Part shown: piece after piece, positions 1 through 64,000 of the stretch
Layout: each line of letters opens with the position of its first letter
How positions within the stretch are numbered: the stretch's first letter is position 1
Notes under the pieces: model-generated
What the model saw: only the letters and a program-made list of their open reading frames with translations
The model's database searches: none
Told to the model about the DNA's origin: nothing
Assembly (NCBI RefSeq): GCF_004004565.1
Contig: NZ_SACM01000006.1
Span: 124,001 to 188,000, forward strand
Direction: 5' to 3'
DNA length: 64,000 bases
DNA from: Inhella crocodyli
GTDB taxonomy: Bacteria; Pseudomonadota; Gammaproteobacteria; Burkholderiales; Burkholderiaceae_C
Translations under genes and position numbers: made by a program

Positions 1-1
1 C

Positions 2-1267
2 GCCCTGAAGGGTCCGCTCGCCTTTGATACCTACATCGGCCTGAGTTGCCACAACTGCCCGGACGTGGTGCAAGCGCTCAACGTGATGAGCCTGCTGAAC
101 CCGGCCGTCACCTCCACCGCCATCGACGGGGCGCTGTTCCAAGACGAGGTCAAGGCGCTCGAGATCATGGCCGTGCCGGCCGTTTACGTGAACGGCCAGT
201 CGTTCGCGAGTGGGCGGATGGACCTGGACGAGTTGTTGGCCAAGATCGAAGCGCAGTTCGACACCGCCGGCGCCGCCGAACGCGCTGCCGCGCAGGCCGC
301 CGAGCTGAGCGCCAAGGCGCCCTACGACATGCTGATCGTCGGTGCTGGCCCGGCCGGCGCCGCCGCCGCCGTGTACGCCGCCCGCAAGGGCCTGCGCGTG
401 GGTCTGGTGGCCGACCGCTTTGGCGGCCAAACCCTGGACACCCTGGGCATCGAGAACTTCATCTCGGTCAACCACACCGAGGGCCCGCAGTTCGCCCGCG
501 CGCTGGAGAACCACGTGCGCGAGTACCCCGTGGACGTGATGGCCGGCTTGCGCGCCGCCCAGCTGGACGGTGCAGGTGAGCCCGGGGCCCTGGCCACCGT
601 GACCCTGGACAACGGCGGCCAGCTCAAGGCCCGCAGCCTGGTGCTGGCCACCGGCGCGCGCTGGCGCGAGTTGGGCGTGCCCGGCGAGGCCGAGTACCGC
701 AACAAGGGCGTGGCCTACTGCCCGCACTGCGATGGCCCGCTGTTCAAAGGCCAGCGCGTGGCCGTGGTGGGCGGTGGCAACTCCGGCGTCGAGGCCGCCA
801 TCGACCTGGCGGGCATCGTCAAGGAAGTGACGCTGCTCGAGTTTGCCCCCAACCTCAAGGCCGACGACGTGCTGGTCAAGAAGCTGCAAAGCCTGCCCAA
901 CGTCACCATCCTGACCCACGTGCAAACGCAGGAGGTGGTGGGGCAGAACGGCAAGGTCAGCGGCCTGCGTTACCTGCACCGCGAAACGGGCGAGTCGGTC
1001 ACCTTGGCGCTGGAAGGCATCTTTGTGCAGATCGGCCTGGTGCCCAACACCGAGTGGCTCAAGGGCACGCTGGAGTTGAGCCGCTATGGGGAGATCGTGG
1101 TCGACGCCAAGGGCGCAACCTCGCTGCCCGGCGTGTTCGCCGCGGGCGACTGCACGACGGTGCCCTTCAAGCAAATCATCATCGCCACCGGCGATGGGGC
1201 CAAGGCCGCGCTGGGGGCGTTCGACGCGCTGATGCGCATGCCGAACCCGATCGCGGCCACGGCCTGA
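2..1267 (+). CDS. ahpF: Alkyl hydroperoxide reductase subunit F (5' partial)
   Basis: This is the flavoprotein that passes electrons from NADH through FAD and two redox disulfides to the peroxiredoxin AhpC, for cytosolic peroxide removal. The frame is open from base 2, so the start lies outside the window; 421 residues are visible. In visible numbering, a CHNC thioredoxin-like disulfide sits at residues 16-19 (N-terminal domain). An FAD-binding GAGPAG is near 112, the CPHC redox centre near 240-243, an NAD-binding GGGNSG near 256 and the second flavin motif AAGDC near 380. That order is the AhpF order and separates it from a plain thioredoxin reductase. ahpC would be expected just upstream. 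A strong hairpin terminator follows the stop codon. No internal damage is seen. Confidence 0.96.
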
Positions 1268-1288
1268 GCTTGGTCTCGACCGGAAAGG

Positions 1289-1319
1289 CAAAGGGCGCCC
1301 GAGGGCGCCCTTTCTTTTC
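1289..1319 (+). terminator. Rho-independent terminator of ahpF
   Basis: An 11-bp perfect stem (AAAGGGCGCCC pairing with GGGCGCCCTTT, loop GA) is followed by TCTTTTCT. It lies between the convergent ahpF and yebE-like genes and probably stops ahpF transcription. In the opposite direction the U-tract is poorer. Confidence 0.85.
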
Positions 1320-1337
1320 TGGGGTGGTCTCGCGCAA

Positions 1338-2009
1338 TCAGGCGCTGCGCGCCTGCGCTTCCAGGTCCTGCTTCAGCGCGGCCGGCAGTTGCAACTGCCG
1401 GGCCAACTCGTCCAGGTAGGCCCGCTCCATGAAGCTGGTCTCGTCGGCCACCAGCAGGCTGGCCAGGTAGACCTCGGCCGCCACGGCCGGCGGCTGGCCC
1501 AGGGCCGCCTTGGCGACCTCGGCGGGGTCGAGTGGCTTGCGCAATTCGGCCTCCAGCCAGCGGCGTTGCGCGTCGTCGGCCTCTTGACGTTGCAACTCGG
1601 CCTCGATGAGTCCGCGCTCGCGCTCGTCCACGTGCCCATCGGCTTTCGCCGCGGCGATCATGGCCTGCAGCATCACCTGGCTGTGCCACGCCTGCTGCGG
1701 CGCGGGCAGGGCGGGCTGCCCGGGCGCCGGCCAGGCGACGGCTTGAGAGGGCGCTGGGCTGGGCACCGGCTGGGCCTGCTTGGCTTGGTACTGCTCGTAG
1801 ATCTTGTAGGCCGCGTAACCCAGGGCCGCCACGCTGCCGTACTTCAAGGCCTTGTGGCCGAAGCCCTTGTTCTTGCGGCCGCCCAGCAGCAGGCCCAGGG
1901 CCCCGCCGGCGGCCGCGCCGGCGCCGAACTGGCCCCAGCGGATGTCGTGTTGCTTCGTGGCCTGGCCGGCCGAGTCGAGCAGGCCGTTGAGCAATTTCGA
2001 GAGGTCCAT
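1338..2009 (-). CDS. YebE-like DUF533 / TerB-fold membrane protein
   Basis: The 223-residue protein has the DUF533 (YebE) layout. A short N-terminal helix is followed by a Gly/Ala-rich stretch (about residues 28-46, GAGAAAGGALGLLLGG) that can enter the membrane, a second hydrophobic patch (about 57-68), a Pro/Gln-rich linker, and a C-terminal acidic helical TerB-like domain from about 105. That domain contains the motif AKADGHVDERERGLI, typical of the family. Exact function is unknown; E. coli YebE is an envelope-stress-associated inner-membrane protein. The start codon overlaps the htpX stop by one base (TGATG), so the two are translationally coupled, which fits shared membrane-stress roles. 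Confidence 0.85.
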   Translation of the reverse strand: MDLSKLLNGLLDSAGQATKQHDIRWGQFGAGAAAGGALGLLLGGRKNKGFGHKALKYGSVAALGYAAYKIYEQYQAKQAQPVPSPAPSQAVAWPAPGQPALPAPQQAWHSQVMLQAMIAAAKADGHVDERERGLIEAELQRQEADDAQRRWLEAELRKPLDPAEVAKAALGQPPAVAAEVYLASLLVADETSFMERAYLDELARQLQLPAALKQDLEAQARSA

Positions 2010-2884
2010 CAGGCGCTTTCCTTCAGGCGGGCGATGCGTTGTTCGATGGGCGGGTGGCTGCTGAACAGGGCCAGCAAGCCCGAGGGGCGACTGCTGATGC
2101 CCATGGCCGCCAAGCTCTTGGGCATCTCACCCGGGTCCAATCCGCCCAGGCGGGCCAGGGCGTTGACCATGGGCTGCTTGCGGCCCATGTACTGCGCGGC
2201 ACCTGCATCGGCACGGAACTCGCGTTGGCGCGAGAACCAAGCCACGATCATCGCTGCCACCACACCCAGCACCAAGTCCATCACCACCGTGGTGACGTAG
2301 TAGCCGATGCCGGGCCCATCGTTGGTGTTGCGCAGCACCACCTTGTCGACGAAGGTGCCGATGACGCGGCTTAGGAAGACCACGAAGGTGTTCATCACGC
2401 CCTGAATAAGCGTCAGCGTCACCATGTCGCCGTTGGCGATGTGCGCTACCTCGTGGCCGATCACCGCCTCGACTTCTTCGCGGGCCATGATTTCCAGCAG
2501 GCCGGTGGACACAGCCACCAGCGCCGAGTTCTTGAACGCGCCCGTGGCAAAGGCGTTGGGCGCGCCCTCGTAAATGCCCACTTCCGGCGTGCGGATGCCC
2601 GCCTGCTGGGAGAAGCGTTCGACCGTGCTCACGATCCACGCGTGCGTGGGCTGCGGCGAGCCGTTGATGATCTGCAGCTTGGTCGTCCACTTCGCCATGG
2701 GCTTGCTGATCAGCAGCGAGATGAAGGCGCCGCCAAAGCCCATCACCGCCGCGAAGCCCAGCAAGCTGGTCAAGTCCAGACCGTTGGCGGTCAGGAATCG
2801 ATTGAGCCCCAACACGTTCACGGCGATGCCAAGCACCAGCATGACGCCCAGGTTGGTGAGCAAGAACAGCGCGATGCGTTTCAT
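2009..2884 (-). CDS. htpX: Membrane zinc metalloprotease HtpX
   Basis: HtpX is an inner-membrane M48 zinc protease that degrades misfolded membrane proteins alongside FtsH. The 291-residue product starts [11 protein letters not shown]. It has two N-terminal membrane segments (about 4-24 and 33-55), a zinc-binding HEVAH at about residue 143, and further hydrophobic segments after it with the downstream FRADAGAA zinc-ligand region. The open frame extends upstream to 3127, but the ATG at 2884 gives the conserved family N-terminus, so I start there. It is upstream of and coupled to the YebE-like gene. Confidence 0.95.
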
Positions 2885-3092
2885 GGGAAAGGGTCTTTCG
2901 ACCGCGAGAAGCCAAGCAGGGCGACGAGCATGCGACTCAACGTGCCCCAGAACAAGGGGGGCGACGGCTGAGTGCTCATCAGATTTTTTCGAAGTATTTG
3001 TCGAATTGTTCAGCTTTGGTCGAAGTTGACCCGGGTGTGCTGCGTGCCAACTGAAAGTGCCCGCGATCCGGCTTCCGGCCCAGCCCGGCCGC

Positions 3093-4160
3093 TCAGGGCA
3101 CCAGCGACAAGAACAGGAAGGCGCCAAACAGCACCAAGTGCACCGCGCCTTGCATGACGTTGGTGCGCCCCGTGCCCAGGGTGATGGCGCTGACCAAGAA
3201 GGTCAGCGCCAGCAGCACCAGCTCTTTGGGCGGCAGGCCCAGCACCAGGGGCAGGTCCAGCAGCGTGGCCGTGACGACCACGGCCGGGATGGTGAGCCCG
3301 ATGCTGGCCAATGCCGAGCCCAGGGCCAGGTTCATGCTGGTTTGCAGCCGGTTGGCCCGAGCGGCGCGCACGGCGGCCCAGGTTTCGGGCAGCAGCACCA
3401 GCAGGGCGATGGCGATGCCGATCACGGTTTTCGGTGCGCCTGCTGCGGTGACGGCGGCCTCGATGACTGGGGACAGCTGCTTGGCCAAGCCCACCACCAC
3501 GACGAGGGCCACGAGCAAGAGCGCGAAGCTGGTCCAGGCGGCGCCAGCGCTGGGCGGCTTGGCGTGCACGCCTTCGTCGTTGGCGTGCTGTGGCGGCAGG
3601 AAGTAATCGCGGTGGCGCACGGTCTGCACGAAGACGAACACCGCCCACAAGGCCAGGGACGACAAGCCCACGAACACCAACTGCGACACCGTGTAGGTGC
3701 CCACGGCGGAGCTGGTGGTGAAGGTCGGCATGACGAGCGACAAGCCGGCCAGGGCGACCAGCGCCGACAGCGCAGAACTCGTGCCTTCCAAACGGAACGA
3801 TTGCTCGTGGTGGCTCAGACCTCCGGCCAGCACGCAAACGCCGACCACCCCGGTGGCGATGATCATCACGGCGGAGTAGATCGTGTCGCGCGGGAGCGTG
3901 GCCTTGTCGGGCCCGCCCGCCAGCATCATCGACACGATGAGGGCCACCTCGATCACCGTGATGGCCACCGCCAGCACCAGGGTGCCGAAAGGCTCGCCCA
4001 CGCGGTGGGCGACCACCTCGGCGTGGTGCACCGCCGCCACGACGGAGGCGATGAGGGCGCCGGCGCACGCCAGGGCCAGGACGGTGCTCGATGGCGCCAG
4101 CAAGGCGACCAGCAGCGTACCGGCGCCGAGCAGGGGCAGGGCGGTGGCCCACAGGGGCAT
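3093..4160 (-). CDS. chaA: Calcium/proton antiporter, ChaA type
   Basis: The 355-residue polytopic membrane protein of the Ca2+:cation antiporter (CaCA/CAX) family exports Ca2+ (possibly Na+ or K+) using the proton gradient. About 10-11 hydrophobic segments are visible. The two family repeats carry acidic signatures, [13 protein letters not shown] (about 77-89) and [13 protein letters not shown] in the second half, and [12 protein letters not shown] follows the second. The upstream frame runs to 4271, but ATG 4160 has GGGAG seven bases before it and gives the family N-terminus. It stands alone and reads away from the island boundary repeats. Confidence 0.88.
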
Positions 4161-4250
4161 GGAGGACTCCCAATTCAGAGCGGCGCATCGCGGCCGGGTG
4201 CGCGGATTCTGCGGCCAGGGCGGAAACGGCCAAGGCCAGAAGGCCATGCA

Positions 4251-4403
4251 CGCTTGCTGCGCTCGGCCCATCGCTGCGCGCTATCCAAAGGCGGTCCGCC
4301 GGACCGCCTTTGAGCGAACCGGGAGGGTTCTCATCCCCGGTCCCCACGCCAAAACAAAACGGCCCTCAAGGGGCCGTTGTGTTTTGGAGCGGGTGAAGGG
4401 AAT
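4251..4403. repeat. 183-bp-period tandem repeat, copy 1 (two hairpins plus tRNA 3'-end remnant)
   Basis: First of two about 153-bp copies spaced 183 bp apart. Each copy holds a perfect inverted repeat (AAAGGCGGTCC / GGACCGCCTTT at about 4287-4311), a second hairpin ACGGCCC...GGGCCGT flanked by AAAACA and TGTTTT (about 4350-4385), and ends with TGGAGCGGGTGAAGGGAAT (4385-4403), identical to the 3' end of tRNA-Gly at 42002-42020. The second hairpin resembles a tRNA-operon terminator on the minus strand. I read this as an older copy of the displaced tRNA terminator and 3' end. Confidence 0.85.
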
Positions 4404-4433
4404 GCTCGGCCTCGGCTCGGGCCGATGCCTCGG

Positions 4434-4586
4434 CGCTCGCTGCGCTCGGCCCAGCGCTGCGCGCTGTCCAAGGGCGGTCGGCCGGACCGCCCTTGAGCGA
4501 ACCGGGAGGGTTCTCATCCCCAGTCCTCACGCCAAAACAAAACGGCCCTCGAGGGGCCGTTGTGTTTTGGAGCGGGTGAAGGGAAC
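4434..4586. repeat. 183-bp-period tandem repeat, copy 2
   Basis: Near-identical to 4251-4403. The first hairpin has paired changes (AAAGGCGG/CCGCCTTT becomes AAGGGCGG/CCGCCCTT), so both sides of the stem altered together. The second hairpin (about 4535-4567), read on the minus strand, ends in TTTTGTTTT. This copy directly abuts the island attL core and is probably the original terminator of tRNA-Gly, now separated from its gene by the island. Confidence 0.85.
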
Positions 4587-4600
4587 CCGCTCCACATCTC
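4568..4600. other. Left attachment site (attL) of the genomic island
   Basis: TGGAGCGGGTGAAGGGAA (4568-4585) is an exact direct copy of 42002-42019 at the 3' end of tRNA-Gly. Within it, GAAGGGA (4578-4584) is a 7-bp spacer flanked by TGGAGCGGGT and its inverted copy. The island-side arm ACCCGCTCCACATCTC (4585-4600) is the exact reverse complement of the island-side arm at the right end (41996-42011). This is the layout of a tyrosine-recombinase core site. Confidence 0.9.
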
Positions 4601-5007
4601 GGCCCCCTGGGAGCGCCATTGAATCAACCTGCTTTGTATCAGGTCCTTGTACCACCGGATAGGCGCGTTGCCGTGCGGCCAGGGGTGATGTCATGGGCTT
4701 CTGCGTGCTTCCACCAGACCTACACAGCGAGCTCACTCCGCGACGAACAACTGCACCGGACATACCTGACAGCTGAACCGACACCGTGCGCAGCGACGCA
4801 ACTAGCCACTTAGCGTCTAAGCAGTCAGATTTGGCTGGGCGCAATTGGCCGATAGCGGAAATGCGCTTCTCCGATCAAGCTGCCCTGAAGCCGGTTACCA
4901 GACTGACTCGTTTCGGCTAGCTCTGCACTGCGATATGGAGGCAGTACTTCTAATTGCTAGTCGCTAACAAGAATTCAAGCCCGGCCGGCAAGAATTGCAC
5001 CATCTCT
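4601..5007. other. Island left-end noncoding stretch
   Basis: About 400 bp between attL and the stop of the MORN-repeat gene. Open frames here are short, unbiased and unlike known proteins. I see no RNA gene. Arm-type integrase sites could lie here, but no clear repeat is visible. Confidence 0.5.
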
Positions 5008-7131
5008 TTAATTAAAGACTAGGTTATCCACTTTTATCTCTGGCTGCTTCAAAGTAGTGGCATGTTCGTAGAAAGTCTTCGTTTGAAATGCCTCGACCGC
5101 GACCTTAATTGTTTGCCATGGATGCTCTGGTGCCCCACGGTACCGAATGACAGCCATCATTCGCTTGTTCGAGAGGCTCGTGATATAAAGAATATCACGC
5201 TCAGAACCGCTGGCCACGGTTGTTCGCTTTACACCAGTATATGCGGCAGGAGCATCGAAGCTCGGACTGCCTGGCAATACAGGGGGAGCTGTTGATGACG
5301 CCGCTGCGCCTAGTATTGGACCATCGTACTGCTTCAGATGATCTCTTTTCAAGATCTTCTCGAACGAAAGTGTTTCGACGTACTCGTTGTGAGTAAGTCT
5401 ATTTTCGGCCCTGTTTAGATCGTAGCTGTAGACGTAAAAATGTTGCGGGGAAGAATAAAGATCTAATGCTTGAAAATGCTGGCTTTCCCGGATTCGCGGT
5501 TGACCCTCTTTGCCATTAATTTTTTCACTCCGTGCGACTTCGTATCGAACAAGTTCCCCTTTGTTAAACGCAATTTCCGTCGTGTCGACACTTGTTCTCG
5601 AGTCTCTTGAATCCCATGATGTCCTCATCTTGTGAGATGTCCCATGTAATTCGCCGTTGTGGTACCGAATGGTTGCTCGCGTTGCAGAGGTTTTGGGTCC
5701 CGACTGGGATAAATCTATGCTTCGAACAGTGAATGGGCCATGGAGGACGCCATTCTTCGCATTGCCATAACCCTCTTCCCCCTCCCGAGTATCGATGAAG
5801 CTCAGCGGCCCGTCCATCAACCCACTCTTGTAGTTCACTGTGAATTGAACGGCGGCCTTTGGTTCATCTCTCCCTGAAAGCAACGTTTCCGATACTGAGA
5901 TGCCTGTCCTTTGTCCGTTTGAAATCGTGGCCCGTTCGATCCACCACGCGCTCCCATAACTCGGCACCAGTTCACGACTTACCGGATTTAATGGATGAAA
6001 CTTATCGATGTCAATTAGCGAGCTTTTTGCATACGCACCGAAGTCAACAGAGCGCGTTGTTAAGTTGGGAGCAGCCTGACGAAATGGTTTGACCAGCGAC
6101 TCTTTTAGATCTAGGAAATCTGGGTAAAGTGAATGATCTGGTATGGCAATCCTTCTATACTCGCCGCCCGGAGTGGCGATTTCGTATCGATGAAACCATA
6201 TTAATGCGACTGAATAACCTTCGGCGTCGTCGCTGGGCACAAACGTTTCAAAAGGGATCCGTGTCGAAGGATAGGCCATTGGCCGCTCAGTAGATTCACT
6301 AGCATAGCCAGTTGGCGCCGATACAGAAACCAGCTTATTATTTTCATAGATTGCTGACTGCGCCGGGCGATTGCGGCTTCCTGCTCCAGGAATCCAAACC
6401 TCCCATGTACCGTGTCGACGTCCGTCCAACCACTGCTCGCGAACGATTGGTTGTGTTCGCTGAGCAGCGTCAAACAAATGAAGTGTGAATACGCCGCCTG
6501 CGGCGGATTTTATAACAAAATATTCCCGCGCGCCGTTCAGCTTCCCCTTCTTATAGTTCGATGCTACGGCTAAGTTTTGTGGTCTGTCTATTAACTGCAA
6601 CTGCTCACCGTCAAGCAACCCATCCTTGAACTCGTATCGAGCAAGGAGTCGTCCCTTGTCCCACATTTCGATCGAGCCTGTGCCATCAGTGAGCTTTTGC
6701 GTAGAAACTCCTCCGCTTTTGTTTTGAAGTTGCCATTCCCCGGTCGGTCTGCCGTCATCTGTGAATTCCTGAATAATGACTCGTCCCCCCATTGCTGGGA
6801 GATCTCGATGAATCCACCGCCCGACTTTTTTGCCAGCCGAAAGCTCTCCTTCCAAGGTTACAAAAGAGTTTTCGAGGTTGATAACCTTCAGCGGCCCATT
6901 TAGGGTTCCGTCTTTAAATGTTGCACTTATTTTGAATCGGCCGTTTCGGTCCCATTCATTGTAGTTTCCGCTCGGCTTGCCGGAATCATTTACTTCATAC
7001 TCGAACAGTCCGTTGGGCCAAGCTGCACCTTTGGTTTGTGCATTCGCCGAATAAATAGGTATTTGCAGAAGCAGTACTGAAGTTAGTGCTCCCGCATAGC
7101 CAAAAATTAGCCGATAAACCTTTGCAAACAT
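5008..7131 (-). CDS. Secreted MORN-2 (YwqK-type) repeat protein
   Basis: The 707-residue protein starts at ATG 7131, which has GGAG six to seven bases before it. It begins with a signal peptide (MFAKVYR, then a hydrophobic run to about residue 29, ending SANAQT), so it is exported. At least seven short repeats of the MORN-2 / YwqK form 'hydrophobic-x-x-G-x-hydrophobic-(N/D/H)-G' are visible, for example FKDGTLNGPLK, FKDGLLDGEQLQ, YKKGKLNGAREY, YKSGLMDGPLSF, KNGVLHGPF and YHNGELHGTSH. Such repeats occur in antitoxin/immunity-like and surface proteins; the function here is unknown. The gene is AT-richer with different codon use than its neighbours, a sign of separate transfer. No partner gene is evident. 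Confidence 0.75.
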   Translation of the reverse strand: MFAKVYRLIFGYAGALTSVLLLQIPIYSANAQTKGAAWPNGLFEYEVNDSGKPSGNYNEWDRNGRFKISATFKDGTLNGPLKVINLENSFVTLEGELSAGKKVGRWIHRDLPAMGGRVIIQEFTDDGRPTGEWQLQNKSGGVSTQKLTDGTGSIEMWDKGRLLARYEFKDGLLDGEQLQLIDRPQNLAVASNYKKGKLNGAREYFVIKSAAGGVFTLHLFDAAQRTQPIVREQWLDGRRHGTWEVWIPGAGSRNRPAQSAIYENNKLVSVSAPTGYASESTERPMAYPSTRIPFETFVPSDDAEGYSVALIWFHRYEIATPGGEYRRIAIPDHSLYPDFLDLKESLVKPFRQAAPNLTTRSVDFGAYAKSSLIDIDKFHPLNPVSRELVPSYGSAWWIERATISNGQRTGISVSETLLSGRDEPKAAVQFTVNYKSGLMDGPLSFIDTREGEEGYGNAKNGVLHGPFTVRSIDLSQSGPKTSATRATIRYHNGELHGTSHKMRTSWDSRDSRTSVDTTEIAFNKGELVRYEVARSEKINGKEGQPRIRESQHFQALDLYSSPQHFYVYSYDLNRAENRLTHNEYVETLSFEKILKRDHLKQYDGPILGAAASSTAPPVLPGSPSFDAPAAYTGVKRTTVASGSERDILYITSLSNKRMMAVIRYRGAPEHPWQTIKVAVEAFQTKTFYEHATTLKQPEIKVDNLVFN

Positions 7132-7945
7132 AAGTTCTCCATTGAATAGAGAGGGATGGCAATCTACCACTGGTTTCTATATCTGAACGTACAACGCCGC
7201 TAGGTCCTCAGGCCTGTGCCTGGTAGCAAAGATAGTAGACCAAGGCTGGGAGCGCCAGCCGACATCTCTGAGAGCAGTAGGCTAGCGTCTTACTCTGGAA
7301 GGCGGCTCCGACAGCCAACTAGTCGATGCACTTTGGGCACCGTCAGCCGTGGCGGATGTTCGGTTCGGCGCTCAGTAAAACCGCTTGTGGTCGATGGACA
7401 GGACAGATAGATCAGTACCCGCTCCAGTTTAGGCTAGGGGATCTCGAAGTAGCGCCGATTCTGCGAAGTTGACGAGCGAGGTCACCCGCCCGTTCGCTCA
7501 AGGAGCATTAACAATGATCTATGGTAACCACGGCGGCTTGACGTTGTGGAGCCTTTGTTCGAAGACATGCGCTTGCATAAGCTGAAATCTACTGTTCGAA
7601 ATGCGCTCGACACAATCATTCTCTCGCCGGATCAAGAGATAGACGTCAGCATCTGACTGCTCATGCTTTGCTGCAGTTGACGGAACTCGGAACTGCTCGA
7701 AAGAAATCTATCAGTAAGCGCTTGCTGTTTGGGTGTTCGCCTGCGCCAACAATTTGTTCTGAGCCAGTTCGACACGAATTCGCTGAGGATCAGGTGACTT
7801 CATCGTCGATCAACTTCTCCACGGCACCGGAGTCTGCTGCTGCCAGACTTTCATCCAGATTGCAACTGGGCACGCAGAAACGGACGTTAGTTCGATTTCC
7901 GGACTTTGTGCCTAGGATTCCTGAAGGACACCACGAACAAGCCGG
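7132..7945. other. Gene-poor stretch
   Basis: About 810 bp between two divergent genes. Open frames (for example 7216-7410 and 7668-7949 on the plus strand) lack recognisable motifs, convincing starts or codon bias. It may hold decayed coding sequence and the promoters of the flanking genes. I see nothing else in it. Confidence 0.5.
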
Positions 7946-8896
7946 ATGAACCAGATACCGCTCCAAGACCTGCGCGTCACTGCCTGCATCGATCGCGTGA
8001 AGCTGGACCTGAAATTCGCTCAGCCCACCCAAGGCGTTGCCGTCTACCGAACCCTGCGAAGCAAGTGGGTGATCTCGGCTGCCACGGTCCCAGAGGGATT
8101 TGACCCTCTCCGATGCACCGAGTTCAGGCTGTGGTTGAACGATCCCGGCTCTCCGCAAGAGGTTCAAGCGCTGATCGCCTTCTTGGATGCTTGGCGACCG
8201 CTGGCTGAACCAGTGAGGATTTCGGGTCTGGAAGTTGCCGTTGATCTCCGGGCTGTCTCGCCAGACGGGCGAGCGTCATACCCAGAGATCGGCACACTCG
8301 TTTGGAAGGGGCAAAGCAAGCCCCCCAGTGATCGACGAATCGCCACTTGGCGGGAGACCATGCCTTCGGGCGCAGTGGTCCGCCGCTACCAAGCAGTCAC
8401 TTTGGACCGTGAGTGCGCAGATGCATTGAAGCAGGGCTTTTCGCTGCAGTGCGGCAACTTGGGTGCCTCAACGACATCGAGGGTCTACATCAAGACCAAA
8501 GACACGCCTGTTGGCGGAGATGGGCTGGTGGAGCTCCCCATGAGCGAGCAATGCGTGCGCTTCGAGCGGACCTGGACAGGTGACGATTGCGCCATCCGAA
8601 CGCTGGATGATTGGCGCCTCTTTGATTTCAGGGCCCTTGCCACCCAGTTCGGCATGCGCCAGTTCGAGTTCGAAAACCCGCGCAATGCGTACCTCTCTGC
8701 GGGCAAGGTGGACGACGAGCGAGCACGACGAGCGAAGAAGCGACTATCCCGGCGGGGAACGAGGGTTGATGGTCGGTGGGCTATCGCTGTCAGGTCCGCA
8801 TTGCGACGCCTGAACTGCCCCGGCTCCGCTCCTGTATTGAGTCGGGAATTTGGCGAAAAGGACAACAACTTAGCCTTGTTCTCCATTGAGAGCTAG
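7946..8896 (+). CDS. Hypothetical protein, weakly replication-initiator-like
   Basis: A 316-residue protein I do not recognise with certainty. It has alternating hydrophobic beta-like segments with LEVAVDLRA (about residue 94), RVYIKTKD (about 184) and VRFERTW (about 205). These resemble the D-x-R, Y-x-K and R-x-E segments of small Rep_trans/RstA-type replication initiation factors, but a catalytic tyrosine motif is not secure. The C-terminal third is basic (ARRAKKRLSRRG). The start has only a weak ribosome site. It reads toward the GIY-YIG-like gene 71 bp downstream and may be co-transcribed. If the resemblance is real, the island could replicate after excision; this is inference. Confidence 0.5.
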   Translation: MNQIPLQDLRVTACIDRVKLDLKFAQPTQGVAVYRTLRSKWVISAATVPEGFDPLRCTEFRLWLNDPGSPQEVQALIAFLDAWRPLAEPVRISGLEVAVDLRAVSPDGRASYPEIGTLVWKGQSKPPSDRRIATWRETMPSGAVVRRYQAVTLDRECADALKQGFSLQCGNLGASTTSRVYIKTKDTPVGGDGLVELPMSEQCVRFERTWTGDDCAIRTLDDWRLFDFRALATQFGMRQFEFENPRNAYLSAGKVDDERARRAKKRLSRRGTRVDGRWAIAVRSALRRLNCPGSAPVLSREFGEKDNNLALFSIES

Positions 8897-8967
8897 GTCC
8901 AGCTGGGCGGCCCATCTAAATACATTCAATACATACATTGCATCCATTCCGAGAAGTCAGCCACTTC

Positions 8968-9537
8968 ATGTTGAACGAGACAAGGGGCGCAGGAAAAGGC
9001 TCGTTGACTTCCATCCCGCAACAACTTGAAGTGCGGCTGCTTTCTGCTGTGGAGCCACTTGACGTCGGAGTGTTGCCAGACACACCCGGCATCTACTGTG
9101 TCTACAACACAGTCAGCAATCGGCGAGGCGTCGGCCTGGCGACTCGGAGCATTCGGAGACGCGTCCTCCAGCACGTTCGCACTTTGAGAGACCCTGACTC
9201 GCAAATGAGTCCGATGGTGATTGAAGCCAGAAAGCTGGGTTTATCCAGCTTCCGCTTCCTAGTGCTGGAACTGCTCAGCGAGCACCGACCTGCCAATGCC
9301 CGGATGCACCTCCAAGACCGGGAGGGCTGGTGGGCACACGAACTGCAGGTCTTGGAAGAGAGCACAGGCTACAACCTGGAGGCCGGTGGCCAGCGTTCGG
9401 CAGCTTCCCTGTTTCGAGAGCGTGAACGACGGTTGATGGCTTGCCACCCACCTAGGTACGCGCTGCTTCCAGGCATCGATCGGTTCTCGCCCTTGTCTCC
9501 CATGCTTCTGAGCGGGGAGGGGTGCGACAGCCCTTAG
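8968..9537 (+). CDS. Divergent GIY-YIG-like protein
   Basis: The 189-residue product has PGIYCVYN (about residue 35) followed by GVGLATRSIRRRVLQH, a spacing like the first GIY and the YIG-plus-R-x-x-x-H parts of GIY-YIG nucleases, then an F-rich strand (FRFLVLEL). After that come an E-x-W-W helix (DREGWWAHEL) and YNLEAGGQRS, matching the family's E...W...YN layout. The YIG tripeptide is replaced by GVG, so catalysis may be altered or lost. The open frame begins at TTG 8938, but ATG 8968 is more likely. It follows the putative Rep-like gene in the same direction. DNA cleavage or nicking is an inference from fold. Confidence 0.55.
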   Translation: MLNETRGAGKGSLTSIPQQLEVRLLSAVEPLDVGVLPDTPGIYCVYNTVSNRRGVGLATRSIRRRVLQHVRTLRDPDSQMSPMVIEARKLGLSSFRFLVLELLSEHRPANARMHLQDREGWWAHELQVLEESTGYNLEAGGQRSAASLFRERERRLMACHPPRYALLPGIDRFSPLSPMLLSGEGCDSP

Positions 9538-9664
9538 AAGGACCGCCAATCGTTTATTTAGGGTCGCCGAAGGGGTGGGGCGCGGTTGGTGCTCCCGGGT
9601 TGCCCAGGCGCTTGCAATGAACGACACCTCCCGACCACTTTGAGTATGCCGACTGGCAACCGGC

Positions 9665-10759
9665 TCAAGCCTCGCCCACACCGAACGCCGACTTCAAGCG
9701 ATCCACCGTGTGCCGCCACTTCGGCGAGGTTGGTTGGCAAACCGTGTTCTGGTTGCCGAACAAGCCGAGTTCGTTGAAGGCCTGGGCCGTCGGCACGGTG
9801 TGCAGCCACTTCACCCGCACGAAGTACTCGCTCAGTTCCGGGTCGTCAGCGGTTGCCTTGTACTGCTCGCCGTGCTTCAGCACGTCCATGGCCAAGCGTT
9901 CACCGGCATCAGTTTCCACCGTGAACTCGCTGGCCGGTTGTACTGCCTCTGTCACGAGACCCACACCCACGTAGCCGCGCTTCGGGGTGTTGACCCACAC
10001 CCGGTCGCCTGGGTTGAGCTGCTTGAGCGTCTTGCTATACCAAGAGCCACCTCCACCACTGATGAAGCCATAGCGACGGGCGTCGTCCCAGCTGCGGCTG
10101 CTCTCGTCGCCGAAGGACACGTAGAACTCGCCGTTCCAAGGTTCTTTGGCGCCCTTGGGGTTGGCCGTGGTCACGGCCACGTTGGCCTGTGCCTCGCTGG
10201 GATCGATCAACCACGCCCGGCTCAGCAGCTGCTGGCCGCCATGCTCGAAGACCTGGAAGAACAGCACGTTGATGCCGATGCCACGGTCGTTCAGGTACTT
10301 CACGATGCGCTCGGTGGACGGGTCCAGCTCGGCCGCCACGATGACGATTTGATGAGCTTGGTTCAGGCTGTCTTCGTCCAGCGCCGTGCCAAAGCGCTGC
10401 TGGAAGTCCTGCTCCAAGCTTTGGCCCGGCTTGAAGCGGGCATAGATCTGCGTGATGCGGTCGGCCCCCAGCTCGGTAACCCAGGAGGCGTAGTCCAGCG
10501 CCTGCGCCACGATCTCGCGTGGCGTGCGGTCGCGCTTCAGTTCAACCAGCACCAGCGAGCCATCGGGTGCGATGGCCAGCAGGTCGATGCGCCCACCATG
10601 CGCGGTGATTTCCTGCTGGCCTATCAGCATCCAGGCCGGCGACAAGATGCGAGGGTCCTGCACGATCATGTTTTCCAGCAAGGCTTCGCTGCTGAGCTTG
10701 CTGGGCTTCAACTGCGAGGCGGGCTGGCCGACTTGCCAGATGGCGTGGTGGATGGGCAT
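9665..10759 (-). CDS. PD-(D/E)XK nuclease with EVE/PUA-like C-terminal region
   Basis: 364 residues. The N-terminal half is a NucS/DUF91-like PD-(D/E)XK nuclease: RIDLLAIAPDG (about 56) supplies the Asp and VLVELKRD (about 69-75) the E-x-K, followed by the helix REIVAQALDYASWV with a motif-supporting Gln. The C-terminal half (about 216-364) carries FYVSFGDESSRSWDDARRYG, GDRVWVNTPKRGYVGVG and a long tail, features of EVE/PUA-like domains that recognise modified bases. It lies 45 bp downstream of hsdS on the same strand and so is probably the last gene of the type I RM operon. A role cutting modified foreign DNA (type IV-like) is plausible but inferred. Confidence 0.7.
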   Translation of the reverse strand: MPIHHAIWQVGQPASQLKPSKLSSEALLENMIVQDPRILSPAWMLIGQQEITAHGGRIDLLAIAPDGSLVLVELKRDRTPREIVAQALDYASWVTELGADRITQIYARFKPGQSLEQDFQQRFGTALDEDSLNQAHQIVIVAAELDPSTERIVKYLNDRGIGINVLFFQVFEHGGQQLLSRAWLIDPSEAQANVAVTTANPKGAKEPWNGEFYVSFGDESSRSWDDARRYGFISGGGGSWYSKTLKQLNPGDRVWVNTPKRGYVGVGLVTEAVQPASEFTVETDAGERLAMDVLKHGEQYKATADDPELSEYFVRVKWLHTVPTAQAFNELGLFGNQNTVCQPTSPKWRHTVDRLKSAFGVGEA

Positions 10760-10804
10760 GTTGAGGCGAGAGGGGTGGGCTTGCTGCTTATTGGGCTCGG
10801 GTTC

Positions 10805-12322
10805 TCAGGCGACGGCGTCTTCGACTAGCACAGAGGCTAGAAGCTCATGGTGCTGACGGGCCTCGGAAATACTAAGTTTGAGCCGGTCGCAGAGGCCTAC
10901 CAACTCATCAACCTTTGCAACGATGCGGCGCTGTTCGGCCTCTGGGGGCAACGCCAGCCGAATGGAGTTCAACTTGGCTTGGTTCATCTTTGGCTGTGCC
11001 GTACCAGTAACGTAGGGCTTCAAGTCGATTGCGTTGACGTAAATCTCCAAGTACTTGAGCAGATCCTCCGACACTCCGTCGATCACATGCGCGTGGTTGT
11101 TCACCCAATACTTGCCCCTTGCGATGAATGCAATGGGTGTGCTCCGATTGATCAAATTTGCCCCGTCTTCGCCGATTAGGAGCAATGGCTTGTTGAACAA
11201 GTACCTATCGATCTTGTCAATAACGCCCGACGCGCCGTAGTAGTCGTAGACCTTTGCGCGGCTTTCGCGCTCCACTTGGGAGACAGGCACTCGTTCGCCA
11301 TCGCGGCAAATGGTCGCGTCGCCAAAGGTCGTCCAGCGCCACCCGGTAGGCGGCTCAATACTCGTGGAAGCTCCCGCTTGCCCCGAGACGGCCACACTTT
11401 TTCGCGCGCGCCTCTGCGCCGCTTTGTCTGCTTTGTGCGTAGCGATGCGCGTGAGTAGCGCCTCGGCTGGCTCTTCTGCTTCGTCTTGCGGAACAAGCCG
11501 TCCTGCAATTCCAAGTTGCAAGACTGTTTGCTTCAGCGCATCAACGCTGGCCTCGGTGGTGAACAGCGTATGAAAATGCTCGGCCAATTGTTTCCAACTG
11601 GCGCGGAAGTCGGCGGCGTCGCGGGCTTGGGTGAGGCTGGCGAGCAGGGCCTCCACCAGCCTGGTGTGGGCGGCCTGGACGTCGGCCTGCTCAGCCTCCA
11701 GTTGGTCGCACAGCGCCATCAGTTCATTGACCTTGGCCACGATCCGGTGTTGCTCAGCCGTTGACGGCAGTCGCACACGACGCGCGAAGAGCTTGGCAAA
11801 AACCAGACTCTGAACAGTCGTGCCAGTCTTGACGTCCTCAGCGAGGATTGCACGCTCTGACCCCAACAACCAGAGGCGTAGATACGCTGACTCAATCGCA
11901 CTTTTGGGAGTGAGCGCTTTGATGTCTTGGTTAATGGTGCAGGCCACACGTGTGACCTGGGCCGGCAGCTTGCGTTTGAGGATCCCGCTCCGTCCCACAA
12001 TGAGTACGGAGCCTAAGGGGATCAGATCGAGATTGGTCTTTGCCAGCGCCTCCTGTGTTATGAACATTTCGCTGGTGACGATGTCTCCGGCGTGCATGTC
12101 CTTGGGGGAAACCCACGGCACGTCGCCACCCCAATACTCTGGCCGTGCCATGGAAGGTGTGCTGCCGCCACGCACCGATACGATCTCTTCAAGTCGGAAC
12201 TCAGTCCATGTACTGGTCTGTGGCAGCAGCCGGCCGGTGACGGCCAGCTCACAAATTAGCTGCCGCAGCGCTGGACCGTAGCTAGGCTGAGCCGTGAGTA
12301 CATTCAACAGCGAGGCAGTCAT
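10805..12322 (-). CDS. hsdS: Type I restriction-modification specificity subunit S
   Basis: The 505-residue DNA-recognition subunit directs methylation by M2S and cleavage by R2M2S. It shows the two-fold layout of HsdS. Two target-recognition domains (about 40-165 and 310-460) are each followed by a conserved LPxxAEQxRIVAKV(N/D)EL(M/V)xLCDxLE helix (AEQHRIVAKVNELMALCDQL near 185; AEQRRIVAKVDELVGLCDRL near 475) that sets half-site spacing. It overlaps hsdM by 4 bp (ATGA), so the two are translationally coupled. Both TRDs appear intact. The recognition sequence cannot be predicted from this reading. Confidence 0.95.
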   Translation of the reverse strand: MTASLLNVLTAQPSYGPALRQLICELAVTGRLLPQTSTWTEFRLEEIVSVRGGSTPSMARPEYWGGDVPWVSPKDMHAGDIVTSEMFITQEALAKTNLDLIPLGSVLIVGRSGILKRKLPAQVTRVACTINQDIKALTPKSAIESAYLRLWLLGSERAILAEDVKTGTTVQSLVFAKLFARRVRLPSTAEQHRIVAKVNELMALCDQLEAEQADVQAAHTRLVEALLASLTQARDAADFRASWKQLAEHFHTLFTTEASVDALKQTVLQLGIAGRLVPQDEAEEPAEALLTRIATHKADKAAQRRARKSVAVSGQAGASTSIEPPTGWRWTTFGDATICRDGERVPVSQVERESRAKVYDYYGASGVIDKIDRYLFNKPLLLIGEDGANLINRSTPIAFIARGKYWVNNHAHVIDGVSEDLLKYLEIYVNAIDLKPYVTGTAQPKMNQAKLNSIRLALPPEAEQRRIVAKVDELVGLCDRLKLSISEARQHHELLASVLVEDAVA

Positions 12323-13788
12323 TTGCCCCGCTCCAGCGCCTCAGCTAGCGCCGTCTTCAACTGCTCTCTGAGGCCATGAATGCCCTCCTGCATCCGCGCA
12401 TACTCGACCAGCAGTTGCGCGGGGTCATGGATGACCTGCTCGCCCACATGCGGGTTCTTGCAGTCAAGGTTGTAGTTGCGCGCCTTGATGTCCTCGAGGC
12501 TGACTTTCCAGGCGAACCCACCTTCGATGCGGGCCGCAAAACCGTCTGCTTCGCTGCCCCACCAGGCCTGCTCGGCCGCGAACTCCTCGATGCGCATCGG
12601 CCGCGTCTTTGAATAGCTCTTCACTCCGGCCGGGTATTGATGCTCGTAGAACCAGATGTCCTTGGTCGGTCTGCCCTTGGTGAAGAACAGCAGATTGGTC
12701 CTGATGCCGGTGTAGGGGTTGAACACACCGTTGGGCAGACGAACGATGGTGTGCAGATTGCAGTCGGCGAGCAGCTTTTCCTTGATGCGGCTCTTGATGC
12801 CCTCGCCGAATAAGAAGCCATCAGGAAGCACCACAGCGGCCCGGCCACCGTCGCGCAGCAATTGCATGATGAGCACGAGGAACAGGTCTGCCGTTTCGCG
12901 GGTGCGGAAGGCGGCGGGGAAGTTGGTCTCGATGCCGTCTTCTTCCATGCCGCCAAAGGGCGGGTTGGCCACGATGCAGTCCACGCGGTCCTTCGGTCCC
13001 CAGCCGATCAAGGGCTTGGCCAGCGTGTTGTCGTGTCGGATCTGGTTCGGCACTTCGATGCCGTGCAGGATCATGTTGGTAGTGGCCAGCAGGTGGGGCA
13101 GCGGCTTTTTCTCCACGCCGTGGATGCTGGCTTGCAGCACGCGCTCGTCCTCGGGCGTCTTCACATAGTGGCGGCGCTTGTGCTCGATGGTGCAGGTCAA
13201 GAATCCGCCGGTGCCGCAGGCGGGGTCCATGACCTTCTCTTCGAGCTTGGGGTCGACCATGCGCACCATGAACTCGGTGACCGGGCGTGGCGTGTAGAAC
13301 TCGCCGGCATTGCCTGCGCTTTGCAGGTCGCGCAGCAGCTGTTCGTACATGTCGCCAAAGGCGTGGCGTTCTTGCGCCTTGTTGAAGTCGACGCCTTCCT
13401 GAATCTTGTTGATGACCTGCCGGATGAGCTGGCCGGACTTCATGTAGTTGTAGGCGTCTTCGAACACGCCGCGCACTACGAAGGCGGCTGGCGTCGTGCT
13501 GTAGGTCTCCAGCTTCTGCAGCGCGGGGAAGAGCTCGTTGTCGATGAAGCTCTTCAGCTCGTCGCCGGTGATGCCTTCGGGGTCGGCCGCCCAGTTGCGC
13601 CAGCGGTACTGCTCGGGCAGCGGTGAACGGTAGGCGTCGTCCAGCAGCTCCCATTCCTGCTCGCGGTCGTCAAAGATTTTTAGGAACAGAAGCCAGACGA
13701 GCTGGCCGATGCGCTGGGCGTCACCGTCGACACCGACATCCTTGCGCATGATGTCTTGGATGGATTTAATGGTGCTGCTGATGGACAT
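12319..13788 (-). CDS. hsdM: Type I restriction-modification DNA methyltransferase subunit M
   Basis: The 489-residue adenine-N6 methyltransferase works with HsdS to protect host DNA. An N-terminal HsdM_N helical domain (about 5-140, starting ISSTIKSIQDIMRKDVG) is followed by the N6_Mtase domain with SAM motif DPACGTGGFL (about 187) and catalytic NPPFGG (about 273). Length is normal for the family. It sits 87 bp downstream of hsdR and overlaps hsdS, giving the order R-M-S. Confidence 0.96.
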   Translation of the reverse strand: MSISSTIKSIQDIMRKDVGVDGDAQRIGQLVWLLFLKIFDDREQEWELLDDAYRSPLPEQYRWRNWAADPEGITGDELKSFIDNELFPALQKLETYSTTPAAFVVRGVFEDAYNYMKSGQLIRQVINKIQEGVDFNKAQERHAFGDMYEQLLRDLQSAGNAGEFYTPRPVTEFMVRMVDPKLEEKVMDPACGTGGFLTCTIEHKRRHYVKTPEDERVLQASIHGVEKKPLPHLLATTNMILHGIEVPNQIRHDNTLAKPLIGWGPKDRVDCIVANPPFGGMEEDGIETNFPAAFRTRETADLFLVLIMQLLRDGGRAAVVLPDGFLFGEGIKSRIKEKLLADCNLHTIVRLPNGVFNPYTGIRTNLLFFTKGRPTKDIWFYEHQYPAGVKSYSKTRPMRIEEFAAEQAWWGSEADGFAARIEGGFAWKVSLEDIKARNYNLDCKNPHVGEQVIHDPAQLLVEYARMQEGIHGLREQLKTALAEALERGK

Positions 13789-13875
13789 GGGGTGGGCGGA
13801 ATGCGTCGTGAACGGCTGCCCTAGCGGGCGGCCAGAAGGTGTCAGAGCGCTCGGGTTGAGCGCTGAATCTCAGTG

Positions 13876-16248
13876 CTAGGCGTAGAGCTGCGTTTCGAGC
13901 TCGGCGACGGCCTTGGCATAAGCGGCTTTGCCGCCGAAGGCTTGGACCAGCTCCATTGGCGCACCAATGCGGCTGAAGGGGTCGAGCTGAAGGATCTTGA
14001 TGTCTTCGATTGGCTCCAGGCCGGTGTCGGCGTACTTCTCCAGCAAGGCTTCCAGCACCTGCCGTGCGGCGCCCTGGTACTTGGCAAAGTAGTTGCGCTT
14101 CTTGACTTGGTCGGCGCGCTCTTTGCGTGACAGCGGCGGCTGGTCGAAGGCGACGTGGCAGATGAGATCGAACGCGTCTAGCGGCTTACCTTGCTTGGCT
14201 TCCACTTCTTCGGCCAGGGCTTCCCAGAGCACGCCTTGGCTGGCCAGTTCTTCGATGATCACCTTCTTCTGCTCGGCGCTGGACCAGCGGCGCAGGAAGG
14301 CGTCAAGTGAGCCAAATTGCTTGGAGACGCAGCTGCGGGTGTAGTCACGCAACGACTCGGTGATCAGCTTGCCGTTGGGGCCGTAGTACTGAACCCGTTC
14401 GGCCATAACGAACACCGGCACGTTGCCGACCACGTACTTGATTCGACCACCACCATTACCGGGCGGGTCTTCCAAGACGTCGCTTGGCGGAGTGGTGTCA
14501 TCGCCATCAACGGGGCCACCGCCTTCGGGTTGCTCTGGCACATCGTCAGGCGGTTCTGGCGGTTCTTCGCCCTTGGGTTCGTAGACCTGCACCGGTTCGC
14601 CATCAAAGGCCGGGTCCGCAAACAGCTCAGTGGCCTTCTTGAAGTCCATGATGGTGAACCAGAACTTGCCGTAGTCCTCGTTGATGCGGGTGCCGCGGCC
14701 GATGATCTGCTTGAACTCGGTCATGGACTTGATGTGCTGGTCCAGCACGACGAGCTTGCAGGTCTGAGCGTCCACGCCCGTGGTCATCAGCTTGCTGGTG
14801 GTGGCGATGACGGGGTAGCGCTCTTCGGGGTTGATGAAGTTGTCGAGCTCGGCCTTGCCCTCCTGCTCGTCCCCGGTGATGCGCATGACGTATTTGCGGT
14901 TCTCTTTCACCCGCTGAGGGTTCTGGTTCACCAGGGCTTGGCGCATGCGCTCGGCGTGGTCAATGTCGTCGCAGAAGACGATGGTCTTCTGGAAGGGGTC
15001 GGTGGCCTTCATGAAGGCAGTGATCTTCTCGGCCACCAGTTGGGTGCGGGCTTCCAGCACCAGGTTCCGATCCATGTCCTTCAAGTTGTAGATTCGGTCT
15101 TCGATGGGCTGGCCGTTCTTATCAAGCATGCCGGCCGGCGGGCGCCAGCCTTGCAGGTCTTTGTCGAAGTCGATGCGAACGACCTTGTACGGCGCCAGGA
15201 AGCCGTCGGCGATGCCCTGTTTGAGGCTGTAGCTGTAAACCGGTTCGCCGAAATAGTGGATGCTGGAAACGGCCTTGGTTTCCTTGGGCGTGGCGGTCAA
15301 GCCGATGTGGGTGGCGCTGGAAAAGTAGGCCAGGATCTCGCGCCAGGCCGAATCTTCGGCGGCGCTACCTCGGTGGCATTCGTCGATGACGACCAAGTCG
15401 AAGAAGTCGGGCGAGAACTGCTTGTAGATGTTCTTCTCTTCCTCGGCGCCCGACACCGCCTGGTAGAGGGACAGGTAGATTTCGTAGGACGTGTCGATCT
15501 GCCGCTTGGCGATCTTGGTCATCGCCGCGCCGAAGGGCTTGAAGTCGTTGTTCTTGGTTTGGTCGACCAGGATGTTGCGGTCGGCCAGGAACAGGATGCG
15601 CTTCTTCTGGCGGCTCTTCCACAGGCGCCAAATGATCTGGAACGCGGTGTAGGTCTTGCCCGTGCCCGTAGCCATCACCAGCAGCACGCGGTTCTGGCCG
15701 CGCGCAACCGCCTCCACCGTGCGGTTGATGGCGTTCATTTGGTAGTAGCGCGGCATGCGGCCGGTGCCGTCGTCGAAGTAGGGGGCTTCGACCCTTTGGC
15801 TGTCCTCGGCGTCGAAGCCCTTCCAGGCGCAGTAGCGCTGCCACAGTTCGGCCGGGCTGGGGAACTGCTCTAGCGTCAGTTCGGTTTCAGTCAGGGCTGC
15901 CTGGCCAGTACGGTCGTGGAACAGGAAGCCATCGCCGTTGCTGGAGAACACGAACGGCACGTCCAGCGCCTCTGCATAGTCCAGCGCCTGTTGCATGCCG
16001 TCGCCCACGGCGTGAGTGTTGTCCTTGGCCTCGATCACGGCCAGGGGCAGGTTGGGCTGGTGGTACAGGATGAAGTCGGCGCGGCGCGATTTGCCGCGGC
16101 TGTGCAGCTTGCCTCGCACGATGACGCGGCCCTTGGTGAAGCTGACTTCTTCGCGCACCTGTCGCTGGATGTCCCACCCTGCCGCGACAAAGGCGGGCGC
16201 GATGAATTTGGTGCAAATGTCGCGCTCGGACAGCGATTTTTTATTCAT
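13876..16248 (-). CDS. hsdR: Type I restriction enzyme subunit R
   Basis: The 790-residue DNA translocase/endonuclease subunit has an N-terminal PD-(D/E)XK nuclease (RADFIL about 54, VIEAKD about 71), helicase Walker A ATGTGKTY (about 191), DECH box (about 288), helicase motif VI region ([14 protein letters not shown]) and a C-terminal HsdM-interacting part. An acidic Pro/Gly-rich insert (about 555-590, [17 protein letters not shown]) precedes that region. The frame is open to 16290, but I chose ATG 16248 because [16 protein letters not shown] matches the family N-terminus. The ribosome site is weak. It heads the RM operon. Confidence 0.95.
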
Positions 16249-16510
16249 GCCGACATGATCCCTTTTGGGGCATTTTGCCGGGCTGACCATGTTCAGCTGC
16301 CGGTCAGATTTACGGGTCTTGGAGACTCTTTCATCCGCTGGTCAGCCGTTTGAGGCGCAGAGCTGCAGTTCGCATTAGGTCCAACTACGGACCGCTTTCG
16401 ACAAGCAGCGTACCGCCGTTAGTTGCAGCTTTAGGCGAGCGCAATGGGTGCGCTCTGGCGACCCCCAAAAGGACTGGCGCGGGACTTGCTTCTACTCCGG
16501 GGCAAGGCCC

Positions 16511-17140
16511 TCACTTGATTGAAAGTCCAGCGCTGAACGCCGCCTGCAGGACTTCGCCCGCTCGCTCAAATTGCTGTCGATTCACCAATGTCCGCAACAC
16601 ATCGCCGTAGGAACGGATTTCGGCAATCGCTTCATCTGCGAACCAAAAATCCTCCCATTCAAGTTCATGCCCATCGTTCTCGCGCAAGGCTGACGCAATG
16701 TGTTCAAGCTGCAGGTCTGTTTCCATCACATCTTGGTACAGCACAGCAAACCATTGATGCACTTGGGCAGACCGTACCCCGAGCAACGCCGCTTTTTCGA
16801 TAGAGGCCAGAGCGTGTTCCCAGGCTTCTGTCTTTGCGCCATGTCGGCCGTTCTCCAAGTGAACGTCCCACCAAGAGTGTGCTGCGGCGAAGAGGATGGC
16901 GCACCGCTTACCCTCCTCACTGCATCTATCGGCGGCGATTACCCACGCGTCCACCGCATCGCCATGCAGGTGCTTTCTCTGAAACATGAACGCAAGGCTG
17001 GCCCAGAACTCCGGGCACTTAGGCGCTATGTCCGCCAACTCGGCGCAAACCAGACGCCCCGAAAATGAGGAGCGCTCCACCCCTCGCTCGAACCAACGAT
17101 CCACGAGGTTTTGGTCGTAATCACCTACTTCGTCGCGCAT
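16511..17140 (-). CDS. Hypothetical helical-repeat (TPR-like) protein
   Basis: A 209-residue acidic protein I do not recognise as a named family. It is rich in paired helices with small-residue packing (CPEFWASLAFMFQRK, AWVIAADRCSEEGKRCAILFAAAHSWW, AWEHALASIEKAALLG), which looks like TPR-type repeats. No signal peptide or catalytic motif is seen. It lies upstream of hsdR on the same strand with a 262-bp gap, and downstream of the large STAND-like gene across 485 bp, so it may belong to neither. A protein-interaction role is inferred. Confidence 0.6.
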   Translation of the reverse strand: MRDEVGDYDQNLVDRWFERGVERSSFSGRLVCAELADIAPKCPEFWASLAFMFQRKHLHGDAVDAWVIAADRCSEEGKRCAILFAAAHSWWDVHLENGRHGAKTEAWEHALASIEKAALLGVRSAQVHQWFAVLYQDVMETDLQLEHIASALRENDGHELEWEDFWFADEAIAEIRSYGDVLRTLVNRQQFERAGEVLQAAFSAGLSIK

Positions 17141-17625
17141 GACTCGTCCCTGCTATCACACTGACAAATCGTAAGGGTGCGATCGCTACGACTTGCCTGT
17201 GACTCGATCCTTGAAGCATTGGTGTGCTGACCGAATCCAGGCTGATGGCCTGCATTCGAAGTACCTTTAGGGAATGGCTCTAGAAGCCCAATGCCCGGCG
17301 AGTTGCCTCAATGGTTTATCGCGACGTTCGCGACCTTGTTCGGCTGCAAAGCTGCGTTTCCGGAATTGGATCAAGGTGCGACCGAGCACTTCAGAGCGAC
17401 AGGTCTAGTTCGGAGTGCGTTGCCAAATGGTCGAACGGCGACCTTGGCAACGAAAGCATGACTGGCTGCTGCCTCTGTCAAGGCTACGTCGGCTTCAGGC
17501 TGGAAGCGGAAGTTGGCTATAGCCCGCTATGTGCGCCAATGAAGTTCTTCGCAACCCGTAAGTGGTCAGCCAACTTTCTGGCGCGTTCTGCTGAGCTGCA
17601 AATGGGGGAATGAAGACGCCTCGGC
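17141..17625. other. Gene-free stretch
   Basis: 485 bp between two minus-strand genes. Only short unbiased frames (for example 17311-17613 plus strand). No RNA gene, hairpin or repeat stands out. It may be decayed sequence. Confidence 0.5.
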
Positions 17626-20600
17626 CTACACGATGGTTGAGTCGTTGGGGGACCATTGCGCAAACGATCTGTGGACATGAGAGCGATCCTGGTAGACACG
17701 TTCTCTGGCTGGATTAGCTCGGACGCTGAATCCATCAATCTTGTCTCGCCAGTCTCGCTCCCCCCAGTTGCACCAAACGAGAACCTGGCGTGTCTCGGAG
17801 AGGTATCGCCGTAGCAAGTCAGCTCGAACGTAAAGCAATTCGTACCGGTTGCCCTTCCAGCCGTCGCCCGCCTCGCGGTAGAGCGTCGCAGGCTCTGTGT
17901 TGGCATCGAAGAAGTCGATCTCTCGGTCGCGGCAACGAAGGTCGAGGCGCTGAATGAGGCTTGGCGCAGGAAGGCTGAAGCCGGAGAAGGCGTTGTGCGG
18001 AGAGTGGTGTGACTCCCATGCAAACCTGATGGAAGGCAGTTCAACTCGTATGCCTGGCACCAGCCGTCGAACTGGAGTCTCAAGCTCGTACAGGACGTCC
18101 TTTTCAGGGGGCACCTCCCTCATGAGCATCGATGCGAACTTTAAGGTGAGCGAACGCCTCCTCGGTGGCCCCGGGTCTTCGACATACTCGTCGAACGCTC
18201 GCTGCGTTTGTCGCTTGTACCTGCCGCTTGGAAGGCGCAGGTGGCGTGCATAGTTGCTGCGATGACCGGGCTCACCGCCGAAAACGTAGTGTTCTGATGC
18301 CGGCTCCGGGATCCGGTCGCTGCCCGAGTGGTGTGTCGTGTGGAACTTGTCCCGCAGAGCATCAACGTCATTGCGGCTAACGAACAGGCCACGTAGGAAT
18401 GCGAAAAGCTCCCGATCCTGTAGTTCGTCGGCACCCCTGACGTAGCCCTCGACTAGCACCCAGTCTCCTGTTATCCCATTGATCTCTGGAACAACAAGCA
18501 ATCCTTTCCAATTTGGCGTGTAGCCACCGGCCACCCACTCCTCGGTCGAGGTGGTTGGTTCACCAAAGAGGTCAGGGATGGGAGCACTCCAGACGGGCGG
18601 TCGCCGGGGAAACGTCGGGTCGACGCCGCAATCTGGTGTCCTTTCACCCTGCCGCCAGTCGGGCAACTTCCGTTGGGCGTCCCGCTCTCCCCACATCTCG
18701 AAGTAAGCGATCCAGGAGTACTTCTTCCCGTACCGGTCTACCTTGTGTTCATTACGCGAGTTCCAAGAGTTCCTGCCGAGGTCATGCTCGACGTGCTTGA
18801 ACAACTCGGCTCGGTAGCCAAGGTCGAACATGCGTCGCTCGATCTTTGCGCGCACGCTGACGTACTCGGGGTGCTCGTGGTTGTAGTTGGCTCGGTCAGG
18901 TATCAGTCTGCCGATGGTGTAGTTGCCAAAGTCCATCTGAATGGCATGACCGATCGCCTCTGTCACCAATGCGTCCGGCTTGCCGGTGCTCGTAAAGGGC
19001 GATGGAGTTCTCGCAAAGGGGCGGCTGAGATGGCGTGCTGAAGTCCTCGGAAGCTTTGCGCAGGCGGTGTGCTGAGCGACCTCGATGATGCCCAGCGCGT
19101 AGTCACGCATGAGCGTGTGGTGCGTCGCGCGATTGGCACGGGGCGCGAACATCCGACGATATAGCTCTAACGCTAGCGCGCCTAGGTGAGTCTTGAACCC
19201 TGGCACCCTCTCCGAGTCAACTAGCGACAAGGTAGCTCCATATGCCGCTGCCAGCATTCGTTCGGGGACGTACGGATCGTTGAAGTCCAAGGTCACCAGG
19301 ACATGCGCGAACAGTACGTCCGGGAAACGCTCGCCGATCATCACGAGCGCTTTGGTGGCCAAGTCGCGGTCCCTGCGCACGACCGTCGTCAGGACCAAAG
19401 AGAAGAGAGCAACCAGCTCGACCGCCGACGCGCGGCTCATGCTCGCCACTTCGAGCTTCTCAGCCCAGGTAAGCAGCCGATGAATGGTTGGCGACGTGTA
19501 CTTCCTGCGGAGGTACTCGGACCACCGAAGATCTCTATCAGCCATCGAGTACTGAGCCAAGTACTTGTAGAGGCGGCTGGCATGGAAAGGATGACTGGGC
19601 TTCGTCGATATTGCAGCCAATGCATCCACGACCCGCTCCCAAGTTCCGCCGTTAGACCCCAGGTACTTGTTCAGCACGACAAGCGTGCCTGCGGTGAACG
19701 CCTTCGGATTGCGCCAGAACAGCCCCTCAATGAATGGTTCAAAGTAAGCTTCCCAGTCCTGCGCTGAATTGGGTAACGCGAAGAACAACTCCCGCTCCTT
19801 CGGAGGCAGGTTCCCGGCCCGCTCCGCGAACTCGGTGATGAGGGCTTGCGCCCACCCGGGCTCTTCGTATTGGCGATGGTGAGTCCGAGAGAGGCGGAAC
19901 ACTCGCCCCAGCGGCGAGTTGCCGGCAAAGCTCCTCTTGATCGTGTCGGCGGATGTCGAGTCGAGGTAGGCCTTCAGCAGATGCCTCGCGATCAGGTGGT
20001 CGCTGAACCGTTGGTAAGGGAGCCTATAGACGATCCGAGACTTGTACGCCCCGGAGTTTGTGGAGTACCAGACGGCGTCTTCCTCAATCAGGCCATTTGT
20101 GCGCAGAGCCTCAAGAAGCTTCCGACGCCTAGCAGGCGGCATTGTTGGGTAGCTAGCGGCCACAATGTTGTCCGCCTCGGTCGGAAGTACATACCCACGC
20201 AGACTCGTGGCCATGCATGGTGCAAAGCCGGCGATTCTTTGATCGACGAGGTGGTCTTCACCCTTCAGCAAGAACCAACATCCCTTGCTCTTTAGACCAA
20301 ACTCCATCTCAACGGTCGCACCGATGCGATTGACGAAGGACTCGAGGACAAACGTCATCCCCCGTTGCCCTGAGGCGATGCCAGCAAATCCTTTCGAGAC
20401 CTTCGAATCTGTCAGCTTCTGCAGGGACTGACAGATGAGCTTCAACGTGAGCGGGCGCGAAAATTCTCGGTCGAGGAGGGGCACCTCAGGAAGCGGGAGC
20501 CTGTAGTGCTGGAAAAACGCCGTCTGAGCGTCGAACTCCTGATCGTCGAATCCGTAATGCTGGAGTCGAAGGAACCTGGGCAGGTCGGTCTTGTGGATCG

Positions 20601-21510
20601 CAATCGCCTCAAACGGCGTGCGACATGACACCACGAGCCCAACGTTTGGGTTCTTGTCCGTCAGCGATAGCAGGGCGGTAATTGCTTGGCGCCATTCGCG
20701 CCGGCGTCCCTCGTTAACCCCGTCAACGAGAACCAACGCGCGTTCTGCCGCAGTGGCGCCCGCCTCGTTCAGCCATGCGAACTGATCTTCGATCGAGATT
20801 CCTGCTGCCAGTTGGTCTCCGATGTCTGCCATCACGTCGCCCTGGAAGTTCTTGGCGAGCACCAAGACCGTAGGCGCCGACCGGCCCAGACGCTCGGTCG
20901 TAACATCGCACAGCAAGTGTGTCTTGCCGGTGCCCCATTCGCCACCAATCAGAAGGTTCGGCGCAAAGAGAAGCTTGAAAGAGGAACTGGCGGCGTAATC
21001 AATCTCATCGCGCACCACGCTCAAGCATGCGCTGATCGATTGAATGTGACTGCGGATGGCGATGCGCGATGAGGAGTAGCTCCCATCATCAGCACCCAGC
21101 TTCTCTTCCTCTGTCCGCCAGTACGCGCTGTCTTCTAGCAACAGCGCCTTGATCCCGGAGAGATGCGCCGACCATTCATCGCCCGCGGTAGCGTCCCGCA
21201 AGAGCATCCTGGTCATCATTGCGGGGACGAACGCAGTAGCGGCGGCCATCAGCGGATCGATATCAGCTGCTCGCAGACTGGAACTCTTTGCGCGCTTCCA
21301 CTCTTCGGAAAAGTGCTCCAAGACCCTGTCGAATCGGGCCTGCGCCGCGGCCCCGCAAGCTACGTTATCGAGGGCGATTGACAGTGCCTCGATCCTGAGA
21401 TTGGGCGCACCAGGCTCGATCCCAGGGGTGTACCTTTGGCCAGCTTGCTGGATTTGCCTCTTTGATAGACCGACCGTCGCGGCGTAGAGGGATATCGCAT
21501 GGGAAGACAT
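17626..21510 (-). CDS. Large STAND-like P-loop NTPase, candidate defence protein
   Basis: A 1294-residue protein with an about 170-residue N-terminal helical region, a P-loop NTPase core (Walker A GGEWGTGKTH about 188-197; Walker B ALVLVDGVNEG about 255-265; sensor strand VGLVVSCRTP), a winged-helix-like segment, and over 700 residues of helical C-terminal region ending in a beta-rich tail (about 1100-1294). This 'effector/linker-NTPase-long sensor' plan is that of STAND/NACHT-type signalling ATPases, including bacterial anti-phage ones. No nuclease, protease or TIR motif is apparent at the N-terminus. Its position between RM and other defence genes supports a defence role, which is inferred. 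Confidence 0.65.
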   Translation of the reverse strand: MSSHAISLYAATVGLSKRQIQQAGQRYTPGIEPGAPNLRIEALSIALDNVACGAAAQARFDRVLEHFSEEWKRAKSSSLRAADIDPLMAAATAFVPAMMTRMLLRDATAGDEWSAHLSGIKALLLEDSAYWRTEEEKLGADDGSYSSSRIAIRSHIQSISACLSVVRDEIDYAASSSFKLLFAPNLLIGGEWGTGKTHLLCDVTTERLGRSAPTVLVLAKNFQGDVMADIGDQLAAGISIEDQFAWLNEAGATAAERALVLVDGVNEGRRREWRQAITALLSLTDKNPNVGLVVSCRTPFEAIAIHKTDLPRFLRLQHYGFDDQEFDAQTAFFQHYRLPLPEVPLLDREFSRPLTLKLICQSLQKLTDSKVSKGFAGIASGQRGMTFVLESFVNRIGATVEMEFGLKSKGCWFLLKGEDHLVDQRIAGFAPCMATSLRGYVLPTEADNIVAASYPTMPPARRRKLLEALRTNGLIEEDAVWYSTNSGAYKSRIVYRLPYQRFSDHLIARHLLKAYLDSTSADTIKRSFAGNSPLGRVFRLSRTHHRQYEEPGWAQALITEFAERAGNLPPKERELFFALPNSAQDWEAYFEPFIEGLFWRNPKAFTAGTLVVLNKYLGSNGGTWERVVDALAAISTKPSHPFHASRLYKYLAQYSMADRDLRWSEYLRRKYTSPTIHRLLTWAEKLEVASMSRASAVELVALFSLVLTTVVRRDRDLATKALVMIGERFPDVLFAHVLVTLDFNDPYVPERMLAAAYGATLSLVDSERVPGFKTHLGALALELYRRMFAPRANRATHHTLMRDYALGIIEVAQHTACAKLPRTSARHLSRPFARTPSPFTSTGKPDALVTEAIGHAIQMDFGNYTIGRLIPDRANYNHEHPEYVSVRAKIERRMFDLGYRAELFKHVEHDLGRNSWNSRNEHKVDRYGKKYSWIAYFEMWGERDAQRKLPDWRQGERTPDCGVDPTFPRRPPVWSAPIPDLFGEPTTSTEEWVAGGYTPNWKGLLVVPEINGITGDWVLVEGYVRGADELQDRELFAFLRGLFVSRNDVDALRDKFHTTHHSGSDRIPEPASEHYVFGGEPGHRSNYARHLRLPSGRYKRQTQRAFDEYVEDPGPPRRRSLTLKFASMLMREVPPEKDVLYELETPVRRLVPGIRVELPSIRFAWESHHSPHNAFSGFSLPAPSLIQRLDLRCRDREIDFFDANTEPATLYREAGDGWKGNRYELLYVRADLLRRYLSETRQVLVWCNWGERDWRDKIDGFSVRANPARERVYQDRSHVHRSFAQWSPNDSTIV

Positions 21511-21742
21511 GGCGGAACTCTAGGCTGGTGAGGCACCCATACGTGGGTTTGGTGGGACCGCCACTATTGGCACCGCTCCACGAGTTCTGAATGGGTCTCT
21601 ACTAGCTGACGGCCAGGTGGGCTGCTCGGTTCGGTCGAGGAGGTTGCAGGCGCCGTTCCCTCGAGACCAACGGCAGCCTTCCGGCGAAGTGTTTGACGAA
21701 GCGACTGACTGCACTCGCTGCAGAGCCGACACAGTAGAAAAC

Positions 21743-22525
21743 TCACCTGAGCGCGTCCTCCAACGTTGACGCCAGCCTCGACGCGGAGAGCCGCAGTCGC
21801 TCAGTGATCACCGGCTGCCATCGACTCAGGTAGCTGTCGTCGATGAAGCGCCCATCGGGATAAAACCCCACTGTGCTCACGATCCTGCAGGACTCTCCCG
21901 CCCACCGCTCCGGTGCGGCTTCAGCAACCAACTTGCCAGCTCGACCAACTTCGGCGCGAATCGCCCCCCAGCCGCCAGGCCAGTTGTGGAATAAACCGCT
22001 ATCCCACAGCGAGTGCAAGTTCCCGCCTTTGCCAAAGGCCTGGATCTGAAACAAGTTCCCGCCCTTGTCATCCCCAAACGCTGCATGCAGCGGCTGATGT
22101 ACGTCACCCACCAGGTGGACCACCCACTTCAGTGCCTTGAGTCGCTCTTCGGGATCGGTGCTGGTCCGCAGCACCTCCACCTGCCGCTTGATCGCCTCGA
22201 CCACGCACTTCCCATCCGGGCAGTCGCGGCTTCGGTCGTAGTCGCAACCCGCCTCGCGCGTGAAGTTCACGTAGTGCCAGGCGGCGGTCGAGGGACTCCT
22301 AACCCGGTCGGCCCAAGTTGCAATCGTCACCATCGTGGCGCCTGGTTCGGCTGCCAGGATCGCATCGACCTTGGCCTTCGTGGCGGGGCTCAGTTGCTCC
22401 TCGGCTACCTCGGCAATGAGCTCGTGCCCGATCGCACCCCAGGCATGGCTGGAGCTATGCGCTCCTAGCAGCGACATCGCCACCGACGCCACCGCGCCGT
22501 AAAAAGTCCTGCTTCTCTTCATCAT
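21743..22525 (-). CDS. S1/P1-type zinc nuclease (secreted)
   Basis: 260 residues with a signal peptide (MMKRSR, hydrophobic run, cleavage predicted after SSHA). Mature protein would begin with Trp29, whose free amino group is a zinc ligand in S1/P1 nucleases. Other family ligand motifs are visible: WGAIGHEL, TWADRVR, WHYVNF, VHLVGDVHQPLHA, GGNLFQI and LHSLWDSGL. The enzyme hydrolyses single-stranded DNA/RNA in the periplasm or outside the cell. It is divergent from umuD with the LexA box 43 bp from its start, so SOS influence is possible. Start could also be the second Met (22522). Confidence 0.88.
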   Translation of the reverse strand: MMKRSRTFYGAVASVAMSLLGAHSSSHAWGAIGHELIAEVAEEQLSPATKAKVDAILAAEPGATMVTIATWADRVRSPSTAAWHYVNFTREAGCDYDRSRDCPDGKCVVEAIKRQVEVLRTSTDPEERLKALKWVVHLVGDVHQPLHAAFGDDKGGNLFQIQAFGKGGNLHSLWDSGLFHNWPGGWGAIRAEVGRAGKLVAEAAPERWAGESCRIVSTVGFYPDGRFIDDSYLSRWQPVITERLRLSASRLASTLEDALR

Positions 22526-22567
22526 CCATATCCGATCAACAAGCTCGCCAAAGGCAAGCTCGATACA

Positions 22568-22583
22568 CTGTATGCATGCACAG
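22568..22583. promoter_or_regulatory. LexA (SOS) box
   Basis: CTGTATGCATGCACAG fits the CTGT-N8-ACAG LexA consensus and is almost fully palindromic. It overlaps the umuD ATG (22576). A -10-like TACACT (22564-22569) would place transcription initiation at or near that ATG. LexA bound here would block umuDC, and possibly the divergent nuclease. Confidence 0.85.
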
Positions 22584-23028
22584 TACCGACGAGGCCGCAG
22601 CGGACGCCAGGGAGCCCATTCGGCTCGCTGTGTCTCCGGCGCTCGTCCATGTGCTGGGCTGCACCCTGCAAGCTGGCTTTCCGTCGCCGGCCGAGGATCA
22701 TGCCGTCAAGCGCCTGGACCTCAACGAGGTCTTGATCAAGCACCCGCTGTCGACCTACCTGATGCGCGTGCGCGGCCCGTCGATGCGCGAAGCCGGCATC
22801 GATGACGGCGACGTGGTCTTGGTCGACAAGGCCATCAAGCCAGCCCACGGCCACGTGGTCGTGGCGGTCGTTGACAACGAGTTCACCGTCAAGCGCCTGT
22901 GGAAGCGCGGCAGCAACCTCAAGCTCCAGGCTGCGAACCCCACATTCCCCGACATCGTTCCTCGCGAGGGACAGACCGTCGAGGTGTGGGGCGTGGTCAC
23001 CTGCGCCATCAAGCAGATGCGGGTCTGA
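22576..23028 (+). CDS. umuD: UmuD-type translesion polymerase V subunit / LexA-fold self-cleaving protein
   Basis: A 150-residue S24 peptidase-fold protein. On RecA-ssDNA stimulation it self-cleaves at the Ala-Gly of LQAGFPSP (about 31-33) using Ser in RGPSMREAG (about 68) and Lys in EFTVKRL (about 103). The cleaved form joins UmuC as DNA polymerase V. RLDLNEVLI is a family signature after the cleavage site. The N-terminal 20 residues are poorly conserved. Because the LexA box overlaps ATG 22576, either the mRNA is leaderless or the true start is the in-frame GTG at 22630. It is followed 23 bp later by umuC. Confidence 0.9.
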   Translation: MHSTDEAAADAREPIRLAVSPALVHVLGCTLQAGFPSPAEDHAVKRLDLNEVLIKHPLSTYLMRVRGPSMREAGIDDGDVVLVDKAIKPAHGHVVVAVVDNEFTVKRLWKRGSNLKLQAANPTFPDIVPREGQTVEVWGVVTCAIKQMRV

Positions 23029-23051
23029 GCGAAACCTCCTTCGCGGTCCCC

Positions 23052-24410
23052 ATGTCGTCCCCATCACTCGCCCAGTTCGCCCTGGTCGACGGCAACAACT
23101 TCTACGTGTCGTGCGAGCGCGTGTTTCGCCCGGCACTCGTCGGAAGGCCCGTCATCGTCCTGTCCAACAACGACGGCTGCGCGATCGCACGCAGCAACGA
23201 GGCCAAGGCCTTGGGCATCAAGATGGGCGCGCCCTGGTTCCAAATCAAGCACCTGGAGGCCGATGCCAACCTTGTCGCCTTGTCCGCCAACTTCGAGCTC
23301 TACGGCGACATGAGCGACCGGATGATGCAAGTGGTGGGGCGCTTTGCGCCGGTCCAGGAGATCTACTCGATCGACGAGTCGTTCCTGGACTTCGAGGGCA
23401 TCCGAGACGACCTCGTGACCCTGGGTAAGCGCCTGCGCGCCGAGGTGCTCGCCGCCACCGGCATCCCGACCTGCGTCGGTTTTGGTCCCACCAAGACCCT
23501 GGCCAAGCTCGCGAACCACATTGGCAAGACCGCGGAGCGCAAGCCAGGCCTGTACCCCGCCGACCTGGCCCAGGTGTGCAACCTGGGGGCTGAGGGCAAG
23601 CAGGGGACGGCACGCCTCGGTCAGCTGTTCCGGGCGACCGAGGTGGGCGAGGTCTGGGGCGTGGGCCCACGCATCTCAGCCCAACTCAATGCGGCTGGCG
23701 TGGCGACCGTGGCCGACCTGATCAAGCTCGATCTCGCCACGATCCGCAAGCGCTTCAGCGTGGTCCTAGAGCGGACGGTCATGGAGCTGCGCGGCACGCG
23801 GTGCATCGCTTTCGACGACGAGCCCGCGGCCAAACAGCAGATCATGTGCTCGCGGAGTTTTGGGACGCCGGTGCTGCAGCTCGACGAGCTCGTGGAGGCC
23901 GTGACGGTCTTTGCCAGCCGCGCGGCTGAGAAGCTGCGAGGGCAGGGGAGTGCCACGGGGGCGGTCTCGGTGTTCATCCGCACCAGCCCGTTCCGCAAGC
24001 AAGACCGGCAGTACAGCCAGAGCGTCACCGTCCCTTTGCGCCGCCCAACAGGCGACACGCATGCCATCGTGTCTTCGGCGGTCAGAGGGCTCGAGGCCAT
24101 CTACCGCGACGGGTACCGGTACGCCAAGGCGGGCGTCATGCTGCTCGACCTGCAGCCGAAGGATCTGGCGCAAGGCGAGCTGGACTTGGTAGGGGGCTCA
24201 GGCCCCGACGGCACCAGCCACGACGAAGGGCGGGACCGAAGCCGACTGATGTCCGCGATCGACCGGGTCAACCAGCGCTACGGGCGCGGCTCGCTGACGG
24301 TCGCCAGTGCCGGCACAGAGGCCGTCGCCAAGAGCTGGACGATGCGCCAAGACCGGCGCACCCAGCGGTACACGACATCGTGGGACGAAATGCCCATCGC
24401 CAGGGCTTGA
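23052..24410 (+). CDS. umuC: DNA polymerase V catalytic subunit UmuC
   Basis: A 452-residue Y-family polymerase that copies past DNA lesions with UmuD'2 and RecA. Catalytic acidic residues are in ALVDGNNFYVSCERVF (about 9-24) and YSIDESFLDFEG (about 107-118). Helix-hairpin-helix (VWGVGPRISAQLNAAGV), little-finger and DUF4113-like C-terminal (SWTMRQDRRTQRYTTSWDE) regions follow. The frame opens upstream, but ATG 23052 gives the family N-terminus. Being island-borne, umuDC is probably an accessory copy that confers SOS mutagenesis with mobility. Confidence 0.95.
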   Translation: MSSPSLAQFALVDGNNFYVSCERVFRPALVGRPVIVLSNNDGCAIARSNEAKALGIKMGAPWFQIKHLEADANLVALSANFELYGDMSDRMMQVVGRFAPVQEIYSIDESFLDFEGIRDDLVTLGKRLRAEVLAATGIPTCVGFGPTKTLAKLANHIGKTAERKPGLYPADLAQVCNLGAEGKQGTARLGQLFRATEVGEVWGVGPRISAQLNAAGVATVADLIKLDLATIRKRFSVVLERTVMELRGTRCIAFDDEPAAKQQIMCSRSFGTPVLQLDELVEAVTVFASRAAEKLRGQGSATGAVSVFIRTSPFRKQDRQYSQSVTVPLRRPTGDTHAIVSSAVRGLEAIYRDGYRYAKAGVMLLDLQPKDLAQGELDLVGGSGPDGTSHDEGRDRSRLMSAIDRVNQRYGRGSLTVASAGTEAVAKSWTMRQDRRTQRYTTSWDEMPIARA

Positions 24411-24517
24411 GCCCGAGGACTGTCAGATCACGCCGTGCCGCTGCCAAATGCAGCAGGGAACAAGCCATCAAAAGGGCATGGCTCATCTGGTGAGCCAGCA
24501 GGGTCCTAGTCTGACCT

Positions 24518-24588
24518 CGCCAGCCCAGCATCCAAGGGTCGACGGATCAAGGGAAGCCCTTGGATCGCTTGGGGCTGGCGCCAGTTTT
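24518..24588 (+). terminator. Large imperfect inverted repeat after umuC
   Basis: CGCCAGCCCAGCATCCAAGGG (two halves, 24518-24538) pairs imperfectly with CCCTTGGAT and GGGGCTGGCG (24557-24580), loop about 18 nt, followed by CCAGTTTTGG. It could terminate umuDC transcription or act as a conditional attenuator before the OGFr_N gene. Confidence 0.5.
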
Positions 24589-24615
24589 GGACCCACCTTT
24601 GTTGGAAATCTCACG

Positions 24616-25269
24616 ATGCCCTGCGAACTTTGGCTGTATCCCGAATTCTTGGGATCTCTCGACCCGCAAAGCAGCGCAGACTGGCACCAACGCCACTCAC
24701 GACGATCCATGAGCCAAGCCCTCTTGAGCTTCTTGCGCGGTGAAGGCCCCGACGGGGCCGGCAGGACCTTGAACGAGGTCCTCGGCAGAGACGACGACTG
24801 GTGGGAGGCCAAGCACGACTTTGTGCAGTGGCTGTTCCCCAACCCCCTTCCCAGCCGAGCGAACCCACGAGCGCCTTTGTTGAGCGATGCCGTGATCGAA
24901 GTCGTTCAAAGGGACGCTGAGATTCAGGCCAACGTGGACCGGGCATTGCTGCGCTTCACGCAGTTCCTGGGCTTCGAATTGACCGACGAGGGTTACGTCC
25001 TCCTTGAGAGTTGGCCAACAGCCAAGAAGCGCTGGTTCAGCCGAGACACCCACAACGGCATGCGCCTGACGCGCACCCTGAAGTTCCTTACGGGCATCGG
25101 CCGTGAGGAGCAAGCCGAGGTGCTGGTGGCCGCCTTGCTGAAGATGTGCCGAGACGAGGTGGGCTGTGGCATCACGCCAATGACCCGCAGCTACTGGCGC
25201 TCGACTCTCGATATGGCGCTTGCACCCGTTCCCCGGACTTTCGTTGCTCGGGCGGTCGTCAATGCCTGA
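24616..25269 (+). CDS. OGFr_N-domain protein
   Basis: 217 residues from ATG 24616 (GGAAA about ten bases before it; ATG 24709 is an alternative). The central segment FLRGEGPDGAGRTLNEVLG, DDDWWEAKHDFVQWLFPN and PLPSRANPRAPLLSD matches the 'opioid growth factor receptor conserved region' family (OGFr_N), known in bacteria as a domain of unknown function: pD-x-x-GR, then E-x-x-H-D-F-(V/I)-Q-W-L-F-P. The C-terminal half is helical. No catalytic residues are established. It lies downstream of SOS-controlled umuC, separated by a hairpin, and overlaps the next small gene by 8 bp. Biological role unknown. Confidence 0.75.
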   Translation: MPCELWLYPEFLGSLDPQSSADWHQRHSRRSMSQALLSFLRGEGPDGAGRTLNEVLGRDDDWWEAKHDFVQWLFPNPLPSRANPRAPLLSDAVIEVVQRDAEIQANVDRALLRFTQFLGFELTDEGYVLLESWPTAKKRWFSRDTHNGMRLTRTLKFLTGIGREEQAEVLVAALLKMCRDEVGCGITPMTRSYWRSTLDMALAPVPRTFVARAVVNA

Positions 25270-25513
25270 CGCCACATCGCCGAAGGACGGTGCCGAGTTC
25301 AGCGGCATCCCTCCTGACGAGCAAGCGGCCTTCGCGCACTACGTCGCGGTGGGCGAGGCCTACATGGCGCGCTTCGGACATCACGTTCCTCAGCCTGCGA
25401 TGGTCAGCTTCGAAGCCGTGACCGTGCAGATGGAGAAGGCCCTGAAGCTAGGCAAGCCGATCTCGCACAACCACGACTGGTGGTCATACCTCCCACCCGG
25501 CGCAGACGCCTGA
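25262..25513 (+). CDS. Small hypothetical protein overlapping the OGFr_N gene
   Basis: 83 residues, acidic, no signal peptide. The ATG lies inside the end of the OGFr_N gene (8-bp overlap), suggesting translational coupling. Visible blocks are IPPDEQAAFAHYVAVGEAYMARFGHHVPQPAMVSF (helical; shown as positions 16-50 only in outline) and HNHDWWSYLPPG near the C-terminus. I do not recognise a family. The overlap suggests a partner or accessory subunit of the OGFr_N protein. Confidence 0.6.
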   Translation: MPDATSPKDGAEFSGIPPDEQAAFAHYVAVGEAYMARFGHHVPQPAMVSFEAVTVQMEKALKLGKPISHNHDWWSYLPPGADA

Positions 25514-25516
25514 GCG

Positions 25517-25786
25517 TCAGCGTCGCACCAGGGCAGGCTGCAGCCGGTCCAGCGCCGACTCGGGGCTTGCGCCCTGGCCGCGTTTGGCGAGGTCGGCCTC
25601 GGTGGTCTGAGATCTCGGACGCGAGCGTCGCTCGCCACCGGCGGCCAACCACTCGCCGAACGAGCTGTCGCGCACTTCGAGACCGGTGAGTGGTGGGCAC
25701 ACCTGCGTACCGATGCTCGGGACTCGCTGCGAGCCAGCATGGACAGGCAGGCTGGAGAGAGGGCGGAGGGATTTGGTGGAGTTCAT
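25517..25786 (-). CDS. Small hypothetical protein A with GLEV...WLAAGG motif
   Basis: 89 residues, starting at ATG 25786 with GGAG just before it (GTG 25795 is possible). It contains PPLTGLEVRD, then SSFGEWLAAGGERRSRPR. The same pattern PP-x(1,2)-GLEV-x5-F-x-x-WLAAGG-(E/D)-RR occurs in the protein encoded on the other strand at 25912-26157, so the two are paralogues or share a domain. The remainder is low-complexity and basic. Conservation of the same motif in two opposite-strand frames supports both as real. Function unknown. Confidence 0.5.
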   Translation of the reverse strand: MNSTKSLRPLSSLPVHAGSQRVPSIGTQVCPPLTGLEVRDSSFGEWLAAGGERRSRPRSQTTEADLAKRGQGASPESALDRLQPALVRR

Positions 25787-25911
25787 GGGCTCCACTTTGT
25801 GCAGCAGCCACCGCTGAACCCAGCCCCCCGAAAGGGCCCCCCCAACGGACGCCGTCCCCCCGACGGGTTCCCACCAAAGGGGGATGGAGCGTATCGGGCG
25901 AAATTGTGACG

Positions 25912-26157
25912 ATGCAGGCCATGAACACCAACCCGATGCTGGCTATGAACACCAATCACCGCACCGTCGTTCCCGCTCCCGCCTGGGCCTTGGAGGTACT
26001 CCGCGAGCGTCGGATCAGCAGCGCCCTCCAAGGATTGACGCCCCCCCGCCTTGCCGGGCTCGAGGTGGCCGAGTGCCCCTTCGAAGCTTGGCTAGCGGCG
26101 GGCGGTGACAGGCGGCTGATGCCGAGGCCCCTGCCAGGCTCGATGAGCATGCACTGA
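25912..26157 (+). CDS. Small hypothetical protein B, paralogue of protein A
   Basis: 81 residues from ATG 25912 (25921 and 25945 are in-frame alternatives; the DNA there is a direct repeat of ATGAACACCAA). It contains ALEVLRERRISSALQG, then PPRLAGLEVAE and PFEAWLAAGGDRRLMPR, matching protein A of the opposite strand. No signal peptide or catalytic residue is seen. It is divergent from protein A across a 125-bp shared upstream region and converges on the KAP NTPase gene. Function unknown. Confidence 0.5.
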   Translation: MQAMNTNPMLAMNTNHRTVVPAPAWALEVLRERRISSALQGLTPPRLAGLEVAECPFEAWLAAGGDRRLMPRPLPGSMSMH

Positions 26158-26413
26158 CGCTACTTTCGAAATCACGGCTCTAGGCTGGCAGCGGTCGGTC
26201 GCTACAGATCACGCCAAGGGCCTCTCCCGCCCCTGAGCCGACGTGCCGGAGTCGGACTGCCTCTAGGGAAGAGGTTGTCCAACACGGTCGAGGTGCATGT
26301 TCTGGAGAGGGCCGACATTGAGGTGGTCGGCTTGGTCGGGGGCCACAAGCTGGACAAGCTCGACAGGGCCAAGTAGGGCAAGTCGCCGGGATGAGTTTTT
26401 GGCTAGGTGGCCC

Positions 26414-28144
26414 TCACGACGGATCAGCTTGCGCCTCTGGTGGCTGGGTGAGCTCAACCGCCAAAGCGGTCCTGGCGAAGAGCTTCTTAACCAACGCTGA
26501 GAGCCGAGGTGAGTTCGAGTCGTTCGCAATCGCTCGGCAGGCATCGATGAAGTGCTGGGTCGCCGTGCCGAAGTGGGCGTCGAAAGTCTCCCGCTGAAGG
26601 CGCATTTCGATCATCCTGCGCATGAATCGACGCAGAGTGTCTATGTCCATGCCCCGTATAGCGGCATCGAAATCCTCAGCCGAAGCCCGTCTCATTGCCA
26701 TCTCTTGCAGAGTACCCCACCCGCTGTTATCGATGATGCTTATGCAGGCGTCGACCACCGACGCGCTAGCTTGTACGCGCGCCTTGGCGGCATCGAACGC
26801 CACCTTGATGTCTGGATGGATCGGGCTATTGAACGGGTTGTCGTCATCGAAATCATGGTGATCCCCGGCCTCAAAGGCCGCTATCCACGCGTCGACGATT
26901 GCTTGGCCAAGATTTTGCCCATCGGTGATCTCGGAAAGAGTATCGAAAAGCTGGGTCGCGACGTAGGGACTTAGCAAGTCGGCATTGGAAGGGAACTGGC
27001 TGGCCTCAGCCAGCAGCTCGGCGTCGCTTACCCGATGGTCCCAGAAGGCTCTGTTCAAAAAGTCGCGCGCCGCCTGCCTGACTTGCAGAGCCAGAGTCTC
27101 AGCGACGTATCTGTCGATGATGGCCTGAATTCGGTTTGCATCGAACAGCCCAGACTCCAAGAATTCGACAAGTACCTTTTCGAACTCATCGCAGCCATGG
27201 ATACCGAGTTCTTGGATAAGCAGACGCCAGCGATCCTCGCGCTTTTCCTGCTCGGTCTGCTCTGAGTTCTTGTCCCGACCGAAGTGCATCCAGTCTGGGT
27301 TTCCCACATTCAGTGCGAATTGGAAGTCGGGCCCGTCTGAAATGCCGCGATAGTGAATCGCGGAGAACAGGACGATCGCCGGCAATACACGCGCCTGGAT
27401 CGCTTGGTCCAAGTCTCGGCCGGCCAAGATCTGGTTAGCGGTCTTCAACACCTTGCCCACGATGCGGATGTTGGTTAGTCCGCAGACGGCAATCGCTCGC
27501 GCCAGCGTCTGCTCATACTTCGACGGCGTCAGCTTGATGGCGATCGAGAACGCCTCCTCCGGGGAGGTCGATAGCCTGACTTCCTCGTCAATGACCTTTT
27601 CGCGGAAGGTCGCCCACAGCTTCGCCTGATCGCCGTCAGTAGACAGTTGGTCGTCATTCAGCACCAAGACAAACCTCACGCAGAACTGCTTGGAATAGTC
27701 GTCGATGAAGCCCAGGACCTCGTCGATGCCAAGCTTCACGTGCTTGCGCTCGATGTCGTCAATGACCACCAGCTTGTTCCGAAGCACCACCGGCGCCATC
27801 AACAACACGTTGAGGTCTTTGAGGGCTGCCATCGCTTTGTAGTGCTGCGAGGCGGCAGTCACGCCAGCGTTAAAAAGGCCCTTGATGCCATCGAACACGC
27901 CGCCATGCGATTCGACACCAGGAATGGCAGATTCAATCAGCTTGCGTTTGACTTGGTCGACACTCGAGAGGCCGAACAGCGAAACGTAAAGGGCCTTCTT
28001 GACCTTCTCATCGCCCGAAGCATCCTTCACCTCGTTCCAGAGGTGCGTCTTGCCGGTGCCCCACTTGCCCGACAGCGCGATGACCCCGTTGTCGGGCTGC
28101 TCAAGCAAGCGGACCAACCGTTCCTTGGTTCTTCTAAGCGACAT
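26414..28144 (-). CDS. KAP-type P-loop NTPase
   Basis: 576 residues starting at ATG 28144, preceded by a very strong ribosome site (AAGGAGGAGAGC). Near the N-terminus a Walker A SGKWGTGKTHLW (about 22-33) is followed by a long insert and Walker B LVVIDDIERK (about 128-137) then FVLVLNDDQL. This is the compact KAP-family arrangement, with an insert between the two motifs and an aspartate-rich Walker B. The remaining about 400 residues are helical with an acidic HHDFDDDNP patch. KAP NTPases are often membrane-associated, but clear membrane spans are not obvious here. Defence involvement is inferred from context. Confidence 0.75.
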   Translation of the reverse strand: MSLRRTKERLVRLLEQPDNGVIALSGKWGTGKTHLWNEVKDASGDEKVKKALYVSLFGLSSVDQVKRKLIESAIPGVESHGGVFDGIKGLFNAGVTAASQHYKAMAALKDLNVLLMAPVVLRNKLVVIDDIERKHVKLGIDEVLGFIDDYSKQFCVRFVLVLNDDQLSTDGDQAKLWATFREKVIDEEVRLSTSPEEAFSIAIKLTPSKYEQTLARAIAVCGLTNIRIVGKVLKTANQILAGRDLDQAIQARVLPAIVLFSAIHYRGISDGPDFQFALNVGNPDWMHFGRDKNSEQTEQEKREDRWRLLIQELGIHGCDEFEKVLVEFLESGLFDANRIQAIIDRYVAETLALQVRQAARDFLNRAFWDHRVSDAELLAEASQFPSNADLLSPYVATQLFDTLSEITDGQNLGQAIVDAWIAAFEAGDHHDFDDDNPFNSPIHPDIKVAFDAAKARVQASASVVDACISIIDNSGWGTLQEMAMRRASAEDFDAAIRGMDIDTLRRFMRRMIEMRLQRETFDAHFGTATQHFIDACRAIANDSNSPRLSALVKKLFARTALAVELTQPPEAQADPS

Positions 28145-28567
28145 GCTCTCCTCCTTTGGCGAGCGCGACGCAGAGAACTCCTGCCGGCTCACCTTGTGTT
28201 GTTCCGGGGAGCATATTCATTTTGCTCTGTGACATTGGCATCTTCTTGCAGGTTCATGCGAGGCATGCACTAGGAAGCTGCGGTAACGCGCAGCTAAGGC
28301 GCGACAAGGTTTTCGACTTGGGAAGTCATCTCACGCCCCGCACTGGACTAGCCTGTAAACCTTTGCGGGCTCTTGGGGCTCCATAGATCCCGATGACCGC
28401 TCATGAGCCGCATCAGTCTAATGAGCTGGCAGTGATGAACGGCGCCTCTCGCTGAACTGCTGTCACCCGTTCAAAACTGCCATCCAAGTTCCACCCCGTC
28501 AGCACTGACCTGCTCCCTAAATTGGTTCTTCATCAACCGTGTCGCGTCGACACCGAGGAGGACCACG
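28145..28567. other. Intergenic region between KAP NTPase and XRE regulator
   Basis: 423 bp between divergently transcribed genes. It must hold both promoters, but I cannot mark -35/-10 boxes securely. No RNA gene or repeat is seen. Confidence 0.5.
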
Positions 28568-29002
28568 ATGACCAAAACTGCCAGCAGCCCCAAGCTCCGC
28601 CTAAACGAACTTTTGCGCCGCCGCATGCTCGACCTGCCCGGGCTGACCAACGCGGAGATTGCCCGCGCACTGGGGTTGCCCAGGCCCAACGTGGTGGCCA
28701 TGATCTTGAGGGGACGCATGAAGCTCCCTCTGACCCGGCTGCCCGCGTTGGCTCGAGTCCTGGAGGTCGACCCGGTGTGGTTGCTTCGGGTCACTCTCGA
28801 CGAGTACACGCCCGCGCTTTGGCAGGTGATTGAGGTGGTGGTCGGTGCTGACGCCCTGCTGTCAGCCCGAGAGCGAGCGCTCATTGAATTTGTACGCACG
28901 CACGCTGGTGGCGCTGACCCTGACCTTCTGAGTGCCCCAACCTTTCGCGAGCAACTTGCCCTGCATGCGTCGGGCGCGATGGTCAGTAGCAAAACAGGCT
29001 GA
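28568..29002 (+). CDS. XRE-type helix-turn-helix regulator
   Basis: 144 residues with GAGGAGGACC before the ATG. A helix-turn-helix is visible at about 25-65 (GLTNAEIARALGLPRPNVVAMILRG, read in parts), of the Cro/C1 type, followed by LPALARVLEVDPVWLL, the usual XRE fourth/fifth helix region. The C-terminal half (about 75-144) is helical and probably dimerises. It precedes zorA by 579 bp on the same strand and is divergent from the KAP gene, so it may control either or both. Confidence 0.8.
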   Translation: MTKTASSPKLRLNELLRRRMLDLPGLTNAEIARALGLPRPNVVAMILRGRMKLPLTRLPALARVLEVDPVWLLRVTLDEYTPALWQVIEVVVGADALLSARERALIEFVRTHAGGADPDLLSAPTFREQLALHASGAMVSSKTG

Positions 29003-29581
29003 ACTGCCCGCTTTCAGTGGGCCCGTAGTCAAGAAAAACACAAAACTTAATCGGGCGGATTTCCGGTCGATCTTGACTACAACCCTACCGGATCCGCAAG
29101 AAAGCCGAGACCCTACACCCCTTATCTGCAAAGCTGGATCCCCTAGGGCTCTGTGCCTTCCTTGGCCCGCAATTCCGTAGGCCCAGTAAGGAAGTCGAGT
29201 GGTCACAGCCCACGGCTCTTTTGCCCCGTAAGGTCGGTCTGTGCCTGGTGCCCATGATGGGTTCAAACACCGCCGATCTTCCTTGAAACGCTGCCTTACA
29301 TTTCCACGCTGGCCAACGTAGCCACTTGACGAGAACGTACACAGGAGAGGGACCTTGACCATTGGCAACTTCATTCATTTGAAGTCTGCGGCCAGCGTGC
29401 TGGCCAAGGGCCCCTCTTAGGCGAACTGGTGTCCCAGGTTCTCAAAGACGACCCGGCCAGCGGGTTGTTCCTCTACCTTGCCGCCAAGAAGTCGACCTTG
29501 CCGACATAGGGCCGCGGTTGCCCATGAGCCGAGCCGGCATGAGCCGGACAGTCATTCCGTTATCCACAGACCGCCGAAACC
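29003..29581. other. Leader region upstream of zorA
   Basis: 579 bp without a clear full-length gene, apart from the possible frameshifted small frame at 29355-29509. It probably carries the Zorya promoter. I cannot place promoter boxes with confidence. Confidence 0.5.
29355..29509 (+). other. Possible small ORF needing a -1 frameshift
   Basis: A TTG at 29355 has AGGAGAGG seven bases before it. The frame reads about 20 residues (TIGNFIHLKSAASVLAKGP) to a stop at 29418. Just before, GGGCCCC (29408-29414) has the X-XXY-YYZ slippery pattern in the right frame. A -1 shift opens a second frame of about 31 residues (LGELVSQVLKDDPASGLFLY and onward) to a stop at 29507. This may be a programmed shift, a decayed gene or chance. 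Confidence 0.25.
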
Positions 29582-31657
29582 ATGCTTGAAAACAAGGAAG
29601 TCCTGAGCACTGTCGTGCATTGGGGTGTGGGAGGGATGCTGACTCTGGCAGCGGTGTTCTTCTTGTGGCAGTTCTTGTTGCCTGCTTGGCGAGCGCGCCG
29701 CGAGTTGGCGCTGGCGATTACCAGACTGGAAACGCTCAAGAAATCCGGCCCCGTACTGGACCTGGACCAGGTCGAGCGAGAGGTAATGGTTAGTGAAGAG
29801 CTGCGCCATTGCTGGAGCGAGTTCCGCGACACACTGCACCCGCAGAAAACGGCCAATGCATTGGGCATGCTAGAGGTCGCGCGCTGGAGGCAAACGGCCA
29901 TGGCCAGCAGCTTCTTCACCGAGCAGGCCCTGGTGGACTCGCCGCTGCGCACGGAGTTCTACAAGCACCTGCCCGGCATCCTGACCGGTGTCGGCATCAT
30001 TGGCACCTTCGGCGGACTGATCTTGGGCTTGATCGGCTTCCAGGTTTCCGACGATGCGACCGTAGTTCGCAAGAGCCTGCAAGACCTGCTGACCAGCGTT
30101 GGCAGTGCATTCTTAGTTTCTGGTTCAGCGATTGCCTTGGCCATGGTGATCACCATGATAGAGAAGGCCATGATCAACGGCCGCTACACCCAAGTAGAAC
30201 GGCTGTGCGGCGTGATCGACAGCCTGTTCGACGCGGGGGCCGGCGAGGAGTACCTGCAGCGCTTGGTGGAGGCCAGCGAGACCTCGGCAACGCAGGCCCT
30301 GCAGATGAAGGAGTCGCTGGTCACCGATCTGAAGCAGGTGCTGACCGAGCTGACCCAGCAACAGATTGCCACGATGAACACGACCAGCAATCAGCTGGGC
30401 ACGTCGATCACGGCAAGCCTGAGTGAGGGACTAAAGGAGCCACTCGCGCGCATCTCAGAAGCTGTGCAGGGCGTTAGTGGCAACCAGCAAGAAGCTGTGA
30501 ACAAGCTACTGACCGACGTGCTTGCCGGCTTTACCGCTCAAATGGAAAGCATGTTTGGCCAACAGATGCGTGGCGTGAACGAGATGCTGGTGCAGACGGC
30601 AGCGACCATTTCACAGGCGTCACAGCGGTTTGAAGCGCTGGCCGGTCAAATTCAACAGGCCGGCACTGGCGCCGTTGAAGGCATGGCCAAGCGTCTGGAC
30701 GAAAGCCTACTTCAGATGCAGGCGCGGCAGGCTGAAGCCAACGAGCAGATGCGTGCTTTCATTGAGCAAATTAAGGCTAGTTCTCAGCAGAGCCAGGCCG
30801 AGTCCGCCGACCTAACCATGGGCATGATGCGCGAGCTCAGCGAAAGCACGGCTGCACTAATCAAGGGTCTGCAAGAGCAAGCCCAAGCCCAGGGAGATGC
30901 GCAGCAGCAGCGCCAGGCCGCAATGGCTCAGCAGGCGAGTGAGCTGCTCAGCGGACAAGCCAAGGCCATGGACAGAATGATGGGGGCGTCGGAAACGGCC
31001 GCCGCGACCATGCGGAACTCGGTAGATGCCATGAAGCGCAGCACCGACGAAAGCATTGCACAACTCGCCGCCGCGACGGAAGCAGCGGCTGCGGCGATGC
31101 GTAATGCGATTGAGTCGCTCAAGCGCGGCACGCACGACAACATCGAGCGCATGGGCATGGGAGCAGAGCGGCTGTTCCAGGCCAGCGACACATTGGGCGC
31201 TCGACTGGTCGACATGCGCTCGGCTTCGGCTGAAGTAGCGGACTCGATGTCCAGCTTGAACAGCGCAACGACGAGCCTGAATCAGGCACTGTCGGCCACG
31301 CAGCTGGCGTTAGGCGACCATCGCGCCGTGCGTGATGCATTGGTCACCATGGTTCGCGACCTGCGCGAAACCGTGGAGGCGGCCAAGCGCGAGGGCGCGA
31401 TGACGAGCCAGCTGGTCAGTCAGTTGCGACTAGCTGCTGATCAGCTGCAGCGCGGCACTCAAGAATCTGAGAGCTACTTGAAGTCAGTTTCTGGTGTGCT
31501 GGCCGAGGCGCATGGGGAGTTCGCGAAGCACATGGAAGCGACGCTGCGCGAAGGCAACAAGACTTTCCACCAAGAACTTGCGCAGGCCACTGGGCTGCTG
31601 AAAGGCGCCATTCAAGACCTGGGTGACGTGCTGGACACATTGCCCCAAGGCAGTTGA
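29582..31657 (+). CDS. zorA: Zorya defence protein ZorA (MotA/ExbB-like channel subunit)
   Basis: 691 residues. With ZorB it forms a proton-driven inner-membrane motor with a long cytoplasmic tail that senses phage infection. Membrane segments are at about 11-36, 137-160 (ILTGVGIIGTFGGLILGLIG, the MotA/TolQ-like core) and 176-200. From about 230 to the end the protein is an almost unbroken amphipathic, Ala/Gln/Ser/Met-rich coiled coil, the tail typical of ZorA. The ATG has no clear ribosome site. It is first of four same-strand genes zorABCD with tight spacing. The set is type I because zorC and zorD follow. Confidence 0.93.
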   Translation: MLENKEVLSTVVHWGVGGMLTLAAVFFLWQFLLPAWRARRELALAITRLETLKKSGPVLDLDQVEREVMVSEELRHCWSEFRDTLHPQKTANALGMLEVARWRQTAMASSFFTEQALVDSPLRTEFYKHLPGILTGVGIIGTFGGLILGLIGFQVSDDATVVRKSLQDLLTSVGSAFLVSGSAIALAMVITMIEKAMINGRYTQVERLCGVIDSLFDAGAGEEYLQRLVEASETSATQALQMKESLVTDLKQVLTELTQQQIATMNTTSNQLGTSITASLSEGLKEPLARISEAVQGVSGNQQEAVNKLLTDVLAGFTAQMESMFGQQMRGVNEMLVQTAATISQASQRFEALAGQIQQAGTGAVEGMAKRLDESLLQMQARQAEANEQMRAFIEQIKASSQQSQAESADLTMGMMRELSESTAALIKGLQEQAQAQGDAQQQRQAAMAQQASELLSGQAKAMDRMMGASETAAATMRNSVDAMKRSTDESIAQLAAATEAAAAAMRNAIESLKRGTHDNIERMGMGAERLFQASDTLGARLVDMRSASAEVADSMSSLNSATTSLNQALSATQLALGDHRAVRDALVTMVRDLRETVEAAKREGAMTSQLVSQLRLAADQLQRGTQESESYLKSVSGVLAEAHGEFAKHMEATLREGNKTFHQELAQATGLLKGAIQDLGDVLDTLPQGS

Positions 31658-31676
31658 TCCAAGGGAGTGCTGAGCG

Positions 31677-32447
31677 ATGTTCACTTCGCAAGCCCGGCCA
31701 CCTAAGCGAGCGCGGGAGGAAGGGGAGAAGCCGTTTTGGATCTCGTTTTCCGACTTGATGTCGGCATTGATGGTCCTGTTCTTGGTCGCGATGACGGTGG
31801 CCCTGCTGGCCGTCACGAAAAAGGTCTCTGACGCTGAACGGGAAGAGCGTGAGCGAACCGAGGCCATTCAAGACCTGATGGGCGAGATAGAGAAGGTCGT
31901 CACCGCCAAGGAGTTCGAAGGCATCAGGGTGATCGGCAACACCATTGACTTCGGCCCCAAGGGCAACTTCGAGAGAGAAGGCCAAAACGTGTTGTCAGTT
32001 CCTCAGCAGCAGGTTCTGAGAGCGTTCACTCCCGTGCTGCTGGACAAGCTTCGCCAGAGCGAAGCCGGGAAACGGTGGTTCAAGCGTGCAGTGGTGGAAG
32101 GCTATGCCAGCCAAACAGGCTCGTACCTGTTCAACCTGAACCTGACGTTGGAGCGCAGCGGTCGTGTGCTGTGCGAGTTGTTGCGAGCTGCCCCTAACCC
32201 GACTGAGACCCTGTCGCTCGAGGATCGCAAGTTGATCGCGACCAAGTTCTTCGTTGGAGGCGCTTCGTTTAACTCGCTGCGTGCTGACGACAGCAGCCGT
32301 CGTATTGAGTTCAAACTGGAGTTCAAGTCGCGCCAGGAACGCGAGCTTGAGGCCGCCAACCCAACGGTCAATGTGGACGAGGCCACCTTGGTCCGAGCCC
32401 TGGACGTCAACGAGCCATGCCTGGTCCAGAATCGATTGGGTCGCTGA
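31677..32447 (+). CDS. zorB: Zorya defence protein ZorB (MotB/OmpA-like)
   Basis: 256 residues. A single membrane helix near the N-terminus (about 20-46) carries the proton-binding Asp26 in WISFSDLMSAL, as in MotB. A periplasmic OmpA-like peptidoglycan-binding domain follows (about 75-235), with VEGYASQTGSY, NLNLTLERSGRVL and a C-terminal RRIEFKLEF. It anchors the ZorA5B2-type motor to the cell wall. It starts 19 bp after zorA and its end overlaps zorC by 31 bp, so the genes form an operon. Confidence 0.94.
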   Translation: MFTSQARPPKRAREEGEKPFWISFSDLMSALMVLFLVAMTVALLAVTKKVSDAEREERERTEAIQDLMGEIEKVVTAKEFEGIRVIGNTIDFGPKGNFEREGQNVLSVPQQQVLRAFTPVLLDKLRQSEAGKRWFKRAVVEGYASQTGSYLFNLNLTLERSGRVLCELLRAAPNPTETLSLEDRKLIATKFFVGGASFNSLRADDSSRRIEFKLEFKSRQERELEAANPTVNVDEATLVRALDVNEPCLVQNRLGR

Positions 32448-34177
32448 GCCGACTATTGGCCGCCGCCATGGAACCGCAACGCGTGTTCCATGCGCCAGTG
32501 TGGGGCGACCCCAAAGCAATGAGCTTGGCTTTGAAGGAGGTACGCAAGGCCTTTGGGTCGGAGGACACCGTTAGGCCAAACTATGACGTGCTGCAGCGCG
32601 CACTGAAGGGCTTTGCCCAGACTCAGACCGTTGCCAATTTCAATGAGTTGAAGTACGTCTGCTACGGGGTTTCGGTGCCAATTGCTGATGCAGGGTGGAG
32701 GCTGATCGACAGCCCGCCCCTCTTTCAGCGGGTATTGAATCTGGTAGACGCTCGGCAGTCCCAGGCTAAGCAGTATCGGCGCTGCTACCAGGGTCTTTTG
32801 AATGCCTACTTGTGCTTTGACAAGCTGGCTCCGTCTGTACCTCAATCGTCAAGCAATTGGTCCAAGCTGGGGAGCTTTCTTGACGAACGCTTGCTAGACA
32901 TCCGAAAGGCTAGCCGCACGCGTGGGGAGCCGCCCAATTGGCTGGAACTGCTATTCAAGAACCGCAATCTGCTGGGCGCTGATCCGTGCAAGCCCTATGC
33001 GCGTTCACTTATGGCGGGTGATCAAGGGCCGCTGCGTTCGGTGTGCGAAGGTTTAGGCATCCCCGACAGCTCTTGGGTCTGGAACGAAGCATTGTTGGCC
33101 TACATCGCGCTTCTATGCGACAGCAGCGACCGAGCGTTCCGGGACGGTCTTGACGGAGCATTGAGCTTGGTAAACGGACGGACGCAACTGCGGATGCCTG
33201 AGACCATTGCGCGCCAAGCGACCGCCATGACAACGGTGCGCTATTCGCGGTGCGCCGATAGGCCCGAGCACATTGAGCTCAGGGATACCGCTGTACAGCG
33301 CGTTGGTAGCCCCTGGCTGGCTCGCGCTGCATGGGACGCCCACGTTGGCAATGAGCCAGCCCGCCAGATGGTGGAGGGATGGCTAAAGCGGAGATTGATC
33401 AAGGACTTCTTTGAGCTACTTGCTCAGGATGGTGGTGCCGATGTTCGGCGCTTGAACTACTGGCTCAAGTGGGAGCCGAAGATCACAGACATGTGGTTTG
33501 TGCTCGGAGCAGACGCACGCCGCAATCCGACCGCGCCGTTCAAAGCATTGAGAGAGCGCATGGAGGGGCGGCGGAGGGTTCTTGACGAGCCCGATGGGAC
33601 CAACAACGCATTTGTGATGCGCATTGGTCCCTTGGTAGTGATCGAGTTCGGTCAAACTGGAAACGCTTGCTACGTATTTGCGGCCAGTGACTTCAACACC
33701 GATCTGGAGGCTGAAGTCTTCACGCTCAATGGCAGGAACCCGCTAAAGCAAAAAATCAACGCAAGCCGTTTAAGTCACCAAGGAAGTTGGGAATCGAAGT
33801 TCGATTTCGATCTTGCTCGGCTGCTACAGCGAACCCCACCGACGAAAGGGGACTTGTACAAGGCACGCGCTCCGGAGGTGGCGCCATACCGCGCGACGAG
33901 TGGCCTTCGAGAACCGATGGTTGTTAGGCCGCAAGTGACCCAGCCACCTGTTGGGATGAACCGATCTTCCGCCTTGGCGCCAAACATCGTGTTCCAGATC
34001 AAGTCCTACTGTGTGCCTCTAGGGATCAGGTTCGAGGACAAGCGCGATCGCTCCGGTGGATCGTTTTGGGTGTACATCACAAACCGCGACCTGCACAGAA
34101 CATTTGTTCGAGCCTTGGAGGTACATGGATTCGTGTTTGCCGAGGGCAAAGGATTCTGGTTCAAGGACAAGAACTAA
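32417..34177 (+). CDS. zorC: Zorya type I protein ZorC (EH-signature)
   Basis: 586 residues of the EH_Signature family that defines type I Zorya. ZorC is a cytosolic DNA-binding effector acting with ZorD after motor activation. Recognisable segments are RRLNYWLKWEPKITDMWFVLG (about 352-372, in parts), VVIEFGQTGNACYVF (about 413-427) and the C-terminal domain with VYITNRD. No classic nuclease motif is seen. ATG 32417 lies inside zorB (31-bp overlap); an ATG at 32468 is an alternative. It ends 2 bp before zorD. Confidence 0.88.
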   Translation: MPGPESIGSLSRLLAAAMEPQRVFHAPVWGDPKAMSLALKEVRKAFGSEDTVRPNYDVLQRALKGFAQTQTVANFNELKYVCYGVSVPIADAGWRLIDSPPLFQRVLNLVDARQSQAKQYRRCYQGLLNAYLCFDKLAPSVPQSSSNWSKLGSFLDERLLDIRKASRTRGEPPNWLELLFKNRNLLGADPCKPYARSLMAGDQGPLRSVCEGLGIPDSSWVWNEALLAYIALLCDSSDRAFRDGLDGALSLVNGRTQLRMPETIARQATAMTTVRYSRCADRPEHIELRDTAVQRVGSPWLARAAWDAHVGNEPARQMVEGWLKRRLIKDFFELLAQDGGADVRRLNYWLKWEPKITDMWFVLGADARRNPTAPFKALRERMEGRRRVLDEPDGTNNAFVMRIGPLVVIEFGQTGNACYVFAASDFNTDLEAEVFTLNGRNPLKQKINASRLSHQGSWESKFDFDLARLLQRTPPTKGDLYKARAPEVAPYRATSGLREPMVVRPQVTQPPVGMNRSSALAPNIVFQIKSYCVPLGIRFEDKRDRSGGSFWVYITNRDLHRTFVRALEVHGFVFAEGKGFWFKDKN

Positions 34178-34179
34178 AC

Positions 34180-37100
34180 ATGTTTGACAGACTTTTTGGT
34201 CGAGGCAGTTCCGCCACAACGCATGCACGCAGCGCGTCACCCGTAGTGACGGAAGAGGGGCTCGTTTATCCCGCCCCCAACGGCGACGCAGCTGCGTGGC
34301 TGAGCAGTCCTTTCCAGTTCGAACACGCGGCCGATTTGGGCGCGCGGCTCGGACAGGTCTTCGTCGAAGGGTTTGGCACTCGGCGCCAAGGAGACTTTCT
34401 GCTTGGCTGGGGGGACGTGTACCAACTGTTGGCCCACCCCGAACTTGCCAGTTATCAAGAGGCCCTTTCGATACCGCCGCAGACAACAGCTCGTCCACGG
34501 CTTTTGAGCCGCGGCGCGTTGATGGATTCGGACTTCTCAGTGCTACTCGATAGCTGGGTCGACGACCAAGGACGTCCTCTTCAACCTGCGCCTCGCTTGC
34601 TCGGTCGCGTGCTGACCGTAGGCAACGAGCGAAGCTTGGTACCCGCTGAAGTTGACGAATTGCTGAGCGAGATTGCTTCGTTCCACGCCTGCCCGCCCGC
34701 AGCGAGAAGTTTGGCGTTCAAGGAGCAGGTCTTTGGTCGCTTGCGTCGATTGGCAAAGGCGACGGGCTGTCCTGTCTCCGACTATGTCGAACGCACCGTC
34801 GTGCTGACGCCCGAGAAGTTGCAGCTGAGCTTAGATGGGCGCGGCGATGCTGACGGCAAATTGGTGGAGGTCACCCCGGGTTTTGAGGATGCGCCTACTG
34901 AATGGCTGTCGGTGTTTGATCGCATGCCACTTCAAGACAGCTACGACGTACCTGATGGCGCGTCGCTAGTTCGTGTGGTGCTCACGCCAGAGGTTAAGTC
35001 GGTCCTGGCTGAGGTTAAGGCGATGCCGGGGCGGCGAGTGGCGGGCCACCGAGCACAGGCATTCGTTCGAAATCCCTTTGCGGTGCTTGGTGATGCGGCC
35101 AAGAGTGTGATCGATGCCGAGCAGTTCGAGGAGGCGCTAGAAAACGCCGGCATTCACTTCACCCGATTCACGCCGCGCGTTGAGCGTGGCGCACAGGGTG
35201 AGGTTGTGCGAGTGGCCTTGATCGTCGAGACCTTGGCACCGTTGGGTGTTCAGTCTGAACCCGTGTGGCTAGAAGAGCCGAGGCATCTCGATACCTTTGT
35301 CTCAAAGCTAGACGAGGCCTTGACCTATGGCGCGCAGTGCTTCCGCTGGAAGCAACATGAGTTGGAGGTAGTGGGCGAGTCCATCGAGCATTTGGGTCTG
35401 ATGAGCGCATGGCTGCGAGAGTGGCTACAGCCAACTTTGTGGACGGCCGATGAGGTGCTTGACATCTCCCGCTACGCCGAACGCATCGAGGGATTTGGCG
35501 AAGAGACGCCCTACGTCACACCGGTCATTGCTCGAACAGACTCGGGAAACAACTGGTTCGAGGGCAACGTCACTGTAGGACTCAAGCTAAAGCCTGCGGG
35601 CGGTGACGAGCCTGCATTGGTGCCCTATCGCTTTGACGAGGTTCCGTCTCTGGAAGAGGCAGTGGGTCAGGCTGAACGTCAGGGCCAAGACACCGTGCGC
35701 CTACCCGGGCTGCAAAGGCCCGTGCCCTTACAGGACGCAAAGCGTGCTGTAGCCGCCTTGGCGAAGGCGGTCATTGAAGTTCGAAAGCAAGAGTTCGAGC
35801 CGACCGAGGCGGGAGGTGTCAGTCGTCCGAAGAAGCGACTGGTGGTCAAGCGCAACCTCGACGAAGTTGATTACAACGAGGAACGCGCCGACTCTTTGCG
35901 TTGTCTGTCCGAGCAAGAGCCGTGGTTGCCAAGCACCCTTCGACCGGAGATCCAGCTCAAACCGCACCAACTGGAGGGCGTGGCGTGGCTGCAGCACTTG
36001 TGGGAGGCATCGCCAGACCGTTGCCGTGGAGCGCTGTTGGCCGACGACATGGGCTTGGGCAAGACCTTGCAGCTCTTGACTTTCATAGCTGCGTGCTTTG
36101 AGAAGAATCCGACGCTTGCGCCTGCCCTTGTAGTGGCGCCGGTAGCTCTGCTAGAGAACTGGAGGCAGGAGCTTGAGCGATTCTTTTTGCCCGGCACCTT
36201 GCCCCTGCTGATGCTGTACGGCGACTCGCTCAAAGCACTTAGAGCTGGCAAGCATGATGTGGATGCGGAGCTACGACACCAAGGCGTGACCCGCTTGTTG
36301 AAAAAGAACTGGGTGGGTGATGCAAAGCTGGTTCTGACCACCTACGAAACGATGCGCGACCTGGAGTTCGCATTGGCAGCTCAGCCTTGGTCAGTGATGG
36401 TTTGCGACGAGGCCCAGAAGATCAAGACACCAGGCGCGATGGTTACGCGTTCGGCCAAGAAGCAGCAGGTCCGATTCCGCATTGCTTGTACAGGCACACC
36501 GGTCGAGAACACCCTGGCGGATCTCTGGTGCTTGTTCGACTTCATCCAGGCCGGGATGCTGGGAGCGCTGAATCACTTTTCGCGCACTTACCGCCAACCA
36601 ATCGAAGCGAAGACGCCTGAACAGCGGGCGAAGGTGGCAGAGCTGCGCGCCTTGATAGAGCCGCAGATCAAGCATCGAAAAAAGATTGACGTTGCGAAGG
36701 ACCTACCAACTCCCGTTGAGGAGGCTGCCTGCAAAGCTTTGCCAATGTCGGTCTACCAGCGGCGTTTGTATGACGGGGCCATGCGCGTGCTTCAAGAGCA
36801 ACGAGCCACCAATCCCACGGCGCAGCTTCAGGCACTTATGGCAATCCGCAAGATCTGCTCTGACCCGCACGGACATGCCGAGAGCGACGTTCGAGCGATT
36901 TCCGTACAACGCCTGGTGAATGAGTCACCCAAGTTGGGCTGGTTGGTCGACCTGCTGAAGGGGCTGGCTGCCCGGCCAGCTGATGACCACAAGGTCATAG
37001 TCTTTTGCGAATTCCGCGAGTTGCAACTCGTGCTTCAGAGGGTCATCGCGGCGTTCTTTGGATTCGCACCGAGCATCGTTAACGGTGACACGACTGCTGA

Positions 37101-37461
37101 TCCCAGGGCGTCCGAAGGGCGTCAGCAGCTGATAGATCAGTTTCAGCGGAAGCAGGGCTTCAACGTCATCATCCTGTCCCCTCTTGCTGTTGGATTCGGC
37201 GTCAATATCCAAGCCGCAAACCATGTCGTTCACTTCACTCGAACGTGGAACCCGGCGAAAGAGGATCAAGCGACCGCTCGGGCGTACCGAATTGGACAGA
37301 CTAGAACGGTGTCGGTTTACTACCCAGGAGTCGTCGCCGATGGCATCAAGAGCTTTGATCAAACACTTGATGAACTGCTTGGCCGAAAGCGCGCCCTTGC
37401 GGCGGACATGCTCAACGGCTGCAGCGACTTGAGGGTTGGTGACTTCGCCGAACTCATGTGA
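34180..37461 (+). CDS. zorD: Zorya type I helicase-nuclease ZorD
   Basis: 1093 residues. A large N-terminal regulatory half (about 1-590) precedes an SNF2-family helicase: LKPHQLEGVAWL, Walker A DDMGLGKTLQ (about 615-624), DEAQ box VCDEAQKIK (about 741), CTGTPVENTLADLW (motif III), and C-terminal VIVFCEF, ILSPLAVGFGVNIQ and DQATARAYRIGQ (about 1030). ZorD is the DNA-degrading effector of type I Zorya. The frame opens at 34066 inside zorC, but ATG 34180, two bases after the zorC stop, gives MFDRLFGRG and is chosen. It is the last operon gene and appears intact. Confidence 0.92.
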   Translation: MFDRLFGRGSSATTHARSASPVVTEEGLVYPAPNGDAAAWLSSPFQFEHAADLGARLGQVFVEGFGTRRQGDFLLGWGDVYQLLAHPELASYQEALSIPPQTTARPRLLSRGALMDSDFSVLLDSWVDDQGRPLQPAPRLLGRVLTVGNERSLVPAEVDELLSEIASFHACPPAARSLAFKEQVFGRLRRLAKATGCPVSDYVERTVVLTPEKLQLSLDGRGDADGKLVEVTPGFEDAPTEWLSVFDRMPLQDSYDVPDGASLVRVVLTPEVKSVLAEVKAMPGRRVAGHRAQAFVRNPFAVLGDAAKSVIDAEQFEEALENAGIHFTRFTPRVERGAQGEVVRVALIVETLAPLGVQSEPVWLEEPRHLDTFVSKLDEALTYGAQCFRWKQHELEVVGESIEHLGLMSAWLREWLQPTLWTADEVLDISRYAERIEGFGEETPYVTPVIARTDSGNNWFEGNVTVGLKLKPAGGDEPALVPYRFDEVPSLEEAVGQAERQGQDTVRLPGLQRPVPLQDAKRAVAALAKAVIEVRKQEFEPTEAGGVSRPKKRLVVKRNLDEVDYNEERADSLRCLSEQEPWLPSTLRPEIQLKPHQLEGVAWLQHLWEASPDRCRGALLADDMGLGKTLQLLTFIAACFEKNPTLAPALVVAPVALLENWRQELERFFLPGTLPLLMLYGDSLKALRAGKHDVDAELRHQGVTRLLKKNWVGDAKLVLTTYETMRDLEFALAAQPWSVMVCDEAQKIKTPGAMVTRSAKKQQVRFRIACTGTPVENTLADLWCLFDFIQAGMLGALNHFSRTYRQPIEAKTPEQRAKVAELRALIEPQIKHRKKIDVAKDLPTPVEEAACKALPMSVYQRRLYDGAMRVLQEQRATNPTAQLQALMAIRKICSDPHGHAESDVRAISVQRLVNESPKLGWLVDLLKGLAARPADDHKVIVFCEFRELQLVLQRVIAAFFGFAPSIVNGDTTADPRASEGRQQLIDQFQRKQGFNVIILSPLAVGFGVNIQAANHVVHFTRTWNPAKEDQATARAYRIGQTRTVSVYYPGVVADGIKSFDQTLDELLGRKRALAADMLNGCSDLRVGDFAELM

Positions 37462-37816
37462 TTCGCTTCAGCAGTACGGCTCATGACAGCCATCCCTCCT
37501 TTGGCTGCTCCAGAGCGACTGCCTTCAGGGCCCGTACTCAGAAGCACTGTTTTGCATGCCTCTTAAACAGATTTGGATTCCTGCATCTATGCATGCTGGT
37601 CTTCCGATGAGCGGCTAAGCCGATGCTCCTATCTCCGCCATCTTTGCCGCCACAGTTGGCTGGAAGCAGGAGTGCTTGGTTGAGTGGCGGTTCGAGTCCC
37701 AGGCTCCCCCCCGCGCCTGGCGCCTTGAGTACTTCGTCGTGCTGGGCTTGCCAATTTTGAACATTCCAGGATCTATCCATGCGGCATAAGTTGCGCCGTT
37801 TCGCATGAGGCCACCT
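37462..37816. other. Gene-free stretch after zorD
   Basis: 355 bp. No convincing frame. A GGTTCGAGTCCC string near 37691 resembles a tRNA T-loop, but its stem does not pair and no other arms are present. It presumably carries the promoter of the next gene. Confidence 0.5.
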
Positions 37817-39160
37817 ATGGACAAACAGCTTCTCGACTTCTTCTCAGACCCGACCCTGGTGGACCTGCTGGAGCAAGTAAAGAGCAGCAATGACATCCTC
37901 ACCCTCCTGACGCCGCGCGAGAACCAGCATTCGGACCTGTTGGCGTGGTGCCTGAACGCCCGAGAAGGACACGGTCAAGGAGACGGACTACTGAAGGACT
38001 TCTTGCTCGCGGTCTTCAAGCAGTCAACTCAAGTTGAGCCTGGTGACAAGCTCTACGGTCGAGGTCTGACCCGTGACTTTGTGCGTGCATGGAAGCCGGC
38101 GCGGATCGTCACCAGCAGCTTTGCTGGAGCCATTTGTCTTCGCGAATACAGCCTGCCTAAGTCAGGCGATGGCGTTGGCGGTCGCCTGGATCTTTTGGTC
38201 GTCGACCCCGACAACCGCATACTCGTTGTTATCGAGAACAAGGCCGGTGCGAGGTTTCGGCCCGGGCAGCTAGAGGGCTATTTGGAGGCTGTGCAGAAGA
38301 GTCTTTTAAGCCGAGCTGCATTTAAAGACTTCCACGTTGCATTCGTGGCCATGGATCGCAACTGGGACACATCTGAGGAGGATGAAGGCGATAGCAATGG
38401 CGACGACCTAGACGGTCGCTGGGCGAAGCTGGATTACAGCTGGCTGAGGGCTGGCGCTCAGCGTGCTGAGGTCGCTGTCAGGAGGGGGAACCAGGCTGCA
38501 GCTTTGCTGCTCTCGTATTGCCGGGCTCAAACGGGATTTGAGTCGGAAGAAGAGAGTCAGATTTCGCGCAAGGCACAAGACCTGGCGGTTCGCTACCCAG
38601 GGGTCGTGAACGAGATTAAGCGCGTCGCTCGTGAGTTGAATCGGCCTGAGGTCTGGACGCCCGGCTTGCTCTCGCCAGAGAACACAGATGGACAGCTGCT
38701 TCGCCTCTATCTGCAGCATGAGGAGGCTTTGAACCGACTCATCGAGCTGCCGCCCTTGCACTTGCTGCATGCCAAGCTGGCCGAGCAGTTTCCCGCCCTT
38801 GAGAGGAAAGGTGAGTACGAGCTGGGCCGTGTCAAGTCGGCCTATTGCTTGCCGCTTGAGTTCGACATTCCGCTGGCCGACGACTTCTGGCCTCTCTTCG
38901 TGCGGGTACGACACCTCAATGTTGACGCAACAGTTGGCGCCAAGTTCCGTGTTCGATACGAGTGGCATCCAAGCCGGGTTCCCGACATCAGAAAAGCTGA
39001 GATCTGCGCACTTGTTGCCAAAGCTTTCCCAGCGGCCGCTAATTCCGAGGGGCGAGGCCGAGTCCTCGTACTCATGGATGAGATGGTGGAGGGAGTAGAC
39101 GCCGCCGTTCGTTGCCTCAAAGGTCTACTTGAGCGCACGGAAGCGGGCTTTCGCAGCTGA
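37817..39160 (+). CDS. PD-(D/E)XK nuclease superfamily protein
   Basis: 447 residues from ATG 37817 (GAGG six bases before it; ATG 37805 is an alternative). The layout is that of the PDDEXK_4 family: ENQHSDLLAWCLNA with HGQGDGLLKDFL near the N-terminus, then GGRLDLLVVDPDN (about 129-141, catalytic Asp) and LVVIENKAGA (about 145-154, E-x-K) followed by QLEGYLEAV. The rest is mixed alpha/beta with no named domain. It is a likely endonuclease of defence type, placed between Zorya and the integrase. The target is unknown. Confidence 0.8.
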   Translation: MDKQLLDFFSDPTLVDLLEQVKSSNDILTLLTPRENQHSDLLAWCLNAREGHGQGDGLLKDFLLAVFKQSTQVEPGDKLYGRGLTRDFVRAWKPARIVTSSFAGAICLREYSLPKSGDGVGGRLDLLVVDPDNRILVVIENKAGARFRPGQLEGYLEAVQKSLLSRAAFKDFHVAFVAMDRNWDTSEEDEGDSNGDDLDGRWAKLDYSWLRAGAQRAEVAVRRGNQAAALLLSYCRAQTGFESEEESQISRKAQDLAVRYPGVVNEIKRVARELNRPEVWTPGLLSPENTDGQLLRLYLQHEEALNRLIELPPLHLLHAKLAEQFPALERKGEYELGRVKSAYCLPLEFDIPLADDFWPLFVRVRHLNVDATVGAKFRVRYEWHPSRVPDIRKAEICALVAKAFPAAANSEGRGRVLVLMDEMVEGVDAAVRCLKGLLERTEAGFRS

Positions 39161-39166
39161 CTCCAC

Positions 39167-39532
39167 TTAGTGGGCTTCACTGGTTATGCCAGCGAGCTTG
39201 GTCGCGTCAAAGTTGTGCCACCTGCCTTGGTTGATGCGGCGCTGCACGTGTTTTTTGAACTGCTCCGGGCTTAGCTGACGTGTTCGCTTGTGACGGCCTG
39301 AGTTGCATCGAAGGCATGCCGCGGCGATGTTGGCTCGGATGTCCTTGCCCCCATCCTTCCGAGCTACGAGGTGCTCCGCTGTGCATTGCAGTTGCCTGAC
39401 AACGGCCTGAGGCAGTTCAAGACTGCCAAGTTCTAGAGGCGACTTTTCCCACATGGGGAGTAGGCAATAGCAGCAGCGGTAGTGCTGACGGTGAAAGGCG
39501 GCTTGACGATGCTTTTGAGTGCGATTTGGCAT
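39167..39532 (-). CDS. Small HNH endonuclease
   Basis: 121 residues with AGGA eight bases before the ATG. A zinc ribbon formed by CCYC (about 20-23) and CLRC (about 72-75) surrounds the HNH core CTAEHLVARKDGG (about 50-62) and NIAAACLRCNSGRHKR. This compact McrA-like HNH fold nicks or cuts double-stranded DNA. It converges on the upstream PD-(D/E)XK gene with a 6-bp gap and is followed by the tandem array. It could be defence or a homing-type remnant; no intron or intein context is seen. Confidence 0.85.
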   Translation of the reverse strand: MPNRTQKHRQAAFHRQHYRCCYCLLPMWEKSPLELGSLELPQAVVRQLQCTAEHLVARKDGGKDIRANIAAACLRCNSGRHKRTRQLSPEQFKKHVQRRINQGRWHNFDATKLAGITSEAH

Positions 39533-39730
39533 GAGGAAATCCTTTGACGGAGATCCCCGCGCTGCTTAACGCTAGACATCGGGCGTCGGAGCGAAGCTCA
39601 TCGACTGTGCCGCGGCGAAACCGACGGCGGTCTCAGCTTCCCAGCTGAGCGCCACTGAACTTTGGCACGTAGCGGAGTAGGCATCAAGGGTGTGATGCCC
39701 AAATCACACAAACATCGAAATCAGGGCGCC

Positions 39731-39880
39731 CGTCGTAGCCCGTCGTAGCACGCCGTAGCACGGCATAGCACGGCATAGCACGGCATAGCACGGCATAGCA
39801 CGGCATAGCACGGCATAGCACGGCATAGCACGGCATAGCCTGCTCCGGCATAACCCGGCTTAACCCGGCGCAACCTGCCC
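39731..39880. repeat. 10-bp-period tandem array
   Basis: Eleven uninterrupted 10-bp units run from 39731 to 39840. They are CGTCGTAGCC, CGTCGTAGCA, CGCCGTAGCA, seven perfect CGGCATAGCA (39761-39830) and CGGCATAGCC. Three to four degenerate units of CCGG(C)xTAAC form follow to about 39880. The period is close to one helical turn, so identical faces are presented on one side of the DNA. The array sits between the HNH gene and the integrase stop. Its minus-strand frame reads as a repeating decapeptide and is not considered a gene. Confidence 0.95.
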
Positions 39881-39893
39881 CGGGTTGACCCAC

Positions 39894-41918
39894 TCAGTCG
39901 CGTCGATGTTTACGCCGCAATGCGTCCTTGACGGCATTCAGACCGGCATCGCAATCGAACACTGCGACTCGCGAGATTGGACTGAACTGCAAGGTCTCAA
40001 TGGCTTCAACGATTGGGCTTCCGGGTTCAAATCGAGCTTCGTCAGCGGTGTATTGCTTCGAGGACATCGTCTTGCCGCGAGAGTGCCCCATGATTTGGTT
40101 CACGGCGCGAGTCTCCCCCAAGCTCCAAACCAAACGGTTGCTCACTGTGTGCCTAAAGCTGTGGAAGACCTTCCTGCCGTTTCGGGCAAGGCCTTTTGAC
40201 TTCAAGAACCGCGTGAACCACTTCGTAGCGTCCTTGCCGTAGCCCTTCACTGGGTCCCAGCGCAGCTCTGGAAACAAGCGGTCGTGGCCAGCTTGCAGCA
40301 GGGATGCTCGCCACTCAAGGAGGCCGAGCCGGACCAACTGGCTGTGGACTGGGATCTTGCGCCGTGACTGGGAGTTCTTGATGCGCTTCAGCGCTGCATC
40401 TTCCCGAGCGCTGATGCCAGGGCCCGTAAGCTCGCCATCACCACTTGGCTCCTTTTGGTCAGCGACGCCATCTTCAGGGTCATCAGCTTCCGTAATGTCG
40501 ATGACCCAAGTGCCCCCAGGCATCTGCTTGATGTCCTTGAGGCTCAGCTGTGCAAGCTCATTGATTCGAGCGCCGGTGAACAGCCCGAGAAGTGGAAGCC
40601 ATGTGTAGTAAGGCATCCACTCTCTGTAAGTGCCTTTGGCCGTCAGTTGCCCCTTGCCGGCAAGGAACCAATCCGCCGAGAAGATCTTGGTGAGGTCTTC
40701 ATCATCAAAGGGGCTGCGCTTGTCCTCGTTCTTCGCAGCCTTTCTGCTTGCGGTTGCGGCTCGTCCAGCCGCGCCACCGCCGACGAGGCCATGAGCGTGA
40801 TCGGACGACGTCCAATCCTCGCGTGCTAACCAGCTCAGCCAGCCACCAAGCCATTTCATACGCTTTGCTTGCTCAGCAGCTGAGAGCCTGGGCCAGTTCG
40901 TGCCCTGCACGGCAGCGATCGATTCAGTGACCGAGTGGGTTCCCATGCGCAAGCGGATCTTGTTCTCATTTGCTGGCACCTGGGGCAGCAATTCGTCGCG
41001 ATATCGCCTGACCATGTCGCGAGTTAGGTCGCGACCGCACAGATCTGATCCAACTAGTTCGAGAAAGAGGATGCAGGCGGCTTCAACACGCCGACTTTGG
41101 TCATCGGCTCTGGGCCGGGCGTGGTCAGACAGGAAGAGAGGGATGCTCGTCTTCAGAGGGCGCTTGAACAACTCAGGAGTCTGAGCCGACTCTGAAACCC
41201 TTCGGGTGTGCTCACGCTGCGCCGGCGTGATCCGCGTTGCGATGCGACCTCGCTCATGATCGACGTCAGTTGCCGCCGCCCAAAGATCTCGCGGGCCGAC
41301 ATCAATGGGCTGGTCTGGTGCAAACACGTTCGACGGGTCGTCTGCGTCGTCGAGCAGAACGATGCAAGCTGGTCGCCCTGCCAGCAATGCTGAGGCTAGC
41401 TCTGCGCCATCCGGCACAGACAAAACTGCGCTCATGCGAACGAACGCTGCTTCGCTCGGCATCTTGTGTGGTGGGGGAACAATCAGGCTGTAGGCACCTC
41501 GGTCGTCAATCACGTCTCGGTCGAGATTCGACCTTTTGAGCACGTACCCCGAAAGCCCGACGGCCCTGACGAACAGCTGTAGCCGACCCTCGGCTGCGGC
41601 AAGTAGCAGCGCTTGAACCCCAAGCCCAGACACTCTGGCCGCGGTCTCAAGATCGAGGTGGCCCTTAGCGCTAAGCAGGGGCGAGCCTACTAGGGCTCGG
41701 TCGATATCAAACTCAGGGGAGGAAGCCATTCGCTCCAGATCAAAAAGCTGCTGCCGCCAGCTGGAGAGCAACTGGCCGGCGACAATTTTGGCGAGCGCTA
41801 GTTCCTTCGTGCCGGTGCTTCGGATCAGCTCACGCTGCCCTACTTGCTTTCGCAAATGTTCCGGCACCGCCAACCTGGCGACGTAGATACCACTGGGGCG
41901 ACGCTGAAGTCCATCCAT
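39894..41918 (-). CDS. Tyrosine site-specific integrase of the island
   Basis: 674 residues, AAGGG before the ATG. The N-terminus has the DUF6538-type arm-binding start (RRPSGIYVARLAVPEHLRKQVG). A long middle region and SAM-like core-binding domain follow (about 255-370). The catalytic domain has Arg in GLFTGARINELAQL (about 443), HSFRHT (about 586-591), GHSRG (about 612) and the nucleophile Tyr in SKQYTADEA (about 622). All catalytic residues are present. It reads away from tRNA-Gly, 84 bp from the attR core. It would catalyse integration into and excision from the tRNA 3' end. No excisionase is recognised. Confidence 0.95.
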   Translation of the reverse strand: MDGLQRRPSGIYVARLAVPEHLRKQVGQRELIRSTGTKELALAKIVAGQLLSSWRQQLFDLERMASSPEFDIDRALVGSPLLSAKGHLDLETAARVSGLGVQALLLAAAEGRLQLFVRAVGLSGYVLKRSNLDRDVIDDRGAYSLIVPPPHKMPSEAAFVRMSAVLSVPDGAELASALLAGRPACIVLLDDADDPSNVFAPDQPIDVGPRDLWAAATDVDHERGRIATRITPAQREHTRRVSESAQTPELFKRPLKTSIPLFLSDHARPRADDQSRRVEAACILFLELVGSDLCGRDLTRDMVRRYRDELLPQVPANENKIRLRMGTHSVTESIAAVQGTNWPRLSAAEQAKRMKWLGGWLSWLAREDWTSSDHAHGLVGGGAAGRAATASRKAAKNEDKRSPFDDEDLTKIFSADWFLAGKGQLTAKGTYREWMPYYTWLPLLGLFTGARINELAQLSLKDIKQMPGGTWVIDITEADDPEDGVADQKEPSGDGELTGPGISAREDAALKRIKNSQSRRKIPVHSQLVRLGLLEWRASLLQAGHDRLFPELRWDPVKGYGKDATKWFTRFLKSKGLARNGRKVFHSFRHTVSNRLVWSLGETRAVNQIMGHSRGKTMSSKQYTADEARFEPGSPIVEAIETLQFSPISRVAVFDCDAGLNAVKDALRRKHRRD

Positions 41919-41995
41919 CTGCTAACCCTTTGTATGAGGGCGCTGTAGCAGAGGGTCTAAGTGCAGAAAAAGCCGTTACGGCTAGCGCACTTACG

Positions 41996-42020
41996 GAGAT
42001 GTGGAGCGGGTGAAGGGAAT
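41996..42020. other. Right attachment site (attR) inside tRNA-Gly
   Basis: TGGAGCGGGTGAAGGGAA (42002-42019) is the 3' end of tRNA-Gly and is duplicated at 4568-4585. The island-side arm GAGATGTGGAGCGGGT (41996-42011) is the exact reverse complement of the left island arm (4585-4600), and both flank the 7-bp spacer GAAGGGA (42012-42018 here). Confidence 0.9.
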
Positions 42021-42075
42021 CGAACCCTCGTATGAAGCTTGGGAAGCTGCCGTTCTACCATTGAACTACACCCGC
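42002..42075 (-). tRNA. tRNA-Gly (anticodon CCC)
   Basis: 74 nt with 7-bp acceptor stem (GCGGGTG / CACCCGC), D-arm, anticodon loop TTCCCAA (anticodon CCC at 42041-42043), T-arm with TTCGATT and encoded CCA end. Anticodon stem GCAGC / GCTTC has one C-U mismatch (tRNA positions 28 and 42; 42049 and 42035). Its 3' end is the island integration site, so the gene is kept intact by the duplicated end. Confidence 0.95.
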
Positions 42076-42112
42076 AGCGGGGGCGGATTATGCATCCTGC
42101 CCCGGGGCCGCT

Positions 42113-42625
42113 TCAGCGACGGCGGCGCAGGGCGCCGGTGGCCAGCAGGCCGGCCAGCAGCAGGGCGGCGCTGCCGGGTTCCGGCACGGCTTGCACCGGC
42201 TCGAAGGCCAAGCCGGCGAAGCCTTCGGTGCCGCCGCCCGTGCTGTCGTAGGCGAACAGGGCCTCGCTGGCGTCGAAGAAGCCCGCCATCAGCGCGACGA
42301 AGGGCCGCAGGGTGGCGTCCGCGCCGTCGAGGTCCTGGAAGTCGATGCCCAGCAACTGGCCGGCCGCAAACCAAGCCAGGGCGGGCGCGTCGGCGTCGGC
42401 CAAGGTGTAGGTCTGGCCGAAGGCGTCCAAGCGGAAGCTGAGCAGTTCCCGCGCGCCGTCGAAGTCGGCGGCCACGTCGGCCAGGGCGAACTCGCCCGCG
42501 AGGGCCTCGCCGGCCCGCGAGCCGGAGTCGACGTTGCCGGTGAAGCGGAAGACGGCGTCGGCGTGGGCCGACAGGCTGGCGCCGGCCAAGGTCAGGGCGG
42601 CGAGGAGGGTTTTGATCCGGGACAT
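42113..42625 (-). CDS. PEP-CTERM sorting-domain protein
   Basis: 170 residues. The signal peptide (MSRIKTLLAALTLAGASLSAHA) directs export, and the C-terminus has VPEPGSAALLLAGLLATGALRRRR, read as the PEP motif, a membrane helix and an Arg cluster, the classical PEP-CTERM anchor. It is processed by EpsH/XrtA-type exosortase in EPS-producing proteobacteria. The middle has FTGNVDSG and beta-rich segments. It lies 26 bp downstream of the secreted nuclease gene and may share its transcript. The role is probably extracellular matrix or surface. Confidence 0.88.
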   Translation of the reverse strand: MSRIKTLLAALTLAGASLSAHADAVFRFTGNVDSGSRAGEALAGEFALADVAADFDGARELLSFRLDAFGQTYTLADADAPALAWFAAGQLLGIDFQDLDGADATLRPFVALMAGFFDASEALFAYDSTGGGTEGFAGLAFEPVQAVPEPGSAALLLAGLLATGALRRRR

Positions 42626-42651
42626 GGTCTTGCTTTCAAAAGGGAGTCGGT

Positions 42652-45516
42652 TCACAGCACGAAGTTGCTGGGGTGCAGCACGGCGCAGGGCTGGTTCTTG
42701 ATGAGCAGCAGCGCGCGTGGCAGGGCAGCGCCCGCCGCGTCGGGGTCGACGCTGATGAGGGCGTCGGTGCCCGAGGCCTTGCAGCTCAGGTAACCCTGGC
42801 CGATGGGGTTGCTGCTGGTCACGCCCAGGGCTTGCAGCACGGCGCGCAGCGAGATCAGGTCGGCGCCGGGCTGGAAGTCGGCGATCGTGGCGCCGCCGGT
42901 GAAGCTGGCGGTGAACACGAACTGGTCCTTGCCCGCACCGCCCGTGAGCGTGCGGCGGCCTGCGCCGCTGATCAAGATGTCGTCGCCCGGCGTGCCCACC
43001 AAGCTGGTGCTGGCGCTGCTGGCCACCAAGGTCTTGTAGACGTTCAGGCCAGCGATGACAGGGTCGTGGTCCGAGGAGCGGTAGGGCGAGATCCGGTAGG
43101 GGTCGGCCGGGCAGGGGTTGCCGCTGCACAGCAGGGGCGCCTTGCTTTCCAGGTTGTAGTCGGCGGTGGGGATCTCGTCGGCATTGATGTGCCAGTGCGT
43201 GCTCCCCGCCACTTTGGGCGACAGGCTCGCGGTGCTGAGCAGGTGGTCCAAACGGCCCGAGGCGCCGTCGAACACGTAGGAGTAGCCGCCGGGGTGCACG
43301 CGCTCGACCTCATCCACCAAGCCATTGCGGGTGAGCAGGTCGATCGGGTCTTCTTTGGCGTAGGCGTTGAAGTCGCCCACCAGCAGCGCGTCGGCCACGC
43401 CGGTGGCGGTCTGCACTTCGGCCAAGAAGGCACGCAGGCGCTCCGCCTGCTGCACGCGCTTGGCATTCCAGCAGCCCTGGCCGTCGCCGCTGTCGGTGTT
43501 GCCCACGCTGGCCGCCCCCGGGCAGCCGCCTTTGCTCTTGAGGTGGTTGACCACCAGCACGAAGCGCTCGCCGTTGGGCAGGGTGAAGGGCTGCGCCAGG
43601 GTGGGGCGGTCGTTGATGGCGTTGGGGTCGCTGATCGACGCGTCGGCCACCATGCGCGATGGCTTGTAGATGACGGCGGTGCGGATCGCGTCGCTGCCCG
43701 TGCCCTGCGCCGGAAGGGGCGCCACGGCGTAGGTGCCAGCCCCCACGCGGGCGTTGAGCGCGGCCACGAGGTTGTCGGCGGCCCCGTTGCCGTTGTTCTG
43801 GATCTCCATCAGACCGACGGCATCGGCGTTGATGGCGGCCAGCGCTTCGACGATCTTGGCGCGCTGGCGTTGGAACTCGGCCAGGTTGTCGGCGCCGCGG
43901 CAGTTCGCCGGCCGCACGCTGCTGCCTTCACGGCAACCGGGCGAGGCGGCGCCGTTGGCGTCCTGTCCGTTGGTGAAGTCGGTGAAGTAGTTCAGCACGT
44001 TGAAGCTGGCCACCTTCACGTTGCCGCCCACGTCGCTGGGGGTGGCGGTGCGCGGGTTGCTGACGCCGAACTGCGGCGGCAGGGTCGGATGCAGCTTGTA
44101 GCCGCCCGCGCCAGCGCTGCTGTCGGTGGCCAGGCCGTAGTCGATGACCCCGGTCAGGCTGCCCATGACGACGTCGCCCGTGCGGGGCAAGGCGTCGGCG
44201 TTGAGGTAGGGCGTGACGCTGGGGTTGGAGGCGCTGCTGCCGTCGTCCAGGATCAAGCGTCGGCGGGCGTTGTCGGCCGCCAGGGCCAGGGCCTGGGCGC
44301 TGTTGGGGCGGTAGCGGTTGGTGGGCGTCTCCAGGCGACCGCCCACCGACAAGGTCAGCTGGCCGAAGCGCGACTGGAAGGCGTTTTGGCTGATGGTGAA
44401 GGGCCCGGGGATGCTGACCAGCATGCCCTCAAAGCGCTCCAAGTCGCCGCTGGCCAGGGGCAAGGTGACGGGCGTGGGCACGATGCTGCCCACGCCTTCT
44501 TGGGTCACGCTCGTCAAGGCGCTGAGCTGGGTGACGGTGCGTGCCAGGGTTTCGGCATTGGCGGCGCTGCCGACGTTGAATTCGGCCACGCGGCCGACCA
44601 CGCGGACCACGTTGCCCACGGCCACGGCCGGGTAGGCCGTCGTGCCGGTGAAGACGAACAGGGCGTCCGAGGTGGCGGGGTTGCCGTCGCCGACGGCGTC
44701 TTGGAAGAAGAAGCCGTTGTTGTTGACCCGGGTCACCACGCCAGCGACGCTGACCAACTCACCCACGCGCAGGCTCTTGGCGCCATCGCCCTGCACGGCC
44801 GGGATGGTCGTGAGGGTCGGCACCTCGGGCGGCGGCGGGGGCGGGGGAGGGGGCGGCGGGGGCGGCGCGTTGCCGTCGCAGCTGGGCACCACGGTGCTGC
44901 TGTTGCGAGGCGCGGGCGTGCCGGTGCTGAAGTCGGTCGCGTTGGCCTGGGTGTCGGTGCAGCCGGCGTTGGCCCGGAAGGCGGCCAGCACGGTGGACAG
45001 GGCCGGCGTGGGGCTGCCTTCGCTGCAGTTGGCGCTGCCGAAGCCGACGAAGTCGAGCACCTCGGCCGAGGGCAGGGGGCAGCTGCCGCTCAAGGCCGTG
45101 GTGCCGGCCACGAGGGCCAACTTGCCGGACGAGGCGCTCATGTTGATCGAGGTCGACACCTGGTCGGCCGTGGGCAGCGCCGCGCCGTTGGCGCCGCCGG
45201 CCAGTTGCACCAGGAAGAAGCCCCCTGCCGGGATCGTGCCGTTGAGGTTGACGCGGCTGTTCCAGGTCGTGCCCGTGGACGAGGCGTACTGCAGCGACAG
45301 GCCGTTGAGGCTGACGGCGGCATTGCCGGTGTTGCGCAGTTCGACGAAGTCGGCGTTCAACAGCGCGCCGGTGTTGCCCCCGGCGCCGTAGACCTGGCTG
45401 ATCACGACGGCGGCACCGACCGGGGCGGCAGCGCCCATCATCAACAGCGACAGCGCGGCCGCAATGGCCGTTCGGGGGCCCGCGGCCGCGGGCTTGGAGG
45501 GATGGCGTGGGTTCAT
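42652..45516 (-). CDS. Extracellular nuclease (ExeM/NucH type) with LTD and RTX-like domains
   Basis: 954 residues with a signal peptide (about 1-36). A lamin-tail domain (about 37-160, VISQVYGAGGN...DFVELRNTG) comes first, then a polyproline spacer of 13 Pro (about 219-231) and an OB/YhcR-like domain. The endonuclease/exonuclease/phosphatase domain starts VKVASFNVLNYF (about 503), with VGLMEIQNNG, LVVNHLKSKGG, LLVGDFNAYAKEDP and SSDHDPVI as catalytic blocks. The C-terminus (about 840-935) has GTPGDDILISGAG and TGGAGKDQFVF, calcium-binding RTX-like repeats. It degrades extracellular DNA for nutrient use or biofilm dispersal. Confidence 0.92.
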   Translation of the reverse strand: MNPRHPSKPAAAGPRTAIAAALSLLMMGAAAPVGAAVVISQVYGAGGNTGALLNADFVELRNTGNAAVSLNGLSLQYASSTGTTWNSRVNLNGTIPAGGFFLVQLAGGANGAALPTADQVSTSINMSASSGKLALVAGTTALSGSCPLPSAEVLDFVGFGSANCSEGSPTPALSTVLAAFRANAGCTDTQANATDFSTGTPAPRNSSTVVPSCDGNAPPPPPPPPPPPPPEVPTLTTIPAVQGDGAKSLRVGELVSVAGVVTRVNNNGFFFQDAVGDGNPATSDALFVFTGTTAYPAVAVGNVVRVVGRVAEFNVGSAANAETLARTVTQLSALTSVTQEGVGSIVPTPVTLPLASGDLERFEGMLVSIPGPFTISQNAFQSRFGQLTLSVGGRLETPTNRYRPNSAQALALAADNARRRLILDDGSSASNPSVTPYLNADALPRTGDVVMGSLTGVIDYGLATDSSAGAGGYKLHPTLPPQFGVSNPRTATPSDVGGNVKVASFNVLNYFTDFTNGQDANGAASPGCREGSSVRPANCRGADNLAEFQRQRAKIVEALAAINADAVGLMEIQNNGNGAADNLVAALNARVGAGTYAVAPLPAQGTGSDAIRTAVIYKPSRMVADASISDPNAINDRPTLAQPFTLPNGERFVLVVNHLKSKGGCPGAASVGNTDSGDGQGCWNAKRVQQAERLRAFLAEVQTATGVADALLVGDFNAYAKEDPIDLLTRNGLVDEVERVHPGGYSYVFDGASGRLDHLLSTASLSPKVAGSTHWHINADEIPTADYNLESKAPLLCSGNPCPADPYRISPYRSSDHDPVIAGLNVYKTLVASSASTSLVGTPGDDILISGAGRRTLTGGAGKDQFVFTASFTGGATIADFQPGADLISLRAVLQALGVTSSNPIGQGYLSCKASGTDALISVDPDAAGAALPRALLLIKNQPCAVLHPSNFVL

Positions 45517-45773
45517 GAGGGCAATGGCAGCAAAAACGGGGCCAGGCCAGCCTGGTGGGCCGGCGCAGCAGGGAAGGAGGGGGTGCGATGCGGGGCGGGC
45601 GCGCCGGTCCCCCTCCCGGTGGGCTCCTGACGCCGCCTCGCAGCGGGCCGCAGCGTACGCAAGTCGGGTGACCTTTCCGTGACATTTGTCGCGAACTGGC
45701 GGCGCGGGACAACCCGAATGGCGCCGCCGCCGCCAATCCCCTTGCAGGGTGGGCGGGACGCAGACTGGCCAGA

Positions 45774-48287
45774 ATGCGCCCCATGAACGCAGCCCCCTCC
45801 CTCGTGTCCTTGGTTTGGCAGCGCCTGTGGCGCGACGCGCGCGCGGGCGACCTGCGCCTGCTCATCGTGGGCGTGGCCCTGGCGGTGGCCGCGGTCACCG
45901 CGGTGGCCTTCCTGGGCGATCGCCTGGAGCGCGGGCTGCAGCGCGACGCGGCGGCGCTGATCGGCGGGGACCTCGTGCTGCTGACCGACAAGGCGCCCGC
46001 GCCGGCCCTGCAGCAGCGGGTGCAGCAGTCGGGCCTGCGCGCCTCGTGGAGCGTGAACTTCCCCAGCATGGTGCGCGCCGACGACGCGCAAGGGGGCGCC
46101 AACCGACTGGCCGCCCTGAAAGCGGTCGATGGGGCCTACCCACTGCGGGGCCAGGTGCGCCTGGCCGATGGCCAGCTCGCCGCGGCGCCGGCGCCGGGCA
46201 CGGTCTGGGTCGATGCCCCGGTGCTGGACGCCCTGGGCCTGCAGGTGGGTGACCCGCTGTGGCTGGGCGAAGCGCGCTTGCGGATCGCCGCGGTCATCGA
46301 CAACGAGCCCGACCGCGGGGCCGGCTTCTTGGCCTTTGCGCCGCGGGTGATGCTGGCCCAGGCCGATCTGGCCACCACCCAACTCATCCAGCCGGCCAGC
46401 CGCGCCACCTACCGCGTGGCCGTGGCTGCCGGCAGCGGTCAGGGGCCTGCCCTGCGCGCCTTGGCGGCCGAGTGGAAGGCCGACATCGAGGCCGGGCGGC
46501 TGCGGGGGGCACGCGTCGAGACCCTGGAGGGGGGCCGGCCCGAGTTGAGCCAGACGCTGGAGCGCGGGCAACGGTTTCTGAGCCTGGTGGCCCTGCTGGC
46601 GGCCTTGCTGAGTGCGGTGGCCGTGGCCTTGGCGGCGCGCGACTTTGCACAGCGCCACCTGGACGAGTGCGCGCTGCTGCGCGTGCTGGGCCTGACCCGG
46701 GCGCGCGTGGCGGCGGCCTATGCCCTCGAGTTCTTGCTGGTCGGTCTGGGGGCCACCCTGCTGGGCCTGCTGGGCGGTTTGGCGGTTCAGGCCTTGCTGC
46801 TGCAGTTGCTGCAGGGCCTGGTGGCGGGCGACTTGCCACCGCCGGGCTGGTTGCCGGTGGGCCTGGGCCTGGGCTTGGGCCTGTGCCTGTTGGTGGCCTT
46901 CGGCCTTCCACCGGTGCTGCGCTTGGCCCAGGTGCCGCCGCTGCGCGTGCTGCGGCGCGACCTGGGCGAGTCCTCGCGCGGCGCTTGGGGCGTGGCCCTG
47001 CTGGGCCTGGCCGGCTTTGCCGGGCTGCTGATGCTGGTGGCTGGGGACGCCAAATTGGGCGGCATCACCCTGGCCGGCTTCGCGGTGGCCGCCGGGGTGC
47101 TGAGCCTGATCGCTTGGGCGGCCTTGCAGGTGCTGCGACGCGGGGTGGGGCGCGGCGCCCCGGTGTGGTTGCGCCTGTCGGTGCAGCAACTCGGCTCGCG
47201 GCCCGGGGCGGCCGTGGCCCAGGTGGCGGCCTTGGGCATGGGCCTCTTGGCCTTGGCCATTTTGGTGATGGTGCGCACCGACTTGCTGGACAGCTGGCGC
47301 GCGGCCACGCCCGAGCGGGGCCCGGACCGCTTCGTCATCAACCTGCTGCCCGACCAGGGCGAGCCCTTCAAGGCGCAATTGGCGGCCGCTGGGGTGCAGC
47401 CCCTGGATTGGCACCCGATGTTCCGCGGCCGCTTGGTGACGATCAACGACGAGGCCGTGGCCGGCAAGAAGTTCGCCACCGAGCGCGCCCAGCGCCTGAC
47501 CGACCGCGAGTTCAACCTCAGCCATGCCGGCGAGATGCCGGGGCACAACCAAACCGTGGGCGGCGCTTGGCGGGGCGAGGGCCTGAGCGTCGAGCAAGGC
47601 CTGGCCCAAGAGCTGGGCCTGAAGCTGGGCGACCGCCTGGGCTTCGACGTGGCCGGCCAGGTGATGACGGCGGAGGTGACGCACCTGCGCAAGGTCGACT
47701 GGAGCTCGATGCGGGTCAACTTCTTCGTCATCTTTCAGCAGGCCGAGCTGGCCGTGCCCAGCACTTGGATCGCCACCTACCGCGCGCCGGCCGACCGCGG
47801 CCTGGACCGGCGTTTGAGCGCGGCCTTCCCCAACCTGACCTTGGTGGACGTGTCGGCGCAGATCGCCCAAGTGCAAAAGGTGCTGGGCCAGGTGGCCGAC
47901 GCGGTGCAACTGTTGTTCGGCTTCACCCTGGCCGCTGGCGTGGTGGTGCTGGTGAGCAGCGTGAGCGCGAGCCGCGAAGCCCGGCAGCGGGAAACCGCGC
48001 TGATGCGGGCCATGGGCGCTCAGCAAGCGTTGCTGGCCCGCATGCAACGGGCGGAGCTCTTGGGTGTGGGGGCGCTGGCCGGCTTCCTGGCCGGGGCCTT
48101 GTCCCTGGGCGTGGGCGCCTTGCTGGCGCGGCAGGTCTTCGACTTCGCCTGGCAGCCCCAGCCCTGGGTGCCGCTGGGCAGCGTGCTCGGCGGGGCTTTG
48201 TTGGCCTGGGGCGCCGGTTGGTGGAGCCTGCGCGGGGTGCTGCGCCGCCCCGTGGTGCAAACGCTGCGGCAGGCCAGCGCGGAGTGA
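45774..48287 (+). CDS. ABC transporter permease of the FtsX/YbbP type
   Basis: 837 residues (ATG 45783 is an equally likely start). It has an N-terminal membrane helix (about 28-50), a large periplasmic MacB-like domain, three helices (about 260-345), a second set (about 355-460), a second periplasmic region and a C-terminal FtsX block (about 715-830). This doubled plan matches YbbP-like permeases, which couple with a YbbA-type ATPase in lipid or lipoprotein release. No ATPase gene is adjacent here, so its partner must lie elsewhere. No clear ribosome site is seen. Confidence 0.85.
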   Translation: MRPMNAAPSLVSLVWQRLWRDARAGDLRLLIVGVALAVAAVTAVAFLGDRLERGLQRDAAALIGGDLVLLTDKAPAPALQQRVQQSGLRASWSVNFPSMVRADDAQGGANRLAALKAVDGAYPLRGQVRLADGQLAAAPAPGTVWVDAPVLDALGLQVGDPLWLGEARLRIAAVIDNEPDRGAGFLAFAPRVMLAQADLATTQLIQPASRATYRVAVAAGSGQGPALRALAAEWKADIEAGRLRGARVETLEGGRPELSQTLERGQRFLSLVALLAALLSAVAVALAARDFAQRHLDECALLRVLGLTRARVAAAYALEFLLVGLGATLLGLLGGLAVQALLLQLLQGLVAGDLPPPGWLPVGLGLGLGLCLLVAFGLPPVLRLAQVPPLRVLRRDLGESSRGAWGVALLGLAGFAGLLMLVAGDAKLGGITLAGFAVAAGVLSLIAWAALQVLRRGVGRGAPVWLRLSVQQLGSRPGAAVAQVAALGMGLLALAILVMVRTDLLDSWRAATPERGPDRFVINLLPDQGEPFKAQLAAAGVQPLDWHPMFRGRLVTINDEAVAGKKFATERAQRLTDREFNLSHAGEMPGHNQTVGGAWRGEGLSVEQGLAQELGLKLGDRLGFDVAGQVMTAEVTHLRKVDWSSMRVNFFVIFQQAELAVPSTWIATYRAPADRGLDRRLSAAFPNLTLVDVSAQIAQVQKVLGQVADAVQLLFGFTLAAGVVVLVSSVSASREARQRETALMRAMGAQQALLARMQRAELLGVGALAGFLAGALSLGVGALLARQVFDFAWQPQPWVPLGSVLGGALLAWGAGWWSLRGVLRRPVVQTLRQASAE

Positions 48288-48312
48288 GCCGCGCCGGCAC
48301 GCCCTTCGTCGC

Positions 48313-50307
48313 TTAGAAGGTCTCCCAGTCGCCGTCGCCACCGGAAGCGGGGGGCGCGGACACGGGGGCGGCGGCCGGTGCGCTGCGAGCGGCCATGGCG
48401 GGCCGGGCGGCCGGGGGCGCTGCTTTGGCGGCGGCCGGGCGTGGGGCGGGCGCCGGGCCTTTGGCGGCGGGTGCACTGCGCAGGGCCGGGGGCTGATGCA
48501 GGGTGCCTTGGCCCACTTTGAACACGGCAATGATGTCGGCCAGGCGCTGGGCTTGGTCCTTCAGGCTTTCGGCCGCGGCGGCCGACTGCTCCACGAGCGC
48601 GGCGTTTTGCTGCGTGGCCTGGTCGAGCTGGGCCATGGTGCCGTTGACGCTGCCGATGCCTTCGCTTTGTTCGCGCGCGGCGGCCGAGATTTCGCCAATG
48701 ATGTCGGTCACACGGCGCACGCCGGCCACGATCTCGTCCATGGCGGCGCCGGCCTCTTGCACGAGGCTGGAGCCGGCCTCCACGCGCTCCACGCTGGCGC
48801 CGATCAGGCCCTTGATCTCCCGCGCCGCCTCGGCGCTGCGCTGCGCGAGGCTGCGAACCTCCCCCGCCACCACGGCGAATCCGCGCCCTTGCTCGCCGGC
48901 GCGGGCGGCTTCCACGGCCGCGTTCAGCGCCAGGATGTTGGTCTGAAAGGCAATGCCGTCGATCACGCCAATGATGTCGCTGATGCGGCGCGAGCTGGTG
49001 TTGATGTCCTGCATGGTGCTGACCACCTGGCCCACCACGGCCCCGCCCTTGGCGGCGGCTTCGGCGGCCGATGCGGCCAGTTGGTTGGCGGTGGTGGCCG
49101 AGTCGGCGGTCTGCCGCACGGCCGCGGTCAGGTTGTCCATGGCCGAGCTGGCCTGCTGCAGGTTGGAGGCGGTTTGCTCGGTGCGCTGCGACAGGTCCTG
49201 CGCGCCCATCGCGATCTCGCTGGAAGCCGTTCCGATGGAGCCGGTCGATGCGTTGACGTCGCGCATGATCCCTTGGAGCTTCTCGGCGAAGGTGTTGAAG
49301 GCCTTGGCGATCTGGGCCACTTCGTCCTCGCCTTCCACGGGCAAGCGCCGGGTCAGGTCGCCACCACCGGCCCCCACTTCGTCCATGGCCTCGCGGGTGC
49401 GCTGCAGGCCGCCGAGCATGCGATTGACCATGCCGCCCATCAGGGCGCCGGCCAAGGCCACCATCACCACCGTGACCCCGACGGCTTTGAGCAGCAGCGA
49501 CTTCAGCGGGGCCAAGGCCTCGCCCGCGTCGCTGGCCACGACCAGCATCCAGTCGGTGCCGGCCACCGGCGCGCCGCGCAGCAGCAGCGACTGGGTGCCC
49601 GATTGGCCTTCAAGCCATCCACCCCCCGGCGCGCTCAGGGCCTTCAAGCCCGCCGGTGTGAGCACGGCGGCCAAGTCGGAGGCCGGCTTGAGCAGCAGCG
49701 CCGGGTTGGGGTGCGCCATCACGCGGCCGTCGGCCGACACCAGCAGCGCGAAGCCCGAGGGCGTGGGCTTGATGCGCTTGAGCGTGGCCACCACCCCGTC
49801 CATGTAGACGTCGCTGGCCACCACGGCCTTCGTGCCGCCACCGTCCTTGACGGCCTTGGCGAAGGTGATCACGGGCTTCTTTGTCGAATCGTCGATGTAG
49901 GGCTCGGTCAGCACGACCTTGTCGCTGCCCGCGGCCTGCAGGTACCAGGGGCGCTTGGTGGGGTCGTAGCCGTCGGACAGGGGCATGTCCTTGTGCTGCA
50001 GCATGCGCTTGTCCTCGTGACCGATGTAGGCCAGGTCCATGGAGCCCGATTGCGCCGCCTGGGCCAGGAAAGGGCGGGGGTCGTCGAGCGCCACCGCGGG
50101 CTTGAGGGATTCGACGATGTTCTGCTGCACCTCCACCCACGCGCCAATGGCCTGGGCTTGCCCCTGCGCCACCTCGTCGAGCAAAGCCAGGCTCTGGGCG
50201 CGAACGTGACCGCGCGCGTCGAAGTAGCTGGCCGCGGTGGCCACCAACAAAGCGAGCAGCACGACGCCCGTGCCCAGCGCGAACAGGCGTTGCTTGAGAC
50301 TCTTCAT
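48313..50307 (-). CDS. Methyl-accepting chemotaxis protein with dCache sensor
   Basis: 664 residues. It has a first membrane helix (about 10-30), a periplasmic dCache_1-like sensor (about 35-275, with [12 protein letters not shown], typical for ligand-binding Cache), a second helix (about 280-300), a HAMP domain ([22 protein letters not shown]) and the signalling hairpin with [37 protein letters not shown] (core). The C-terminus is a Pro/Ala-rich flexible tail ending DWETF, a pentapeptide of the CheR/CheB docking type. AGGAGAACCGC precedes ATG 50307. It is downstream of a terminator after cheW. Confidence 0.94.
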
Positions 50308-50350
50308 GCGGTTCTCCTGCGTTTCTTGAGAAAGCTTGGCGGTGGCACCA

Positions 50351-50383
50351 AACAAAACGGCGGCCCAAGGGCCGCCGTTTGCG
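50351..50383 (-). terminator. Terminator after cheW
   Basis: On the minus strand, AACGGCGGCCC pairs with GGGCCGCCGTT (loop about 3 nt) and is followed by TTGTTTGG. It ends the cheYAW transcript before the MCP gene, which must then use its own promoter in the short remaining gap. Confidence 0.75.
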
Positions 50384-50414
50384 GGGCGGCGGGTTGCCGC
50401 TGACCGGGGGGCGG

Positions 50415-50915
50415 TCAGGCGATGGCGCTGATCAGGCCCATGTCGGCGCTGCTCATCAGGCCCTCGATGTCCATCAAGATGAGCATGCGATCGCTGACGG
50501 TGGCGATGCCGGTGATGTAGGTCGTGTCCACGGCCGCGGTGGCCATCTCGGGCGCTTGCCGGATCTGGTCCTTGGTCAGCTCGAGCACGTCGGAAACGGA
50601 GTCGACCACCGCCCCCACGACGCGGCCGCGCACGTTCAGCACGATGACCACGGTGAAGCTGTTGATCTCGCTGCTCGGGCAGTTGAGCTTCACCCGCAAG
50701 TCCACGATGGGCACGATGACGCCCCGCAGGTTGACCACGCCCTTGATGAACTCGGGGGCGTTGGCGATGCGGGTCGGCGCTTCGTAGGAGCGGATCTCCT
50801 GCACCTTCAGGATGTCGATGCCGTATTCCTCGGTGCCCAGGCGGAAAGTCAGGTACTCACCGCTGTGCGCCATGGCCATCACTCGACCGGTGGGGGCTGC
50901 TTGCACGAGTTCCAT
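50415..50915 (-). CDS. cheW: Chemotaxis coupling protein CheW
   Basis: 166 residues with the CheW beta-barrel: [61 protein letters not shown]. It bridges receptors and CheA in the signalling array. The start ATG at 50915 follows GGACCCC. Gap to cheA is 33 bp, consistent with an operon, and a hairpin terminator follows. Confidence 0.95.
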
Positions 50916-50948
50916 GGGGGTCCTTTGGAGTGGGGGTGCGCTGGGGGC

Positions 50949-53090
50949 TCAGTGCCGCGATTTGCGGACCAAGCTGCCGATGTCGAGGATCAAGGCCACG
51001 CGGCCGTCGCCCATGATGGTGGCGCCGGACACGTCGTTGACCTTGCGGTAGTTGGCTTCGAGGTTTTTGACCACGACCTGTTGCTGGCCGAGCAGTTCGT
51101 CGACCAGCAAGGCCACGCGGCCGCCTTCGGCCTCGACCACGACCATGATGTTAGAGACGTGCTCGAAGTCGAAGCGGGGCACGTCAAAGATCTTCTCCAG
51201 TTCGATGACCGGCATGAACTCGTCGCGCACTTCCACGACGCGGCCCGAGCCGGCCACGGTCTTGACGGTGTCGGGCTTGACCTGGAAGGACTCGACCACC
51301 GAGGACAGCGGCAGGATGTAGACCTCTTCGCCCACGCCCACGCTCATGCCGTCCATGATGGCCAGGGTGAGCGGCAGGCGCACCGAGACCTTCATGCCGT
51401 AGCCCTCGGCCGAATCGATCTCGACGTGGCCGCCCAGCGAGGTGATGTTTTTCTTCACCACGTCCATGCCCACGCCACGTCCGGAGACGTCGGTCACCTG
51501 GTCGGCGGTAGAGAAGCCCGGGGCGAAGATCAAGTTCCAGACCTCGGCGTCGCTCATGCCCTCGTGGGCCTCGATGCCTTTTTCTTGCGCCTTGCTGATG
51601 AGCTTTTGGCGGTTCAGGCCGCGGCCATCGTCGCGCACCTCGATCACGATGCTGCCGCCCTGGTGGCTGGCCACCAGGGTGATGGTGCCCATCTCGGGCT
51701 TGCCCTTGGCCGCCCGGTCGGCCGGCATCTCGATGCCGTGGTCGCAACTGTTGCGCACCAAGTGGGTCAGGGGGTCGGTGATCTTCTCCACCAAACTCTT
51801 GTCGAGTTCGGTGGCTTCGCCCTGGGTGACCAGGTCGACCTTTTTGCCCAGCTTGGCCGCCAGGTCGCGCAGCATGCGCGGGAAGCGGTTGAAGACGACC
51901 GACATGGGAATCATGCGGATCGACATCACAGCTTCTTGCAGGTCGCGGGTGTTGCGCTCCAAGTCGGCCAAGCCAGCGGTCAGCTGTTGGTACAGGCCGG
52001 GGTCCACGTCGCGGCTGTTTTGCGCCAGCATGGCCTGGGTGATGACCAACTCGCCCACCAGGTTGATCAGCTGGTCGACCTTTTCAATCGACACGCGCAG
52101 GGTGGACTGATCGGCCGCGGCCGCGGCGGGTCGTCCCTCGGCCTTGGGGGCCGGCTTCGGGGCGGCCACGACGGCGGTGACTGGCGCGGGCGCTGGTGCG
52201 GGCACGGGTGCCGCGGTGGCAGTGCCCGTGGGGGCGCCAGGGGCGTCGTCGAAGAAGCCGTAGCCGGCGTCGGCGGCAGGGGCGGGCGCCGGGGCTGCGC
52301 TTTGCGGTGCCCCAGGGGCGCCGGCGTAAAAGCCATAACCCTTGGTCAGCGGGATGATCTTGACCTGCTCCCGGGCCACGTGGAAGGTGAACAGGTCGAG
52401 CAGGTCGTTGTCGCTGGAGGTCGTGACCACCTTGAAGCGGCGCATGCCGTCGGCCGATTGGCCCCCGTCCAGCATTTCAATCTGGCCCAGGTCGGTGATC
52501 TCTTTGAACAGTTCGAGCAAGTTGTCGGCTTGCTGGGGGTTGTCCAGGGGGCCCACCTGAAGCTCCAGGTGGCGCTTCCCGTCGGCCGGGGGCTCGTCGT
52601 CTTCTTGCACCCGCGGCGCAGGTGCCGGAGCGGCGGGTGCCGGCGCCGGGGCGGCGCCTTCCAGGGTGCCGCCGTCCACCAGGGTCTTGATGCTGGCCAC
52701 CAAGCCGGAGCTGTCGAGCACGTCGGTGCTCGTGCCCGCGTGCCGCGCCAGGAGGCCGCGCAGGGCATCACCCGCTTGCAGCAGGATGTCGACCATCTGC
52801 GTGGTGATCTGCAACTCATGGCGGCGCAGCTTGTCCAGCAGCGTCTCCATGATGTGCGTCAACTCGGCCACGTCGTTGAAGCCGAAGGTGGCGGCGCCAC
52901 CCTTGATCGAGTGCGCGCAGCGGAAAATCGCGTTCAGCTCTTCGTCGTCGGCGGCGTCGACGTTCACATTGAGCAGCAACTGCTCCATGTTGTCGAGGTT
53001 CTCGCCCGCCTCCTCGAAGAAGACTTGGTAGAACTGGCTGAGGTCGATGCCCGCCCCGAGGTTGCTGCCTTCGTTGGTCATTTCGCCCAT
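50949..53090 (-). CDS. cheA: Chemotaxis histidine kinase CheA
   Basis: 713 residues. It has an Hpt domain with His in CAHSIKGGAATFG (about 58-64), a CheY-binding P2-like domain, Ala/Pro-rich linkers (about 175-195 and 275-310), dimerisation (P3), and kinase core with N-box LVRNSCDHGIE, G1 DDGRGLN and G2 FSTADQVTDVSGRGVGMDVV. The CheW-like P5 follows. It receives receptor signals and phosphorylates CheY and CheB. The ribosome site GGAGCAGG before the ATG is visible as gcctgctcc on the plus strand. Length is usual for Burkholderiales. Confidence 0.96.
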   Translation of the reverse strand: MGEMTNEGSNLGAGIDLSQFYQVFFEEAGENLDNMEQLLLNVNVDAADDEELNAIFRCAHSIKGGAATFGFNDVAELTHIMETLLDKLRRHELQITTQMVDILLQAGDALRGLLARHAGTSTDVLDSSGLVASIKTLVDGGTLEGAAPAPAPAAPAPAPRVQEDDEPPADGKRHLELQVGPLDNPQQADNLLELFKEITDLGQIEMLDGGQSADGMRRFKVVTTSSDNDLLDLFTFHVAREQVKIIPLTKGYGFYAGAPGAPQSAAPAPAPAADAGYGFFDDAPGAPTGTATAAPVPAPAPAPVTAVVAAPKPAPKAEGRPAAAAADQSTLRVSIEKVDQLINLVGELVITQAMLAQNSRDVDPGLYQQLTAGLADLERNTRDLQEAVMSIRMIPMSVVFNRFPRMLRDLAAKLGKKVDLVTQGEATELDKSLVEKITDPLTHLVRNSCDHGIEMPADRAAKGKPEMGTITLVASHQGGSIVIEVRDDGRGLNRQKLISKAQEKGIEAHEGMSDAEVWNLIFAPGFSTADQVTDVSGRGVGMDVVKKNITSLGGHVEIDSAEGYGMKVSVRLPLTLAIMDGMSVGVGEEVYILPLSSVVESFQVKPDTVKTVAGSGRVVEVRDEFMPVIELEKIFDVPRFDFEHVSNIMVVVEAEGGRVALLVDELLGQQQVVVKNLEANYRKVNDVSGATIMGDGRVALILDIGSLVRKSRH

Positions 53091-53109
53091 GGCCTGCTCC
53101 CTGGTTGGC

Positions 53110-53472
53110 TTACTTGATGACCTTGCCGATGACTTCGATCAGCTTCGCCGGGTCGAAGGGTTTGACCAACCAGCCGGTGGCGCCGGCGGCGCGACCGGCT
53201 TGCTTCATCGCATCGCTCGACTCGGTGGTCAAGATCAGGATGGGCGTCGCCTTGAACTTCGGGCTCTCGCGCAGCTTCTTGGTCAGGCTGATACCGTCCA
53301 TGCGGGGCATGTTTTGGTCCGTCAGCACGAGGTCGAAGTCGCGCTGGCTGGCCTTTTCCCACGCATCTTGGCCGTCCACCGCCTCAACCACGTTGAAGCC
53401 GGCGTTCTTCAGGGTGAAGGTGACCATCTGGCGCATCGAGGCGGAATCGTCAACCGCAAGGATGGAAGGCAT
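53110..53472 (-). CDS. cheY: Chemotaxis response regulator CheY
   Basis: 120 residues, single receiver domain. The acidic pair is at SILAVDDSAS, the phospho-acceptor Asp in LVLTDQNMPRMDG, the Thr in LILTTESS and the Lys in LVKPFDPAKL. Phospho-CheY binds FliM (encoded at 62765-63769) to change rotation. It precedes cheA by 19 bp. Confidence 0.95.
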   Translation of the reverse strand: MPSILAVDDSASMRQMVTFTLKNAGFNVVEAVDGQDAWEKASQRDFDLVLTDQNMPRMDGISLTKKLRESPKFKATPILILTTESSDAMKQAGRAAGATGWLVKPFDPAKLIEVIGKVIK

Positions 53473-53517
53473 TGCTATTTCTCCGTTTCGGCCTGGGCAG
53501 GCGGGATCAGGGCGGGG

Positions 53518-54009
53518 TCAGAACAGCTCGACGGAGCCAGCGTCGACTTCGTCTTGGGTCACGGGGTTCGGGCGCAACGGGGCCTCGACGACGGCAGCAC
53601 CGTCGCCGTCGTCGCCAAAGGCATCGCTGGCGAGTCGGTCGGCGCAGTTGCGAATGCGTTGCATCGTGTGATTGATCAATTGCGTGGACATGTCTTGGAA
53701 CTGCATGGCGGTCACCGCACCGGCAATGTCCTGCAGCACGGGGGCCAGCGAGCCCGGAGGCAGGCTGGCGCCGTCGTTGATCTTCTCAGCCAAGCCCTGC
53801 ACGTGGCCTGACGCGGAGAAGAAGTGTGTGGACAAAGCCTCACCCGCGTCTTCCAAAAGACGCAAAAGGCGCTCGAGGTCGTTGGCGACCGTCATCAAGT
53901 GGTCCTGCAACTCGGCCGACAGCAGGAAGTTGAGCACCGGCCCCTCGGGCGCAGCGCTCCCTTCGCTCGCATCGGCGATCGGCGGGTCGGACGGTGATGG
54001 ATCCTGCAT
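53518..54009 (-). CDS. cheZ: CheZ-like CheY phosphatase
   Basis: 163 residues, shorter than E. coli CheZ (214). A helical hairpin holds AVTAMQFQDMSTQLINH, where the QDxxxQ pattern carries the family's catalytic Gln. The C-terminal acidic/hydrophobic tail DEVDAGSVELF is like the CheY-binding peptide. GGAGG precedes ATG 54009. It is first gene of the cheZ-cheY-cheA-cheW run and divergent from the sensor kinase operon. Confidence 0.85.
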   Translation of the reverse strand: MQDPSPSDPPIADASEGSAAPEGPVLNFLLSAELQDHLMTVANDLERLLRLLEDAGEALSTHFFSASGHVQGLAEKINDGASLPPGSLAPVLQDIAGAVTAMQFQDMSTQLINHTMQRIRNCADRLASDAFGDDGDGAAVVEAPLRPNPVTQDEVDAGSVELF

Positions 54010-54178
54010 GGAGCCTCCGTGGCCTTTCCGGTGCCGCGCCCCGTGGCGCACCGTCGAAAGGCAGCATTAGCCTACTCGAAGCCCAGGGGCATGGGCCCCG
54101 TCAATCGCTAGGGTAATCCCTTCGGCGTGTGGCCTATGGCGCACGGTGCACCGGTCGCCGGTGGGCATACTGCCGCGC

Positions 54179-55318
54179 ATGAACTCGCCCCTTGCCCTTG
54201 CACCCGCACCGGTCGCCTTGCGCGTCCTGCACGTGGAGGATTCGGAGGTCGATCACCTCATGATGCAGGCCCTGCTCGAGCAAGCTGGCTTGCAAGTGAC
54301 TTGGTTGCGGGTGGAGACCCTCGAGGCCTTCGTCGAGGCCCTGGAGCAGGACTGGGACGCCATCATTTGCGACTACCACCTGCCCACGGCCTCCGGCGTG
54401 GACATGCTGCGCTACCTGCGAGAGGGCGGGCAGCCCATTCCGTTCTTGCTGGTGTCGGGCGAGATCGGCGAGGAGACCGCCGTGGCTGCGATGCGCGAGG
54501 GGGCCTCGGACTATTTGCTTAAGACCCACCTGACACGCTTGGCACCGGCGCTGCTGCAGGCGGTCAAAGCCGCTGAGGCCCAACGGCAGCGCGCCGCGGC
54601 CGATGCCGCTTTGCGCGACAGCCAGCGACAGTTGCAGGCCTTGGCCCGTCACCTGCAATCGCGGGTCGAGGCCGAGCGCGCCGCGATGGCCCGCGAGTTG
54701 CATGACGACGTGGGCAGCGCCCTGACGGCCCTGAAGTTCGACCTGGCTTGGTTGGCCCGCCACGCGCATGACGAAAGCCTGGTCGTGCGCGCCCAACGCG
54801 CCTCGTCCACGCTGGACCTGGCCATCGAGGCCAGCCGGCGCTTGATGCTGAACCTGCGGCCGCCCATCTTGCAGGAGGGCCTGACGGCGGCATTGCAGTG
54901 GCTGGTGCAGCAGTTCGAGCGCCAGCATGAAGCGCTGGTCTTGAGGCTGGCCTTGCCCGGGGAGGCTGTCGCGCTTGACGAGGAGCGGGCGCTGGTGGCC
55001 TACCGCTTCGTGCAGGAGGCCCTGCACAACGTGGCCAAGCATGCGCAGGCCGGTCGGGTGGACGTGGAGGTCTCGCAGGCGGGCGGCGTGCTGACCGTGG
55101 AGGTGCGCGACGACGGGGTCGGGCTGCCGCCGGGCACCTTGCAGGGCTTGCGAGGTCTGGGCCTGCGCGGCCTGCAAGAGCGGGCCGCGGCCGTGGGCGC
55201 TTGGGTCGATGTCAGTTCGCGCACGGGCGCGGGCACGCAATTGCTGCTCTCCCTGCCCTTGCAGGGCGCAGCGCCAATGGAAGATGCCGATGCGGCTTGG
55301 CTGGAGGAGGCCCGATGA
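54179..55318 (+). CDS. Hybrid receiver-histidine kinase (NarX/HisKA_3 type)
   Basis: 379 residues, soluble. N-terminal receiver domain (about 12-130) with HVEDSEVDHL, the Asp in IICDYHLPTASG, and Lys in YLLKTHL. Then a coiled linker and HisKA_3 dimerisation with MARELHDDVGSALT (His about 180), and HATPase with QEALHNVAKHAQAG and DDGVGLP, LRGLGLRGLQERA. It lacks membrane spans, so it senses an internal signal or is driven by another kinase. It overlaps the next regulator gene by 4 bp (ATGA) and is its cognate partner. Confidence 0.92.
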   Translation: MNSPLALAPAPVALRVLHVEDSEVDHLMMQALLEQAGLQVTWLRVETLEAFVEALEQDWDAIICDYHLPTASGVDMLRYLREGGQPIPFLLVSGEIGEETAVAAMREGASDYLLKTHLTRLAPALLQAVKAAEAQRQRAAADAALRDSQRQLQALARHLQSRVEAERAAMARELHDDVGSALTALKFDLAWLARHAHDESLVVRAQRASSTLDLAIEASRRLMLNLRPPILQEGLTAALQWLVQQFERQHEALVLRLALPGEAVALDEERALVAYRFVQEALHNVAKHAQAGRVDVEVSQAGGVLTVEVRDDGVGLPPGTLQGLRGLGLRGLQERAAAVGAWVDVSSRTGAGTQLLLSLPLQGAAPMEDADAAWLEEAR

Positions 55319-55956
55319 GCACCCGGGTGCTGTTGTGTGACGACCACGCGCTGATTCGGCGCGGCATTCGCGATACCTTGAATGACGCGGGCGACCTGCG
55401 GGTCGTGGGCGAGGTGGGCGACTACGGGGGACTGCGCGAGTGGCTGCGGGACGGCGGACAAGCCGATGTGCTGGTGCTGGACATCAATCTGCCCGGGCGC
55501 AGTGGCTTGGACGTGCTGCAGTCCCTCAAAGACACCGGCGAAAGCCTGCGGACCCTGGTGGTGTCGATGTACCCCGAGGAGCAGTACGCGATTCGCTGCT
55601 TGCGCGCGGGCGCCTTCGGGTACGTCAACAAAGGGGGCGACCCTGGCGAGTTGGTGGGCGCGGTGCGCACCGTGGCCCAAGGTCGCAAGTACGTGACGCC
55701 CGAGATCGCGCAAATGCTGGTCGAAAGCCTCACCACGCCCGAACCCGAGCAGGCCCACGACAAGCTCAGCGACCGGGAACTGCAGACCCTGACCATGATC
55801 GCGTCGGGCAAGCGCCTGTCGGACATCGCCAACGAGTTGATGCTGAGCCCCAAGACCGTCAGCGTGTACCGCGCGCGGGTGCTCGAGAAGCTCAAGCTGC
55901 GCAACAACGCGGAGCTGACCGTGTACGCCATCCGCCACGGACTGGTGGCCGATTGA
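55315..55956 (+). CDS. NarL/FixJ-type response regulator
   Basis: 213 residues. Receiver domain with LCDDHALIRRG, Asp in LVLDINLPGRSG, and Lys in GYVNKGGD (about 103). LuxR-type helix-turn-helix at about 145-205: LSDRELQTLTMIASGKRLSDIANELMLSPKTVSVYRARVLEKLKL (in parts). Probably activated by the overlapping upstream kinase; regulatory targets unknown, though the downstream c-di-GMP genes are candidates. Ten bases separate it from the diguanylate cyclase gene. Confidence 0.93.
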   Translation: MSTRVLLCDDHALIRRGIRDTLNDAGDLRVVGEVGDYGGLREWLRDGGQADVLVLDINLPGRSGLDVLQSLKDTGESLRTLVVSMYPEEQYAIRCLRAGAFGYVNKGGDPGELVGAVRTVAQGRKYVTPEIAQMLVESLTTPEPEQAHDKLSDRELQTLTMIASGKRLSDIANELMLSPKTVSVYRARVLEKLKLRNNAELTVYAIRHGLVAD

Positions 55957-55966
55957 CGCCGGGCCC

Positions 55967-57244
55967 ATGCCGTCCACCGCGCTGACCCCAGATCGCCGCC
56001 GTCCGTCGCTGGTTCGGCGTTTGACCTGGACGAGCTTGGGGGTCATGGCCCTGGCCCTCTTGCTGAGTGCCGCCTTGTTGGCTTGGGTCACCTACCGCCA
56101 CCTCCAGGGCGAGCAGGTCCGCAGTGCGGAACAAGGGGCCAGCCTGTTGATCGAGAACCTGGCGCCGACCTTGGCGTTCAAGGACCCCGTGGCCGCCGAC
56201 CGCGTCTTGCGTGGCCTGCGCCAACGGGGCGACTTGTTGGAGTTGCAGGTGTGGACGGCGGCAAACACCGGTTTCGCCGACTGGCGCGCTGCAGGGCGCG
56301 GCATGACGGCCTGGACGCGTGGGGGCGAGGGCACGCACTTGGACCACGAGGGCATGACCTTGGTGCGCCCCATCCGACTGCAGGGCGAGTTGCTGGGTTG
56401 GTTGGTGTGGCGCGAGTCGTTCTCGAGCCTGAATGCCAGCTTGGCCCGTCTGGCCCTGTGGGCGTTGGGCGTGGCCCTGGCGGCATGTGCGGCCGCCGGC
56501 TTGGCCTTGGCGTGGGTGCAGCGACAGGCCTTGACACCGCTCGTGGACCTGAGCCGTTTGGCCGAGCAGGTGGCCGACGGCCAGGACTACGGGTTGCGCG
56601 CCCAGGTGGGGCGGCAGGACGAGGTCGGCCGCCTGGCCACGCGCTTGAACGGCATGTTGGCGCGCATCGAGGCCGCCGACCGCGAGTTGAAGCAACAACT
56701 GCGGCAGGAGCAGCGGGCCGGCCAGGCGCTGCACCAGTTGGCCCACCGCGATCCTTTGACGGGCCTGCTCAACCGGCTGGCTTTCGAAACCGAATTGGCC
56801 GAGCGCTTTGCGCAGTTGGGCCGCGGGGGCCTGGCGCTGTTGTTCATCGACCTGGACAACTTCAAATGGGTCAACGACAACCTGGGCCATGCGGCGGGCG
56901 ACGCGGTCTTGGTGGAGGTGGGGCGCCGCATGTCTCGCGAGTTGCGCAACACCGACAGCCTGTTCCGATTGGGCGGGGACGAGTTCGCGCTCTTGGTGGC
57001 CCCGGTCAGCGACCCGGGGGCCGTTGCCCACCTCGCCGGTCGCCTCGTGGCAGCGGTTCGCGAGCCCTTGAATCTGCAGGGCCAGTCGGTGCCGGTGGGG
57101 GCCACCGTGGGTCTGGCTTTTGCGCCAGATGACGCAGGAACGGCCAGCGATTTGTTGCGCGCGGCCGACGCCGCCATGTACGCTGCCAAGCGTGCCGGCA
57201 AAAACACCTACCGCCGCGTGGCCGACTTGGCCCCGCCTGCCTGA
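55967..57244 (+). CDS. Membrane diguanylate cyclase (CHASE8-like/HAMP/GGDEF)
   Basis: 425 residues. Two membrane helices (about 23-47 and 165-187) bracket an about 115-residue periplasmic region with AEQGASLLIENLAPTLAFKD, like the CHASE8 domain of YfiN/TpbB. A HAMP domain follows (about 188-245). The GGDEF domain has LFIDLDNFKWVNDNLGHAAGD and an intact active site GGDEF (about 336-340), preceded by an RNTD I-site five residues before it, so product inhibition is expected. It makes c-di-GMP from GTP. A YfiR-like gene two genes downstream suggests the periplasmic domain is regulated by it. Confidence 0.93.
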   Translation: MPSTALTPDRRRPSLVRRLTWTSLGVMALALLLSAALLAWVTYRHLQGEQVRSAEQGASLLIENLAPTLAFKDPVAADRVLRGLRQRGDLLELQVWTAANTGFADWRAAGRGMTAWTRGGEGTHLDHEGMTLVRPIRLQGELLGWLVWRESFSSLNASLARLALWALGVALAACAAAGLALAWVQRQALTPLVDLSRLAEQVADGQDYGLRAQVGRQDEVGRLATRLNGMLARIEAADRELKQQLRQEQRAGQALHQLAHRDPLTGLLNRLAFETELAERFAQLGRGGLALLFIDLDNFKWVNDNLGHAAGDAVLVEVGRRMSRELRNTDSLFRLGGDEFALLVAPVSDPGAVAHLAGRLVAAVREPLNLQGQSVPVGATVGLAFAPDDAGTASDLLRAADAAMYAAKRAGKNTYRRVADLAPPA

Positions 57245-57248
57245 AACC

Positions 57249-59207
57249 TTGCGCCTGCTCCTGGTCGGGGCGGGGATCGCATGGTGTGCGATCTCGGTGG
57301 CGGCGGGGGCAACGCCCTCGCCCGAGAGCGACGAGGGGCCCAGCTTGGAGTCGCTGTTGCGCACCGAGCTGCAGCGCCCTGCCGGCGACGTGGCCGTCAG
57401 CGCCGCCAGCCGTCAAAGTCGCAGCGCCGACTTGACCCCCGCCGTCACGCAGGTGGTGACGCGCCAAGACATCGAGCGCTTGGGCCTGCGCAATCTGGGC
57501 GAAGTGTTGCGGCGGTTCACGGGCCTGCAGGTTCGCGACGACAGCCTCTTCACCCGCGTCAGCGTGCGCGGCGTCGGTCCCGGTGATTTCAACGGGCGCG
57601 TGCTTTTCCTGCTGGACGGCCTGCGCTTGAACGAGAACATCTACGACGCCGCGCAGATCGATCTCGACTTCGTCCTCGACCTGAGTTTGGTGGAGCGCGT
57701 GGAGTTCGCGCCAGGGCCTGGGTCGGCCTTGTACGGTGCCAATGCGCTTCTGGGCGTGGTGAACGTGATCACGCAGCGGGCGGACCGCCTGGCCGGCGCA
57801 CAAGCCCGCGTTGGGCTGGGTGCCCGCGGTCAATGGGACAGCCGTTTCAGCTGGACCATGCGCACCGAAGGGGGTTGGGAGTGGACCGTGGCGGGTAGCA
57901 CGGCCGAGGTGCCCGACGCGCTGGCGCCTCAGGCGCTCGACCCCGAGATTGCGCGCGCGGTGCGGCCTTTTGAGTGGGACCGTGCGCGCCGGTTGGTGGC
58001 CAGTGTGCGCCAAGGCGGCTGGCTGGCCCGTTTGGGCGGATCGGACCGCGTGCGCGGTCAGTTCGCGGTGATTCCGGAGTTGGACCGGCTCGGCCAGGCC
58101 ACGGACCAGACCTACTTCCGCTTCGGCCAAGTGGCGTGGGAGGGCGAAGCTTGGGGGTGGGACTGGTCGGCCAGCGCGGCCCTGCAGCAAAGCCGCTACC
58201 GCTTCGACGAACCTTGGGCGCTGCGCGGCACGGAGCCCCCCGATACCTACCGCTTCGAGGCCTTGGGGCGCTGGTCGCAATGGGAGTTGCGGGCTGCCCG
58301 GGCCCTGGGGGACCATTTGCTGACCGCGGGGGTGGAGTTGCAGCGCGACCAGCGCCAGCGCTTTCGCTTTGAAGTCCTTGACCTGGCGTCGGATTCCTTG
58401 GACGAACGCGGACACCGTTGGGGCCTGTTCGTTCAGGACGAATGGCAGTGGGCCGAACGCCAGCGCTTGGTGTTCGGTGTTCGGCACGATCGAACGAGCC
58501 AGGGGGTGCAGCGCAGCAGCCCGCGCTTGGCCTACGTGTGGTCGCCCGAACCGGGGCACAGCCTGAAGTTGCTGTGGGGCAGCGCCTTCCGCGCCCCCAA
58601 CCGCTTCGAGCGCGTCAACAACGAGCAGGCGGGCCTGCTGCCTCCGCGCCCAGAGCGGGTGCGCAGCACCGAAATCGTCTGGGAAGGGCGCCTGGCCCAG
58701 GATTGGGCGGTGCGGGCCTCGGCCTACCACCTGGCGCTGTTGGACCCGTCGGCGCAACAGAGCGATGGCAGTTACCTCACCCAAGTGGGCCAGCGCAGCC
58801 ACGGGCTGGACGTGAGTGCCGAGCGACGTTGGGACGCGGGCTGGCAAGTGCAGGGGGGGCTGAGTGCGCAGCGCAGTCGCCTGGCCGATGGCACCGCGGC
58901 CCCCTTGAGCCCGCATTGGGTGGGTCATTGGCGGGTCAGCAGTCCCCTGTGGGACGGGGCGTGGCGGCTGTCGCTCCACGGCAGAGTGCAAAGCGCTCAG
59001 CGGGACGGCAGCGTGCGCTTGCCGGGTTACGGCCTGGCCCATGCGCAAATGCAGTGGCAGCCCCAGGCCTCGTGGACCTGGTCCCTGGGCGTGCAGAACC
59101 TGACAGCGCGGCGCTACCGCGACTCCTCCGCCGGGGCCGGCACGGGCCTCATCGAACGCCGGGGTGCCCAGTGGCAGGCTGGCCTGGTCTGGCGAGAGCA
59201 GCCATGA
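57249..59207 (+). CDS. TonB-dependent outer-membrane receptor
   Basis: 652 residues if started at TTG 57249, five bases after the cyclase stop; an ATG start exists only within the previous gene. Signal-like N-terminus (LRLLLVGAGIAWCAISVAAG), then a plug domain (about 40-165) with TRQDIERLGLRNLGEVLRRFTGLQV, RVSVRGVG, FLLDGLRLNENIY and PGSALYGANALLGVVNVIT. A 22-strand-type barrel follows, ending GLVWREQP. It imports or senses a ligand; substrate unknown. Start overlaps none, stop overlaps the yfiR-like gene by 4 bp (ATGA). Confidence 0.88.
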   Translation: MRLLLVGAGIAWCAISVAAGATPSPESDEGPSLESLLRTELQRPAGDVAVSAASRQSRSADLTPAVTQVVTRQDIERLGLRNLGEVLRRFTGLQVRDDSLFTRVSVRGVGPGDFNGRVLFLLDGLRLNENIYDAAQIDLDFVLDLSLVERVEFAPGPGSALYGANALLGVVNVITQRADRLAGAQARVGLGARGQWDSRFSWTMRTEGGWEWTVAGSTAEVPDALAPQALDPEIARAVRPFEWDRARRLVASVRQGGWLARLGGSDRVRGQFAVIPELDRLGQATDQTYFRFGQVAWEGEAWGWDWSASAALQQSRYRFDEPWALRGTEPPDTYRFEALGRWSQWELRAARALGDHLLTAGVELQRDQRQRFRFEVLDLASDSLDERGHRWGLFVQDEWQWAERQRLVFGVRHDRTSQGVQRSSPRLAYVWSPEPGHSLKLLWGSAFRAPNRFERVNNEQAGLLPPRPERVRSTEIVWEGRLAQDWAVRASAYHLALLDPSAQQSDGSYLTQVGQRSHGLDVSAERRWDAGWQVQGGLSAQRSRLADGTAAPLSPHWVGHWRVSSPLWDGAWRLSLHGRVQSAQRDGSVRLPGYGLAHAQMQWQPQASWTWSLGVQNLTARRYRDSSAGAGTGLIERRGAQWQAGLVWREQP

Positions 59208-59755
59208 GCACGCGCCGCGCGCCCTGGGGCCACGGGCTGCGGCGATGCCTGTGGGGGATCGCGTGGGCCGGGTTGGGGCTGGTGTCCCCCGTGCGGGCCG
59301 AACTTGCCATGGACGAAGCACAGTTGCGCGCGGCCCTGGTGTTGCGATTGGCGCAATACACGCAGTGGCCGGAGGTCGCCCATGGCGAGTTCCAGCTGTG
59401 CGTGGCCGGCCTGTCGCGCGGCGACGCCGAATTGCAAGCCTTGGCGCAGCGCCGGGTGGGTGCGCAAACCGTGCGGGTTCGGCGCTTGGAGCACGCGCGC
59501 GACGTCGGGGCGCAGTGCCAGTTGCTGCTGCTCGGCCACGGCGATGCGGCGGCCTTGCGCCGTTGGATGGCCCCGTTGGCCGAGGCGCCGGTGCTGGTGG
59601 TGGGCACCAGTCCCGAGGCCCTGCGGGCCGGCGTTTGCATCGCCTTGATCAACGAGCCCCAGGGCATGGCCTTCAGCGTCAACCACGGCGAACTGCGCCG
59701 CCGCGGCCTGAGCGTTGATGCGCCAGTGTTGCGCCTGGCGCGCGAGGTGCGCTGA
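59204..59755 (+). CDS. YfiR-like periplasmic protein (DUF4154)
   Basis: 183 residues with a signal peptide (about 1-32, ending SPVRA). The family pattern KAAxLxRLxxYTxWP appears as RAALVLRLAQYTQWP (about 43-57). FQLCVAGLSRGD, CQLLLLGHGD and PVLVVGTSPEAL follow, then GMAFSVNHGELRRRG. In Pseudomonas, YfiR inhibits the diguanylate cyclase YfiN in the periplasm. Here it ends a kinase-regulator-cyclase-receptor run, so it probably holds the cyclase at 55967-57244 in check. No yfiB lipoprotein is seen. Confidence 0.9.
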   Translation: MSTRRAPWGHGLRRCLWGIAWAGLGLVSPVRAELAMDEAQLRAALVLRLAQYTQWPEVAHGEFQLCVAGLSRGDAELQALAQRRVGAQTVRVRRLEHARDVGAQCQLLLLGHGDAAALRRWMAPLAEAPVLVVGTSPEALRAGVCIALINEPQGMAFSVNHGELRRRGLSVDAPVLRLAREVR

Positions 59756-59772
59756 GCCGGCGGGAGGGGCCG

Positions 59773-60537
59773 TCAGCTGAAGCCGGCCAGCACCCGCTCC
59801 AAGGCCGTGGCCAGGGGCACTTGCATGAGCGGCAAGGTGGCCACCAAGCCGAGCAGGCCCACGCTGACGGTGACGGGGAAGCCGATCGAGAACACGTTCA
59901 GCTGCGGCGCCACGCGCGAAATCACGCCCAGCATGAGGTTCACGAACAGCAGCAAGGCGACGACGGGCAAGGCCACCCAGAGCCCAATGCGGAAGATCTC
60001 CGCCCCCCACACCTGCGGCTGCGCCGCCCGCAAGAAGGCGAAGGGCTCTTGCCCCACCGGGAAGGCGTGGAAGCTGGCTGCCAAGGCCTGAATCAACATG
60101 AGGTGGCCGTTGGTGACGACGAACAAGAAGGCCACCAAGGTGCCAAAAAAGCGGGCCGTGGCCGTGCCCTGGCTGCCCGTGGCGGGGTCGAAAAAGCCGG
60201 CGAAGTTCAAACCCATTTGCAAGCCGATCAGCTCACCGGCGAACTCCAGCGCCGCGAACACGATGCGCACCGCAAAGCCCATGGACAAGCCGATGAGCAA
60301 CTGCTGCGCCACCAGCATCAAAAGCAGCGGGGGGCTGTCCAAGGGCAGCACCGGCATCGGCGGCAGGCTGGGCTGCGCCGCCACGGCAAAGAACAGGGCC
60401 AAGCCGGTGCGCACGGGCATGGGCACCGTGCGCTGGCTGAACAAGGGCATGCCAGCGAACAGGGCCAAGCAGCGGACGAACGGCCACAGCAGCGGGTTCA
60501 GCCAGGCCAGGATCTCGGCTTCGGTGAACCCGATCAT
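59773..60537 (-). CDS. fliR: Flagellar export apparatus protein FliR
   Basis: 254 residues, inner-membrane protein with about 6 spans, forming with FliP and FliQ the export gate of the flagellar type III secretion system. Family blocks PFVRCLALFAGMPLFSQR, LIGLSMGFAVRIVFAALEFAGELIGLQMGLNFA (in parts) and VALPVVALLLFVNLMLGVISRVAPQLNVFSIGFPV are clear. It converges on the YfiR-like gene with 17 bp between. Confidence 0.95.
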   Translation of the reverse strand: MIGFTEAEILAWLNPLLWPFVRCLALFAGMPLFSQRTVPMPVRTGLALFFAVAAQPSLPPMPVLPLDSPPLLLMLVAQQLLIGLSMGFAVRIVFAALEFAGELIGLQMGLNFAGFFDPATGSQGTATARFFGTLVAFLFVVTNGHLMLIQALAASFHAFPVGQEPFAFLRAAQPQVWGAEIFRIGLWVALPVVALLLFVNLMLGVISRVAPQLNVFSIGFPVTVSVGLLGLVATLPLMQVPLATALERVLAGFS

Positions 60538-60576
60538 GGTTGTGGCGCCGATTGCTTGCGCCCGCGGAGGCGCCGC

Positions 60577-60645
60577 CGCCGGGCCGCCCCAAGGCGGCGC
60601 GCGTCCCCTTGGGGGGTGGCGACCGAAGGGAGACCGGGGGCCACG
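60577..60645. repeat. GC-rich palindromic repeat, variant copy between fliQ and fliR
   Basis: Contains GCCGGGCCGCCCCAAGG and CCCCTTGGGGGGTGG followed by CCGGGGGCCA, matching in outline the 84-bp units at 60940-61184. It fills most of the 112-bp fliQ-fliR gap. Confidence 0.6.
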
Positions 60646-60649
60646 TTCT

Positions 60650-60919
60650 TCAGCCGACCGCGCCCGGAATGCTTTGCAGCACGCGTTGGATGTACTCCAC
60701 CAACTGCGTCACCATCCACGGCCCGGCGATGGCCAGGGTGGCCATGGCGGCCAGGATCTTGGGCACGAAGGACAGGGTGGCCTCGTTGATCTGGGTGGCG
60801 GCCTGCAGCACGCTGATGACCACGCCGACGACCAGGATCACGCCCAAGATGGGCGCGGCCACGAGCAGCAGCATCCACAGCGCTTGCTGCCCGACGGTGA
60901 AAACTTGTTGAGGGTCCAT
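60650..60919 (-). CDS. fliQ: Flagellar export apparatus protein FliQ
   Basis: 89 residues with two membrane spans (about 12-36 and 51-75) and family sequence TVGQQALWMLLLVAAPILGVILVVGVVISVLQAATQINEATLSFVPKI (in parts). It is a rod-base component of the flagellar export gate. Both neighbours are separated from it by repeat elements, unusual for a fliPQR run. Confidence 0.95.
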   Translation of the reverse strand: MDPQQVFTVGQQALWMLLLVAAPILGVILVVGVVISVLQAATQINEATLSFVPKILAAMATLAIAGPWMVTQLVEYIQRVLQSIPGAVG

Positions 60920-60939
60920 AGCAGCCTAGCGTGACCGAA

Positions 60940-61184
60940 GGGCGCCGGGCCGCCCCGAGCCCGGAGTGCCCCCTCGGGGGGTGGAGGAGGGCAACAGGCC
61001 CGGAGCCTGGGGGCCAACTGACAGGGCGCCGGGCCGCCCTGAGCCCGGAGTGCCCCCTCGGGGGGTGGAAGAGGGCCAAAGGCCCGGAGCCTGGGGGCCA
61101 ACTGACAGGGCGCCGGGCCGCCCCAAGCCCGAAGCGCCCCCTCGGGGGGTGGAGGAGGGCCACAGGCCCGGAGCCTGGGGGCAC
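60940..61184. repeat. Three 84-bp tandem GC-rich repeats between fliP and fliQ
   Basis: Units begin at 60940, 61024 and 61108 (GGGCGCCGGGCCGCC...) and share TGCCCCCTCGGGGGGTGG and AGGCCCGGAGCCTGGGGGC. Each unit carries a strong CCCCCTCGGGGGG hairpin. Because 84 is a multiple of 3, all frames stay open through the array. They sit in a 266-bp gap in an otherwise compact operon and resemble REP/BIME-type intergenic elements. Confidence 0.93.
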
Positions 61185-61185
61185 G

Positions 61186-61923
61186 TCATACGGCGAAGGA
61201 GGCAGCCAGCGAGCCGATGAGCAGGTTCCAGCCATCGGCCAGCACGAACAGCATCAGCTTGAAGGGAAGGGCGACGAGCACCGGCGACAACATCATCATG
61301 CCCAGGCTCATCAGCACGCTGGACACGATCATGTCGATGACCAGGAAGGGGATGAAGATGAGGAAGCCAATCTGGAAGGCGGTCTTCAACTCGCTGGTGA
61401 CGAAGGCGGGCACCAGCACGCGAAACGGCACGGCTTCGGGCTTGACGCTGGGGTCCACCTTGCCCAGGCGCGAGAACAGCGCCAGGTCGCTTTGCCGCGT
61501 TTGTTTCAGCATGAAGGCGCGCATGGGCTGCTGCGCCTTGTCCAGGGCCTGGTCGAAGCCGATCTGCCCGGTGGAGTAGGGCTGCCAGGCCTCGGCGTAG
61601 ACCTTGTCGAGCGTGGGACTCATGACGAAGAAGGTCAGGAACAGGCTCAGGCCGATGATGACCTGGTTCGGGGGGGCGGCCTGCGTGCCCAGGGCTTGGC
61701 GCATCAGGCTGAGCACGATGACGATGCGGGTGAAGCCCGTCATCATCAGCAGCACCGCGGGCAAGAAGCCCAGCGCGGTGAAGAACAGCAGGGTCTGGAT
61801 GGGCACCGAGTAGCTGGTGCCGCCCGCGCCTTGGCCGACCAGCAAAGGCAGGTTGCCCTGGGCTTGCGCCCAGGCGGCGCCACCGCCCAAGAGCAGTGCC
61901 ACGGCCGCGATCGCGCGCTTCAT
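61186..61923 (-). CDS. fliP: Flagellar export apparatus protein FliP
   Basis: 245 residues with a cleavable signal peptide ([22 protein letters not shown]), as known for FliP. Blocks [57 protein letters not shown] and [17 protein letters not shown] are diagnostic. It is the pentameric export-gate protein. The ATG overlaps the fliO stop by 4 bp. Confidence 0.97.
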
Positions 61924-62246
61924 GCCGAGCCTCCTCGGGCCCGCTGCAGCAGCTTGGCGAAGCTCGGGGCGGCGGGGGTCGGCAGGTCCTGCGGCGGCAG
62001 TTCCGTCAGCAGGTTGATCTGCTGCGCGGTGGCCCCCAAGAGCAGCCAACGCCGCGTCTCGCCCTCGCCCACTTCCACGGTCAGCAGGCGTTGGCCGGGG
62101 CCCAGGTAGGTGCTGCCCACCACCTTGGTGCCGCGCTGCACCAGGCCACCCTGCAAGGGCGAGCGCTTGAGCAGCCACAGCACCAGCGGGATGAGCGCCA
62201 CGATGGCCAAGAACCACAGCGCCGGGAGCCAAGAGGAGGAGGTCAT
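61920..62246 (-). CDS. fliO: Flagellar export chaperone FliO
   Basis: 108 residues: a single membrane span (about 6-24, [20 protein letters not shown]) and a cytoplasmic beta domain with [32 protein letters not shown] (in parts), typical of FliO. It assists FliP assembly. Starts at 62255 or 62273 are in frame; 62246 gives the usual short N-terminus. Confidence 0.9.
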
Positions 62247-62277
62247 GCGGCCCATTGTGGGCAGCCGCCCCATGGCG

Positions 62278-62297
62278 AAAAGGCCGCTTTTGCGGCC
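62278..62297 (-). terminator. Weak hairpin between fliN and fliO
   Basis: On the minus strand GGCCGC-AAAA-GCGGCC is followed by only TTTT. It could reduce transcription into fliOPQR from fliLMN, or mark a processing point. Confidence 0.5.
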
Positions 62298-62319
62298 CTA
62301 TCCGGGGTCTTTTCGGGGC

Positions 62320-62775
62320 TTACTGTCCCTTGGACAGGCGCCGCATGCGCTCCGAGGGCGTGACGATGTCGGTCAGGCGGATGCCGAACTTGTCGTTCAC
62401 CACCACCACCTCGCCCTGGGCGATCAGGTAGCCGTTGACCAGCACGTCCATGGGCTCGCCGGCCAGTGCGTCCAGCTCCACCACGGAGCCCTGCGCCAGC
62501 TGCAGGATGTTCTTGATGGGGATGCGCGTGCGCCCCAACTCCACGGTGAGTTGCACCGGGATGTCGAGGATCATGTTGATGTCGTTGCCGCCGCTGGGCA
62601 AGGACGTCGGGGCGAAGTTCGTGAAGGCGGCCGGGGCCACCTGCTCCACCTGCGGGGGTTCGTCCACCACGGCGGTGTCGCCACCGCCCGCGCCGGACTC
62701 GGCCAGCGCCGCCGCCCATTCGGCGGCCAGGGCGTCTTGGTCGTCGCCGCCAGTGCTTGGATCGTCAGGCGTCAT
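62320..62775 (-). CDS. fliN: Flagellar motor switch protein FliN
   Basis: 151 residues: an acidic, Gly/Ala-rich N-terminal half (about 1-65) and the conserved SpoA domain (about 70-148) with DIPVQLTVELGRTRIPIKNILQLAQGSVVELD, GEPMDVLVNGYLIAQGEVVVVNDKFGIRLTDIV (in parts). It forms the C-ring base and binds phospho-CheY with FliM. Its start overlaps the fliM end by 11 bp. Confidence 0.96.
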   Translation of the reverse strand: MTPDDPSTGGDDQDALAAEWAAALAESGAGGGDTAVVDEPPQVEQVAPAAFTNFAPTSLPSGGNDINMILDIPVQLTVELGRTRIPIKNILQLAQGSVVELDALAGEPMDVLVNGYLIAQGEVVVVNDKFGIRLTDIVTPSERMRRLSKGQ

Positions 62776-63769
62776 TGCGTGCTCCCAGCCAACTGGCTTG
62801 CGAGCCGGTCAGCATCTCGTGAATCTTGATCGCGTACTTGCCGCTGCTGGTGCCGTAGTGGCAGTCGAACACGGGTACCCCATCTACCTTGGCCTTGATC
62901 ATGGCCTCGAGGTCGAGTTCGATGAAGTCGCCCGGCTTGAAAGCCAGCAGTTGCTCCACCGTGGCCGGGGCGGTGCCCAGCTCGGCCACCAGCTCGACCT
63001 GCGCGGCCTGGATCTGGTTCTTGAGCAGGTTGACCCAGCGGCGGTCGGGCTCGGTGCTGTCACCCTGCGTGGTGCTGTAGAGCACGTCGCGGATGGGCTC
63101 CAGCGTGGAGTAGGGGATGCAGAAGTAGATCGTGCCGGTGGTTTCGCCCACCTCCAGCGTGAAGGAGCTGGAGACGACGATTTCCGAAGGCGTGGCGATG
63201 GTGGCGAACTGCGGCTGCATTTCGCTGCGCACGTACTCCAGCTCGAGCGGGTAGATGCCGCGCCAGGCCTTGTGGTACTCGGCGGTGATGACCTCGATCA
63301 GGCGCAGGATCACGCGCTGTTCGGTGGGCGAGAAGTCGCGGCCTTCGATGCGCGCGTGGAACTTGCCCTGGCCGCCGTAGAGCGCGTCGATCACGGCAAA
63401 CACCAGCGTCGGGTCGCACACCACGAGCCCCGAGCCGCGCAGCGGCTTGACGGCCATGATGTTGAAGTTCGTCGGGACGACGATCTCCCGCAGGAAGTGG
63501 CTGTACTTGTGGACCTTGATGCCGCCGATGGCGACTTCCGGGCTCTTGCGGATGAAGTTGAACAGGCCGACGCGGATGTTGCGGGCGAAGCGCTCGTTGA
63601 TGATTTCCATCGTGGGCATGCGCCCACGAACGATCCGCTCTTGGCTCTCCAGGCGGTACTCGCGAATGCCACCCTCGGGGACCTCTTCCTGCTCGAGCTT
63701 TTGGCTCTCGCCGGTGATGCCCTGCAGCAGCGCATCGACTTCGTCTTGCGAGAGGATTTGCTGGTTCAT
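62765..63769 (-). CDS. fliM: Flagellar motor switch protein FliM
   Basis: 334 residues. The N-terminal CheY-binding peptide ILSQDEVDALLQGI (about 5-18) is present, then the middle CheC-like domain with GGSG-like (PLRGSGLVVCDP) and the C-terminal SpoA domain. AAGGAAG precedes the ATG. It is the C-ring switch component that reads phospho-CheY made by the adjacent che genes. Confidence 0.97.
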   Translation of the reverse strand: MNQQILSQDEVDALLQGITGESQKLEQEEVPEGGIREYRLESQERIVRGRMPTMEIINERFARNIRVGLFNFIRKSPEVAIGGIKVHKYSHFLREIVVPTNFNIMAVKPLRGSGLVVCDPTLVFAVIDALYGGQGKFHARIEGRDFSPTEQRVILRLIEVITAEYHKAWRGIYPLELEYVRSEMQPQFATIATPSEIVVSSSFTLEVGETTGTIYFCIPYSTLEPIRDVLYSTTQGDSTEPDRRWVNLLKNQIQAAQVELVAELGTAPATVEQLLAFKPGDFIELDLEAMIKAKVDGVPVFDCHYGTSSGKYAIKIHEMLTGSQASWLGARNDA

Positions 63770-63911
63770 GCCGCTTCCTTGGTCCGGGCTTCGCGGCCGA
63801 ACGCCGAGGCCTCACCCCCAAACGCGGGCGTCCAGCGGCCAGGGTGGGGCCGGGCCACTTGGGGCGCCCCATCCCGGGGAGGGTGCGCTGCGCTTCGGGG
63901 GAGGGGGCTCA

Positions 63912-64000
63912 TCACTGAACGATGAATTGGGAGAAGAGAACTTGCGTCACCGGCAGGGCCTGGGCGGCTTTCTTCTTCTTTTTCTTCTTCTTGGGGGCCT
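63912..64000 (-). CDS. fliL: Flagellar basal body protein FliL (C-terminal fragment)
   Basis: Only the last 28 codons are in the window. They read a run of eight Lys, then AAQALPVTQVLFSQFIVQ and stop. The ending VLF(T/S)xFxVQ is the FliL C-terminus, and the position just before fliM supports it. The poly-lysine stretch close to the C-terminus is unusual for FliL. The gap to fliM is 142 bp of GC-rich sequence. The rest lies beyond the window. Confidence 0.75.
   Translation of the reverse strand, partial: APKKKKKKKKAAQALPVTQVLFSQFIVQ

Follow-up and report, generated by a model that had tools for sequence, protein, structure and literature searches.

A putative inverted-arm attP core at the ends of a tRNA-Gly(CCC) island with a DUF6538 tyrosine integrase

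The island, its target and its cargo

The window is a 64,000-nt stretch of the Inhella crocodyli genome (contig NZ_SACM01000006.1, positions 124,001 to 188,000). It contains a 37-kb region with an intact tRNA-Gly(CCC) gene on one side, a fragment of the tRNA 3' end on the other side and an integrase gene next to one of the ends, i.e. the features by which tRNA-integrated islands are recognised (Table 1). The 18-bp tRNA 3' end, TGGAGCGGGTGAAGGGAA, is duplicated exactly at both boundaries, as had been noticed in a sequence-only reading of this DNA. The host genome holds exactly three copies of this 18-mer; that reading had counted the two at the island ends correctly and overlooked the third one.

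Table 1. Features of the island and its surroundings (positions in the window)
Position	Strand	Feature	Basis
4385-4402		Third exact 18-mer, outside the island, in tandem repeat (4251-4402 and 4434-4585)	Exact repeat
4533-4566	-	Hairpin beyond the distal island end, probably the former terminator of the tRNA	Sequence; predicted role
4568-4585		18-bp att repeat, distal copy (attL)	Exact repeat
4578-4584		Predicted 7-bp strand-exchange spacer, distal copy	Dyad centre
4585-4600		Distal core arm ACCCGCTCCACATCTC, exact mirror of 41996-42011	Exact match
4636-4651	-	Candidate integrase arm-type site, distal: TACAAGGACCTGATAC (TAC-N10-TAC)	Pattern in mirror islands
7946-8896	+	316-aa protein, clusters with frames of 8 other islands	Clustering
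8938-9537	+	Weak match to homing endonucleases, one GIY-YIG	Profile match
10805-16290	-	Type I restriction-modification: HsdS 10805-12322, HsdM 12319-13788, HsdR 13876-16290	Pfam
17626-21510	-	Avs2-like protein; best match spans residues 17-870 of 1294	Profile match, PADLOC
21743-22525	-	S1/P1 nuclease	Pfam
22576-24410	+	UmuDC-like pair: Peptidase_S24 22576-23028, IMS-family polymerase frame 22899-24410	Pfam
26414-28192	-	KAP-type NTPase; PADLOC candidate PDC-S49, partial match	Pfam, PADLOC
28568-29002	+	HTH_3 regulator, clusters with frames of two mirror islands (L204, L228)	Clustering
29582-37461	+	Zorya type I: ZorA 29582-31657, ZorB 31677-32447, ZorC 32417-34177, ZorD 34066-37461	PADLOC
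37805-39160	+	PDDEXK_4 nuclease; PADLOC candidate PDC-S26, partial match	Pfam, PADLOC
39167-39532	-	HNH endonuclease-like protein	Profile match
39894-41918	-	674-aa integrase, DUF6538 N-terminus and Phage_integrase domain; start 83 nt from tRNA 3' end	Profile matches
41932-41947	-	Candidate integrase arm-type site, proximal: TACAGCGCCCTCATAC (TAC-N10-TAC)	Pattern in mirror islands
41966-41983	-	Terminator-like hairpin between tRNA 3' end and integrase, island-borne	Terminator-like site
41996-42011		Proximal core arm GAGATGTGGAGCGGGT, 10 bp tRNA 3' end and 6 bp island	Exact match
42002-42075	-	Intact tRNA-Gly(CCC); 3' end 42002-42019 is the proximal att-repeat copy	ARAGORN, exact repeat
42012-42018		Predicted 7-bp strand-exchange spacer GAAGGGA, proximal	Dyad centre; left edge of many relatives' repeats

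Comparison with relatives lacking the island, proposed in the same reading, bears out both the island limits and the tRNA-Gly target: the left flank runs contiguous with the tRNA gene in three of five other genomes of the genus (G002, G003 and G004). The 18-mer is identical in G004 alone, G002 and G003 each showing two base differences; the 18-bp overlap of left-flank and tRNA matches reflects where the query sequences ended. In the two remaining genomes (G001, G005), the left flank found no match adjoining the tRNA. Since the crossover cannot be located more finely than the shared sequence, these limits are not fixed to the base, contrary to the earlier claim; within the shared sequence, the crossover is predicted to fall in the 7-bp spacer.

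The integrase frame is intact. Its catalytic domain was recognised by PF00589 (E 8.8e-10) and by a PHROG integrase profile (1.7e-21), and residues 4-57 match DUF6538 (PF20172, 39.5 bits against a cut-off of 27). R451, H586, R589, H612 and Y623, which we take to be the catalytic residues of tyrosine recombinases, are invariant in seven homologues. A scan with this single integrase retrieved no relative from genome_contigs or viral_contigs and none but distant ones from plasmids and phages; whole-genome searches at E <= 1e-30 found relatives in 2/399 genomes of the order and 1/369 of the class, the window's own included. The profile scan yielded 47 loci from genome_contigs, 46 of which were analysed further (L278 was left out), and 2 from viral_contigs, both analysed. 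In all 78 loci where a tRNA gene lies no more than 400 nt upstream, the closest tRNA has the same reading direction as the DUF6538 integrase. No mention of DUF6538 was found in the papers of the literature collection searched, and no excisionase was recognised among the proteins scanned.

The cargo consists mainly of anti-phage defence genes. All four Zorya I genes occur together (PADLOC E 3.5e-226, 7.2e-84, 2e-169 and 0 for zorA, zorB, zorC and zorD); their products score below the NCBIfam cut-offs of ZorA1, ZorB1, ZorC and ZorD and above that of ZorA_3. The family of the 316-aa protein is present in 9/35 bounded islands, this one included. One of five members has a weak Rep_trans match (E 0.0052), and no relative of solved structure was found. 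Relaxase and type IV secretion genes gave no Pfam match among the 30 island frames scanned.

Inverted arms in the island and its relatives

The island-side arms are exact 16-bp reverse complements around GAAGGGA, in agreement with the sequence-only reading, and each occurs solely at its place in Table 1 on the + strand. In that register, symmetry amounts to 16/16 positions in the joined circle, 13/16 in attL, 7/16 in attR and 4/16 in attB. The attP of the predicted circle had been described as perfectly symmetric; this is true for its arms, the spacer itself being no palindrome. Arms of 16 bp exceed the length of half-sites in well-studied relatives. A strand-exchange region can be predicted from the repeats, as had been suggested. 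In 15 of 33 measured rows of related islands the att repeat is exactly 17 nt long (the search required at least 15 nt), which means that it begins at the left edge of the predicted spacer.

We determined how far this pattern extends among DUF6538 islands. An in-register mirror of at least 10/16 positions is present in 11 of the 57 rows whose two ends were both mapped, corresponding to 10 islands. Two pairs of rows, L221/L236 and L228/L232, each represent a single island. All 11 belong to the 28 tRNA-Gly(CCC) rows, 17 of which have no in-register mirror. None of the 29 rows with other tRNAs reaches 10 (best score 8), among them five with repeats of 45-92 nt, nearly a whole tRNA, for which the register test says little (L084, L088, L112, L118, L133). 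The idea that perfect symmetry holds throughout the DUF6538 family is rejected: 17 relatives score 2-8/16 at the same register, and the larger set agrees. Loci were sampled by rank and frame length (60/75 rows of one list, 60/102 of another); L216/L235, L227/L247, L233, L243 and L264 have distal ends that were either not found or not assigned, and L262, whose ends were not extendable, was left out of mirror scoring. The mirror of L240 is barely above shuffles (p 0.034). Shifted mirrors were also observed, in L141 and L182 (p below 0.02), L220 (p 0.022) and L244, which is of Burkholderia type (p 0.048); with 57 tests in all, some of them may be due to chance.

The two ends covary in mirror islands. 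At the outer columns 11-18, which are non-tRNA sequence, 46 of 72 positions match between ends in nine mirror islands (permuted mean 33.1, reached in 62/20,000), as opposed to 36 of 144 in 18 other islands (permuted mean 39.9), related islands being counted more than once in this test. Its mirror class required at least 7 of the inner ten positions, so that L261 falls outside; L262 was kept, and L239, whose arms are identical to those of L237, was left out for that reason. Both ends carry the same variable spacer base (TCCCTTC or TCCCATC) in 28/28 rows; the search itself prescribed the other bases of the 17-mer, and the ends of 8 rows were paired by hand.

Further inside the island ends, TAC-N10-TAC repeats were detected. 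They lie within 110 nt on the distal side in 10/10 mirror islands (0.14 expected; L261 included in this count) and on the proximal side in 8/10 (0.23 expected). In the window's island and five relatives they lie at -67 to -69 and +63 to +64. The four other mirror islands have the distal repeat at -44 or -101, two of them without the proximal one. These repeats probably represent arm-type sites for the N-terminal domain of the integrase. They also bear on directionality, which had been ascribed to the outer chromosomal and tRNA arms. That proposal is not supported: the chromosomal side varies from island to island, while most mirror islands have TAC-N10-TAC inward of both ends. A more likely source would be arm-type sites, the asymmetric spacer and a putative directionality factor.

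A predicted recombination core and its alternatives

Taken together, the 37-kb stretch appears to be a genomic island that has integrated here and is moved by the DUF6538 tyrosine integrase it encodes, with an inverted-arm attP core around GAAGGGA; we estimate the probability of this reading at about 0.8. Excision would join both island ends, creating a 16-bp perfect inverted repeat whose arms would be half-sites bound by two integrase monomers in opposite orientation. Strands would be exchanged with the tRNA gene in the spacer, which covers the 3' strand of the T-stem and one base on either side; the place of exchange follows from the repeats, and cleavage is presumed to occur there. Since integration must rebuild the tRNA, one arm has to contain its 3' end ACCCGCTCCA. 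The other arm would be free, and in the clade of the window's island it may have become a mirror of the first one, six non-tRNA base pairs included. The asymmetric spacer would set orientation, while the arm-type sites, together with a directionality factor, would probably set the direction of the reaction.

Alternatively, the perfect mirror could be a mutational by-product, a near-palindrome in the circle having been corrected by template switching with no functional benefit. The 39-nt attP strand can indeed fold into a 16-bp hairpin (-19.4 kcal/mol, z -8.6). Moreover, arm symmetry is already 12-14/16 in the nearest relatives; from 14/16, two changes suffice for a perfect mirror, and the last two matches in the window's island could reflect chance or drift. 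Against this stands the recurrence of mirrors in 10 islands with differing outer sequences, such as GAGAYRTGG and AAACTATGG, and the fact that, in nine of them, outer bases match better within than between islands. Template switching suits the last two base pairs more than the pattern in its entirety, and we regard this alternative as unlikely.

The third 18-mer, an exact copy, raises the question of whether the true left end lies at 4385, or whether the 183-bp unit 4385-4568 is a second small insertion. It is carried by a 152-bp direct repeat outside the island (94% identical, spacing 183). The adjoining TGCTCGG is no mirror arm; it matches the start of GGGAATGCTCGG, found downstream of tRNA-Gly in three relatives without an island there. 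A tandem duplication through the shared GGGAAT would account for the 183-bp unit more simply, and both possibilities are very improbable.

Slightly less probable still is that the inverted repeat is a transcription terminator or another RNA hairpin rather than a recombinase site. By itself, attL can fold into a hairpin of 10 bp (-12 kcal/mol), but no T-run follows it, and the 16-bp arms face each other solely in the circle. Other terminator-looking hairpins are available at both ends. The one beyond the distal end probably served formerly as the tRNA's own terminator, with a similar hairpin found directly 3' of the tRNA in L006/L036; the island-borne one has counterparts, a terminator-like site being present in 12/78 tRNA-integrase gaps of the family, where shuffles give 0.8.

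Chance is a negligible explanation: although 10/16 bp of one arm are fixed by the tRNA, the free arm would match at the given register with a probability of about 4^-16, none of 500 distal-flank shuffles matched as well as the real island end, and relatives carry near-mirrors.

Relation to known att sites and significance

The inverted-arm core may be viewed as a variant of known att sites with inverted core repeats around a short overlap. ICEclc has a large integrase (IntB13) next to the 3' end of tRNA-Gly and an 18-bp repeat; the island shares this target and repeat length but shows no match to conjugation genes among the 30 frames scanned. SGI1 inserts at thdF, not at a tRNA gene. In loxP and FRT, inverted arms surround a short spacer and partner sites are identical. 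The same arrangement of arms is described for dif sites in PMC8371274; unlike all these identical partners, attP is symmetric here and attB is not. For the SGI1 attP, PMC2297512 gives an 18-bp att sequence, a proposed 7-bp overlap and inverted core repeats. The first of these matches the island, as does the overlap length predicted here. The SGI1 repeats are 8 bp and imperfect, those of the island 16 bp, perfect and at a tRNA 3' end. As in lambda-type attP and KplE1 IntS, the tRNA is followed by the integrase in the same direction (STI shape) and the recombination region precedes the integrase gene; the DUF6538 N-terminus is different, and the arm sites are sequence predictions here (PMC2951348). 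No comparable mirror attP is described in titles or abstract openings among the literature matches listed, most subscription papers being outside reach.

For tRNA islands, crossover has been placed where the T stem meets the acceptor stem (subsite J of Islander, PMC4383910) or in the T-stem/acceptor region (the third region of Williams 2002, according to PMC8371274). The window's island would use the same region of a tRNA 3' end without dyad symmetry (PMC4383910, PMC8371274), its element supplying the missing attP symmetry by mirroring the acceptor end. We tentatively suggest that tRNA-3'-end islands meet target asymmetry in alternative ways, between which lineages switched: the free attP arm mirrors the acceptor end (the window's island and relatives), duplicates the T-loop arm TTCGAT, which makes attP similar to attB (a Burkholderia lineage), or forms a mirror shifted by 6 nt (an enteric lineage). 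If so, a mirror-type integrase would need one half-site sequence and a 7-bp spacer, and the T-loop half of attB would be bound loosely.

A carrier of type I restriction-modification, Avs2-like and Zorya I genes now has the limits needed to seek its excision. Because the target has no dyad symmetry, the crossover region of tRNA-3'-end islands is hard to place. The clade of the window's island offers a concrete predicted half-site, a 7-bp exchange region and candidate arm sites, and since natural variants exist in it at many positions, the half-site and spacer prediction is directly testable.

Symmetry of the island ends

An exact repeat search detected a second copy of the last 18 bp of tRNA-Gly(CCC) at the distal end of the island, as the sequence-only reading had stated. 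The arms next to the shared GAAGGGA spacer are reverse complements without a mismatch for 16 bp, and the 17th pair does not match. After in silico joining, symmetric positions amount to 16/16 in the circle, 13/16 in attL, 7/16 in attR (the island-chromosome junctions) and 4/16 in attB (the empty site). The mirror symmetry is real, and the symmetry claimed from sequence inspection for the predicted circle is borne out. The accompanying proposal that differing outer chromosomal arms confer directionality is not supported.

Comparison with relatives lacking the island, proposed earlier as a check, revealed that the left flank directly joins the tRNA gene in three genomes of the genus (G002, G003 and G004); in G001 and G005 no match to this flank was found beside the tRNA. 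The 18-mer of G004 is identical to that of the window, and those of G002 and G003 differ by two bases (GCGAT for GTGAA). Flank and tRNA matches overlap by 18 bp, a number fixed by the query ends. Comparison with relatives and related islands supports the reading of the joined ends as attP well.

Genome search returned exactly three copies of the 18-mer. The third, overlooked in the sequence-only reading, lies inside a 152-bp direct repeat outside the island, whose copies (94% identical, spacing 183) both end in the att 18-mer. The junction TGGAGCGGGTGAAGGGAATGCTCGG suggests a tandem duplication via GGGAAT, which the tRNA shares with a sequence located 3' of tRNA-Gly in relatives.

Features of the island and its surroundings (window positions)
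Feature	Position	Strand
tRNA-Gly(CCC) gene	42002-42075	minus
DUF6538 integrase gene (674 aa)	39894-41918	minus
Second 18-mer copy	4568-4585	
Third 18-mer copy	4385-4402	
Arm, distal end	4585-4600	
Arm, proximal end	41996-42011	
152-bp repeat, first copy	4251-4402	
152-bp repeat, second copy	4434-4585	
Left-flank hairpin	4533-4566	
Island terminator-like hairpin	41966-41983	
Gene of 316-aa protein	7946-8896	
GC-richer segment	21743-25955	

Related integrases and their island ends

At E <= 0.001, DUF6538 matches were found in 58/399 genomes of the order (52 over cut-off), 84/299 of the family (77 over cut-off) and 0/14 control genomes. We fetched 120 loci, 115 of them with at least 400 nt upstream. 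A tRNA lies within 400 nt upstream at 77 of the 115, and none was found there at 38; one locus with shorter upstream sequence brings the total to 78. In all 78 the nearest tRNA and the integrase point in the same direction, the tRNA ending 56-220 nt before the integrase. This order, together with predicted autoregulation, is known (PMC2951348). Among fetched loci, the integrases most similar to that of the window (L228, 48%; L217, 42%; L221, 41%; L216, 38%) all reside in tRNA-Gly(CCC).

The repeat measures exactly 17 nt at 15 of 33 measured loci, 18 nt in 5 and 16-92 nt in the remaining 13. Since 17 nt equals the 7-bp spacer plus 10 nt up to CCA, identity begins at the left spacer edge; the spacer agrees at both island ends. 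Islands in tRNA-Gly display three arrangements. Mirror islands, with at least 10/16 arm positions complementary in register, comprise the window's island (16), L251 (15), L204, L228 and L236 (14), L234 (13), L217 and L248 (12), and L240 and L261 (11). L261 is a mixed case, in which the outer bases form the mirror and the inner ones copy the T-loop. T-loop copies, found in Burkholderia and kin, have same-register identity to the tRNA arm of 9-11/14, against 5-8 in mirror islands except L261. Enteric islands L242, L245, L257 and L258 represent a shifted mirror (11-13/16 at shift 6). None of the three clearly fits L226, L241 or L262. In the sample examined, the in-register mirror is confined to tRNA-Gly(CCC) islands. 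In L261's genome, 39 kb separate two att copies (loci L288 and L302), and behind the distal copy comes an apparent further island end (CATCTCTATAAGTGATTGATCC); these are possibly tandem islands.

Outer arm bases lie outside the tRNA sequence. In nine mirror islands, 46/72 outer positions match between ends, against a mean of 33.1 when ends were swapped between islands; 62/20,000 permutations reach 46, and for all 27 islands 142/20,000 reach the observed 82, counts that overstate independence because kinship among islands was left in. No excess of outer matches occurs in the 18 other islands (36/144, permuted 39.9). For the inner 10 positions (81/90 observed, 82.3 permuted) permutation is uninformative, since the tRNA sequence is common to all islands.

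In a tree of 34 integrases, that of the window pairs with L228 (100/99) within a supported set of ten, six from mirror islands and four of no group. Two label changes are needed for mirror, two for T-loop copy and one for shifted mirror; jointly three changes suffice, never so few in 200 shuffles. Of the 31 inner branches of this tree 11 stay open, L241 and L264 sit on long branches, and no single branch sets the tRNA-Arg outgroup apart from the rest.

Candidate arm sites, terminator-like hairpins and cargo

Within 110 nt, TAC-N10-TAC occurs at 10/10 distal (0.14 expected) and 8/10 proximal ends (0.23 expected) of mirror islands, expectations that provide no blind test because the motif was spotted in the same sequences before counting. 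Its positions relative to the spacer are -67 to -69 and +63 to +64 in the window's island, L228, L236, L234, L217 and L248. Distal sites lie at -101 in L251, L240 and L261 and at -44 in L204; within 110 nt the proximal site is absent from L204 and L261. Three enteric islands carry it at -78 and +78. T-loop-copy islands have it at 2/10 distal and 6/10 proximal ends, and non-Gly islands in 12/70 proximal (1.7 expected) and 2/29 distal regions (0.6 expected). By eye, a second motif is seen at ends of mirror and Burkholderia-type islands, approximately TAAGTGCTTGATT proximally and AATCAATGGTTTGCG distally in several; it resembles an additional inverted pair located outside the core arms.

The left-flank hairpin resembles that directly 3' of the tRNA in the genus relatives compared above; the tRNA's own terminator was therefore probably displaced by the island. 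A terminator-like hairpin directly behind the rebuilt tRNA is present in some islands, the window's and relatives' included; under a strict pattern, such sites occur in 12/78 tRNA-integrase gaps of the family versus 0.8 in shuffles. Such an island-borne hairpin may do the work of the displaced terminator or insulate the integrase gene.

GC content is 0.65-0.74 in the flanks and drops to 0.49-0.65 in the island. Encoded there, besides the integrase, are type I RM, an Avs2-like protein, S1/P1 nuclease, a UmuDC-like pair, KAP NTPase, Zorya I, PDDEXK nuclease and an HNH protein. The segment with S1/P1 nuclease and UmuDC-like genes (GC ~0.62-0.65, above most of the island) was perhaps acquired separately. 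The 316-aa protein has no significant Pfam match and clusters with frames from 8 other islands (9/35 bounded islands); Rep_trans is weakly matched by one of its relatives, and the protein may initiate replication of the excised circle. Another frame cluster is common to 20/35 bounded DUF6538 islands (e.g. L250 5538-6267, island coordinates), the window's being absent from it; some member frames look spurious, and its small proteins with GRVSTxxQ we take to be serine resolvase-like.

A variant of tRNA-directed integration

The 16-bp arms would serve as integrase half-sites, with cleavage at the 7-bp spacer, and the integrase N-terminus would bind TAC-N10-TAC. In lambda, SGI1 and others, 7-bp overlaps are accompanied by inverted core repeats (PMC2297512). 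The 3' region of tRNA lacks symmetry (PMC8371274), and the T/acceptor junction is one of the known crossover subsites (PMC4383910). The island would still be mobile. Integration directed by tRNA is already known; the mirror attP is a new variant of it, and no new kind of system.
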